Notes under the pieces: generated by a model
Database searches by the model: none
Told to the model about the DNA's origin: nothing
Seen by the model: only the letters and a program-made list of their open reading frames with translations
Shown: positions 1 to 64,000 of the stretch, piece by piece
Layout: each line of letters opens with the position of its first letter
How positions within the stretch are numbered: the first letter of the stretch is position 1
Made by a program: the position numbers and the translations under genes
Origin: Loxodes magnus
Taxonomy: Eukaryota; Ciliophora; Karyorelictea; Loxodida; Loxodidae
DNA: 64,000 bases
Direction of reading: 5' to 3'
NCBI GenBank assembly: GCA_946699065.1
Contig: CAMPDV010000893.1
Coordinates: 98,193 to 162,192 of the forward strand

Positions 1-2
1 CA

Positions 3-3000
3 GAGTTCATCGTATCGGGAAGTGCAGATTATACGGTGAGACTATGGGACGTCAAGACAGGTACCTGTAAGACCATGAGTGGTCACACTAGTTATGTATA
101 TGCTGTGGTTATATCCAGTGATTCAGAGTTCATCGTATCGGGAAGTTAAGATAATACGGTGAGACTATGGGACGTCAAGACAGGTACCTGTAAGACCATG
201 AGTGGTCACACTAGTGTTGTATCATCTGTGGCTATATCCAGTGATTCAGAGTTCATCGTATCGGGAAGTGCAGATAAGACGGTGAGACTATGGGACGTCA
301 AGACAGGTACCTGTAAGACCATGAGTGGTCACACTAGTGTTGTATCATCTGTGGCTATATCCAGTGATTCAGAGTTCATTGTATCGGGAAGTAATGATTA
401 GACGGTGAGACTATGGGACGTCAAGACAGGTACCTGTAAGACCATGAGTGGTCACACAGATTATGTAAGATCTGTGGCTATATCCAGTGATTCAGAGTTC
501 ATCGTATCGGGAAGTGCAGATTATACGGTGAGACTATGGGACGTCAAGACAGGTACCTGTAAGACCATGAGTGGTCACACTAGTTATGTATATGCTGTGG
601 TTATATCCAGTGATTCAGAGTTCATCGTATCGGGAAGTTGAGATAAGACGGTGAGACTATGGGACGTCAAGACAGGTACCTGTAAGACCATGAGTGGTCA
701 CACTAGTTCTGTATGATCTGGGGCTATATCCAGTGATTCAGAGTTCATCGTATCGGGAAGTGCAGATTAGACGGTGAGACTATGGGACGTCAAGACAGGT
801 ACCTGTAAGACCATGAGTGGTCACACTAGTGTTGTATCATCTGTGGCTATATCCAGTGATTCAGAGTTCATCGTATCGGGAAGTGCAGATTAGACGGTGA
901 GACTATGGGACGTCAAGACAGGTACCTGTAAGACCATGAGTGGTCACACTAGTTCTGTATCATCTGTGGCTATATCCAGTGATTCAGAGTTCATCGTATC
1001 GGGAAGTGCAGATAAGACGGTGAGACTATGGAACGTCAAGACAGGTACCTGTAAGACCATGAGTGGTCACACAGATTATGTATCATCTGTGGCTATATCC
1101 AGTGATTCAGAGTTCATCATATCGGGAAGTGCAGATTATACGGTGAGACTATGGGACGTCAAGACAGGTACCTGTAAGACCATGAGTGGTCACACAGATA
1201 CTGTATCATCTGTGGCTATATCCAGTGATTCAGAGTTCATCGTATCGGGAAGTTGAGATAAGACGGTGAGACTATGGGACGTCAAGACAGGTACCTGTAA
1301 GACCATGAGTGGTCACACTAGTTCTGTAAGATCTGTTGCTATATCCAGTGATTCAGAGTTCATCGTATCGGGAAGTTGAGATAAGACGGTGAGACTATGG
1401 GACGTCAAGACAGGTACCTGTAAGACCATGAGTGGTCACACTAGTGTTGTATCATCTGTGGCTATATCCAGTGATTCAGAGTTCATCGTATCGGGAAGTG
1501 CAGATTAGACGGTGAGACTATGGGACGTCAAGACAGGTACCTGTAAGACCATGAGTGGTCACACTAGTTCTGTATCATCTGTGGCTATATCCAGTGATTC
1601 AGAGTTCATCGTATCGGGAAGTGCAGATAAGACGGTGAGACTATGGAACGTCAAGACAGGTACCTGTAAGACCATGAGTGGTCACACAGATTATGTATCA
1701 TCTGTGGCTATATCCAGTGATTCAGAGTTCATCATATCGGGAAGTGCAGATTATACGGTGAGACTATGGGACGTCAAGACAGGTACCTGTAAGACCATGA
1801 GTGGTCACACAGATACTGTATCATCTGTGGCTATATCCAGTGATTCAGAGTTCATCGTATCGGGAAGTTGAGATAAGACGGTGAGACTATGGGACGTCAA
1901 GACAGGTACCTGTAAGACCATGAGTGGTCACACTAGTTCTGTAAGATCTGTTGCTATATCCAGTGATTCAGAGTTCATCGTATCGGGAAGTTGAGTTAAG
2001 ACGGTGAGACTATGGGACGTCAAGACAGGTACCTGTAAGACCATGAGTGGTCACACTAGTGTTGTATCATCTGTGGCTATATCCAGTGATTCAGAGTTCA
2101 TTGTATCGGGAAGTAATGATTAGACGGTGAGACTATGGGACGTCAAGACAGGTACCTGTAAGACCATGAGTGGTCACACAGATTATGTATCATCTGTGGC
2201 TATATCCAGTGATTCAGAGTTCATCGTATCGGGAAGTAGAGAAAAGACGGTGAGACTATGGGACGTCAAGACAGGTACCTGTAAGACCATGAGTGGTCAC
2301 ACTAGTGTTGTATCATCTGTGGCTATATCCAGTGATTCAGAGTTCATCGTATCGGGAAGTTGAGATTAGACGGTGAGACTATGGGACGTCAAGACAGGTA
2401 CCTGTAAGACCATGAGTGGTCACACTAGTTCTGTATCATCTGTGGCTATATCCAGTGATTCAGAGTTCATCGTATCGGGAAGTTGAATTAAGACGGTGAG
2501 ACTATGGGACGTCAAGACAGGTACCTGTAAGACCATGAGTGGTCACACAGATTCTGTATGATCTGGGGCTATATCCAGTGATTCAGAGTTCATCGTATCG
2601 GGAAGTTGAGATAAGACGGTGAGACTATGGGACGTCAAGACAGGTACCTGTAAGACCATGAGTGGTCACACAGATTCTGTATGATCTGTGGCTATATCCA
2701 GTGATTCAGAGTTCATCGTATCGGGAAGTTGAATTAAGACGGTGAGACTATGGAACGTCAAGACAGGTACCTGTAAGACCATGAGTGGTCACACAGATTA
2801 TGTAAGATCTGTGGCTATATCCAGTGATTCAGAGTTCATCGTATCGGGAAGTGCAGATTAGACGGTGAGACTATGGGACGTCAAGACAGGTACCTGTAAG
2901 ACCATGAGTGGTCACACAGATTATGTAAGATCTGTGGCTATATCCAGTGATTCAGAGTTCATCGTATCGGGAAGTGCAGATTAGACGGTGAGACTATGGG

Positions 3001-6000
3001 ACGTCAAGACAGGTACCTGTAAGACCATGAGTGGTCACACAGATTCTGTATGATCTGGGGCTATATCCAGTGATTCAGAGTTCATCGTATCGGGAAGTCA
3101 TGATTATACGGTGAGACTATGGGACGTCAAGATAGGTACCTGTAAGACCATGAGTGGTCACACTAGTGTTGTATCATCTGTGGCTATATCCAGTGATTCA
3201 GAGTTCATCGTATCGGGAAGTGCAGATAAGACGGTGAGACTATGGGACGTCAAGACAGGTACCTGTAAGACCATGAGTGGTCACACAGATTATGTAAGAT
3301 CTGTGGCTATATCCAGTGATTCAGAGTTCATCGTATCGGGAAGTAGAGATAAGACGGTGAGACTATGGGACGTCAAGACAGGTACCTGTAAGACCATGAG
3401 TGGTCACACTAGTGTTGTATCATCTGGGGCTATATCCAGTGATTCAGAGTTCATCGTATCGGGAAGTGCAGATAATACGGTGAGACTATGGGACGTCAAG
3501 ACAGGTACCTGTAAGACCATGAGTGGTCACACTAGTGTTGTATATGCTGTGGCTATATCCAGTGATTCAGAGTTCATCGTATCGGGAAGTTGAGTTAAGA
3601 CGGTGAGACTATGGGACGTCAAGACAGATACCTGTAAGACCATGAATGGTCACACTAGTTATGTATATGCTGTGGCTATATCCAGTGATTCAGAGTTCAT
3701 CGTATCGGGAAGTGCAGATTAGACGGTGAGACTATGGAACGTCAAGACAGGTACCTGTAAGACCATGAGTGGTCACACAGATTATGTATCATCTGTGGCT
3801 ATATCCAGTGATTCAGAGTTCATCATATCGGGAAGTGCAGATTATACGGTGAGACTATGGGACGTCAAGACAGGTACCTGTAAGACCATGAGTGGTCACA
3901 CAGATACTGTATCATCTGTGGCTATATCCAGTGATTCAGAGTTCATCGTATCGGGAAGTTGAGATAAGACGGTGAGACTATGGGACGTCAAGACAGGTAC
4001 CTGTAAGACCATGAGTGGTCACACTAGTTCTGTAAGATCTGTTGCTATATCCAGTGATTCAGAGTTCATCGTATCGGGAAGTTGAGATAAGACGGTGAGA
4101 CTATGGGACGTCAAGACAGGTACCTGTAAGACCATGAGTGGTCACACGGATTCTGTATGATCTGGGGCTATATCCAGTGATTCAGAGTTCATCGTATCGG
4201 GAAGTTAAGATAATACGGTGAGACTATGGGACGTCAAGACAGGTACCTGTAAGACCATGAGTGGTCACACTAGTTATGTATCATCTGTGGCTATATCCAG
4301 TGATTCAGAGTTCATCGTATCGGGAAGTAGAGATAAGACGGTGAGACTATGGGACGTCAAGACAGGTACCTGTAAGACCATGAGTGGTCACACTAGTGTT
4401 GAATATGCTGTGGCTATATCCAGTGATTCAGAGTTCATCGTATCGGGAAGTGCAGATTAGACGGTGAGACTATGGGACGTCAAGACAGGTACCTGTAAGA
4501 CCATGAGTGGTCACACAGATTCTGTATGATCTGGGGCTATATCCAGTGATTCAGAGTTCATCGTATCGGGAAGTTGAGATAAGACGGTGAGACTATGGGA
4601 CGTCAAGACAGGTACCTGTAAGACCATGAGTGGTCACACAGATTCTGTATGATCTGTGGCTATATCCAGTGATTCAGAGTTCATCGTATCGGGAAGTTGA
4701 ATTAAGACGGTGAGACTATGGAACGTCAAGACAGGTACCTGTAAGACCATGAGTGGTCACACAGATTATGTAAGATCTGTGGCTATATCCAGTGATTCAG
4801 AGTTCATCGTATCGGGAAGTTAAGATAATACGGTGAGACTATGGAACGTCAAGACAGGTACCTGTAAGACCATGAGTGGTCACACTAGTTCTGTATCATC
4901 TGTGGCTATATCCAGTGATTCAGAGTTCATCGTATCGGGAAGTGCAGATTAGACGGTGAGACTATGGGACGTCAAGACAGGTACCTGTAAGACCATGAGT
5001 GGTCACACTAGTTCTGTATCATCTGTGGCTATATCCAGTGATTCAGAGTTCATCGTATCGGGAAGTGCAGATTAGACGGTGAGACTATGGGACGTCAAGA
5101 AAGGTACCTGTAAGACCATGAGTGGTCACACTAGTTATGTATATGCTGTGGCTATATCCAGTGATTCAGAGTTCATCGTATCGGGAAGTTGAGTTAAGAC
5201 GGTGAGACTATGGGACGTCAAGACAGGTACCTGTAAGACCATGAGTGGTCACACTAGTGTTGTATCATCTGTGGCTATATCCAGTGATTCAGAGTTCATC
5301 GTATCGGGAAGTGCAGATAATACGGTGAGACTATGGAACGTCAAGACAGGTACCTGTAAGACCATGAGTGGCCACACTAGTGTTGTATCATCTGTGGCTA
5401 TATCCAGTGATTCAGAGTTCATCGTATCGGGAAGTGCAGATTATACGGTGAGACTATGGGACGTCAAGACAGGTACCTGTAAGACCATGAGTGGTCACAC
5501 AGATTATCTAAGATCTGTGTCTATATCCAGTGATTCAGAGTTCATCGTATCGGGAAGTAGAGATAAGACGGTGAGACTATGGGACGTCAAGACAGGTACC
5601 TGTAAGACCATGAGTGGTCACACTAGTGTTGTATCATCTGTGGCTATATCCAGTGATTCAGAGTTCATCGTATCGGGAAGTTATGATAATACGGTGAGAC
5701 TATGGCACGTCAAGACAGGTACCTGTAAGACCATGAGTGGTCACACTAGTGTTGTATCATCTGTGGCTATATCCAGTGATTCAGAGTTCATCGTATCGGG
5801 AAGTGCAGATTATACGGTGAGACTATGGAACGTCAAGACAGGTACCTGTAAGACCATGAGTGGTCACACTAGTGTTGTATCATCTGTGGCTATATCCAGT
5901 GATTCAGAGTTCATCGTATCGGGAAGTTGAGATAATACGGTGAGACTATGGGACGTCAAGACAGGTACCTGTAAGACCATGAGTGGTCACACAGATTATG

Positions 6001-9000
6001 TAAGATCTGTGGCTATATCCAGTGATTCAGAGTTCATCGTATCGGGAAGTTGAATTAAGACGGTGAGACTATGGCACGTCAAGACAGGTACCTGTAAGAC
6101 CATGAGTGGTCACACTAGTGTTGTATCATCTGTGGCTATATCCAGTGATTCAGAGTTCATCGTATCGGGAAGTTATGATAATACGGTGAGACTATGGCAC
6201 GTCAAGACAGGTACCTGTAAGACCATGAGTGGTCACACTAGTTCTGTATCATCTGTGGCTATATCCAGTGATTCAGAGTTCATCGTATCGGGAAGTCATG
6301 ATTATACGGTGAGACTATGGGACGTCAAGACAGGTACCTGTAAGACCATGAGTGGTCACACAGATTCTGTATCATCTGGGGCTATATCCAGTGATTCAGA
6401 GTTCATCGTATCGGGAAGTTGAGTTAAGACGGTGAGACTATGGGACGTCAAGACAGGTACCTGTAAGACCATGAGTGGTCACACTAGTGTTGTATCATCT
6501 GTGGCTATATCCAGTGATTCAGAGTTCATCGTATCGGGAAGTTGAGATAAGACGGTGAGACTATGGGACGTCAAGACAGGTACCTGTAAGACCATGAGTG
6601 GTCACACTAGTGTTGTATGATCTGTGGCTATATCCAGTGATTCAGAGTTCATCGTATCGGGAAGTGCAGATAAGACGGTGAGACTATGGGACGTCAAGAC
6701 AGGTACCTGTAAGACCATGAGTGGTCACACTAGTGTTGTATATGCTGTGGCTATATCCAGTGATTCAGAGTTCATCGTATCGGGAAGTTGAATTAAGACG
6801 GTGAGACTATGGGACGTCAAGACAGGTACCTGTAAGACCATGAGTGGTCACACAGATTCTGTATGATCTGGGGCTATATCCAGTGATTCAGAGTTCATCG
6901 TATCGGGAAGTGCAGATTATACGGTGAGACTATGGGACGTCAAGACAGATACCTGTAAGACCATGAGTGGTCACACTAGTTATGTATATGCTGTGGCTAT
7001 ATCCAGTGATTCAGAGTTCATCGTATCGGGAAGTTGAGTTAAGACGGTGAGACTATGGGACGTCAAGACAGGTACCTGTAAGACCATGAGTGGTCACACT
7101 CGTTATGTAAATGCTGTGGCTATATCCAGTGATTCAGAGTTCATCGTATCGGGAAGTTGAGTTAAGACGGTGAGACTATGGGACGTCAAGACAGGTACCT
7201 GTAAGACCATGAGTGGTCACACAGATTATCTAAGATCTGTGTCTATATCCAGTGATTCAGAGTTCATCGTATCGGGAAGTAGAGATAAGACGGTGAGACT
7301 ATGGGACGTCAAGACAGGTACCTGTAAGACCATGAGTGGTCACACTAGTGTTGTATCATCTGTGGCTATATCCAGTGATTCAGAGTTCATCGTATCGGGA
7401 AGTAGAGATAAGACGGTGAGACTATGGGACGTCAAGACAGGTACCTGTAAGACCATGAGTGGTCACACAGATTATCTAAGATCTGTGGCTATATCCAGTG
7501 ATTCAGAGTTCATCGTATCGGGAAGTTGAGATAAGACGGTGAGACTATGGGACGTCAAGACAGGTACCTGTAAGACCATGAGTGGTCACACAGATTCTGT
7601 ATCATCTGTGGCTATATCCAGTGATTCAGAGTTCATCGTATCGGGAAGTTGAGATAAGACGGTGAGACTATGGGACGTCAAGACAGGTACCTGTAAGACC
7701 ATGAGTGGTCACACTAGTTCTATATCATCTGTGGCTATATCCAGTGATTCAGAGTTCATCGTATCGGGAAGTAGAGATAAGACGGTGAGACTATGGCACG
7801 TCAAGACAGGTACCTGTAAGACCATGAGTGGTCACACAGATTCTGTATGATCTGGGGCTATATCCAGTGATTCAGAGTTCATCGTATCGGGAAGTTAAGA
7901 TAATACGGTGAGACTATGGGACGTCAAGACAGGTACCTGTAAGACCATGAGTGGTCACACAGATTATGTAAGATCTGTGGCTATATCCAGTGATTCAGAG
8001 TTCATCGTATCGGGAAGTGCAGATTAGACGGTGAGACTATGGGACGTCAAGACAGGTACCTGTAAGACCATGAGTGGTCACACTAGTTATGTATATGCTG
8101 TGGCTATATCCAGTGATTCAGAGTTCATCGTATCGGGAAGTTGAGTTAAGACGGTGAGACTATGGGACGTCAAGACAGGTACCTGTAAGACCATGAGTGG
8201 TCACACAGATTATGTAAGATCTGTGTCTATATCCAGTGATTCAGAGTTCATCGTATCGGGAAGTGCAGATTATACGGTGAGACTATGGGACGTCAAGACA
8301 GGTACCTGTAAGACCATGAGTGGTCACACAGATTCTGTATGATCTGGGGCTATATCCAGTGATTCAGAGTTCATCGTATCGGTAAGTGCAGATAATACGG
8401 TGAGACTATGGGACGTCAAGACAGGTACCTGTAAGACCATGAGTGGTCACACTAGTGTTGAATATGCTGTGGCTATATCCAGTGATTCAGAGTTCATCGT
8501 ATCGGGAAGTGCAGATAAGACGGTGAGACTATGGGACGTCAAGACAGGTACCTGTAAGACCATGAGTGGTCACACAGATTATGTATCATCTGTGGCTATA
8601 TCCAGTGATTCAGAGTTCATCATATCGGGAAGTAGAGATAAGACGGTGAGACTATGGGACGTCAAGACAGGTACCTGTAAGACCATGAGTGGTCACACTA
8701 GTTATTTATATGCTGTGGCTATATCCAGTGATTCAGAGTTTATCGTATCGGGAAGTTGAGATAATACGGTGAGACTATGGCACGTCAAGACAGGTACCTG
8801 TAAGACCATGAGTGGTCACACAGATTATCTAAGATCTGTGGCTATATCCAGTGATTCAGAGTTCATCGTATCGGGAAGTGCAGATTATACGGTGAGACTA
8901 TGGGACGTCAAGACAGGTACCTGTAAGACCATGAGTGGTCACACTAGTGTTGTATCATCTGTGGCTATATCCAGTGATTCAGAGTTCATCGTATCGGGAA

Positions 9001-12000
9001 GTTGTGATAAGACGGTGAGACTATGGGACGTCAAGACAGGTACCTGTAAGACCATGAGTGGTCACACAGATTCTGTATGATCTGGGGCTATATCCAGTGA
9101 TTCAGAGTTCATCGTATCGGGAAGTGCAGATTATACGGTGAGACTATGGGACGTCAAGACAGATACCTGTAAGACCATGAGTGGTCACACTAGTTATGTA
9201 TATGCTGTGGCTATATCCAGTGATTCAGAGTTCATCGTATCGGGAAGTTGAGTTAAGACGGTGAGACTATGGGACGTCAAGACAGGTACCTGTAAGACCA
9301 TGAGTGGTCACACTCGTTATGTAAATGCTGTGGCTATATCCAGTGATTCAGAGTTCATCGTATCGGGAAGTTGAGTTAAGACGGTGAGACTATGGGACGT
9401 CAAGACAGGTACCTGTAAGACCATGAGTGGTCACACAGATTATCTAAGATCTGTGTCTATATCCAGTGATTCAGAGTTCATCGTATCGGGAAGTAGAGAT
9501 AAGACGGTGAGACTATGGGACGTCAAGACAGGTACCTGTAAGACCATGAGTGGTCACACTAGTGTTGTATCATCTGTGGCTATATCCAGTGATTCAGAGT
9601 TCATCGTATCGGGAAGTAGAGATAAGACGGTGAGACTATGGGACGTCAAGACAGGTACCTGTAAGACCATGAGTGGTCACACAGATTATCTAAGATCTGT
9701 GGCTATATCCAGTGATTCAGAGTTCATCGTATCGGGAAGTTGAGATAAGACGGTGAGACTATGGGACGTCAAGACAGGTACCTGTAAGACCATGAGTGGT
9801 CACACAGATTCTGTATCATCTGTGGCTATATCCAGTGATTCAGAGTTCATCGTATCGGGAAGTTGAGATAAGACGGTGAGACTATGGGACGTCAAGACAG
9901 GTACCTGTAAGACCATGAGTGGTCACACTAGTTCTATATCATCTGTGGCTATATCCAGTGATTCAGAGTTCATCGTATCGGGAAGTAGAGATAAGACGGT
10001 GAGACTATGGCACGTCAAGACAGGTACCTGTAAGACCATGAGTGGTCACACAGATTCTGTATGATCTGGGGCTATATCCAGTGATTCAGAGTTCATCGTA
10101 TCGGGAAGTTAAGATAATACGGTGAGACTATGGGACGTCAAGACAGGTACCTGTAAGACCATGAGTGGTCACACTAGTGTTGTATCATCTGTGGCTATAT
10201 CCAGTGATTCAGAGTTCATCGTATCGGGAAGTTGAGTTAAGACGGTGAGACTATGGGACGTCAAGACAGGTACCTGTAAGACCATGAGTGGTCACACAGA
10301 TTATCTAAGATCTGTGTCTATATCCAGTGATTCAGAGTTCATCGTATCGGGAAGTGCAGATTATACGGTGAGACTATGGGACGTCAAGACAGGTACCTGT
10401 AAGACCATGAGTGGTCACACAGATTGAGTATATGCTGTGGCTATATCCAGTGATTCAGAGTTCATCGTATCGGGAAGTTATGATAAGACGGTGAGACTAT
10501 GGGACGTCAAGACAGGTACCTGTAAGACCATGAGTGGTCACACTAGTGTTGAATATGCTGTGGCTATATCCAGTGATTCAGAGTTCATCGTATCGGGAAG
10601 TGCAGATAATACGGTGAGACTATGGGACGTCAAGACAGGTACCTGTAAGACCATGAGTGGTCACACTAGTGTTGTATCATCTGTGGCTATATCCAGTGAT
10701 TCAGAGTTCATCGTATCGGGAAGTTGAGATAAGACGGTGAGACTATGGGACGTCAAGACAGGTACCTGTAAGACCATGAGTGGTCACACAGATTCTGTAT
10801 GATCTGGGGCTATATCCAGTGATTCAGAGTTCATCGTATCGGGAAGTGCAGATTATACGGTGAGACTATGGGACGTCAAGACAGGTACCTGTAAGACCAT
10901 GAGTGGTCACACAGATACTGTATCATCTGTGGCTATATCCAGTGATTCAGAGTTCATCGTATCGGGAAGTTGAGATAAGACGGTGAGACTATGGGACGTC
11001 AAGACAGGTACCTGTAAGACCATGAGTGGTCACACAGATTCTGTATGATCTGGGGCTATACCCAGTGATTCAGAGTTCATCGTATCGGGAAGTAATGATT
11101 ATACGGTGAGACTATGGGACGTCAAGACAGGTACCTGTAAGACCATGAGTGGTCACACTAGTGTTGTATCATCTGTGGCTATATCCAGTGATTCAGAGTT
11201 CATCGTATCGGGAAGTAGAGATAAGACGGTGAGACTATGGCACGTCAAGACAGGTACCTGTAAGACCATGAGTGGTCACACAGATACTGTATCATCTGTG
11301 GCTATATCCAGTGATTCAGAGTTCATCGTATCGGGAAGTGCAGATAATACGGTGAGACTATGGGACGTCAAGACAGGTACCTGTAAGACCATGAGTGGTC
11401 ACACAGATTATGTAAGATCTGTGGCTATATCCAGTGATTCAGAGTTCATCGTATCGGGAAGTGCAGATTAGACGGTGAGACTATGGGACGTCAAGACAGG
11501 TACCTGTAAGACCATGAGTGGTCACACTAGTTATGTATCATCTGTGGCTATATCCAGTGATTCAGAGTTCATCGTATCGGGAAGTTGAGATATGACTGTG
11601 AGACTATGGGACGTCAAGACAGGTACCTGTAAGACCATGAGTCGTCACACTAGTTCTGTATCATCTGTGGCTATATCCAGTGATTCAGAGTTCATCGTAT
11701 CGGGAAGTTGAGATAAGACGGTGAGACTATGGGACGTCAAGACAGGTACCTGTAAGACCATGAGTGGTCACACTAGTTCTGTATCATCTGTGGCTATATC
11801 CAGTGATTCAGAGTTCATCGTATCGGGAAGTTGAGATAAGACGGTGAGACTATGGGACGTCAAGACAGGTACCTGTAAGACCATGAGTGGTCACACTAGT
11901 TATGTATATGCTGTGGCTATATCCAGTGATTCAGAGTTCATCGTATCGGGAAGTGCAGATTATACGGTGAGACTATGGGACGTCAAGACAGGTACCTGTA

Positions 12001-15000
12001 AGACCATGAGTGGTCACACAGATACTGTATCATCTGTGGCTATATCCAGTGATTCAGAGTTCATCGTATCGGGAAGTTGAGTTAAGACGGTGAGACTATG
12101 GGACGTCAAGACAGGTACCTGTAAGACCATGAGTGGTCACACAGATTATCTAAGATCTGTGGCTATATCCAGTGATTCAGAGTTCATCGTATCGGGAAGT
12201 GCAGATTATACGGTGAGACTATGGGACGTCAAGACAGGTACCTGTAAGACCATGAGTGGTCACACTAGTGTTGTATCATCTGTGGCTATATCCAGTGATT
12301 CAGAGTTCATCGTATCGGGAAGTAGAGATAAGACGGTGAGACTATGGGACGTCAAGACAGGTACCTGTAAGACCATGAGTGGTCACACTAGTGTTGTATA
12401 TGCTGTGGCTATATCCAGTGATTCAGAGTTCATCGTATCGGGAAGTTGAGATAAGACGGTGAGACTATGGGACGTCAAGACAGGTACCTGTAAGACCATG
12501 AGTGGTCACACTAGTTCTGTATCATCTGTGGCTATATCCAGTGATTCAGAGTTCATCGTATCGGGAAGTCATGATTATACGGTGAGACTATGGGACGTCA
12601 AGACAGGTACCTGTAAGACCATGAGTGGTCACACAGATTCTGTATGATCTGGGGCTATATCCAGTGATTCAGAGTTCATCGTATCGGGAAGTGCAGATTA
12701 TACGGTGAGACTATGGGACGTCAAGACAGGTACCTGTAAGACCATGAGTGGTCACACTAGTGTTGTATCATCTGTGGCTATATCCAGTGATTCAGAGTTC
12801 ATCGTATCGGGAAGTTGAGATAAGACGGTGAGACTATGGAACGTCAAGACAGGTACCTGTAAGACCATGAGTGGTCACACAGATTATGTAAGATCTGTGT
12901 CTATATCCAGTGATTCAGAGTTCATCGTATCGGGAAGTGCAGATTATACGGTGAGACTATGGGACGTCAAGACAGGTACCTGTAAGACCATGAGTGGTCA
13001 CACTAGTGTTGTATCATCTGTGGCTATATCCAGTGATTCAGAGTTCATCGTATCGGGAAGTTATGATAAGACGGTGAGACTATGGGACGTCAAGACAGGT
13101 ACCTGTAAGACCATGAGTGGTCACACTAGTGTTGAATATGCTGTGGCTATATCCAGTGATTCAGAGTTCATCGTATCGGGAAGTTGAGATAAGACGGTGA
13201 GACTATGGGACGTCAAGACAGGTACCTGTAAGACCATGAGTGGTCACACTAGTGTTGTATCATCTGTGGCTATATCCAGTGATTCAGAGTTCATCGTATC
13301 GGGAAGTTGAGATAAGACGGTGAGACTATGGGACGTCAAGACAGGTACCTGTAAGACCATGAGTGGTCACACAGATTATGTATCATCTATGGCTATATCC
13401 AGTGATTCAGAGTTCATCGTATCGGGAAGTTATGATAATACGGTGAGACTATGGGACGTCAAGACAGGTACCTGTAAGACCATGAGTGGTCACACAGATT
13501 GAGTATATGCTGTGGCTATATCCAGTGATTCAGAGTTCATCGTATCGGGAAGTGCAGATTATACGGTGAGACTATGGGACGTCAAGACAGGTACCTGTAA
13601 GACCATGAGTGGTCACACTAGTGTTGTATCATCTGTGGCTATATCCAGTAATTCAGAGTTCATCGTATCGGGAAGTTGAATAAAGACGGTGAGACTATGG
13701 GACGTCAAGACAGGTACCTGTAAGACCATGAGTGGTCACACTAGTGTTGAATATGCTGTGGCTATATCCAGTGATTCAGAGTTCATCGTATCGGGAAGTT
13801 GAGATAAGACGGTGAGACTATGGGACGTCAAGACAGGTACCTGTAAGACCATGAGTGGTCACACTAGTGTTGTATCATCTGTGGCTATATCCAGTGATTC
13901 AGAGTTCATCGTATCGGGAAGTTGAGATAAGACGGTGAGACTATGGGACGTCAAGACAGGTACCTGTAAGACCATGAGTGGTCACACAGATTATGTAAGA
14001 TCTGTGGCTATATCCAGTGATTCAGAGTTCATCGTATCGGGAAGTTGAGATAAGACGGTGAGACTATGGGACGTCAAGACAGGTACCTGTAAGACCATGA
14101 GTGGTCACACAGATTATCTAAGATCTGTGGCTATATCCAGTGATTCAGAGTTCATCGTATCGGGAAGTTGAGATAAGACGGTGAGACTATGGAACGTCAA
14201 GACAGGTACCTGTAAGACCATGAGTGGTCACACAGATTATCTAAGATCTGTGGCTATATCCAGTGATTCAGAGTTCATCGTATCGGGAAGTTGAGATAAG
14301 ACGGTGAGACTATGGGACGTCAAGACAGGTACCTGTAAGACCATGAGTGGTCACACAGATTCTGTATGATCTGGGGCTATATCCAGTGATTCAGAGTTCA
14401 TCGTATCGGGAAGTAATGATTAGACGGTGAGACTATGGGACGTCAAGACAGGTACCTGTAAGACCATGAGTGGTCACACAGATTATGTAAGATCTGTGGC
14501 TATATCCAGTGATTCAGAGTTCATCGTATCGGGAAGTTGAGATAAGACGGTGAGACTATGGCACGTCAAGACAGGTACCTGTAAGACCATGAGTGGTCAC
14601 ACTAGTGTTGTATCTGCTGTGGCTATATCCAGTGATTCAGAGTTCATCGTATCGGGAAGTTGAGTTAAGACGGTGAGACTATGGGACGTCAAGACAGGTA
14701 CCTGTAAGACCATGAGTGGTCACACAGATTATGTATATGCTGTGGCTATATCCAGTGATTCAGAGTTCATCGTATCGGGAAGTTGAGATAAGACGGTGAG
14801 ACTATGGGACGTCAAGACAGGTACCTGTAAGACCATGAGTGGTCACACTAGTGTTGTATCATCTGTGGCTATATCCAGTGATTCAGAGTTCATTGTATCG
14901 GGAAGTTGAATTAAGACGGTGAGACTATGGAACGTCAAGACAGGTACCTGTAAGACCATGAGTGGTCACACAGATTATGTAAGATCTGTGGCTATATCCA

Positions 15001-18000
15001 GTGATTCAGAGTTCATCGTATCGGGAAGTTGAGATAAGACGGTGAGACTATGGGACGTCAAGACAGGTACCTGTAAGACCATGAGTGGTCACACAGATAC
15101 TGTATCATCTGTGGCTATATCCAGTGATTCAGAGTTCATCGTATCGGGAAGTCATGATTATACGGTGAGACTATGGGACGTCAAGACAGGTACCTGTAAG
15201 ACCATGAGTGGTCACACAGATTATGTAAGATCTGTGGCTATATCCAGTGATTCAGAGTTCATCGTATCGGGAAGTTGAGATAAGACGGTGAGACTATGGG
15301 ACGTCAAGACAGGTACCTGTAAGACCATGAGTGGTCACACAGATACTGTATCATCTGTGGCTATATCCAGTGATTCAGAGTTCATCGTATCGGGAAGTTG
15401 AGATAAGACGGTGAGACTATGGGACGTCAAGACAGTTACCTGTAAGACCATGAGTGGTCACACTAGTGTTGTATATGCTGTGGCTATATCCAGTGATTCA
15501 GAGTTCATCGTATCGGGAAGTTGAGATAAGACGGTGAGACTATGGGACGTCAAGACAGGTACCTGTAAGACCATGAGTCGTCACACTAGTTCTGTATCAT
15601 CTGTGGCTATATCCAGTGATTCAGAGTTCATCGTATCGGGAAGTTGAATTAAGACGGTGAGACTATGGGACGTCAAGACAGGTACCTGTAAGACCATGAG
15701 TGGTCACACAGATTCTGTATGATCTGTGGCTATATCCAGTGATTCAGAGTTTATCGTATCGGGAAGTTGAGATAATACGGTGAGACTATGGCACGTCAAG
15801 ACAGGTACCTGTAAGACCATGAGTGGTCACACAGATTATCTAAGATCTGTGGCTATATCCAGTGATTCAGAGTTCATCGTATCGGGAAGTGCAGATTATA
15901 CGGTGAGACTATGGGACGTCAAGACAGGTACCTGTAAGACCATGAGTGGTCACACAGATTCTGTATGATCTGGGGCTATATCCAGTGATTCAGAGTTCAT
16001 CGTATCGGGAAGTGCAGATTATACGGTGAGACTATGGGACGTCAAGACAGGTACCTGTAAGACCATGAGTGGTCACACTAGTGTTGTATCATCTGTGGCT
16101 ATATCCAGTGATTCAGAGTTCATCGTATCGGGAAGTTGAGATAAGACGGTGAGACTATGGGACGTCAAGACAGGTACCTGTAAGACCATGAGTGGTCACA
16201 CAGATTCTGTATGATCTGGGGCTATATCCAGTGATTCAGAGTTCATCGTATCGGGAAGTTGAGATAAGACGGTGAGACTATGGGACGTCAAGACAGGTAC
16301 CTGTAAGACCATGAGTGGTCACACTCGTTATGTATATGCTGTGGCTATATCCAGTGATTCAGAGTTCATCGTATCGGGAAGTTGAGATATGACTGTGAGA
16401 CTATGGGACGTCAAGACAGGTACCTGTAAGACCATGAGTCGTCACACTAGTTCTGTATCATCTGTGGCTATATCCAGTGATTCAGAGTTAATCGTATCGG
16501 GAAGTTGAGTTAAGACGGTGAGACTATGGGACGTCAAGACAGGTACCTGTAAGACCATGAGTGGTCACACTAGTGTTGTATCATCTGTGGCTATATCCAG
16601 TGATTCAGAGTTCATCGTATCGGGAAGTCATGATTATACGGTGAGACTATGGAACGTCAAGACAGGTACCTGTAAGACCATGAGTGGTCACACAGATTAT
16701 GTAAGATCTGTGTCTATATCCAGTGATTCAGAGTTCATCGTATCGGGAAGTGCAGATTATACGGTGAGACTATGGGACGTCAAGACAGGTACCTGTAAGA
16801 CCATGAGTCGTCACACTAGTTCTGTATCATCTGTGGCTATATCCAGTGATTCAGAGTTAATCGTATCGGGAAGTTGAGTTAAGACGGTGAGACTATGGGA
16901 CGTCAAGACAGGTACCTGTAAGACCATGAGTGGTCACACTAGTTATGTATATGCTGTGGCTATATCCAGTGATTCAGAGTTCATCGTATCGGGAAGTCAT
17001 GATTATACGGTGAGACTATGGAACGTCAAGACAGGTACCTGTAAGACCATGAGTGGTCACACAGATTATGTAAGATCTGTGTCTATATCCAGTGATTCAG
17101 AGTTCATCGTATCGGGAAGTGCAGATTATACGGTGAGACTATGGGACGTCAAGACAGGTACCTGTAAGACCATGAGTCGTCACACTAGTTCTGTATCATC
17201 TGTGGCTATATCCAGTGATTCAGAGTTAATCGTATCGGGAAGTTGAGTTAAGACGGTGAGACTATGGGACGTCAAGACAGGTACCTGTAAGACCATGAGT
17301 GGTCACACTAGTTATGTATATGCTGTGGCTATATCCAGTGATTCAGAGTTCATCGTATCGGGAAGTGCAGATTATACGGTGAGACTATGGGACGTCAAGA
17401 CAGATACCTGTAAGACCATGAGTGGTCACACTAGTTATGTATATGCTGTGGCTATATCCAGTGATTCAGAGTTCATCGTATCGGGAAGTTGAGTTAAGAC
17501 GGTGAGACTATGGGACGTCAAGACAGGTACCTGTAAGACCATGAGTGGTCACACTAGTGTTGTATCATCTGTGGCTATATCCAGTGATTCAGAGTTCATT
17601 GTATCGGGAAGTAATGATTAGACGGTGAGACTATGGGACGTCAAGACAGGTACCTGTAAGACCATGAGTGGTCACACAGATTATGTAAGATCTGTGGCTA
17701 TATCCAGTGATTCAGAGTTCATCGTATCGGGAAGTGGAGATTAGACAGTGAGACTATGGGACGTCAAGACAGTTACCTGTAAGACCATGAGTGGTCACAC
17801 TAGTGTTGTATATGCTGTGGCTATATCCAGTGATTCAGAGTTCATCGTATCGGGAAGTTGAGATAAGACGGTGAGACTATGGGACGTCAAGACAGGTACC
17901 TGTAAGACCATGAGTGGTCACACTAGTTCTGTATCATCTGTGGCTATATCCAGTGATTCAGAGTTCATCGTATCGGGAAGTCATGATTATACGGTGAGAC

Positions 18001-21000
18001 TATGGGACGTCAAGACAGGTACCTGTAAGACCATGAGTGGTCACACAGATTCTGTATGATCTGGGGCTATATCCAGTGATTCAGAGTTCATCGTATCGGG
18101 AAGTGCAGATTATACGGTGAGACTATGGGACGTCAAGACAGGTACCTGTAAGACCATGAGTGGTCACACTAGTGTTGTATCATCTGTGGCTATATCCAGT
18201 GATTCAGAGTTCATCGTATCGGGAAGTCATGATTATACGGTGAGACTATGGAACGTCAAGACAGGTACCTGTAAGACCATGAGTGGTCACACAGATTATG
18301 TAAGATCTGTGTCTATATCCAGTGATTCAGAGTTCATCGTATCGGGAAGTGCAGATTATACGGTGAGACTATGGGACGTCAAGACAGGTACCTGTAAGAC
18401 CATGAGTCGTCACACTAGTTCTGTATCATCTGTGGCTATATCCAGTGATTCAGAGTTAATCGTATCGGGAAGTTGAGTTAAGACGGTGAGACTATGGGAC
18501 GTCAAGACAGGTACCTGTAAGACCATGAGTGGTCACACTAGTTATGTATATGCTGTGGCTATATCCAGTGATTCAGAGTTCATCGTATCGGGAAGTGCAG
18601 ATTATACGGTGAGACTATGGGACGTCAAGACAGATACCTGTAAGACCATGAGTGGTCACACTAGTTATGTATATGCTGTGGCTATATCCAGTGATTCAGA
18701 GTTCATCGTATCGGGAAGTTGAGTTAAGACGGTGAGACTATGGGACGTCAAGACAGGTACCTGTAAGACCATGAGTGGTCACACTAGTGTTGTATCATCT
18801 GTGGCTATATCCAGTGATTCAGAGTTCATTGTATCGGGAAGTAATGATTAGACGGTGAGACTATGGGACGTCAAGACAGGTACCTGTAAGACCATGAGTG
18901 GTCACACAGATTATGTAAGATCTGTGGCTATATCCAGTGATTCAGAGTTCATCGTATCGGGAAGTGGAGATTAGACAGTGAGACTATGGGACGTCAAGAC
19001 AGTTACCTGTAAGACCATGAGTGGTCACACTAGTGTTGTATATGCTGTGGCTATATCCAGTGATTCAGAGTTCATCGTATCGGGAAGTTGAGATAAGACG
19101 GTGAGACTATGGGACGTCAAGACAGGTACCTGTAAGACCATGAGTGGTCACACTAGTTCTGTATCATCTGTGGCTATATCCAGTGATTCAGAGTTCATCG
19201 TATCGGGAAGTCATGATTATACGGTGAGACTATGGGACGTCAAGACAGGTACCTGTAAGACCATGAGTGGTCACACAGATTCTGTATGATCTGGGGCTAT
19301 ATCCAGTGATTCAGAGTTCATCGTATCGGGAAGTGCAGATTATACGGTGAGACTATGGGACGTCAAGACAGGTACCTGTAAGACCATGAGTGGTCACACT
19401 AGTGTTGTATCATCTGTGGCTATATCCAGTGATTCAGAGTTCATCGTATCGGGAAGTCATGATTATACGGTGAGACTATGGAACGTCAAGACAGGTACCT
19501 GTAAGACCATGAGTGGTCACACAGATTATGTAAGATCTGTGTCTATATCCAGTGATTCAGAGTTCATCGTATCGGGAAGTGCAGATTATACGGTGAGACT
19601 ATGGGACGTCAAGACAGGTACCTGTAAGACCATGAGTCGTCACACTAGTTCTGTATCATCTGTGGCTATATCCAGTGATTCAGAGTTCATTGTATCGGGA
19701 AGTAATGATTAGACGGTGAGACTATGGGACGTCAAGACAGGTACCTGTAAGACCATGAGTGGTCACACTAGTGTTGAATATGCTGTGGCTATATCCAGTG
19801 ATTCAGAGTTCATCGTATCGGGAAGTGCAGATAAAACGGTGAGACTATGGAACGTCAAGACAGGAACCTGTAAGACCATGAGTGGTCACACTAGTTATGT
19901 ATATGCTGTGGCTATATCCAGTGATTCAGAGTTCATCGTATCGGGAAGTCATGATTATACGGTGAGACTATGGAACGTCAAGACAGGTACCTGTAAGACC
20001 ATGAGTGGTCACACTAGTGTTGTATCATCTGTGGCTATATCCAGTGATTCAGAGTTCATCGTATCGGGAAGTTGAGATAAGACGGTGAGACTATGGGACG
20101 TCAAGACAGGTACCTGTAAGACCATGAGTGGTCACACTGATTCTGTATGATCTGGGGCTATATCCAGTGATTCAGAGTTCATCGTATCGGGAAGTAGAGA
20201 TAAGACGGTGAGACTATGGGACGTCAAGACAGTTACCTGTAAGACCATGAGTGGTCACACTAGTTATGTATATGCTGTGGCTATATCCAGTGATTCAGAG
20301 TTCATCGTATCGGGAAGTCATGATTATACGGTGAGACTATGGGACGTCAAGACAGGTACCTGTAAGACCATGAGTGGTCACACTAGTGTTGTATCATCTG
20401 TGGCTATATCCAGTGATTCAGAGTTCATCGTATCTGGAAGTTGAGATAAGACGGTGAGACTATGGGACGTCAAGACAGGTACCTGTAAGACCATGAGTGG
20501 TCACACTAGTGTTGTATCATCTGTGGCTATATCCAGTGATTCAGAGTTCATCGTATCGGGAAGTAGAGATAAGACGGTTAGACTATGGGACGTCAAGACA
20601 GGTACCTGTAAGACCATGAGTGGTCACACTAGTGTTGTATCATCTGTGGCTATATCCAGTGATTCAGAGTTAATCGTATCGGGAAGTTGAGTTAAGACGG
20701 TGAGACTATGGGACGTCAAGACAGGTACCTGTAAGACCATGAGTCGTCACACTAGTTCTGTATCATCTGTGGCTATATCCAGTGATTCAGAGTTAATCGT
20801 ATCGGGAAGTTGAGTTAAGACGGTGAGACTATGGGACGTCAAGACAGGTACCTGTAAGACCATGAGTGGTCACACTAGTTCTGTATCATCTGTGGCTATA
20901 TCCAGTGATTCAGAGTTCATCGTATCGGGAAGTGCAGATTATACGGTGAGACTATGGGACGTCAAGACAGGTACCTGTAAGACCATGAGTGGTCACACTA

Positions 21001-24000
21001 GTGTTGTATCATCTGTGGCTATATCCAGTGATTCAGAGTTCATCGTATCGGGAAGTTGAGTTAAGACGGTGAGACTATGGCACGTCAAGACAGGTACCTG
21101 TAAGACCATGAGTGGTCACACTAGTGTTGTATCATCTGTGGCTATATCCAGTGATTCAGAGTTCATCGTATCGGGAAGTTGAGTTAAGACGGTGAGACTA
21201 TGGGACGTCAAGACAGGTACCTGTAAGACCATGAGTGGTCACACGGATTCTGTATGATCGTGGGCTATATCCAGTGATTCAGAGTTCATCGTATCGGGAA
21301 GTTGAGATAAGACGGTGAGACTATGGGACGTCAAGACAGGTACCTGTAAGACCATGAGTGGTCACACTAGTGTTGTATCATCTGTGGCTATATCCAGTGA
21401 TTCAGAGTTCATCGTATCGGGAAGTTGAGATATGACTGTGAGACTATGGGACGTCAAGACAGGTACCTGTAAGACCATGAGTGGTCACACTAGTTCTGTA
21501 TCATCTGTGGCTATATCCAGTGATTCAGAGTTAATCGTATCGGGAAGTTGAGTTAAGACGGTGAGACTATGGGACGTCAAGACAGGTACCTGTAAGACCA
21601 TGAGTGGTCACACTAGTTATGTATATGCTGTGGCTATATCCAGTGATTCAGAGTTCATCGTATCGGGAAGTGCAGATTATACGGTGAGACTATGGGACGT
21701 CAAGACAGGTACCTGTAAGACCATGAGTGGTCACACTAGTGTTGTATCATCTGTGGCTATATCCAGTGATTCAGAGTTCATCGTATCGGGAAGTTGAGTT
21801 AAGACGGTGAGACTATGGGACGTCAAGACAGGTACCTGTAAGACCATGAGTGGTCACACTAGTTATGCATATGCTGTGGCTATATCCAGTGATTCAGAGT
21901 TCATCGTATCGGGAAGTTGAGTTAAGACGGTGAGACTATGGGACGTCAAGACAGGTACCTGTAAGACCATGAGTGGTCACACTAGTGTTGTATCATCTGT
22001 GGCTATATCCAGTGATTCAGAGTTCATCGTATCGGGAAGTAGAGATAAGACGGTGAGACTATGGGACGTCAAGACAGGTACCTGTAAGACCATGAGTGGT
22101 CACACAGATTCTGTATGATCTGGGGCTATATCCAGTGATTCAGAGTTCATCGTATCGGGAAGTTGAGATAAGACGGTGAGACTATGGGACGTCAAGACAG
22201 GTACCTGTAAGACCATGAGTGGTCACACTAGTGTTGTATCTGCTGTGGCTATATCCAGTGATTCAGAGTTCATCGTATCGGGAAGTTGAGATAATACGGT
22301 GAGACTATGGGACGTCAAGACAGGTACCTGTAAGACCATGAGTGGTCACACTAGTGTTGTATCATCTGTGGCTATATCCAGTGATTCAGAGTTCATCGTA
22401 TCGGGAAGTTGAGATAAGACGGTGAGACTATGGGACGTCAAGACAGGTACCTGTAAGACCATGAGTGGTCACACTAGTGTTGTATCATCTGTGGCTATAT
22501 CCAGTGATTCAGAGTTCATCGTATCGGGAAGTTGAGATAAGACGGTGAGACTATGGGACGTCAAGACAGGTACCTGTAAGACCATGAGTGGTCACACAGA
22601 TTCTGTATGATCTGTGGCTATATCCAGTGATTCAGAGTTCATCGTATCGGGAAGTTGAGATAAGACGGTGAGACTATGGGACGTCAAGACAGGTACCTGT
22701 AAGACCATGAGTGGTCACACAGATTCTGTATGATCTGGGGCTATATCCAGTGATTCAGAGTTCATCGTATCGGGAAGTTGAGATAATACGGTGAGACTAT
22801 GGGACGTCAAGACAGGTACCTGTAAGACCATGAGTGGTCACACTAGTTTGTATCATCTGTGGCTATATCCAGTGATTCAGAGTTCATCGTATCGGGAAGT
22901 AGAGATAAGACGGTGAGACTATGGGACGTCAAGACAGGTACCTGTAAGACCATGAGATGTCACACGGATTCTGTATGATCGTGGGCTATATCCAGTGATT
23001 CAGAGTTCATCGTATCGGGAAGTAGAGATAAGACGGTGAGACTATGGGACGTCAAGACAGGTACCTGTAAGACCATGAGTGGTCACACTAGTTCTGTATG
23101 ATCTGGGGCTATATCCAGTGATTCAGAGTTCATCGTATCGGGAAGTTGCAGATAAGACGGTGAGACTATGGGACGTCAAGACAGGTACCTGTAAGACCAT
23201 GAGTGGTCACACTAGTTCTGTAAGATCTGTGGCTATATCCAGTGATTCAGAGTTCATCGTATCGGGAAGTTATGATTAGACGGTGAGACTATGGGACGTC
23301 AAGACAGGTACCTGTAAGACCATGAGTGGTCACACTAGTGTTGTATCATCTGTGGCTATATCCAGTGATTCAGAGTTCATCGTATCGGGAAGTTGAGATA
23401 AGACGGTGAGACTATGGGACGTCAAGACAGGTACCTGTAAGACCATGAGTGGTCACACTAGTTCTATATCATCTGTGGCTATATCCAGTGATTCAGAGTT
23501 CATCGTATCGGGAAGTAGAGATAAGACGGTGAGACTATGGGACGTCAAGACAGGTACCTGTAAGACCATGAGTGGTCACACTAGTGTTGTATCATCTGTG
23601 GCTATATCCAGTGATTCAGAGTTCATCGTATCGGGAAGTAGAGATAAGACGGTGAGACTATGGCACGTCAAGACAGGTACCTGTAAGACCATGAGTGGTC
23701 ACACTAGTTATGCATATGCTGTGGCTATATCCAGTGATTCAGAGTTCATCGTATCGGGAAGTTGAGTTAAGACGGTGAGACTATGGGACGTCAAGACAGG
23801 TACCTGTAAGACCATGAGTGGTCACACTAGTGTTGTATCATCTGTGGCTATATCCAGTGATTCAGAGTTCATCGTATCGGGAAGTAGAGATAAGACGGTG
23901 AGACTATGGGACGTCAAGACAGGTACCTGTAAGACCATGAGTGGTCACACAGATTCTGTATCATCTGTGGCTATATCCAGTGATTCAGAGTTCATCGTAT

Positions 24001-27000
24001 CGGGAAGTTGAGTTAAGACGGTGAGACTATGGGACGTCAAGACAGGTACCTGTAAGACCATGAGTGGTCACACTAGTTATGTATATGCTGTGGCTATATC
24101 CAGTGATTCAGAGTTCATCGTATCGGGAAGTTGAGTTAAGACGGTGAGACTATGGGACGTCAAGACAGGTACCTGTAAGACCATGAGTGGTCACACTAGT
24201 TCTGTATGATCTGTGGCTATATCCAGTGATTCAGAGTTCATCGTATCGGGAAGTTGAGTTAAGACGGTGAGACTATGGGACGTCAAGACAGGTACCTGTA
24301 AGACCATGAGTGGTCACACTAGTTATGTATATGCTGTGGCTATATCCAGTGATTCAGAGTTCATCGTATCGGGAAGTAGAGATAAGACGGTGAGACTATG
24401 GCACGTCAAGACAGGTACCTGTAAGACCATGAGTGGTCACACAGATTCTGTATGATCTGGGGCTATATCCAGTGATTCAGAGTTCATCGTATCGGGAAGT
24501 TGAGATAAGATGGTGAGACTATGGGACGTCAAGACAGGTACCTGTAAGACCATGAGTGGTCACACTAGTGTTGTATCTGCTGTGGCTATATCCAGTGATT
24601 CAGAGTTCATCGTATCGGGAAGTTGAGATAATACGGTGAGACTATGGGACGTCAAGACAGGTACCTGTAAGACCATGAGTGGTCACACTAGTGTTGTATC
24701 ATCTGTGGCTATATCCAGTGATTCAGAGTTCATCGTATCGGGAAGTTGAGTTAAGACGGTGAGACTATGGGACGTCAAGACAGGTACCTGTAAGACCATG
24801 AGTGGTCACACTAGTTATGTATATGCTGTGGCTATATCCAGTGATTCAGAGTTCATCGTATCGGGAAGTGCAGATTATACGGTGAGACTATGGGACGTCA
24901 AGACAGGTACCTGTAAGACCATGAGTGGTCACACTAGTTCTGTAAGATCTGTGGCTATATCCAGTGATTCAGAGTTCATCGTATCGGGAAGTTGAGTTAA
25001 GACGGTGAGACTATGGGACGTCAAGACAGGTACCTGTAAGACCATGAGTGGTCACACGGATTCTGTATGATCGTGGGCTATATCCAGTGATTCAGAGTTC
25101 ATCGTATCGGGAAGTAGAGATAAGACGGTGAGACTATGGGACGTCAAGACAGGTACCTGTAAGACCATGAGATGTCACACGGATTCTGTATGATCGTGGG
25201 CTATATCCAGTGATTCAGAGTTCATCGTATCGGGAAGTTGAGATAAGACGGTGAGACTATGGGACGTCAAGACAGGTACCTGTAAGACCATGAGTGGTCA
25301 CACTAGTTCTGTAAGATCTGTGGCTATATCCAGTGATTCAGAGTTCATCGTATCGGGAAGTTGAGTTAAGACGGTGAGACTATGGGACGTCAAGACAGGT
25401 ACCTGTAAGACCATGAGTGGTCACACGGATTCTGTATGATCGTGGGCTATATCCAGTGATTCAGAGTTCATCGTATCGGGAAGTTGAGATAAGACGGTGA
25501 GACTATGGGACGTCAAGACAGGTACCTGTAAGACCATGAGTGGTCACACTAGTGTTGTATCATCTGTGGCTATATCCAGTGATTCAGAGTTCATCGTATC
25601 GGGAAGTAGAGATAAGACGGTGAGACTATGGGACGTCAAGACAGGTACCTGTAAGACCATGAGATGTCACACGGATTCTGTATGATCGTGGGCTATATCC
25701 AGTGATTCAGAGTTCATCGTATCGGGAAGTAGAGATAAGACGGTGAGACTATGGGACGTCAAGACAGGTACCTGTAAGACCATGAGTGGTCACACTAGTT
25801 CTGTATGATCTGGGGCTATATCCAGTGATTCAGAGTTCATCGTATCGGGAAGTTGAGATAAGACGGTGAGACTATGGGACGTCAAGACAGGTACCTGTAA
25901 GACCATGAGTGGTCACACTAGTTCTGTAAGATCTGTGGCTATATCCAGTGATTCAGAGTTCATCGTATCGGGAAGTTGAGTTAAGACGGTGAGACTATGG
26001 GACGTCAAGACAGGTACCTGTAAGACCATGAGTGGTCACACGGATTCTGTATGATCGTGGGCTATATCCAGTGATTCAGAGTTCATCGTATCGGGAAGTT
26101 GAGATAAGACGGTGAGACTATGGGACGTCAAGACAGGTACCTGTAAGACCATGAGTGGTCACACTAGTTCTGTAAGATCTGTGGCTATATCCAGTGATTC
26201 AGAGTTCATAGTATCGGGAAGTTGAGATAAGACGGTGAGACTATGGGACGTCAAGACAGGTACCTGTAAGACCATGAGTGGTCACACTAGTTATGTATAT
26301 GCTGTGGCTATATCCAGTGATTCAGAGTTCATCGTATCGGGAAGTTGAGTTAAGACGGTGAGACTATGGGACGTCAAGACAGGTACCTGTAAGACCATGA
26401 GTGGTCACACGGATTCTGTATGATCGTGGGCTATATCCAGTGATTCAGAGTTCATCGTATCGGGAAGTTGAGATAAGACGGTGAGACTATGGGACGTCAA
26501 GACAGGTACCTGTAAGACCATGAGTGGTCACACTAGTTCTTTAAGATCTGTGGCTATATCCAGTGATTCAGAGTTCATCGTATCGGGAAGTTGAGTTAAG
26601 ACGGTGAGACTATGGGACGTCAAGACAGGTACCTGTAAGACCATGAGTGGTCACACTAGTTATGTATATGCTGTGGCTATATCCAGTGATTCAGAGTTCA
26701 TCGTATCGGGAAGTTGAGTTAAGACGGTGAGACTATGGGACGTCAAGACAGGTACCTGTAAGACCATGAGTGGTCACACTAGTTCTGTATGATCTGGGGC
26801 TATATCCAGTGATTCAGAGTTCATCGTATCGGGAAGTTGAGATAAGACGGTGAGACTATGGGACGTCAAGACAGGTACCTGTAAGACCATGAGTGGTCAC
26901 ACTAGTTATGTATATGCTGTAGCTATATCCAGTGATTCAGAGTTCATCGTATCGGGAAGTTGAGTTAAGACGGTGAGACTATGGGACGTCAAGACAGGTA

Positions 27001-30000
27001 CCTGTAAGACCATGAGTGGTCACACGGATTCTGTATGATCGTGGGCTATATCCAGTGATTCAGAGTTCATCGTATCGGGAAGTTGAGATAAGACGGTGAG
27101 ACTATGGGACGTCAAGACAGGTACCTGTAAGACCATGAGTGGTCACACTAGTTCTTTAAGATCTGTGGCTATATCCAGTGATTCAGAGTTCATCGTATCG
27201 GGAAGTTGAGTTAAGACGGTGAGACTATGGGACGTCAAGACAGGTACCTGTAAGACCATGAGTGGTCACACGGATTCTGTATGATCGTGGGCTATATCCA
27301 GTGATTCAGAGTTCATCGTATCGGGAAGTTGAGATAAGACGGTGAGACTATGGGACGTCAAGACAGGTACCTGTAAGACCATGAGATGTCACACGGATTC
27401 TGTATGATCGTGGGCTATATCCAGTGATTCAGAGTTCATCGTATCGGGAAGTAGAGATAAGACGGTGAGACTATGGGACGTCAAGACAGGTACCTGTAAG
27501 ACCATGAGTGGTCACACTAGTTCTGTATGATCTGGGGCTATATCCAGTGATTCAGAGTTCATCGTATCGGGAAGTTGAGATAAGACGGTGAGACTATGGG
27601 ACGTCAAGACAGGTACCTGTAAGACCATGAGTGGTCACACTAGTTCTGTATCATCTGTGGCTATATCCAGTGATTCAGAGTTCATCGTATCGGGAAGTTG
27701 AGTTAAGACGGTGAGACTATGGGACGTCAAGACAGGTACCTGTAAGACCATGAGTGGTCACACTAGTTCTGTATCATCTGTGGCTATATCCAGTGATTCA
27801 GAGTTCATCGTATCGGGAAGTTGAGATAAGACGGTGAGACTATGGGACGTCAAGACAGGTACCTGTAAGACCATGAGTGGTCACACTAGTTCTGTATCAT
27901 CTGTGGCTATATCCAGTGATTCAGAGTTCATCGTATCGGGAAGTTGAGTTAAGACGGTGAGACTATGGGACGTCAAGACAGGTACCTGTAAGACCATGAG
28001 TGGTCACACTAGTTCTGTATCATCTGTGGCTATATCCAGTGATTCAGAGTTCATCGTATCGGGAAGTTGAGTTAAGACGGTGAGACTATGGGACGTCAAG
28101 ACAGGTACCTGTAAGACCATGAGTGGTCACACTAGTTCTGTATCATCTGTGGCTATATCCAGTGATTCAGAGTTCATCGTATCGGGAAGTAGAGATAAGA
28201 CGGTTAGACTATGGGACGTCAAGACAGGTACCTGTAAGACCATGAGTGGTCACACTAGTGTTGTATCATCTGTGGCTATATCCAGTGATTCAGAGTTCAT
28301 CGTATCGGGAAGTAGAGATAAGACGGTGAGACTATGGGACGTCAAGACAGGTACCTGTAAGACCATGAGTGGTCACACTAGTTCTGTATGATCTGGGGCT
28401 ATATCCAGTGATTCAGAGTTCATCGTATCGGGAAGTTGAGATAAGACGGTGAGACTATGGGACGTCAAGACAGGTACCTGTAAGACCATGAGTGGTCACA
28501 CAGATTATGTAAGATCTGTGTCTATATCCAGTGATTCAGAGTTCATCGTATCGGGAAGTGCAGATTATACGGTGAGACTATGGGACGTCAAGACAGGTAC
28601 CTGTAAGACCATGAGTGGTCACACTAGTGTTGTATCATCTGTGGCTATATCCAGTGATTCAGAGTTCATAGTATCGGGAAGTTATGATTAGACGGTGAGA
28701 CTATGGGACGTCAAGACAGGTACCTGTAAGACCATGAGTGGTCACACTAGTGTTGTATCATCTGTGGCTATATCCAGTGATTCAGAGTTCATCGTATCGG
28801 GAAGTAGAGATAAGACGGTGAGACTATGGGACGTCAAGACAGGTACCTGTAAGACCATGAGTGGTCACACTAGTGTTGTATCATCTGTGGCTATATCCAG
28901 TGATTCAGAGTTCATCGTATCGGGAAGTTGAGATAAGACGGTGAGACTATGGGACGTCAAGACAGGTACCTGTAAGACCATGAGTGGTCACACTAGTGTT
29001 GTATCATCTGTGGCTATATCCAGTGATTCAGAGTTCATCGTATCGGGAAGTGCAGATAAGACGGTGAGACTATGGGACGTCAAGACAGGTACCTGTAAGA
29101 CCATGAGTGGTCACACGGATTCTGTATGATCGTGGGCTATATCCAGTGATTCAGAGTTCATCGTATCGGGAAGTTGAGATAAGACGGTGAGACTATGGGA
29201 CGTCAAGACAGGTACCTGTAAGACCATGAGTGGTCACACTAGTTCTGTATCATCTGTGGCTATATCCAGTGATTCAGAGTTCATCGTATCGGGAAGTTGA
29301 GTTAAGACGGTGAGACTATGGGACGTCAAGACAGGTACCTGTAAGACCATGAGTGGTCACACTAGTTCTGTATCATCTGTGGCTATATCCAGTGATTCAG
29401 AGTTCATCGTATCGGGAAGTTGAGTTAAGACGGTGAGACTATGGGACGTCAAGACAGGTACCTGTAAGACCATGAGTGGTCACACTAGTGTTGTATCATC
29501 TGTGGCTATATCCAGTGATTCAGAGTTCATCGTATCGGGAAGTGCAGATAATACGGTGAGACTATGGAACGTCAAGACAGGTACCTGTAAGACCATGAGT
29601 GGTCACACTAGTGTTGTATCATCTGTGGCTATATCCAGTGATTCAGAGTTCATCGTATCGGGAAGTAGAGATAAGACGGTTAGACTATGGGACGTCAAGA
29701 CAGGTACCTGTAAGACCATGAGTGGTCACACTAGTGTTGTATCATCTGTGGCTATATCCAGTGATTCAGAGTTCATCGTATCGGGAAGTTGAGTTAAGAC
29801 GGTGAGACTATGGCACGTCAAGACAGGTACCTGTAAGACCATGAGTGGTCACACTAGTTCTGTATCATCTGTGGCTATATCCAGTGATTCAGAGTTCATC
29901 GTATCGGCAAGTGCAGATAATACGGTGAGACTATGGGACGTCAAGACAGGTACCTGTAAGACCATGAGTGGTCACACTAGTGTTGTATCATCTGTGGCTA

Positions 30001-33000
30001 TATCCAGTGATTCAGAGTTCATCGTATCGGGAAGTTGAGATAAGACGGTGAGACTATGGGACGTCAAGACAGGTACCTGTAAGACCATGAGTGGTCACAC
30101 TAGTTCTGTATGATCTGGGGCTATATCCAGTGATTCAGAGTTCATCGTATCGGGAAGTTGAGATAAGACGGTGAGACTATGGGACGTCAAGACAGGTACC
30201 TGTAAGACCATGAGTGGTCACACAGATTCTGTATCATCTGTGGCTATATCCAGTGATTCAGAGTTCATCGTATCGGGAAGTGCAGATAAGACGGTGAGAC
30301 TATGGGACGTCAAGACAGGTACCTGTAAGACCATGAGTGGTCACACAGATTATGTATCATCTGTGGCTATATCCAGTGATTCAGAGTTCATAGTATCGGG
30401 AAGTTATGATTAGACGGTGAGACTATGGGACGTCAAGACAGGTACCTGTAAGACCATGAGTGGTCACACTAGTTCTGTATGATCTGGGGTTATATCCAGT
30501 GATTCAGAGTTCATCGTATCGGGAAGTTGAGATAAGACGGTGAGACTATGGGACGTCAAGACAGGTACCTGTAAGACCATGAGTGGTCACACAGATTCTG
30601 TATCATCTGTGGCTATATCCAGTGATTCAGAGTTCATCGTATCGGGAAGTGCAGATAAGACGGTGAGACTATGGGACGTCAAGACAGGTACCTGTAAGAC
30701 CATGAGTGGTCACACAGATTCTGTATCATCTGTGGCTATATCCAGTGATTCAGAGTTCATCGTATCGGGAAGTGCAGATAAGACGGTGAGACTATGGGAC
30801 GTCAAGACAGGTACCTGTAAGACCATGAGTGGTCACACAGATTATGTATCATCTGTGGCTATATCCAGTGATTCAGAGTTCATCGTATCGGGAAGTTGAG
30901 ATAAGACGGTGAGACTATGGGACGTCAAGACAGGTACCTGTAAGACCATGAGTGGTCACACTAGTTCTGTATCATCTGTGGCTATATCCAGTGATTCAGA
31001 GTTCATCGTATCGGCAAGTGCAGATAATACGGTGAGACTATGGGACGTCAAGACAGGTACCTGTAAGACCATGAGTGGTCACACTAGTGTTGTATCATCT
31101 GTGGCTATATCCAGTGATTCAGAGTTCATCGTATCGGGAAGTTGAGATAAGACGGTGAGACTATGGGACGTCAAGACAGGTACCTGTAAGACCATGAGTG
31201 GTCACACTAGTTCTGTATGATCTGGGGCTATATCCAGTGATTCAGAGTTCATCGTATCGGGAAGTTGAGATAAGACGGTGAGACTATGGGACGTCAAGAC
31301 AGGTACCTGTAAGACCATGAGTGGTCACACAGATTCTGTATCATCTGTGGCTATATCCAGTGATTCAGAGTTCATCGTATCGGGAAGTGCAGATAAGACG
31401 GTGAGACTATGGGACGTCAAGACAGGTACCTGTAAGACCATGAGTGGTCACACAGATTATGTATCATCTGTGGCTATATCCAGTGATTCAGAGTTCATAG
31501 TATCGGGAAGTTATGATTAGACGGTGAGACTATGGGACGTCAAGACAGGTACCTGTAAGACCATGAGTGGTCACACTAGTTCTGTATGATCTGGGGTTAT
31601 ATCCAGTGATTCAGAGTTCATCGTATCGGGAAGTTGAGATAAGACGGTGAGACTATGGGACGTCAAGACAGGTACCTGTAAGACCATGAGTGGTCACACA
31701 GATTCTGTATCATCTGTGGCTATATCCAGTGATTCAGAGTTCATCGTATCGGGAAGTGCAGATAAGACGGTGAGACTATGGGACGTCAAGACAGGTACCT
31801 GTAAGACCATGAGTGGTCACACAGATTATGTATCATCTGTGGCTATATCCAGTGATTCAGAGTTCATAGTATCGGGAAGTTGAGATAAGACGGTGAGACT
31901 ATGGGACGTCAAGACAGGTACCTGTAAGACCATGAGTGGTCACACAGATTCTGTATGATCTGGGGCTATATCCAGTGATTCAGAGTTCATCGTATCGGGA
32001 AGTTGAGATAATACGGTGAGACTATGGGACGTCAAGACAGGTACCTGTAAGACCATGAGTGGTCACACTAGTGTTGTATCATCTGTGGCTATATCCAGTG
32101 ATTCAGAGTTCATCGTATCGGGAAGTAGAGATAAGACGGTGAGACTATGGCACGTCAAGACAGGTACCTGTAAGACCATGAGTGGTCACACAGATTCTGT
32201 ATGATCTGGGGCTATATCCAGTGATTCAGAGTTCATCGTATCGGGAAGTGCAGATAATACGGTGAGACTATGGAACGTCAAGACAGGTACCTGTAAGACC
32301 ATGAGTGGTCACACAGATTCTGTATGATCTGTGGCTATATCCAGTGATTCAGAGTTCATCGTATCGGGAAGTTGAGATAAGACGGTGAGACTATGGGACG
32401 TCAAGACAGGTACCTGTAAGACCATGAGTGGTCACACTAGTGTTGTATCATCTGTGGCTATATCCAGTGATTCAGAGTTCATCGTATCGGGAAGTAGAGA
32501 TAAGACGGTGAGACTATGGGACGTCAAGACAGGTACCTGTAAGACCATGAGTGGTCACACTAGTGTTGTATCATCTGTGGCTATATCCAGTGATTCAGAG
32601 TTCATCGTATCGGGAAGTAGAGATAAGACGGTGAGACTATGGGACGTCAAGACAGGTACCTGTAAGACCATGAGTGGTCACACTAGTGTTGTATCATCTG
32701 TGGCTATATCCAGTGATTCAGAGTTCATCGTATCGGGAAGTTGAGATAAGACGGTGAGACTATGGGACGTCAAGACATGTACCTGTAAGACCATGAGTGG
32801 TCACACTAGTTCTGTATGATCTGGGGCTATATCCAGTGATTCAGAGTTCATCGTATCGGGAAGTTGAGATAATACGGTGAGACTATGGGACGTCAAGACA
32901 GGTACCTGTAAGACCATGAGTGGTCACACAGATTCTGTATGATCTGTGGCTATATCCAGTGATTCAGAGTTCATCGTATCGGGAAGTTATGATTAGACGG

Positions 33001-36000
33001 TGAGACTATGGGACGTCAAGACAGGTACCTGTAAGACCATGAGTGGTCACACTAGTTCTGTATGATCTGGGGTTATATCCAGTGATTCAGAGTTCATCGT
33101 ATCGGGAAGTGCAGATAAGACGGTGAGACTATGGGACGTCAAGACAGGTACCTGTAAGACCATGAGTGGTCACACAGATTATGTATCATCTGTGGCTATA
33201 TCCAGTGATTCAGAGTTCATCGTATCGGGAAGTTGAGTTAAGACGGTGAGACTATGGCACGTCAAGACAGGTACCTGTAAGACCATGAGTGGTCACACTA
33301 GTTCTGTATCATCTGTGGCTATATCCAGTGATTCAGAGTTCATCGTATCGGCAAGTGCAGATAATACGGTGAGACTATGGGACGTCAAGACAGGTACCTG
33401 TAAGACCATGAGTGGTCACACTAGTTCTGTATGATCTGGGGTTATATCCAGTGATTCAGAGTTCATCGTATCGGGAAGTGCAGATAAGACGGTGAGACTA
33501 TGGGACGTCAAGACAGGTACCTGTAAGACCATGAGTGGTCACACAGATTATGTATCATCTGTGGCTATATCCAGTGATTCAGAGTTCATAGTATCGGGAA
33601 GTTGAGATAAGACGGTGAGACTATGGGACGTCAAGACAGGTACCTGTAAGACCATGAGTGGTCACACTAGTGTTGTATCTGCTGTGGCTATATCCAGTGA
33701 TTCAGAGTTCATCGTATCGGGAAGTTGAGTTAAGACGGTGAGACTATGGGACGTCAAGACAGGTACCTGTAAGACCATGAGTGGTCACACAGATTATGTA
33801 TCATCTGTGGCTATATCCAGTGATTCAGAGTTCATAGTATCGGGAAGTTGAGATAAGACGGTGAGACTATGGGACGTCAAGACAGGTACCTGTAAGACCA
33901 TGAGTGGTCACACAGATTCTGTATGATCTGGGGCTATATCCAGTGATTCAGAGTTCATCGTATCGGGAAGTTATGATAAGACGGTGAGACTATGGGACGT
34001 CAAGACAGGTACCTGTAAGACCATGAGTGGTCACACTAGTGTTGAATATGCTGTGGCTATATCCAGTGATTCAGAGTTCATCGTATCGGGAAGTTGAGAT
34101 AAGACGGTGAGACTATGGGACGTCAAGACAGGTACCTGTAAGACCATGAGTGGTCACACTAGTTATGTATATGCTGTGGCTATATCCAGTGATTCAGAGT
34201 TCATCGTATCGGGAAGTTGAGTTAAGACGGTGAGACTATGGGACGTCAAGACAGGTACCTGTAAGACCATGAGTGGTCACACAGATTCTGTATGATCTGG
34301 GGCTATATCCAGTGATTCAGAGTTCATCGTATCGGGAAGTGCAGATAATACGGTGAGACTATGGAACGTCAAGACAGGTACCTGTAAGACCATGAGTGGT
34401 CACACAGATTCTGTATGATCTGTGGCTATATCCAGTGATTCAGAGTTCATCGTATCGGGAAGTTGAGATAAGACGGTGAGACTATGGGACGTCAAGACAG
34501 GTACCTGTAAGACCATGAGTGGTCACACTAGTGTTGTATCATCTGTGGCTATATCCAGTGATTCAGAGTTCATCGTATCGGGAAGTAGAGATAAGACGGT
34601 GAGACTATGGGACGTCAAGACAGGTACCTGTAAGACCATGAGTGGTCACACAGATTATCTAAGATCTGTGGCTATATCCAGTGATTCAGAGTTCATCGTA
34701 TCGGGAAGTTGAGATAATACGGTGAGACTATGGGACGTCAAGACAGGTACCTGTAAGACCATGAGTGGTCACACAGATTCTGTATGATCTGGGGCTATAT
34801 CCAGTGATTCAGAGTTCATCGTATCGGGAAGTTGAGATAATACGGTGAGACTATGGGACGTCAAGACAGGTACCTGTAAGACCATGAGTGGTCACACGGA
34901 TTCTGTATGATCGTGGGCTATATCCAGTGATTCAGAGTTCATCGTATCGGGAAGTTGAGATAAGACGGTGAGACTATGGGACGTCAAGACAGGTACCTGT
35001 AAGACCATGAGTGGTCACACTAGTTCTGTATCATCTGTGGCTATATCCAGTGATTCAGAGTTCATCGTATCGGGAAGTTGAGTTAAGACGGTGAGACTAT
35101 GGGACGTCAAGACAGGTACCTGTAAGACCATGAGTGGTCACACGGATTCTGTATGATCGTGGGCTATATCCAGTGATTCAGAGTTCATCGTATCGGGAAG
35201 TTGAGATAAGACGGTGAGACTATGGGACGTCAAGACAGGTACCTGTAAGACCATGAGTGGTCACACAGATTCTGTATGATCTGTGGCTATATCCAGTGAT
35301 TCAGAGTTCATCGTATCGGGAAGTTGAGATAAGACGGTGAGACTATGGGACGTCAAGACAGGTACCTGTAAGACCATGAGTGGTCACACTAGTGTTGTAT
35401 CTGCTGTGGCTATATCCAGTGATTCAGAGTTCATCGTATCGGGAAGTTGAGTTAAGACGGTGAGACTATGGGACGTCAAGACAGGTACCTGTAAGACCAT
35501 GAGTGGTCACACAGATTCTGTATCATCTGTGGCTATATCCAGTGATTCAGAGTTCATCGTATCGGGAAGTTATGATTAGACGGTGAGACTATGGGACGTC
35601 AAGACAGGTACCTGTAAGACCATGAGTGGTCACACTAGTTCTGTATGATCTGGGGTTATATCCAGTGATTCAGAGTTCATCGTATCGGGAAGTAGAGATA
35701 AGACGGTGAGACTATGGGACGTCAAGACAGGTACCTGTAAGACCATGAGTGGTCACACAGATTCTGTATCATCTGTGGCTATATCCAGTGATTCAGAGTT
35801 CATCGTATCGGGAAGTGCAGATAAGACGGTGAGACTATGGGACGTCAAGACAGGTACCTGTAAGACCATGAGTGGTCACACAGATTATGTATCATCTGTG
35901 GCTATATCCAGTGATTCAGAGTTCATAGTATCGGGAAGTTGAGATAAGACGGTGAGACTATGGGACGTCAAGACAGGTACCTGTAAGACCATGAGTGGTC

Positions 36001-36233
36001 ACACAGATTCTGTATGATCTGGGGCTATATCCAGTGATTCAGAGTTCATCGTATCGGGAAGTTGAGATAATACGGTGAGACTATGGGACGTCAAGACAGG
36101 TACCTGTAAGACCATGAGTGGTCACACAGATTCTGTATGATCTGTGGCTATATCCAGTGATTCAGAGTTCATCGTATCGGGAAGTGCAGATTATACGGTG
36201 AGACTATGGGACGTCAAGACAGGTACCTTTTAG
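3..36233 (+). CDS. Giant WD40-repeat protein, C-terminal part of the frame (5' end outside window)
   Basis: One frame (codons starting at 3, 6, 9 and so on) stays open through the whole array if TAA/TAG are Gln and TGA is Trp. About 12,000 codons lie in the window. Each 41-residue unit is a textbook WD40 blade: GH-T, '[14 protein letters not shown]', a D, '[15 protein letters not shown]'. TGA occurs where WD40 families often have Trp: 'SGS-W-D-K-T', 'DSV-W-SGA' and 'HTD-W-VYAV'. TAG/TAA fall at 'AD-Q-T' and 'SGS-Q-D'. In the units I read, the backbone codons carry no stop-type codon. The frame leaves WD40 homology inside a unit at 36228 and meets TAG at 36231; the next in-frame TGA is at 36489, so the true end is uncertain. 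Seven blades usually make one propeller, so the frame could build dozens. No N-terminal domain is visible. Alternative: an untranscribed array or pseudogene. That it is WD40 sequence is certain; that it is expressed is not. Confidence 0.7.
642..2000 (+). repeat. Higher-order duplication, 615-bp period (5 units)
   Basis: The three-unit block at 897-1256 is repeated without change at 1512-1871, with matching neighbours (TGA-GAT-AAG followed by an SSV-RSV unit) on the right. The offset of 615 is 5 x 123. This is the mark of a recent unequal exchange within the array. Confidence 0.85.
6840..10120 (+). repeat. Higher-order duplication, 2214-bp offset (18 units)
   Basis: About nine units starting near 6840 recur near 9054. 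The same unit order is seen, including the rare 'RYVNAV' unit (7099 and 9313), the DYLRSVS unit (7170 and 9384) and the 'SSISSV' unit (7662 and 9876). The offset is 18 x 123 bases. Units between the two blocks differ. Confidence 0.85.
16518..19715 (+). repeat. Nested higher-order repeats: 369 bp and 1230 bp
   Basis: The three-unit block at 16518-16886 is repeated with a swapped first loop module at 16887-17255 (369 bp). The ten-unit block 17256-18485 then recurs in tandem at 18486-19715 (1230 bp), including the private variants 'VKTDTC' (17398, 18628), GGA-GAT-TAG (17735, 18965) and 'VKTVTC' (17767, 18997). The rare shared variants make a recent tandem duplication the simplest reading. Confidence 0.9.
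22848..23147 (+). other. Compensated frameshift inside the WD40 array
   Basis: At 22841-22850 the text reads CACTAGTTTGTATCAT where other units have CACTAGTGTTGTATCAT: one base lost. At 23141-23150 it reads GGAAGTTGCAGAT where others have GGAAGTGCAGAT: one base gained. The two changes cancel, so about 100 codons are read in another frame and phase is then restored exactly. The shifted stretch has two in-frame TGA-GAC codon pairs and TGA in 'RP-TGA', so it too is open only if TGA is sense. It would replace about two and a half blades with non-WD40 sequence. A sequencing or assembly error at one end is possible, but two independent errors that cancel are less likely. Confidence 0.85.
30047..32000 (+). 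repeat. Higher-order duplication, 1107-bp period (9 units)
   Basis: Frames at 30171 and 31278, and at 30540 and 31647, repeat at an offset of 1107 (9 x 123). They share the rare 'SAS' variant (GGCAAGT instead of GGGAAGT; 29908, 31015) and the 'GGGGTTATATCC' variant (30487, 31594). Confidence 0.85.
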
Positions 36234-36255
36234 AAAATGAGTCGTTTCTCATTTT
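36234..36255. other. Perfect hairpin at the 3' edge of the WD40 array
   Basis: AAAATGAG, six-base loop TCGTTT, CTCATTTT, followed by T-rich sequence. It starts immediately after the TAG at 36231. The left arm still resembles the array text (AAGACCATGAGTGGT became TAGAAAATGAGTCGT), so the hairpin seems to have formed where the last unit breaks off. It could be a breakpoint scar or an RNA 3'-end structure; I cannot tell which. Confidence 0.55.
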
Positions 36256-36900
36256 TAATTTTTTTAAAGTTTCAACTTTTTTATATGAAATAAAATTTTT
36301 TATACAATTAAAGATTTTTTAAATTATCAAAATTTTAAATTTAAAAGCATTTAATTTATTTTCTTTATCTATTTAATGGTTTCACATTGGCTTATAGATT
36401 TTCTTATTACCTGATTTCAAAAGTTAAATTAAACTTTTTTTTATGCTTATTTCGGGTTAAAAACATTTATAAAATAATTTATAAAATGTGAATAAAAGTT
36501 CAGAAAAAATCTGTTTCTACTTTATAACATGTAAATCTTTGAGAATCAAAATATTTTAAATATTTTAATAATTCATTAATTTAATAATGATTGGCCTAAA
36601 TATTTTTTGATAAAAATTACAAAATATTTTATTTAGACACAAATATTTGTCTAGATCAAATAAACTATTGAAAACGTCATTACTAATTTAAATTAATTAC
36701 ACTTATTTTAGCCTGATTAAAGTCTTATATTAATTTTACTTCAAAATAAATTTAAATGTTAATTCGTTTTGAGAAATAACAAATCAGATTAAAGAATCCT
36801 ACTTTATATATCTAACAAAAATATAACACATATAACCTTTTAAACAATTCGCACATATCACTTTTAGTCTCCATTTAAAAATCTTAGATCTCTAACTATT
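36256..36900. other. AT-rich spacer between array and first LINE remnant
   Basis: Very AT-rich with long T and A runs. No WD40 homology and no motif I recognise. The last 60 bases or so may hold decayed RT sequence in a different frame from the clear RT domain downstream (a weak 'KIL' palm-like stretch near 36878), so the LINE remnant may start earlier than annotated. Confidence 0.5.
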
Positions 36901-38345
36901 TTTGATTCAAATCCTTACTTGTAAAGATGTGATGTCGAATTGTAGTACGGATTTAAAGTAGGTAAATAATGCTCTCAATAAATATTCTATCTAAGAACTT
37001 AACTTGAATTACTTTATTTTAAAAATCAAGAGACTATCGTCATTTTTATTTATATTTAAAAAACATTTGATTCAGTAATTTGATTAAATTTATTTAATTA
37101 CTGAATAAGATCAAAGTACCTTGAGGAATAATAAGTTTCCGATCAATCATATATAAAGAGGAGAGAATAAGATTAAGAATACATTATCTTATCTCTGAAG
37201 AATTTGTAACTTAAAGCGGAGTAAAATAGGATGTATCTGCTCCCCGGAGATTATTCAATATAATATTAAATTAGTTATTGAATTGACTAAAGGAAAAAGA
37301 ATTTGGTATTAAAACAGACTGAAACGGAATTGAGAACAGAAGTAAGTTATTTAGGTGCCCTAGCATATTTCTGATGATATTGTACCATTAGTTAATCCAG
37401 ATTAACTAGATGATTTAACTGATATACTATAATAATGATCATAACGCTATAATTTATAAATTGCGGACACAACAAAATGAATAGTATGAAATGGTAATGT
37501 ATGACAAAAATAAGAGATAATCACGATAAATGGTATAGTAATAGAGAAAGTGAAGAAATTTAAGTATTTGGGTCATTGGATATAAGAAAATATTTCATAT
37601 TAAAAACATCTGGAGTCAAGAATCTAAGAATGCCAGAAAACCCAAGCATGAATTTTAAGCAAATTAAAATTTATAAAAGAATCACTCTATATAATGCATC
37701 TATAATTATAAAATTCTTTATAAATCAAATATTTGGTTATGGAAGCGATTGTATTCCATACATAGAGGAAGCTATAGGAAATAACTCTTTAAATAAATTC
37801 TAAATATAAAAAAATGAATGATTTCTAAATATCGCGGGATTAAAATCTTGACGAATCTTCTTTACCTAAAAATAAAGAACTGCTATCTAATTAAATGAGC
37901 ATAGGTAGTTGTTCGACTACTTTCTAAAATTTATCCTGATTAATTTCAACTAAAATCCGTGAAGCATATTATAAACTTGTTAAGAGCTTTATTAAATAAT
38001 TGTAGTTAATCTCCAGTTAACAAGATCCTTCGAATTCCGTTAAAATTACTTCGAAATTCCTTAAGAACTGGAAATTAGCTAACAAGAATTCTAAAGATTC
38101 AAAAATATATTTATAGATAAAAAAAACTAGATTGATACCTCAGTCTCAACACTCGTATCAAAAGTATCCTCTACATAGTAAGATACTTTTTGATAATTCA
38201 TTCTCTAACCAGTTAAAAGCAGTAAATAATATTATGAATATTTAAGATACTCTTTAAGTTGAAAAATAAAATGAAATACTTCTAAATGAAGTAAAAAAAC
38301 TCAAGATTAAAATATATAAATTAACTGATAAATAAATAAATAAAA
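36901..38345 (+). pseudogene. LINE copy A: degenerate, 5'-truncated reverse transcriptase
   Basis: With TAA/TAG as Gln and TGA as Trp, RT motifs of a non-LTR element appear in order. 'LQYGFKVGKQC' (Q = TAG at 36943) is followed by motif A 'FIYIQKTFDSVIW' near 37045-37083 (W = TGA). Then come 'SGVKQDVSAPRRLFN' near 37215-37256 (Q = TAG at 37227), 'SDDIVPLV' at 37370-37393, 'LQQWSQRYNL' and 'KYLGHWI' at 37562-37582. At least two frame changes are needed: motif A is in phase 1, motif B in phase 0, motif C and the tail in phase 2. The first catalytic Asp of motif A appears as Tyr (FIYI for FIDF). No endonuclease lies upstream, as expected for a 5'-truncated LINE. It ends in a TAAA run (38324-38345) typical of LINE tails. 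Dead copy. Confidence 0.8.
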
Positions 38346-38395
38346 TTATTATAGAGCGCGTAGCACCTCATTGGCGCGCAGCTCTTTCAATATTA
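38322..38395 (+). repeat. AAAT-run plus GC-rich hairpin module, copy 1
   Basis: A short (AAAT)n run is followed by AGAGCGCG (38353-38360), a 14-base loop, then CGCGCAGCTCT (38375-38385), a near-perfect hairpin with one bulge. The same module, about 85-90% identical over the hairpin, recurs at 40850-40918 (minus) and 46487-46560 (plus). It is strikingly GC-rich against its AT-rich surroundings. Confidence 0.75.
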
Positions 38396-38760
38396 ATATT
38401 TAATATTAAGAAAAATGTTCTCATGTTTCTTGTTAAAATTCTAGAGGTCCGAAGAGTCATGTCAGCTTATCCAAATGGGGAATCTTCTTATTAAAATTTA
38501 TTCTAAAATCTTGAGTTAAACGCTCCAGTCTTCTTGAATAAGGTCCAAATAAGAGATAGTTATTAAGTCGGTAATAAGAAGGCCCGTCACTCAAACTTTC
38601 ATACTGCTAGAGAGAACCCTCGGGGTAAGTTAGGTATGTCTCAACGGAGCTTATCCACCATTCCCCGTTGTGACATCTAGTGTGAGATTACTCGCAATGC
38701 AATATACTCTGCACCAGATTACTTACTAATTTGTCTGACGCGGCCGACATCCATTTTATA
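38396..38760 (+). repeat. Left arm of a diverged inverted repeat; probable LINE B 5' region
   Basis: This stretch aligns to the reverse complement of about 47725-47360. Shared words include ATATTAAGAAAAATGTT, GGGAATCTTC versus GGGAAATCTTCC, TTATTAAGTCG, GTGAGATTACTCGCAATGCA versus GAGATTACTTGCAATGTA, and GCCGACATCC. Identity is moderate, with indels. Part of it (38580-38755) is clearly less AT-rich than its surroundings. In both copies it lies upstream of a coiled-coil frame and the LINE main-ORF segment, so a shared 5' UTR/promoter region is the simplest reading. A terminal inverted repeat of a composite element is the alternative. Confidence 0.65.
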
Positions 38761-38835
38761 TTTTTTATATATAATAACAATTCTTTAGAAAAACTAAACA
38801 CTATTCTTACATAAAATAATCAAAATATTTAAGTC

Positions 38836-40140
38836 ATGAAAAGTTCTTATGAAGCAACCTTTGAATAGTATAATACTTATATAAATAAAATTACTAAGAA
38901 AATCAAGGAAATCAAAAATGAAAATTAGATGCTAATGTTAGATCTATAAGAGTAATAATAATTAAAAATAAGGTCTAAGCAGTTAAATTTTGGAACAAAT
39001 TAAATATAATTTTTAGATAAAGAAGTTTAAGCAAATTCCTGAATTTGCCTTATTAATTAAATTGTCTAGACTGGTATAAGTATTTCTGGAAGAAATGAAT
39101 AATCAATATAAACAAATTATGATATCTCAAAAGAAGAGTTAATTTAAACAGATGAAATAAAGAAATATATTGAATAAATTCTTAGTAATGAATAATTTAC
39201 TTAAACAGAGCTAGTTAAAAGTCATAAATAAACACAAAAAAATTTATAATCTAGTGATATACTAACCCATAAATAAATAAACTTCATGCAAGTTTAAATT
39301 GAATTATATAAATAATAAGAATAAGCATTAAAGCATATCTAACAAGAACTTTAAGAAGCTTATTAATAAAAAACAAGCACTGAAGCTTAATTATAAAATT
39401 ATTAATATTTAAATCAATAATCTACTGATTAGTGTTTAATGCTAAAGAATTAAATTTTATATTTGAGTAAAGAATTAGAAAAGCAATATTAAAATGGAAA
39501 TAAGTAATATATGATGTATAAAACAGATTTACCATGAAAATAAAATATCATTTAAGATATATTAATATAAAAACAAAGAGAATTAGAAAATAATACAATA
39601 ATTTATACTTATCAGTTACAAATACAAAAAATAATTCAAGTTGAAAGGCAAACTTAAACGGAAGTAAATTCACATAAAATTAGTCAAACTTAAACAGACA
39701 ATATAAGTTAGGATAAAAAATATAAGTTAAAGTTTAATGTTCAAATGCTTCATCTAGTACAATAAAAATTGAATAATATAATCAATTTTGCTAGACAAGT
39801 TTGCTTGATGAGAATTATATAAAACTCCAGTAATTCTATCATTAGCTAATATTTAACTTCATTTATAACAATTAAAAGTTTGAGTAAAACTTAAGAAAAT
39901 AATAAGAAATTAATAAGTAATTAATGAAAGAATTATTTAATCTAAAAACCAAGCCTTGATAAAAAGATTAAATGAGCTAAGCAAACATTAATTACATTGA
40001 AAACTAGAATCGCACTGTTATTAAATAATCAAGTTCTTGCAAAAGAAAACATGAAAAATATGGAATTTAAATTCCTCCAGCTAAACGCAATATTAAATGT
40101 AAAAATGAAAGAGAAAGTGAACAGATAATACGATAAATAA
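38836..40140 (+). CDS. Gln-rich coiled-coil frame, possible LINE ORF1-like protein
   Basis: From ATG 38836 one frame stays open for about 435 codons when TAA/TAG are Gln and TGA is Trp. It contains dozens of TAA/TAG and four TGA codons (near 39040, 39535, 39925 and 39973). The composition is that of a long coiled coil, rich in Q, K, E, L and I, with short heptad-like stretches such as 'LKHIQQELQEAYQQ' near 39320-39370. No enzymatic motif or zinc finger is seen. It lies between the 5' region and main-ORF fragment of LINE B, where an ORF1 would be expected, so that assignment is an inference from position. There is no convincing stop: the frame runs into the minus-strand fragment at 40141. It could also be an unrelated host coiled-coil gene broken by insertion. 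Confidence 0.5.
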
Positions 40141-40500
40141 ATTAATTAATTAACGTGGGTCTGCCATTATAGGCTATCCACGGATTAATGTTTTAATAAT
40201 ATAGTCTTGATACTCTTTTCTGCTTGTTTTAATTCCCAAATGTGAAATCTTCTTCTCTCTATTCTTATGACTCTGTCTAAGGCCGGAGTTTAAATTCTTA
40301 AGGAATTATCATTCTAGTACAAAAGTCAGTCTTGAGTATCTTTTATAGTTAAAAATCTTAGTTTATTTTTGCCTCAACTATGACTTGCTTTCCACCAAGC
40401 TCCTATCCAAGTTGACGGCATAGTGAATAGGAGAGGTTCTGAGGCGCAAACTACAGAATAAGACTCGCTTTTTCTGATATTGAGTCTCTAGCTAGAGACT
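40141..40500 (-). pseudogene. Minus-strand LINE 3' fragment
   Basis: The reverse strand has an open, coding-like frame under the ciliate reading ('KTDFCTRMIIPQEFKLRPQ' near 40340-40290, 'NINPWIAYNGRPT' near 40180). Its end (AATGGCAGACCCACGTTAATTAATT on the minus strand) resembles the end of the larger minus-strand LINE near 41390-41365 (AATGGTGAAACCACGTAAATTAATT). It interrupts plus-strand LINE B between the coiled-coil frame and the main-ORF fragment, suggesting a nested insertion. Function unknown; dead fragment. Confidence 0.45.
40483..40500. repeat. 18-bp perfect palindrome between short direct repeats
   Basis: AGTCTCTAGCTAGAGACT reads the same on both strands. It is flanked by the direct repeat AGACTCGC (40461-40468 and 40507-40514). 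It lies at the junction of the minus-strand fragment and the plus-strand LINE B segment. Confidence 0.8.
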
Positions 40501-40545
40501 AGCTTAAGACTCGCCGTCAATATTTTAAATTATTATAATATATAT

Positions 40546-40915
40546 AATTTAAATAGGGTGGAAAGCCCTTTCCTTCGGATGTTGCTTGGAGGCCCAGCAA
40601 GGCAAATAAAAAATAAGCGCAGTCGGAGGATAAATCGGAGAAAGAGAAATCAATGACAAGAGAAAGACGATGTAACAAGCTGAAGAACTCTGAATGCCAG
40701 GAGGAAACTTTCTTCATTATAGGTCGGGGGAAATGTACCCGTAATTGCATATTGCATCCTATGCTTTGGAAGGAAAAATTACAGGGACGTATTGCAGGAA
40801 GGGAAAACAGGGACAGAAAGATATTAATTTTTTTTCGACATTAAATAAAATTAATTTAAAGAGCTGCGCACCAACGAGAGTGCTACGCGCTCTATAATCC
40901 AATTTATTTATTTAA
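40546..40915 (+). pseudogene. LINE B main-ORF N-terminal fragment (inverted copy of 46490-46859)
   Basis: Nearly identical (roughly 95% by eye) to the reverse complement of 46490-46859 over about 365 bp. In the right-hand copy this stretch is in frame with the endonuclease; under the ciliate reading it gives 'KTMQQAEELWMPGGNFLHY' with W = TGA. The left copy has an extra G near 40725 and a small insertion near 40790 that break this frame. The short standard-code ORF starting at 40653 (frame MTRERRCNK) is a shadow in another frame. No endonuclease follows, so the copy is truncated. Confidence 0.75.
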
Positions 40916-40918
40916 CTA
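40850..40918 (-). repeat. AAAT-run plus GC-rich hairpin module, copy 2
   Basis: Hairpin arms AGAGCTGCGCA (40860-40870) and the complementary TGCTACGCGCTCT ending at 40893, then a TTTA run. Reverse complement of the module at 38322 and 46487. Here it is the inner end of the LINE B fragment. Confidence 0.75.
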
Positions 40919-41270
40919 AAAAAGTAACAATAAAAATTTACTCCCATTAAAGAAAATTAAATACTTTTTGAAGCACTTCATAAGATCAGACTAACAACAC
41001 TTAAAGCATGTAAACAAATCAGATAGAAATTAATATAAGACCACAAAAAAATAGAAAATAAGCCAAAATTATAAACTCAAATGGCTATAATAGAGAAAAA
41101 AAGAAAAAATGATGATTGAAAAAGGAAATTATCAAAATCTTAAAAGGAAAAAATAAACAATAAAAAAATTAAATCTGTTTTAGATGATAAAAGGCATATA
41201 AATCGACAACATAAAAAATTTATAAATGAAACGAAAAAAAAATTGAAGTTTAAAAGTAATAGGAAAAAAA
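40916..41270. other. A-rich stretch between opposing LINE fragments
   Basis: Plus strand is A-rich with many AAAAA runs. Frames are open on both strands only because no stops remain in this code. No family motif is recognised. It may hold the decayed 3' tail of the minus-strand LINE. Confidence 0.4.
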
Positions 41271-43080
41271 GTGTAGAAATGAACAACCGATTAAGATCTA
41301 AAAATTAAAAAATTAAAAAAAAACTATAAATGTTGAAGAGAGAGTTTATGAATGAATGATCTAACCAATCAATTAATTTACGTGGTTTCACCATTGATAT
41401 TTTGACCACAAATTAAGAGAAAATCAAAAGTAAGAGTATTCTTGGAAATTATCTTATCAGATCAGAATCTTCTAAATTTTCTTCCAATAGATTCATTATA
41501 TCCTGATCTGAATAGTTAGAGTCAATCTCCATCATTAGGCCTTTTTAAAACAGTAGAATTCTATTTCTATCTATTACTTTTCCAACTATTTCATTTGTCT
41601 TTAGATAGTTAAGCTATCTGTTAGTTTTTTCTGAGGATATCGCAAGTTCCTTTCTACATTTTCTTAGAATTGTTATAAAGTTGCTAAATCATATTTTTAT
41701 TTTTGTCCTCTTGATAAATTATTATAAATTCAAATATGCTCGTTGGATCCTGCTCTATAGTCTTTACCGTTTTTTTCTAATAAGGAAGAATTTTTTAAAT
41801 ATAACCCCATTTTCTTTTCTTTTATATATCTTGCAGAAAATTTTTAATGTGACAATCTATTTCTTTTCTTTTGATTACTTGTAGAGTTCGTATCAGATTT
41901 TCGAATTTGTAATTTCCTCACACTATTTCTTCAAGCCTGAGTTTAAGAAGGCTTATTTTTATTAGTTATTACTGATAATTACGTTCGTGATATTTTCTAT
42001 TAACTATTCTCTTTCTTCTTTGTATTATCTGCAATCTTCTATTATATGGATCTCATCTTCCTTTCTATAATTGCAGAATTAAAATGCTTCACTCTCTATT
42101 AGATTTTTTCTTTCTTTTCATTGTTTATTGTGCTCCATTGCATTTGGCCTATAGTCTAAATAAGTATCATATTTCCTGTTTTCTGTGTTTGTTGAATCTT
42201 AGGAAGTTTGGTATTCCTTATATGAATTGTTCCATTAATTCACTTCTAATTTTTTGCAGGTGATTATATTCTACATTCGTGTAATGGAATTTACATCATT
42301 GTGGAACTAATTTTCCATCTATTCCTTTTCATTTTTCTTGTATTATTATTTCGTTATTGAGTCTGTTTCAAATATAGAGTTATTCCTCTTTGGTAATTGA
42401 CATAATCATCCATCCAACGTTGATTCTTAGTTTAGGAGCAATTTTCTTCTGAACGTTAACATACGTTATCACATATAGTATTGTAGTTTAAGGAAATGCA
42501 GTTCATTCTCCAGGATTTCGTTTTATGCGCAAAAAGGTCCATCTATTACAACTCTTAATGATCTAAGATGCATGATTTCCAATTTATTAATTAATTAATT
42601 GAAATATAATATTTTCAATATTTAAGAATAGTGAGACATAGTTGCAATAGATATAGTTTAGACTATAAATATTACAAATATATTGAAAGATAAAAGTTTG
42701 CAAATTTCAATCAGTTTCTTCCTGTTCTTTCTCTATCATATATTTTTATTTATTTTTTTGATTAAATTTTTCTTTTTTTCCCTCTAGAAACTCTTCTAAC
42801 AACTCATCTTGTAGTTTAAACATTTCAAGACGCTTTTTAAGTAATTTGAAATTAAAATTTTTTTGAATTTGTCTATTTTAGGAATTTGATTTTTTGAAAG
42901 ATGTTTGCTTATATATTTTTAGTCATAAAGAATTAGTTTCTTTTTGTCTTTTTCTTTAAGATCTTTATGACTTTCGAATTCCTCAATAATATCTGCATAA
43001 TATTAGCATTCAAAAATATGATCAGTTTCATCAAAGTCTTAGCCACATAAGCAAATAATGCTATATCTAACGTTAATGTG
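41270..43080 (-). pseudogene. LINE C: C-terminal zinc motif and tail, one long open frame
   Basis: One frame stays open from 43080 to beyond 41270 under the ciliate code. It starts with 'CLCGQ', then 'DETDHIFEC' (43053-42997), the CCHC-type knuckle seen after RT in many LINEs, followed by a Lys-rich tail. A second, poorer knuckle-like 'FCNYRKEDEIHIIEDC' lies at about 42070-42030. Two knuckles in one frame could mean two fused LINE ends, the second copy beginning near 42590. No clear stop is found before a TGA near 41075, in sequence that no longer looks coding. Confidence 0.6.
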
Positions 43081-43399
43081 GCGATTACTGAGTTTTTATT
43101 GAAAATTATAAGAAAAATTTCTTAGTTTATTGATGGAAATAGTCTCTCTAATATAATGTTTATTATATTTGGTGTAAGTAATTTCAGGAAATACACTTAA
43201 ATTATTTTATATTTAGTCTATAATTCTTTTTGCTGTTGGCATAAGTGTATTTCTAGAGAGACATTCCATTAAGAATTTATGCTTTATTTTTTATTCCTTG
43301 AGTTTATAAAAAATACATATTATTCTAAACATGTGACATGTCTCAAAATTATACAAATCGAAACATTTTTTTATATGTTTCTAGTATGGTAAATTAAAT

Positions 43400-45499
43400 T
43401 TAGTGCATTTTTCTAATAAAAAAACAGTGTCTGAGTTAGGATTTTCTTTGCTGTATTATATCAATTTTTAATAAAAGTGCATTAACTTTTGGGTTACCTT
43501 ATGTGTAAAAGGAAGCCAGTTTAGATCAATAAAGCATGAATCATTGAATGTGAATTCTTAAGATCTAAACACCTATCTTGAAATAAGCCTTTACGATTTT
43601 GCTATCTTGCTTTTTATTCCTTTAATTCCAGAAATAGTAGCTCACGGAGTAATATCACTTCCATATTAAACTTTAGGCAAAATAAAAGTTCTATAAAGAA
43701 TTTTGAAGCTGAGAGGGGATACTAAACATATTTAGAAAATATTACAGTAGTTTTTTAAATAGCTACTCTGTGTTTGGTAGCTACTATTGTACAATGTAAT
43801 TTGTAATTTTATTTTATTCCTAACTAATATCCTAAATAGTTAACTTCATCTTTTTAAGCAATTGGAATTCCATTGAGCTTTAGAGTAATAGAAGGTTAGC
43901 TATCTTTTCATTTATTTTTTTTCAAGAATTCTATTACTTCACATTTATCTACATTAATTGTAAGTTTTACTAAATCAAAAATTGTAGATGTAGCTTGTAA
44001 TAATTTTTAGGCATTTTTCTAGGAAGAGGATATTTGGATTAATTCATCAGCAAAGGCTACTACTACGAATTTTTAGATAATATTTTAAATCCTAATTTCT
44101 TCTGATTATCTTCTAAATATCTTATAACAATATCATAGTATAAAATTGCAAGTACAGGTACATGACTACTTCCTTATAGTAATCCATTGTTATATTTAAT
44201 TGTTCTTGTAAGATATCCATCAATTATAAACTTAACATCAACATTATCATAAAATGATTCTAGTGCCATATTAGGTCCAAAGGTAACCTAAGTCTTCTAA
44301 GATGATAAAAAAGTAATTTCCTAGATATGCTATCAAACATTTTTTCTACATCTATTAAAGTAGCAATTAATTACTTTTTATGAGATCATCTACGATGCAA
44401 GTCTATAATTTACTAAATAGTTCAAATTTGCTAAGTAGTGGAGCGTTTATGAATAAATCCAAATTAAGCTGGATGTAAAATGTTTCGTTCATAAATATAA
44501 TATTAAAATCTTTATGTTAGTGCTTTATCATAAATTTTATGTAGACAGTTCAATAAAGCGATAGGTCGTTAATTACATCAATTATTTTTGTTTCCCTTTT
44601 TGAAAATCGGAAGAGTGTTTATTTTTTTCATTGCATTAGGTATTTTAAATGTTCTAAGTATGTTATTAATGAAACTTGTAATAATTTAATGCAAATCTTA
44701 ACCTCCATATTTAATAAGCTTAGCTTTAGACCCTCATTACCTGTAGCTTTATTATTTGTAAGCTAAGATATAATTTTTTTAATTTCAAATCAAGTAAAAA
44801 GAGGCATATTTTATAAATGACTTAATCTTAATTTAAAATAAAAGATTTATTTCTAAATATTCCATCTATTTTTCTATTTGAGAAGTCAAATTCTTTCTTA
44901 CTTATTTTCGAATGTTTATCAAAAACGTTAGTTTCCCAATTTTCAATAAATTGCTGTTGTTAGTTAAAGTTAAAATTCATCTAATTAAGAATTTTTGGGT
45001 TTATTAGATTCTAAGCTTGTTTAAACATTATTTAAGCATTTTTGTTAAGATCTTTATATTTTTCCTTAGCTTTTTATTTTTTTTCATTTCCAAAATTTAT
45101 GAAGATAATGTTTATAAGATTAAATTTTAAGCTAGTAAAGTTTGGCAAATTCTTAAATATGATGTCCATACAAAGCTAATGGGTTCTAATTTGCAATATT
45201 ATCCTTTTTTGCTTGAACAAATACGTAGCTAAGTAACTTGGCAATTGATAATAATTTTTTCTTTGATTTTAAAATCCAAGCGCCTCAGCATTATAACTAA
45301 TAAGATCGCAGATGAATTGATACTAATTTTCAACATCTTTTTAATCAAGTTACTAGAATTGATAAAATTATCCCAAAAATAGTTTAATAATAGTTTCTCG
45401 TGTTCAGATCCTATAATTTATAAATTTTAAAGAGTAATCGTTATTGTTAATCTTATTCACTTCTTTTTAAATTATAATTAAATGTAATACTTAGTGGAA
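43400..45499 (-). pseudogene. LINE C: reverse transcriptase domain
   Basis: RT motifs in order on the minus strand: 'NNKATGNEG' (about 44750), 'RPIALLNCLHKIYDKALT' (44568-44515), 'HPAQFGFIHKRST' (44475-44437; Q = TAA), 'LIDVEKMFDS' (44365-44326, catalytic Asp present), 'NGLLQGSS' (44187-44164; Q = TAA), 'VVVAFADELI' (44069-44040), 'INVDKCEVIEF' and 'NYLGYQLG' (near 43840). The catalytic box reads FADE instead of the usual FADD/YADD. A frame change separates the QGS block from FADE. 'NK-W-KDS' has W = TGA. Probably inactive. Confidence 0.8.
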
Positions 45500-45902
45500 A
45501 ATGATCAGTATGCAAACCCGAATCTTGGATAACTTATAGTCAACGAAATCATCAGAATTTAAATGTTAAGTTGCCAAGAAGTAGTCATTGCAATAGCATT
45601 AATTATTCACTCTATGAATAAATGTGTTGGACTCTTAATCATTTAAAATTATTAATTCATTTGCTTCTATAAAGCCTAGTAATCTTTAAGTATTATTATT
45701 GATTTGTGATGAATTATTACCATAGTTAGGAAGTAAGGCATTAAAGTCGCCACAAAGTATAATAGGGTTCTGATCGCTATTATTTATTATATTATTAAGG
45801 TATTCATATGCAATGTCCTTGTAAATATTTTATTTTTCATTTTTAGGCAAATAACATGATGCAAATACTAAGTTTCCAACTCTCACGCTTATAAATGTCC
45901 AG
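45500..45902 (-). pseudogene. LINE C: second half of endonuclease
   Basis: In a new frame the domain continues: 'TFISVRVGNLVFASCYLP' (about 45898-45845), 'LCGDFNALLPNYGNNSSQ' with the GDFN motif at 45740-45751, and 'NDYFLATQHL'. After another frame change near 45530 comes 'HTDHFPLSI' with the conserved DH at 45502-45507. All three signature motifs of the fold (ETW, GDFN, DH) are therefore present, but in different frames. Confidence 0.8.
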
Positions 45903-46486
45903 GAAGATTTGAGAAATCTAATTAATTTTAACAAGAATCAAGTTACTTTTTTACTAATAGACATACTCCACCTGCACGTTTATTTGCGTTTTAGTAATAG
46001 GCAAGATATTGTTCTATAACAATTTGGCAATATGTTTATTACGTTCATGTTTCGTTTATTGAAAAAATGTCAAATTCATTATCAAGGATGAATTATTATA
46101 ATGCCGTTTGTTTATTAGCTATTGAGCTTATATTTACATGTCCTATTTTTATTTTCTTAGATTCTTGCGCTCCACCAGGGAGCCCTCCCTAATATATGCA
46201 AATATATTTAGTACCTTATGAATCTCTTTAAATATGTACCAGTTCTTTTTTATACTCAGGGTGATGGTGGAAATATTAGATTAAAATGTAAATTACTTAA
46301 ATCGAACAAGATTCTAGTAGTTTATTATCTATTTTAATTCATTTTAGGTACTATCTACAGTGCCTTGAGTTAATTCTTTATTAATTGTTATATACCTTCC
46401 TTGAACATTGCTCATCTAATATTAGTTCCTCTTTCACGAATCTTGTCTGATAAAGTTTTAGAGTTGAGGAGATTTAAAATTTTATT

Positions 46487-46560
46487 AGAAATAAATAAAT
46501 AAATTGGATTATAGAGCGCATAGCACTCTCTTTGGTGCGCAGCTCTTTAAATTCATTTTA
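46487..46560 (+). repeat. AAAT-run plus GC-rich hairpin module, copy 3
   Basis: (AAAT)n at 46490-46503, then AGAGCGCA (46513-46520) and TGCGCAGCTCT (46536-46546). Same module as at 38322 (same strand) and 40850 (opposite strand). Read on the minus strand it is part of the open LINE C frame ('FKELRTKESAMRSIIQF'). Confidence 0.75.
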
Positions 46561-46859
46561 TTTAATGTCGAGAAAAAAAATTTTATGTCTCTCTGTCCCT
46601 GTTTTCCCTTCCTGCAGTCCCTGTAATTTTTCCTTCCAAAGCATAGGATGCAATATGCGATTACGGGCACATTTCCCCGACATATAATGAAGAAAGTTTC
46701 CTCCTGGCATTCAGAGTTCTTCAGCTTGTTACATCGTCTTTCTCTTGTCATTGATTTCTCTTTCTCCGATTTATCCTCCGACTGCGCTTATTTTTTATTT
46801 GCCTTGCTGGGCCTCCAAGCAACATCCGAGGGAAAGGGCTTTCCACCCTATTTAAATTT
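46490..46859 (-). repeat. Right arm of the 365-bp LINE inverted repeat
   Basis: Reverse-complement partner of 40546-40915. Together the two arms enclose about 5.6 kb and could pair in single-stranded DNA or in a read-through transcript. They are interpreted as the same part of two head-to-head LINE copies, not as the ends of a DNA transposon, because the right arm is in frame with the endonuclease. Confidence 0.8.
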
Positions 46860-47359
46860 AATAGTTAATAATTCGATTTTATTTTATTTAGTCAGTTATT
46901 AGTCTTTATAAATTCTTAATGTAAGTTAAACATTACTTTAACTATCTGTTTATATTTTTTTTTTCAGTTGTAATTTCTTCGATTTATTGTAGTTTTTTAT
47001 TATTTTTTATGTTTTAAGTTTATTCTCTGATATTAAAGTTTCGAATATTTAAGAAGCATTTCATGTTTTTTTTTCTAGTTCATTGGGAAGTTATTGTTAA
47101 GTTTAATAAGAATATTATATTTTTTAAAAGATGACGTGGTTATAAGTATAGTATTTTCATACTTATTCTTATATTTATGAGTTTTATAAAAGATGTTTTC
47201 GATTTTATACAACATTTTTTGTTTAATTTATATATTTATTTTTTTAAACATTTCTCATCGAATATTTCAAATATTATTTTCATAGATCAATTGATTTATA
47301 ATATGTTTTTGTTGATAGTTATAATTTTTTAAATTTCTATAATCATCTTTATATTAAAA

Positions 47360-47725
47360 AAACGGATGTCGGCTGTTGTCTGGAGAACCATTAAAATTTT
47401 GGTGTAGTGTATACTACATTGCAAGTAATCTCTCACGATAAATTGTTACTACAGGAAAGTGTGAACAAGTTATGAAGAGATATTGCTAACTTTCTTATGA
47501 ATTATCGTTAACAGTATTAACATTTACATGAAGGACCTACTGACGACTTAATAATTATTCTTTTTCAATTTTTTTTTAAAAAAGGACAAGTGCATTTAAG
47601 TTATGAGTCGAGAATAATCTTTAATTGGAAGATTTCCCATTTATTGAAGGTGACGTATCTCATTATGATAATAAAATAATATCTTGAGCATGTAAACATT
47701 TTTCTTAATATGAAATAGTAATTAT
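47360..47725 (-). repeat. Right arm of the diverged outer inverted repeat; probable LINE C 5' region
   Basis: Partner of 38396-38760 (see that entry for shared words). It lies directly upstream, on the minus strand, of the LINE C coiled-coil frame. It is more diverged and more AT-rich than the left arm. Confidence 0.65.
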
Positions 47726-48156
47726 AAAAGTACTGCGCTTAAAAGAAGTGCTAATAATTTTTATTTATTCAAATTTACTTTTTATCTTTAGTATTTAAGT
47801 CATTAATATATTATCATTATGTATTGCAATTTTATTTTTTTTATGTTTTATATGATTTTTTTTCTTAATTATAATATTTTCATAGATTCTTATTTCATTT
47901 CTAGTTAAAATATTTTATTATTTACATTTACATTTTAGTTTTATTCATATAATTATTTTTTTAATTTTTATTGTTTTTTAATTCAAAATACTAAATTATT
48001 TGTAATCACATTTAAGTGTTTAAATTCTATATTTGCATTTTTATTTTTTTATTTTTTTTATGTTAAATATTTTTTTTAAATAATAAAAATAATTTATCAA
48101 TTTTTATTTCAATATAATTAGTTTCTATATACTAAATTGTTTTTTAATCTTTATAA
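47726..48156. promoter_or_regulatory. AT-rich leader region of the RING/WD40 gene
   Basis: About 430 bases of T-rich sequence between the LINE 5' region and the ATG at 48157. No box or motif can be named. It must contain whatever promoter drives the downstream gene, unless transcription starts within the LINE. Confidence 0.35.
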
Positions 48157-50523
48157 ATGGATAGTAATCATTGTCCAAACTGTAAAAAGCAATTCGATTA
48201 AGACGAGAGAATATCTAAGCAAATACCATGTGGTTGTATTTCATGTTTAATTTGTCTTAAAGCAGTATTTTAGTTTACTTAAGAAATCAAATGCAAAGTA
48301 CATCGTTAAGTCTATAACATAAACCCTGAAGAGTTACAAGGGTATCAAGTTCAAGGGAAAGTTCATTAAGAAGTACCGCAGCAATAAGAAACAATAATTG
48401 ATCAATTGTAAATCAATGAGTTGTTTAAGTGAATAAAGAATTACCAAGGCAAGAATTAAAATGAATATAACAAAATAAAGGAAGTTATCTAGAATGTTGC
48501 TTAATTTATGCATAATATCCAGGCTCTATCGTTTCATTAGATTTTAAAGATTTTTTTAGATTAGTTTGCTAGTAGTAGCAGTAAAATTTAAAATTTAAAA
48601 TAACGATTAACTGAGCTTCAAGCAGTAAATCAGTTGCAATAAGATTAAGCCTAAAGAATAGGTTAATAGTAATAACGTTAACAGTAAGATGGTCAAGCCT
48701 AAGAATAGTTTTAGTAAATCTTGCGAGAGATAGATGAATTAAAGAAAGAACAGAACTAACAATTAGACGTTTCAATTCTAAGAAATAATATCTAGGCATG
48801 CATGTTCAATTTTTTCAGATATTTAAATGAGAATGCATAAGATCAGTAATTAACGTTGAATAAAGCAGAGTAATTATCCTAAAAATTTTTCAAGAAATTT
48901 AAGTTTACAAAAGGACGTATTTAGTAAAAAACCCATGTTGTTCAATAACAAAGACAGACAAAAGCCTAATATAACGATTATTAAAGTAAATAAGAGATTT
49001 AGTTTATCCCTTAATATTAATAAGATCAAATAATTACTTAAAAATAAAAACAAGATATGATACAGGCTAAAGAATCTCATGTCAACTTAGATATATCTCA
49101 AAAGTAAAAATAAATTATTGATGGCAGAACTTTAGTTGTTGCAATGGAATAAAAGCTAAAAAATCTTTAAAATGATTTAAAATTTGAGAACCGAATGATT
49201 GAAGTTAGTTAATAGTAAGCAAATTTAATCATGCCTATAACTCCAAACCCCTCTAATCTATTAATTAATAACTAACTATAGTACGCCAATTAAAACCTTT
49301 CAAACCTTGGCTTAAATAACAAAGATTTATCGGACACCACATTCACCTCCTGCAATTTCTCAAACTCCAACTTAACTTATGCTAACCTGCGTAACTCCAA
49401 ATTTATCAACTGCGATCTCTCCAACTCTAATTTATCATCCATAATCACGGAATACCCACACATATACACTGGACTTACAGCAACAGTCACTTCAGTTTCC
49501 ATCTCACCAAACAATGAGTTCATCGTATCGGGAAGTGCAGATAATACGGTGAGACTATGGAACGTCAAGACAGGTACCTGTAAGACCATGAGTGGTCACA
49601 CTAGTGTTGTATCATCTGTGGCTATATCCAGTGATTCAGAGTTCATCGTATCGGGAAGTTGAGATAAGACGGTGAGACTATGGGACGTCAAGACAGGTAC
49701 CTGTAAGACCATGAGTGGTCACACAGATTCTGTATGATCTGTGGCTATATCCAGTGATTCAGAGTTCATCGTATCGGGAAGTTGAGTTAAGACGGTGAGA
49801 CTATGGCACGTCAAGACAGGTACCTGTAAGACCATGAGTGGTCACACTAGTTCTGTATCATCTGTGGCTATATCCAGTGATTCAGAGTTCATCGTATCGG
49901 CAAGTGCAGATAATACGGTGAGACTATGGGACGTCAAGACAGGTACCTGTAAGACCATGAGTGGTCACACATGGTATGTATCTGCTGTGGCTATATCCAG
50001 TGATTCATAGCTCATCATATCTGGATCTTCTGACAAAACTATTCGTTTATGGAACTCAAGAACTTTAGAATGTACCAAGGTCTTATCGGGTCACACATCT
50101 GAAGTCCTCTCGGTAATATTCTCGAGTAACAACAAGTATATCTTATCTGGATCTGAGGACAAGACAATAAGAATCTGAAATATCAATACTGGAGAATGTA
50201 TCTGTACACTTTTGGGTCATACAGACAGTGTGGGTAGTTTATCATTATCTAAGGACAACAATTGGTTGGTATCAAGTAACTAGACTGCATTATGATGGAT
50301 TTAACCTTAATCAAAAGACTACAACTTTCGAAGATGGAACTTAGGAAAGATATTGAATGGAGTAGATACTAATAACTAACAATAGGTAAGTTCAAATTTA
50401 GCATTCATTATTTAGTAGACTGACTGGAACAAAGTATATACTGACTATGGTTTAATATTTTAGAATTGCGTAATGGCGAATACTACAATGAGTGTAGAGG
50501 ACAGATAGAGATACATCAAGTGA
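48157..50523 (+). CDS. RING-like finger / coiled-coil / pentapeptide / seven-blade WD40 protein
   Basis: Intact 788-codon frame if TAA/TAG are Gln and TGA is Trp. Residues 6-49 form a RING-like zinc finger: C6-x2-C9-x15-C25-x-C27-x2-C30-x2-C33-x12-C46-x2-H49, with 'PCGCISCLIC' matching the RING 'PCGHxxCxxC' with His replaced by Cys. Residues about 60-380 are a Gln-rich coiled coil. About 390-430 is pentapeptide-like ('NLTYANLRNSKF', 'CDLSNSNL'). About 437-720 holds exactly seven WD40 repeats, enough for one closed propeller. TGA codons at 92, 502, 527, 543, 674 ('IRI-W-N') and 713 give Trp. TGA at 50521 is taken as stop because similarity and complexity fall away after it, but the frame could continue. 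The layout recalls TRIM-type E3 ligases, so a ubiquitin-ligase role with a WD40 recognition domain is plausible inference. Repeats 2-4 and most of repeats 1 and 5 match the 36-kb array almost letter for letter; repeats 6-7 are diverged. Confidence 0.8.
49514..50009 (+). repeat. Array-type WD40 units inside the RING/WD40 gene
   Basis: From GAGTTCATCGTATCGGGAAG at 49514 to GTGATTCA at 50007 the text is that of the 123-bp array, four periods in the same codon phase. The rare combination TGA-GTT-AAG, LWH, SSV, then GGCAAGTGCAGATAATACGG (49783-49919) is also found, apparently identical, in the array at 33234-33370. Sequence on either side (pentapeptide upstream; 'SSDKTIRLWNSRT' downstream) has no array counterpart. 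This points to recent sequence exchange, or to the array having been expanded from such a gene. Confidence 0.9.
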
Positions 50524-51140
50524 TCTATTTGGAGTTAAACTATTTAAACTATTTAATTTTTACATTTAAGAATCTAAAATTGGTTAAGTCTTAATGCTAA
50601 TTATTTATGTTAACTTTCTTATTATTTGTATTATTTTAAGTAAAAAAAGGTTTAAGATTGGCGATTTTTTTCTAAGTCTTTTTTCTGAACTTAGTAATTT
50701 TTATTAATAAAAGTTAAAATTTAAGTTAAAGCAAAGTCTTATATTAACTAGCGAAATTTTTTTAAGTAAGAATTATAAAAAAGTAAAAGCAGAGTTAAAA
50801 AACAAAAAACATTCTAGAGTTAGAAAAATTTTTGAAGTATGTACTCGCTTAAATAATTTAATTTTTCTAGCGTTAGAAAATTTTTGAAGTATGTACTAGA
50901 GTTAAAAGTATTAAAATTTCTGGTGTTAGGAAAAATTTTTGGAGTATGTACTAGAGTTAAAAGTATTAAAATTTCTGGTGTTAGGAAAAATTTTTGAAGT
51001 ACGTACTAGAGCTAAAAAATTTTTAATTTTTCTGGCGTTAGAAAAATTTTAGAGTTATGTATTAGAGCTAATTTTTTTTAATTTTATAGTATGGCTTTAG
51101 AAATTTTTTTGAGTTACGTGACAGCGCAAAGTATTTTTAA
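50524..51140. repeat. 3' flank with imperfect tandem repeat of about 55 bp
   Basis: After an AT-rich 280 bases, five to six imperfect copies of a 53-57 bp unit run from about 50805. The shared words are TCTGGTGTTAG (or TCTAGCGTTAG), GAAAAATTTTTGAAGTA and GTACTAGAGTTAAAA. Copies at 50919 and 50974 are the most alike. No gene is recognised. Confidence 0.75.
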
Positions 51141-51244
51141 TTTGCTATAAAATTTAATTACATTTGTTATAATTTTTATTTTTTTTACGATAGGAAAAAT
51201 TTAGTATAATATATAATAAATGGACAGCAGATTAAAATTTTCAT

Positions 51245-51425
51245 GAGTTAGAAGCCCTGAAAATGGCAAAAAGTGTCAAAGCCTTTTTTTGCTCAGCGTT
51301 TTACACTATAGGGCTGAGTTGGGACGGAACAAGTTGGGGGATTTCGGGATTAGTAGAGGGTCAGAAAGGAATAAATTTTTTAAGAGCAAATTTTAAAATA
51401 AAAAAGGATTTTGAAAAAAAATGGG
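51245..51425 (+). repeat. Dispersed direct repeat, copy 1
   Basis: Shares ordered words with 52735-52925: TTTTTTGCTCAGC, TTTTACACT, GGACGGAACAA, TGGGGGA, TCGGGAT, GGTCAGAAAGGAA, AAATTTT. The two copies bracket the 21-bp minisatellite. The plus-strand ORF at 51263-51550 runs through this repeat into the minisatellite and is probably not a gene. Confidence 0.75.
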
Positions 51426-51447
51426 GGAAAAATTTTGAGGCAATTTT

Positions 51448-52645
51448 TTTGAGTTTGGTTTTGAAAATTTTGATTTTGGTTTTGAAAATTTTGATTTTGG
51501 TTTTGAAAATTTTGAGTTTGGTTTTGAAAATTTTGAGTTTGGTTTTTTAAATTTTGAGTTTGGTTTTTTAAATTTTGAGTTTGGTTTTTTAAATTTTGAG
51601 TTTGGTTTTTTAAATTTTGATTTTGGTTTTGAAAATTTTGATTTTGGTTTTGAAAATTTTGATTTTGGTTTTGAAAATTTTGAGTTTGGTTTTTTAAATT
51701 TTGAGTTTGGTTTTGAAAATTTTGATTTTGGTTTTGAAAATTTTGATTTTGGTTTTGAAAATTTTGATTTTGGTTTTGAAAATTTTGATTTTGGTTTTGA
51801 AAATTTTGAGTTTGGTTTTTTAAATTTTGAGTTTGGTTTTTTAAATTTTGAGTTTGGTTTTTTAAATTTTGATTTTGGTTTTGAAAATTTTGATTTTGGT
51901 TTTGAAAATTTTGAGTTTGGTTTTTTAAATTTTGAGTTTGGTTTTTTAAATTTTGAGTTTGGTTTTGAAAATTTTGATTTTGGTTTTGAAAATTTTGATT
52001 TTGGTTTTGAAAATTTTGAGTTTGGTTTTTTAAATTTTGATTTTGGTTTTGAAAATTTTGATTTTGGTTTTTTAAATTTTGATTTTGGTTTTGAAAATTT
52101 TGATTTTGGTTTTGAAAATTTTGATTTTGGTTTTGAAAATTTTGATTTTTGTTTTGAAAATTTTGATTTTGATTTGAAAATTTTGATTTTGGTTTTGAAA
52201 ATTTTGAGTTTGGTTTTTTAAATTTTGAGTTTGGTTTTTTAAATTTTGAGTTTGGTTTTTTAAATTTTGATTTTGGTTTTGAAAATTTTGATTTTGGTTT
52301 TGAAAATTTTGATTTTGGTTTTGAAAATTTTGATTTTGGTTTTGAAAATTTTGATTTTGATTTGAAAATTTTGATTTTGGTTTTGAAAATTTTGAGTTTG
52401 GTTTTTTAAATTTTGAGTTTGGTTTTTTAAATTTTGAGTTTGGTTTTGAAAATTTTGATTTTGGTTTTTTAAATTTTGAGTTTGGTTTTTTAAATTTTGA
52501 TTTTGGTTTTGAAAATTTTGATTTTGGTTTTGAAAATTTTGAGTTTGGTTTTTTAAATTTTGAGTTTGGTTTTTTAAATTTTGAGTTTGGTTTTGAAAAT
52601 TTTGATTTTGGTTTTGAAAATTTTGATTTTGATTTGAAAATTTTC
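51448..52645. repeat. 21-bp T-rich minisatellite
   Basis: About 57 copies of a 21-bp unit, TTTTGATTTTGGTTTTGAAAA. The two common switches are GATTTTGG/GAGTTTGG and TTTTGAAAA/TTTTTTAAA. Single-base-short units (TTTTGATTTGAAAA) occur near 52164, 52350 and 52627. On the minus strand a full unit would read as the heptapeptide NQNQNFQ or NQTQNLK, giving an Asn/Gln-rich, prion-like frame (ATG at 52733). Since this code leaves no stops in such sequence, the open frame carries little weight. Confidence 0.9.
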
Positions 52646-52734
52646 GATTTCGGTGCAAGAAAAAAATTTTAAGAATTGGATTTTGGTATTTTTTTTTGAT
52701 TTTTAGAGCTAAATGAAAGGCGACTAAGATCATT

Positions 52735-52925
52735 TAAAGCATTAAATCGTGAAAAATTTAATTTTGTTTTTTTGCTCAGCTTTTTACACTGCAAGACTTT
52801 TTTCGGACGGAACAAACTGGGGGAAATCGGGATAGATAAAGGTCAGAAAGGAACAAATTTTCCAAAAAAGATTAAAAATATAAAAGGGTTTTGAGAAAAA
52901 ATTGGAATAAAAAAATTAAATGATA
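52735..52925 (+). repeat. Dispersed direct repeat, copy 2
   Basis: Second copy of the sequence at 51245-51425, same orientation, with substitutions and small indels. It carries the same GTGAAAAATTTAATT leader as the partial copy at 53090. Confidence 0.75.
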
Positions 52926-53084
52926 AAATTTTCGATTTTGGTTTCGAATCATATTGATTTTGGGTTGTTCTAATTTTTTTTTAATGGGTTGCGATAATTT
53001 TTTTGATTTTTGGGTAATGAAAAATTTTTGTGATTTTTTTAATTTTTGGAGTTAATAAAAGTAAATAAAAGATCATGTTCAGCC

Positions 53085-53160
53085 TTACATTGTGAAAAAT
53101 TTAATTTTTTTTTTTGCTAAGATGATTAATAAAAAATCTTTTTCGGACGGAATGAACTTT
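53085..53160 (+). repeat. Dispersed direct repeat, partial copy 3
   Basis: Contains GTGAAAAATTTAATTTTTT, TTTTTTGCT and TTTTTCGGACGGAATGAAC, matching the first part of copy 2 (52749-52820); the rest is missing or decayed. Confidence 0.55.
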
Positions 53161-53974
53161 AAAATATTTTTAAACTAAAGCCTTAAAAACGAATTTTTAT
53201 TCGTTTAATGAATATAAGATATACAAAAAAATTTAAAATGTTTTCAAAATGAAAAAAGTTAAAATGCAATTTTGGCGTAAGAATTTGATTCTACAGGAAA
53301 ATTTGATAAGGAAAAAAGAAGGAAAATATTTTGGGTATAAAAAAATTTGAAAACATAGAAAAAAGTTAAGGACTATATAAAAATAAAATTCAGAAAAAAA
53401 AAACTTAATTACTAATTTAAGCTATTTATAGCTTTCTAAAAAGAAAAAAATAGAAACAATTAATAACAAAAAAAATATACAAAGTTCTCATATAGAAAAA
53501 ACAAAATAAAAAAAACGAATCTTGTTAATTTCACTATTAAAAAGATAAAAATCAGAAAAGTATAAAAAACGTTTGATGAAAAAAAGGAAAAATTTAAATC
53601 TAATTTATAAAAATATAAAATCCAATGCAAAATAAATATAAAAAAAAAAATCTTGATATAAAAAAAAAAAAAAAAAATAATCAATGAAATGAATAATTTC
53701 AAAAAAAATGATTTTCATAATAAAATGAATGTATGCATGAAAAGAAAAAAAAAAATTTTTTGAAAATTAAAAAAAAGCAAACTAAGAATTAGAAGCAAAA
53801 TTATTAAGATAAATTTGAAAGATTATAAAATAATTAAAAAAAAATTAGAATGATTTTTAGTATAATGAATAAAAAAAATAATGAAGAGTAGATTTATAAA
53901 GTAATTAGGGATATTATATAAGTGTAAAAAAAAAGTAGGAAAAAGCATCTAGCGATCAGTAAGGTATTTGTAAG
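53161..53974. other. A-rich gene-free stretch
   Basis: Long A runs (for example 53661-53676) and no motif on either strand. Open frames here follow from the absence of stops in this code and show no codon pattern I would trust. Confidence 0.5.
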
Positions 53975-56900
53975 TTTTTATAAAGTGAAGAAGTAAAGTA
54001 AGAAAAGAAGATAGAATTTCAGTTTTAAGGAGTATGCTTTAAGAAGTAAAAAGTATTTTGAAAAGTGAAGAAGTAAAGTAAGAAAAGAAGATAGAATTTC
54101 AGTTTTAAATAGTATGCTTTGAGAAGTTATATTTTAAAAAGTGAAGAAGTAAAGTAAGAAAAGAAGATAGAATTTCAGTTTTAAGGAGTATGCTTTGAGA
54201 AGTAATAAGTATTTTGAAAAGTGAAGAAGTAAAGTAAGAAAAGAAGATAGAATTTCAGTTTTAAGGAGTATGCTTTGAGAAGTAAAAAGTATTTTGAAAA
54301 GTGAAGAAGTAATGTAAGAAAAGAAGATAAAATTTCAGTTTAAAGGAGTATGCTTTGAGAATTAATAAGTATTTTGAAAAGTGAATAAGTAAAGTAAGAA
54401 AAGAAGATAGAATTTCAGTTTTAAGGAGTATTTTTTAGAAATATAAGTATTTAGAAAAGTGAAGAAGTAAAGTAAGAAAAGAAGATAGAATTTCAGTTTT
54501 AAGGAGTATGCTTTGAGAAGTAATAAGTATTTTGAAAAGTGAAGAAGTAAAGTAAGAAAAGAAGATAGAATTTCAGTTTTAAGGAGTATGCTTTGAAAAA
54601 TAATAAGTATTTTAAAAAGTGAAGAAGTAAAGTAAGAAAAGAAGATAGAATTTCAATTTTAAGGAGTATGCTTTGAGAAGTAATAAGTATTTTGAAAAGT
54701 GAAGAAGTAAAGTAAGAAAAGAAGATAGAATTTCAGTTTTAAGGAGTATTTTTTAGAAGTAATAAGTATTTTAAAAAGTGAATAAGTAAAGTAAGAAAAG
54801 AAGATAGAATTTCAGTTTAAAGAGTATGCTTTGAGAAGTAATAAGTATTTAGAAAAGTGAATAGGTAAAGTAAGAAAAGAAGATAGAATTTCAGTTTTAA
54901 GGAGTATGCTTTGAGAAGTAATAAGTATTTAGAAAAGTGAATAAGTAAAGTAAGAAAAGAAGATAGAATTTCAGTTTAAAGGAGTATGCTTTGAGAAGTA
55001 ATAAGTATTTTAAAAAGTGAAGAAGTAAAGTAAGAAAAGAAGATAGAATTTCAGTTTTAAGGAGTATGCTTTGAGAAGTAATAAGTATTTTGAAAAGTGA
55101 AGAAGTAAAGTAAGAAAAGAAGATAGAATTTCAGTTTTAAGGAGTATGCTTTGAGAAGTAATAAGTATTTTGAAAAGTGAAGAAGTAAAGTAAGAAAAGA
55201 AGATAGAATTTCAGTTTAAAGGAGTATTTTTTAGAAGTAATAAGTATTTTAAAAAGTGAATAAGTAAAGTAAGAAAAGAAGATAGAATTTCAGTTTTAAG
55301 GAGTATGCTTTGAGAAGTAATAAGTATTTTGAAAAGTGAAGAAGTAAAGTAAGAAAAGAAGATAGAATTTCAGTTTTAAGGAGTATTTTTTAGAAGTAAT
55401 AAGTATTTTAAAAAGTGAATAAGTAAAGTAAGAAAAGAAGATAGAATTTCAGTTTTAAGGAGTATGCTTTGAGAAGTAATAAGTATTTTGAAAAGTGAAT
55501 AATTAAAGTAAGAAAAGAAGATAGAATTTCAGTTTTAAGGAGTATGCTTTGAGAAGTAATAAGTATTTTAAAAAGTGAAGAAGTAAAGTAAGAAAAGAAG
55601 ATAGAATTTCAGTTTTAAGGAGTATGCTTTGAGAAGTAATAAGTATTTTAAAAAGTGAAGAAGTAAAGTAAGAAAAGAAGATAGAATTTCAGTTTAAAGG
55701 AGTATGCTTTGAGAATTAATAAGTATTTTGAAAAGTGAATAAGTAAAGTAAGAAAAGAAGATAGAATTTCAGTTTTAAGGAGTATTTTTTAGAAATATAA
55801 GTATTTAGAAAAGTGAAGAAGTAAAGTAAGAAAAGAAGATAGAATTTCAGTTTTAAGGAGTATGCTTTGAGAAGTAATAAGTATTTTGAAAAGTGAAGAA
55901 GTAAAGTAAGAAAAGAAGATAGAATTTCAGTTTAAAGGAGTATTTTTTAGAAGTAATAAGTATTTTAAAAAGTGAATAAGTAAAGTAAGAAAAGAAGATA
56001 GAATTTCAGTTTTAAGGAGTATGCTTTAAGAAGTAAAAAGTATTTTGAAAAGTGAAGAAGTAAAGTAAGAAAAGAAGATAGAATTTCAGTTTAAAGGAGT
56101 ATTTTTTAGAAGTTATAAGTATTTTAAAAAGTGAATAAGTAAAGTAAGAAAAGAAGATAGAATTTCAGTTTTAAGGAGTATGCTTTGAGAAGTAATAAGT
56201 ATTTTGAAAAGTGAATAATTAAAGTAAGAAAAGAAGATAGAATTTCAGTTTAAAGGAGTATGCTTTGAGAAGTAATAAGTATTTTAAAAAGTGAAGAAGT
56301 AAAGTAAGAAAAGAAGATAGAATTTCAGTTTTAAGGAGTATGCTTTGAGAAGTAATAAGTATTTTGAAAAGTGAATAATTAAAGTAAGAAAAGAAGATAG
56401 AATTTCAGTTTTAAGGAGTATTTTTGAGAAATAATAAGTATTTTGAAAAGTGAATAAGTAAAGTAAGAAAAGAAGATAGAATTTCAGTTTTAAGGAGTAT
56501 GCTTTGAGAAGTAATAAGTATTTTGAAAAGTGAAGAAGTAAAGTAAGAAAAGAAGATAGAATTTCAGTTTTAAGGAGTATGCTTTGAGAAGTAATAAGTA
56601 TTTTGAAAAGTGAAGAAGTAAAGTAAGAAAAGAAGATAGAATTTCAGTTTTAAGGAGTATGCTTTGAGAAGTAAAAAGTATTTTGAAAAGTGAAGAAGTA
56701 ATGTAAGAAAAGAAGATAAAATTTCAGTTTAAAGGAGTATGCTTTGAGAATTAATAAGTATTTTGAAAAGTGAATAAGTAAAGTAAGAAAAGAAGATAGA
56801 ATTTCAGTTTTAAGGAGTATTTTTTAGAAATATAAGTATTTAGAAAAGTGAAGAAGTAAAGTAAGAAAAGAAGATAGAATTTCAGTTTTAAGGAGTATGC

Positions 56901-59900
56901 TTTGAGAAGTAATAAGTATTTTAAAAAGTGAAGAAGTAAAGTAAGAAAAGAAGATAGAATTTCAGTTTTAAGGAGTATGCTTTGAAAAATAATAAGTATT
57001 TTGAAAAGTGAAGAAGTAAAGTAAGAAAAGAAGATAGAATTTCAGTTTTAAGGAGTATGCTTTGAGAAGTAATAAGTATTTTAAAAAGTGAAGAAGTAAA
57101 GTAAGAAAAGAAGATAGAATTTCAGTTTTAAGGAGTATGCTTTGAGAAGTAATAAGTATTTTAAAAAGTGAAGAAGTAAAGTAAGAAAAGAAGATAGAAT
57201 TTCAGTTTAAAGGAGTATGCTTTGAGAATTAATAAGTATTTTGAAAAGTGAATAAGTAAAGTAAGAAAAGAAGATAGAATTTCAGTTTTAAGGAGTATTT
57301 TTTAGAAATATAAGTATTTAGAAAAGTGAAGAAGTAAAGTAAGAAAAGAAGATAGAATTTCAGTTTTAAGGAGTATGCTTTGAGAAGTAATAAGTATTTT
57401 GAAAAGTGAAGAAGTAAAGTAAGAAAAGAAGATAGAATTTCAGTTTAAAGGAGTATTTTTTAGAAGTAATAAGTATTTTAAAAAGTGAATAAGTAAAGTA
57501 AGAAAAGAAGATAGAATTTCAGTTTTAAGGAGTATGCTTTGAGAAGTAATAAGTATTTTGAAAAGTGAAGAAGTAAAGTAAGAAAAGAAGATAGAATTTC
57601 AGTTTTAAGGAGTATGCTTTGAGAAGTAATAAGTATTTTAAAAAGTGAATAAGTAAAGTAAGAAAAGAAGATAGAATTTCAGTTTTAAGGAGTATGCTTT
57701 GAGAAGTAATAAGTATTTTGAAAAGTGAAGAAGTAAAGTAAGAAAAGAAGATAGAATTTCAGTTTAAAGGAGTATGCTTTGAGAAGTAATAAGTATTTTA
57801 AAAAGTGAAGAAGTAAAGTAAGAAAAGAAGATAGAATTTCAGTTTTAAGGAGTATTTTTTAGAAATAATAAGTATTTTGAAAAGTGAAGAAGTAAAGTAA
57901 GAAAAGAAGATAGAATTTCAGTTTTAAGGAGTATGCTTTGAGAAGTAATAAGTATTTTGAAAAGTGAAGAAGTAAAGTAAGAAAAGAAGATAGAATTTCA
58001 GTTTTAAGGAGTATGCTTTGAGAAGTAATAAGTATTTTGAAAAGTGAAGAAGTAAAGTAAGAAAAGAAGATAGAATTTCAGTTTTAAGGAGTATGCTTTG
58101 AGAAGTAAAAAGTATTTTGAAAAGTGAAGAAGTAATGTAAGAAAAGAAGATAGAATTTCAGTTTTAAGGAGTATGCTTTGAGAAGTAATAAGTATTTTGA
58201 AAAGTGAAGAAGTAAAGTAAGAAAAGAAGATAGAATTTCAGTTTTAAGGAGTATTTTTTAGAAATATAAGTATTTAGAAAAGTGAAGAAGTAAAGTAAGA
58301 AAAGAAGATAGAATTTCAGTTTTAAGGAGTACGCTTTGAGAAGTAATAAGTATTTAGAAAAGTGAAGAAGTAAAGTAAGAAAAGAAGATAGAATTTCAGT
58401 TTAAAGGAGTATGCTTTGAGAAGTAATAAGTATTTTGAAAAGTGAAGAAGTAAAGTAAGAAAAGAAGATAGAATTTCAGTTTTAAGGAGTATGCTTTGAG
58501 AAGTAATAAGTATTTTAAAAAGTGAAGAAGTAAAGTAAGAAAAGAAGATAGAATTTCAGTTTTAAGGAGTATGCTTTGAGAAGTAATAAGTATTTTAAAA
58601 AGTGAAGAAGTAAAGTAAGAAAAGAAGATAGAATTTCAGTTTTAAGGAGTATGCTTTGAGAAGTAATAAGTATTTTGAAAAGTGAATAAGTAAAGTAAGA
58701 AAAGAAGATAGAATTTCAGTTTAAGGAGTATGCTTTGAGAAGTAATAAGTATTTTGAAAAGTGAAGAAGTAAAGTAAGAAAAGAAGATAGAATTTCAGTT
58801 TTAAGGAGTATGCTTTGAGAAGTAATAAGTATTTTGAAAAGTGAATAAGTAAAGTAAGAAAAGAAGATAGAATTTCAGTTTTAAGGAGTATGCTTTGAGA
58901 AGTAATAAGTATTTTGAAAAGTGAAGAAGTAAAGTAAGAAAAGAAGATAGAATTTCAGTTTTAAGGAGTATGCTTTGAGAAGTAATAAGTATTTTGAAAA
59001 GTGAAGAAGTAAAGTAAGAAAAGAAGATAGAATTTCAGTTTAAAGGAGTATGCTTTGAGAAGTAATAAGTATTTAGAAAAGTGAAGAAGTAAAGTAAGAA
59101 AAGAAGATAGAATTTCAGTTTTAAGGAGTATGCTTTGAGAAGTAATAAGTATTTTGAAAAGTGAAGAAGTAAAGTAAGAAAAGAAGATAGAATTTCAGTT
59201 TTAAGGAGTATGCTTTGAGAAGTAATAAGTATTTAGAAAAGTGAATAAGTAAAGTAAGAAAAGAAGATAGAATTTCAGTTTAAAGGAGTATACTTTGAGA
59301 ATTAATAAGTATTTTGAAAAGTGAAGAAGTAAAGTAAGAAAAGAAGATAGAATTTCAGTTTTAAGGAGTATTTTGAGAAGTAATAAGTATTTTAAAAAGT
59401 GAATAAGTAAAGTAAGAAAAGAAGATAGAATTTCAGTTTTAAGGAGTATGCTTTGAGAAGTAATAAGTATTTTGAAAAGTGAAGAAGTAAAGTAAGAAAA
59501 GAAGATAGAATTTCAGTTTTAAGGAGTATGCTTTGAGAAGTAATAAGTATTTTGAAAAGTGAATAAGTAAAGTAAGAAAAGAAGATAGAATTTCAGTTTT
59601 AAGGAGTATTTTTAGAAATATAAGTATTTAGAAAAGTGAAGAAGTAAAGTAAGAAAAGAAGATAGAATTTCAGTTTTAAGGAGTATGCTTTGAGAAGTAA
59701 TAAGTATTTTAGAAAAGTGAATAAGTAAAGTAAGAAAAGAAGATAGAATTTCAGTTTTAAGGAGTATGCTTTGAGAAGTAATAAGTATTTTAAAAAGTGA
59801 AGAAGTAAAGTAAGAAAAGAAGATAGAATTTCAGTTTTAAGGAGTATGCTTTGAGAAGTAATAAGTATTTTGAAAAGTGAAGAAGTAAAGTAAGAAAAGA

Positions 59901-62900
59901 AGATAGAATTTCAGTTTTAAGGAGTATGCTTTGAGAAGTAATAAGTATTTTGAAAAGTGAATAAGTAAAGTAAGAAAAGAAGATAGAATTTCAGTTTTAA
60001 GGAGTATGCTTTGAGAATTAATAAGTATTTTAAAAAGTGAAGAAGTAAAGTAAGAAAAGAAGATAGAATTTCAGTTTAAAGGAGTATGCTTTGAGAAGTA
60101 ATAAGTATTTTGAAAAGTGAATAAGTAAAGTAAGAAAAGAAGATAGAATTTCAGTTTTAAGGAGTATTTTTTAGAAATATAAGTATTTAGAAAAGTGAAT
60201 AAGTAAAGTAAGAAAAGAAGATAGAATTTCAGTTTTAAGGAGTATGCTTTGAAAAATAATAAGTATTTTAAAAAGTGAAGAAGTAAAGTAAGAAAAGAAG
60301 ATAGAATTTCAGTTTTAAGGAGTATGCTTTGAGAAGTAATAAGTATTTAGAAAAGTGAAGAAGTAAAGTAAGAAAAGAAGATAGAATTTCAGTTTTAAGG
60401 AGTATGCTTTGAGAAGTAATAAGTATTTTAGAAAAGTGAAGAAGTAAAGTAAGAAAAGAAGATAGAATTTCAGTTTAAAGGAGTATGCTTTGAGAAGTAA
60501 TAAGTATTTTGAAAAGTGAAGAAGTAAAGTAAGAAAAGAAGATAGAATTTCAGTTTTAAGTAGTATGCTTTGAGAAGTAATAAGTATTTTAAAAAGTGAA
60601 GAAGTAAAGTAAGAAAAGAAGATAGAATTTCAGTTTAAAGGAGTATGCTTTAAGAAGTAATAAGTATTTTGAAAAGTGAATAAGTAAAGTAAGAAAAGAA
60701 GATAGAATTTCAGTTTTAAGGAGTATGCTTTGAGAAGTAATAAGTATTTTGAAAAGTGAAGAAGTAAAGTAAGAAAAGAAGATAGAATTTCAGTTTAAAG
60801 GAGTATGCTTTGAGAAGTAATAAGTATTTAGAAAAGTGAAGAAGTAAAGTAAGAAAAGAAGATAGAATTTCAGTTTTAAGGAGTATGCTTTGAGAAGTAA
60901 TAAGTATTTAGAAAAGTGAAGAAGTAAAGTAAGAAAAGAAGATAGAATTTCAGTTTAAAGGAGTATGCTTTAAGAAGTAATAAGTATTTTGAAAAGTGAA
61001 GAAGTAAAGTAAGAAAAGAAGATAGAATTTCAGTTTTAAGGAGTATGCTTTGAGAAGTAATAAGTATTTTAAAAAGTGAAGAAGTAAAGTAAGAAAAGAA
61101 GATAGAATTTCAGTTTAAAGGAGTATGCTTTGAGAAGTAATAAGTATTTTGAAAAGTGAATAAGTAAAGTAAGAAAAGAAGATAGAATTTCAGTTTTAAG
61201 GAGTATGCTTTGAGAAGTAATAAGTATTTTAAAAAGTGAAGAAGTAAAGTAAGAAAAGAAGATAGAATTTCAGTTTAAAGGAGTATGCTTTAAGAAGTAA
61301 TAAGTATTTTGAAAAGTGAAGAAGTAAAGTAAGAAAAGAAGATAGAATTTCAGTTTTAAGGAGTATGCTTTGAGAAGTAATAAGTATTTTGAAAAGTGAA
61401 GAAGTAAAGTAAGAAAAGAAGATAGAATTTCAGTTTTAAGGAGTATGCTTTGAGAAGTAATAAGTATTTTAAAAAGTGAAGAAGTAAAGTAAGAAAAGAA
61501 GATAGAATTTCAGTTTAAAGGAGTATGCTTTGAGAAGTAATAAGTATTTTGAAAAGTGAAGAAGTAAAGTAAGAAAAGAAGATAGAATTTCAGTTTTAAG
61601 GAGTATGCTTTGAGAAGTAATAAGTATTTTAAAAAGTGAATAAGTAAAGTAAGAAAAGAAGATAGAATTTCAGTTTTAAGGAGTATGCTTTGAGAATTAT
61701 AAGTATAAGTTTATTTCAAAAGTGAAAAATAATAAGTATTTTAAAAAGTGAAGAAGTAAAGTAAGAAAAGAAGATAGAATTTCAGTTTAAAGGAGTATGC
61801 TTTGAGAAGTAATAAGTATTTAGAAAAGTGAATAGGTAAAGTAAGAAAAGAAGATAGAATTTCAGTTTTAAGGAGTATGCTTTGAGAAGTAATAAGTATT
61901 TTGAAAAGTGAAGAAGTAAAGTAAGAAAAGAAGATAGAATTTCAGTTTTAAGGAGTATGCTTTGAGAAGTAATAAGTATTTTGAAAAGTGAAGAAGTAAA
62001 GTAAGAAAAGAAGATAGAATTTCAGTTTAAAGGAGTATGCTTTAAGAAGTAATAAGTATTTTAAAAAGTGAATAAGTAAAGTAAGAAAAGAAGATAGAAT
62101 TTCAGTTTTAAGGAGTATTTTTTAGAAGTAATAAGTATTTTAAAAAGTGAATAAGTAAAGTAAGAAAAGAAGATAGAATTTCAGTTTTAAGGAGTATGCT
62201 TTGAGAAGTAATAAGTATTTTGAAAAGTGAAGAAGTAAAGTAAGAAAAGAAGATAGAATTTCAGTTTTAAGGAGTATGCTTTGAGAAGTAATAAGTATTT
62301 TGAAAAGTGAATAAGTAAAGTAAGAAAAGAAGATAGAATTTCAGTTTTAAGGAGTATGCTTTGAGAAGTAATAAGTATTTTGAAAAGTGAAGAAGTAAAG
62401 TAAGAAAAGAAGATAGAATTTCAGTTTTAAGGAGTATGCTTTGAGAAGTAATAAGTATTTTGAAAAGTGAAGAAGTAAAGTAAGAAAAGAAGATAGAATT
62501 TCAGTTTTAAGTAGTATGCTTTGAGAAGTAATAAGTATTTTGAAAAGTGAAGAAGTAAAGTAAGAAAAGAAGATAGAATTTCAGTTTTAAGGAGTATGCT
62601 TTGAGAAGTAATAAGTATTTAGAAAAGTGAATAGGTAAAGTAAGAAAAGAAGATAGAATTTCAGTTTAAAGGAGTATACTTTGAGAATTAATAAGTATTT
62701 TGAAAAGTGAAGAAGTAAAGTAAGAAAAGAAGATAGAATTTCAGTTTTAAGGAGTATGCTTTGAGAAGTAATAAGTATTTTAAAAAGTGAAGAAGTAAAG
62801 TAAGAAAAGAAGATAGAATTTCAGTTTAAAGGAGTATGCTTTGAGAAGTAATAAGTATTTTAAAAAGCGAATAAGTAAAGTAAGAAAAGAAGATAGAATT

Positions 62901-64000
62901 TCAGTTTTTAGGAGTATGCTTTGAAAAATAATAAGTATTTTAAAAAGTGAAGAAGTAAAGTAAGAAAAGAAGATAGAATTTCAGTTTTAAGGAGTATGCT
63001 TTGAGAAGTAATAAGTATTTTGAAAAGTGAAGAAGTAAAGTAAGAAAAGAAGATAGAATTTCAATTTTAAGGATTAAACTTTGAGTTGAAGAAGTAATAA
63101 GTATTTAGAAAAGTGAAGAAGTAAAGTAAGAAAAGAAGATAGAATTTCAGTTTAAAGGAGTATGCTTTGAGAAGTAATAAGTATTTTGATAAGTGAATAA
63201 GTAAAGTAAGAAAAGAAGATAGAATTTCAGTTTTAAGGAGTATTTTTTAGAAATATAAGTATTTAGAAAAGTGAATAAGTAAAGTAAGAAAAGAAGATAG
63301 AATTTCAGTTTTAAGGAGTATGCTTTGAGAAGTAATAAGTATTTTGAAAAGTGAAGAAGTAAAGTAAGAAAAGAAGATAGAATTTCAGTTTTTAGGAGTA
63401 TGCTTTGAGAAGTAAAAAGTATTTTGAAAAGTGAAGAAGTAATGTAAGAAAAGAAGATAGAATTTCAGTTTTAAGGAGTATTTTTTAGAAATATAAGAAT
63501 TTAGAAAAGTGAATAAGTAAAGTAAGAAAAGAAGATAGAATTTCAGTTTTAAGTAGTATGCTTTGAGAAGTAATAAGTATTTTAAAAAGTGAAGAAGTAA
63601 AGTAAGAAAAGAAGATAGAATTTCAGTTTAAAGGAGTATGCTTTAAGAAGTAATAAGTATTTAGAAAAGTGAATAAGTAAAGTAAGAAAAGAAGATAGAA
63701 TTTCAGTTTTAAGGAGTATTTTTTAGAAATATAAGAATTTAGAAAAGTGAATAAGTAAAGTAAGAAAAGAAGATAGAATTTCAGTTTTAAGTAGTATGCT
63801 TTGAGAAGTAATAAGTATTTTAAAAAGTGAAGAAGTAAAGTAAGAAAAGAAGATAGAATTTCAGTTTAAAGGAGTATGCTTTAAGAAGTAATAAGTATTT
63901 AGAAAAGTGAATAAGTAAAGTAAGAAAAGAAGATAGAATTTCAGTTTTAAGGAGTATGCTTTGAGAAGTAATAAGTATTTTGAAAAGTGAAGAAGTAAAG
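53975..64000. repeat. 80-bp satellite array, about 125 copies, continuing past the window
   Basis: The typical period is 80 bp, with 76-79 bp variants. Each unit has a nearly fixed core, AAGTAAAGTAAGAAAAGAAG followed by ATAGAATTTCAG. The rest alternates between a few forms: GTTTTAAGG/GTTTAAAGG, AGTATGCTTTGAG/AGTATTTTTTAG, GAGAAGTAATAAG/GAAATATAAG, TTTTGAAAAG/TTTTAAAAAG/TTTAGAAAAG and GAAGAAG/GAATAAG. The plus strand is strongly purine-rich. Odd insertions occur near 61697-61735 and 63074-63090. It is likely a heterochromatic or centromere-like satellite, or a tandem repeat without function; no gene is present. Confidence 0.95.
63467..63942. repeat. Three-unit higher-order repeat within the satellite
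   Basis: The order short unit (AGAAATATAAGAATTTAG), TTTTAAGTAGTATGC unit, TTTAAAGGAGTATGCTTTAAG unit occurs at 63467-63704 and again at 63705-63942, with the private variant ATAAGAATTTAG in both. Another long-range match links 54280-54450 with 56660-56840 through the private GTAATGTAAG and AAGATAAAATTTC variants. Confidence 0.8.

Follow-up and report, generated by a model that had tools for sequence, protein, structure and literature searches.

The long WD40 array in this Loxodes magnus DNA is probably satellite DNA made of WD40 blades (rough probability 0.7), its unit being one of the hypervariable blades in the seven-blade propellers that a large gene family encodes. The units stand head-to-tail, are homogenised, and are present in high copy at many loci, as in satellites. 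The apparent source of the units is the gene family, of which one member lies downstream of the array. Between genes and arrays, the blade frameworks would be held nearly uniform by unequal exchange and gene conversion, with differences in the loop codons of the presumed binding face. At many places this process would have got out of hand and produced arrays hundreds to thousands of units long, and units away from a head- and cap-bearing gene would drift without visible protein constraint. The arrays are presumably not translated. The features of the window (the whole stretch of 64,000 nucleotides analysed, on contig C893) are listed below, all on the forward strand.

1..36242, forward: the part of the 123-bp WD40-blade array that lies inside the window (TRF, unit anchors, Pfam WD40)
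22815..23184, forward: compensating frame slips, -1 then +1, with two units out of frame (unit anchors)
36210..36260, forward: 3' array end, where a degenerate last unit (TGTFQKMSRFS...) passes into AT-rich DNA
48157..50523, forward: intact-looking family gene with zinc-finger-like part, pentapeptide repeats, seven WD40 blades and C-terminal cap
48157..49416, forward: head of the gene, used as query (420 aa)
49279..49443, forward: pentapeptide repeats, residues 375-429 (Pfam)
49516..50025, forward: four 123-bp array-family blades in the gene, three of them exact matches to array units (TRF, comparison)
50005..50520, forward: diverged last blades and C-terminal cap
50812..51071, forward: 55-bp tandem repeats behind the gene (TRF)
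51447..52654, forward: 21-bp tandem repeats behind the gene (TRF)
53971..64000, forward: 80-bp purine-rich tandem repeats, reaching the end of the contig

The tandem WD40 array of 294 units given in a preliminary description of the window is confirmed by 294 unit anchors, by a TRF period of 123 over positions 1-36242 (94% matches), and by a Pfam WD40 score of 830.6 bits (cut-off 27) for 33000-36398, which covers the last 3.2 kb of the array and a short tail. As a total, 294 is too low, for the array reaches the first base of the contig and runs from 1 to about 134,430 (134 kb, 1,092 anchors). Across this array mean identity to the consensus is 95.3%, and the 1,087 units comprise 346 different sequences and 236 loop haplotypes; column counts omit the 4 of 1,091 unit intervals whose length is other than 123 bp. 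Periodicity is weak (lag 13, 8.8% exact matches), and a higher-order satellite repeat was rejected since lag 13 is its only sign.

Distinct framework codon changes in the C893 array comprise 12 silent and 41 amino-acid-changing events, a silent fraction of 0.226 against a neutral expectation of 0.247. Framework changes here look neutral with no silent excess, and purifying selection on the framework was not detected over these 53 events, a number with which moderate constraint is still compatible. Singleton codon states, counted with units spanning slips included, are no more frequent per column in loops (18 in 11 columns) than in the framework (43 in 30 columns, p 0.66).

The gene family and its shared blades

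The window gene ends with TGA at 50521-50523. Its pentapeptide repeats match PF00805 (31.1 bits, cut-off 20.2) and fall below the cut-off for PF13599 (37.4 bits, cut-off 38); a coiled-coil-like part was judged by eye. No significant RING profile match was found in the head (best zf-RING E 2), which we take to resemble RING only in the spacing of Cys and His, and a Pfam search of the head at E up to 5 lists 6 families, with neither NACHT nor HET among them. The gene is predicted to encode a seven-blade WD40 beta-propeller closing one ring, on the grounds of seven WD40 stretches, a structural model whose own residues 61-330 have block means of 90 or more, and a structure search whose best matches are seven-bladed. 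A homologous protein search gave 460 matches, the best 120 of which include many named WD40 proteins, one protein from Blepharisma and one from Stentor, at query coverage of at most 58%. The surroundings also recur. Relatives on contigs C141, C646, C769 and C13 are trailed by repeats of periods 55-57 and of 21-22 bp, and contigs C769 and C13 likewise end in 80-bp purine-rich repeats; C646 ends in a 77-bp repeat and C141 stops before any such repeat. Rfam, searched over 36-54 kb of the window, and ARAGORN returned no match.

Genome-wide, the head query has at least 100 scored matches, 98 of them over residues 1-420, some of which may be allelic copies. Head-cap spacing is 814-823 bp (query to query) in 23 of 25 pairs, and the remaining two are matches to a neighbouring gene's cap. 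Head dN/dS is 0.26-0.41 in 10 pairs from 5 genes, with dS of 0.10-0.41 in nine pairs and 0.04 in the tenth; blade-framework pS in the same pairs is only 0.012-0.044. Blade frameworks are near-identical between genes whose heads have diverged, and the variation lies in the loop codons. For the pair of the window gene and the C1063 gene, framework pN (0.025) is not below pS (0.020). The C13 gene is absent from the dN/dS table (its start motif was not found), and is outside the pS and pN ranges because its blades are frame-slipped.

Four array-type units are present in each of five genes (the window gene and those on C141, C646, C769 and C13), with 92% matches among those of the window gene (TRF). 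Three of the window-gene blades are found exactly in the cis array, 13, 6 and 2 times, and the fourth is 5 mismatches from it. In trans, a C646 blade has 50 exact copies elsewhere, a C141 blade 78, and a C769 blade none. The window-gene framework is nearest to its cis array (pS 0.005); framework pS against the array is 0.016-0.028 for C141, C646, C769 and C1063.

Such exact sharing in cis and trans, the closeness of the window gene to its own array, the variety of units and loop haplotypes within one array, and the constant number of array-type blades could also be expected of a functional blade library, in which the arrays would be silent donors and gene conversion would load loop combinations into the four array-type blades, in the manner of the silent archives of antigenic variation. 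This possibility is doubtful. The same facts follow if the arrays were spun off from the genes, so the direction of transfer is ambiguous; one of the three trans blades has no copy elsewhere; and array framework changes look neutral, though a donor needs only short intact units. In its full form, with about 6.6% of the genome as a working library of roughly 380,000 WD40 blades that re-arms seven-blade recognition proteins by gene conversion, the proposal is a shade more doubtful still. If true, one cell would carry binding faces in genome-scale variety, and the Trp of a key loop position would nearly always be encoded by UGA, an ambiguous codon.

Genome-wide copies and sister arrays

A 29-bp core of the unit has 379,041 exact matches in the assembly (about 6.6% of it) and the reversed control has 0. 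Exact array units occur on many contigs. Some sister arrays fall out of frame and others hold it. Phases, counted with substitution-only anchors, are mixed on C119 (179/141/14, n=334 units), C272 (41/22, n=63), C620 (14/3, n=17) and C9 (6/5/2, n=13). On C54, which has the 123-bp unit of the window array, 26 of 86 steps are not multiples of 3 and phases are 49/20/18 (n=87) among the units listed, a count that rests on a rare unit variant and on a listing of 100 places. Stretches free of slips, by the same substitution-only anchors, are found on C6957 (129/129 units), C1832 (63/63) and C1503 (36/36). The C1063 array follows an intact head and keeps its frame in all 29 units read, which shows that a long array can be attached to a head. 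The array starts on C119, C9 and C620 (3/3 read) are abrupt, beside AT-rich DNA, and carry no recognisable head.

Abundance and long arrays would suit a structural satellite as well, for example a centromeric or heterochromatic one, for which the WD40 origin would be incidental, and H3K9me3 has been reported in Loxodes macronuclei (PMC11441545, in the text available). This is improbable, as exact blades common to genes and arrays suggest continuing contact with the genes. It is likewise improbable that array length and copy number stem largely from assembly errors, whether shorter arrays were falsely joined or their haplotypes duplicated. Arrays do run to contig ends on C119, C1503, C6957 and C893, and in the available portion of PMC11441545 the authors put differences in assembly size down to misassembled repeats, so that the repeat content of the assembly is uncertain. 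The diversity of units and the weak periodicity argue that the C893 array is not one short read repeated, and even a several-fold error would leave a satellite.

Reading frame, stop-type codons and the giant-protein question

In the Loxodes magnus code UAA and UAG are Gln, and UGA is Trp or stop. The array frame of the window contains 251 stop-type codons among 12,077 (219 TGA, 27 TAG, 5 TAA). That these sit in loops, not scattered, as the preliminary description had it, is borne out by the count over the window array, in which loop columns hold 246 of the 251. Loop TGA is found in columns 7 (149), 32 (64) and 30 (2), loop TAG in column 9 (26) and loop TAA in column 7 (5). Of the five others, four are TGAs in columns 11 and 24, which look like products of the two slipped units since the same columns carry shifted codons, and one, in column 22, is consistent with the diverged last unit. 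On this distribution simple pseudogene decay was rejected for the loop codons. RIP-like mutation of Trp codons was also rejected, the framework TGG being intact in 1,086 of 1,087 C893 units.

The claim that the frame is continuously open under the ciliate code does not hold for the ordinary one. NCBI table 6 makes stops of the 219 TGAs and closes the array, which is open only with TGA also as sense (table 27 type), a code in which no codon on its own ends a frame. TGA is evidently sense here, as the window-gene TGA at 50176 aligns to a column with Trp in all 20 aligned proteins; at loop codon 7, TGA outnumbers TGG by 17,119 to 2. Since the organism's only stop codon is also sense, the openness of the array is not evidence of a gene.

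The exact 123-base phase is kept by 291 of 293 spacings in the window and broken by one -1 and one +1 slip, and with 2 of 294 units off frame the frame is largely held there. It is not one frame throughout. Contig-wide there are four slips (+4, -1, -1, +1), forming two compensating pairs between which 62 of 1,092 units are out of frame.

C893 begins inside the array, and back to its first base no N-terminus or head comes into view. At the 3' end there is no C-terminal cap and the first in-frame TGA comes only at about 36489, in contrast to the family genes, which finish with a conserved cap and TGA. The single giant WD40 protein first proposed, which would now have 1,092 or more blades and about 45,000 codons, is very probably not what the array encodes: the 1,030 in-frame units with compensating slips, the slip-free stretches on C6957, C1832 and C1503, the sense use of TGA and the C1063 head with 29 in-frame blades (as far as read) speak for it, but no head is seen, cap and near stop are lacking, framework changes look neutral, 62 units are off frame, head-cap spacing is fixed across the 23 properly paired genes, and the unit is present at satellite copy number.

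Related systems and significance

Satellite DNA born from a coding repeat is a general kind, head-to-tail, homogenised, and in high copy at many loci. What sets the present case apart is its unit, a hypervariable propeller blade that a large gene family still contains. Several systems are comparable in part. The fungal HNWD/NWD genes (het-d, het-e and het-r of Podospora anserina) likewise have near-identical WD40 repeats by concerted evolution while other domains diverge, and their hypervariable codons likewise stand in pairs flanking a conserved codon (V and D positions). Podospora codons 7, 9, 25 and 27, as given in the available part of PMC1805685, are spaced as columns 30, 32, 7 and 9 here, with pairs 18 codons apart, a match of position only. 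Within a gene, the fungal repeats share more than about 80% identity (PMC12222747, text seen in part), and those of the window gene show 92% matches over 4 units; concerted evolution across loci is found in the Loxodes family too. The differences are a zinc-finger-like and pentapeptide head in place of HET/NACHT, one seven-blade propeller in place of the usual 11 repeats modelled as two propellers (PMC12222747, same portion), and giant arrays outside genes. By analogy the Loxodes family may function as the HET-D/E recognition propellers of fungi do, though it is no member of their family, and the Loxodes proteins would have a recognition role.

WD40 recently amplified propellers (WRAPs; designed WRAP-T, 2ymu) are also built of near-identical blades, and the top fold match of the window-gene propeller is v13WRAP-T (TM 0.94 by target). 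According to the portion of PMC9218822 available, the highly repetitive propellers gathered there are mostly bacterial and fungi supply most of the eukaryotic ones; satellite-scale arrays do not feature in that portion. In ciliates, the Tetrahymena LRR genes with 90-bp exons form a family likewise growing by tandem multiplication of a short repeat, but there the repeats are leucine-rich and each form an exon of their own, most genes having 1 to 50, and extragenic arrays of hundreds of units do not appear in the account (PMC6564038, in the part available).

A literature search of titles and abstract starts, with subscription papers outside its coverage, gave nothing on Loxodes with WD40 or on such arrays. 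The published annotation looked for gene predictions overlapping low-complexity regions that TRF had marked at lengths of at least 1 kb (PMC11441545, available text), and such arrays may thus have been set aside as low-complexity repeats.

With the array read as WD40-blade satellite, an apparent record-size protein becomes abundant satellite-like ciliate DNA whose unit is still used in a large gene family. It would offer a tractable case of the birth of a satellite from protein repeats, and the family would be an independent parallel to the HET-D/E propellers of fungi, with matching loop positions. It also advises caution, for an open reading frame counts for nothing where the sole stop codon is also sense.

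The array in the window and its reading frame

The tandem array that opens the window is best read as a satellite, grown from the array-type WD40 blades that a large family of propeller genes encodes and still in contact with them. The array and the features downstream of it are as follows.

Features of the window (strand where assigned)
1 to ~36242: tandem array of 123-bp units
38837-40150, + strand: reading frame rich in Gln, coiled-coil-like, containing in-frame TGA, without a Pfam match
40532-40914 and 46492-46872: interspersed element, two copies in opposite orientation, arms 91-97% complementary
45551-45868, - strand: LINE-like endonuclease match (PF14529, E 5.5e-10); frames in the surrounding stretch, 42600-46100, look slip-broken
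48157-50523: family gene with Cys/His-rich start, pentapeptide repeats, seven WD40 stretches, cap, and TGA stop
50812-64000: repeat region 3' of the family gene

Fuzzy anchors, which allow substitutions only, count 294 units in the window array. The exact 123-base phase of the preliminary description holds for 291 of 293 spacings; one spacing is 122 and one 124, the latter restoring the frame after two units off frame. Stop-type codons make up 251 of the 12,077 codons in the array frame (219 TGA, 27 TAG, and 5 TAA), and counting places 246 of them in loop columns, the variable codon positions of the unit (TGA in columns 7, 32, and 30, TAG in column 9, TAA in column 7), in agreement with the confinement to loops noticed earlier. 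The array had also been called continuously open under the ciliate code. TGA is a stop in table 6, so the 219 in-frame TGA close that reading, and the frame is open only with TGA as sense as well.

Loxodes magnus is described as a karyorelict with a macronuclear assembly of 706 Mbp (here 705,730,643 bases in 7,843 contigs), in which UAA/UAG encode Gln and UGA is Trp or stop by context (PMC11441545). Aligned sequences support TGA as Trp in this genome independently of the published code, e.g. the column of the TGA at 50176 in the family gene is Trp in 20 of 20 aligned proteins, and residue 92 is TGG in the relatives on contigs C646, C769, and C1063 and TGA in the window gene and its C141 relative. 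Genome-wide, loop codon 7 is TGA 17,119 times vs TGG twice within the exact framework searched. As no codon alone closes a frame in such a code, an open frame of 12,000 codons carries no weight.

Upstream, the array reaches base 1 of its contig, C893 (1,092 anchors across 134 kb), with slips of +4, -1, -1, and +1 that cancel pairwise and put 62 of the 1,092 anchored units off frame. The contig begins within the array, and no start or head was reached 5' of it. The array's last unit decays into AT-rich DNA on the 3' side; the sequence inspected past it holds no cap, and the first in-frame TGA lies at ~36489. The single giant protein proposed earlier is unlikely.

Copy number, frame, and constraint across the genome

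Frame keeping by several arrays speaks for a giant protein, and frame retention in sister arrays on other contigs is mixed. Slips are absent from the portions read on C6957 (129 units), C1832 (63), and C1503 (36), and from the C1063 gene (29). Phases are 179/141/14 among 334 units of C119 (7 of 333 steps off), 41/22 among 63 units of C272 (one slip), 14/3 among 17 units of C620, and 6/5/2 among 13 units of C9. C54 also has the 123-bp unit; there, among the first 100 places listed for a rare unit variant, 33 of 86 steps between places are off, 26 by a non-multiple of 3, and the phases are 49/20/18. The C119, C9, and C620 arrays begin abruptly, adjoining AT-rich DNA.

Framework columns of the C893 array (1,087 units) hold 12 silent vs 41 amino-acid-changing distinct one-base codon changes, a silent fraction of 0.226 against 0.247 (observed spectrum) or 0.233 (uniform change) expected. 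Singleton codon states in this array were no denser in the 11 loop columns (18 states) than in the 30 others (43; p 0.66).

A 29-bp core of the unit occurs 379,041 times in the assembly (171,138 + 207,903), its reversed control 0 times. At 123 bp per copy this is 46.6 Mb, or 6.6% of an assembly whose repeats the authors themselves doubt (PMC11441545). C893 holds 1,006 exact cores vs 1,096 fuzzy anchors. A PF00400 profile search gave WD40 matches on additional contigs (best 150 of 98,995 first-look candidates scored). For a related 126-bp unit, the core was counted 4,454 times as an exact match; four units of its family follow one another at C9:4197-4600, close to the contig end, and may belong to the four-blade gene of another WD40 family.

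The propeller gene family

The window gene's Cys/His-rich start resembles RING only in its spacing (Pfam E 2), and its pentapeptide repeats score 31.1 bits vs a Pfam cut-off of 20.2. The predicted propeller has pLDDT block means of at least 90 (residues 61-330 of the folded piece), and among solved structures a seven-blade WRAP design matches the model best (TM 0.94 by target). The 420-residue head gave 100 scored matches at E <=1e-134 (best 100 of 2,973 first-look candidates), 98 spanning residues 1-420, over 90 contigs; head pairs with identical scores may be allelic. The cap gave 150 scored matches (best 150 of 1,484). Since head and cap lie 814-823 bp apart in 23 of 25 pairs on the same contig and strand, the usual architecture is fixed; the other two are heads matched to a neighbour's cap. 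Among heads within 20 kb of the contig low ends scored, 36 point outwards and 3 inwards.

C1063 is an exception, with a family head followed by at least 29 in-frame blades (C1063:63000-68000), either a gene that has expanded or one that is becoming an array. The C13 gene (C13:1754800-1759726) has blade spacings of 122, 123, and 124 bp, and is therefore probably a frame-slipped copy. Repeats of 55 bp and then 21-22 bp follow the window gene, an order that recurs in four relatives (C141, C646, C769, and C13). In the window, C769, and C13, the contig then ends in an 80-bp repeat; that of the window has a GC skew of ~+0.8 running towards the end. As the Loxodes authors report that they could not find telomeres (PMC11441545), these end repeats may be subtelomeric, or may merely break the assembly.

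Blades shared between genes and arrays

The heads of five genes (10 pairs) differ by dS 0.04-0.41, with dN/dS 0.26-0.41. Their blade frameworks, C13 excluded, have pS 0.012-0.044 and pN from 0.000 (C646 vs C769) to 0.029 (C141 vs C1063, the latter having a diverged first unit); for the window gene vs C1063, framework pN (0.025) is not below pS (0.020). Loop columns have pN 0.24-0.33 between genes, a descriptive figure because the columns were chosen for being variable. The variable column pairs 30/32 and 7/9 border conserved Val and Asp. The distance between the two pairs, 18 codons, matches that between the positively selected codon pairs 7/9 and 25/27 described for Podospora WD40 repeats (PMC1805685).

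The window gene's four array-type blades differ from the nearest cis-array unit by 0, 0, 0, and 5 mismatches, the three exact ones having 13, 6, and 2 copies in that array. A genome-wide search with three blades from other genes gave 50 exact copies of C646 blade 2, spread over 14 other contigs, and 78 of C141 blade 1 over 5 other contigs; for C769 blade 2 it gave no exact copy elsewhere. It is possible, though unproven, that the arrays serve as a blade library for the genes, and blades may pass in either direction.
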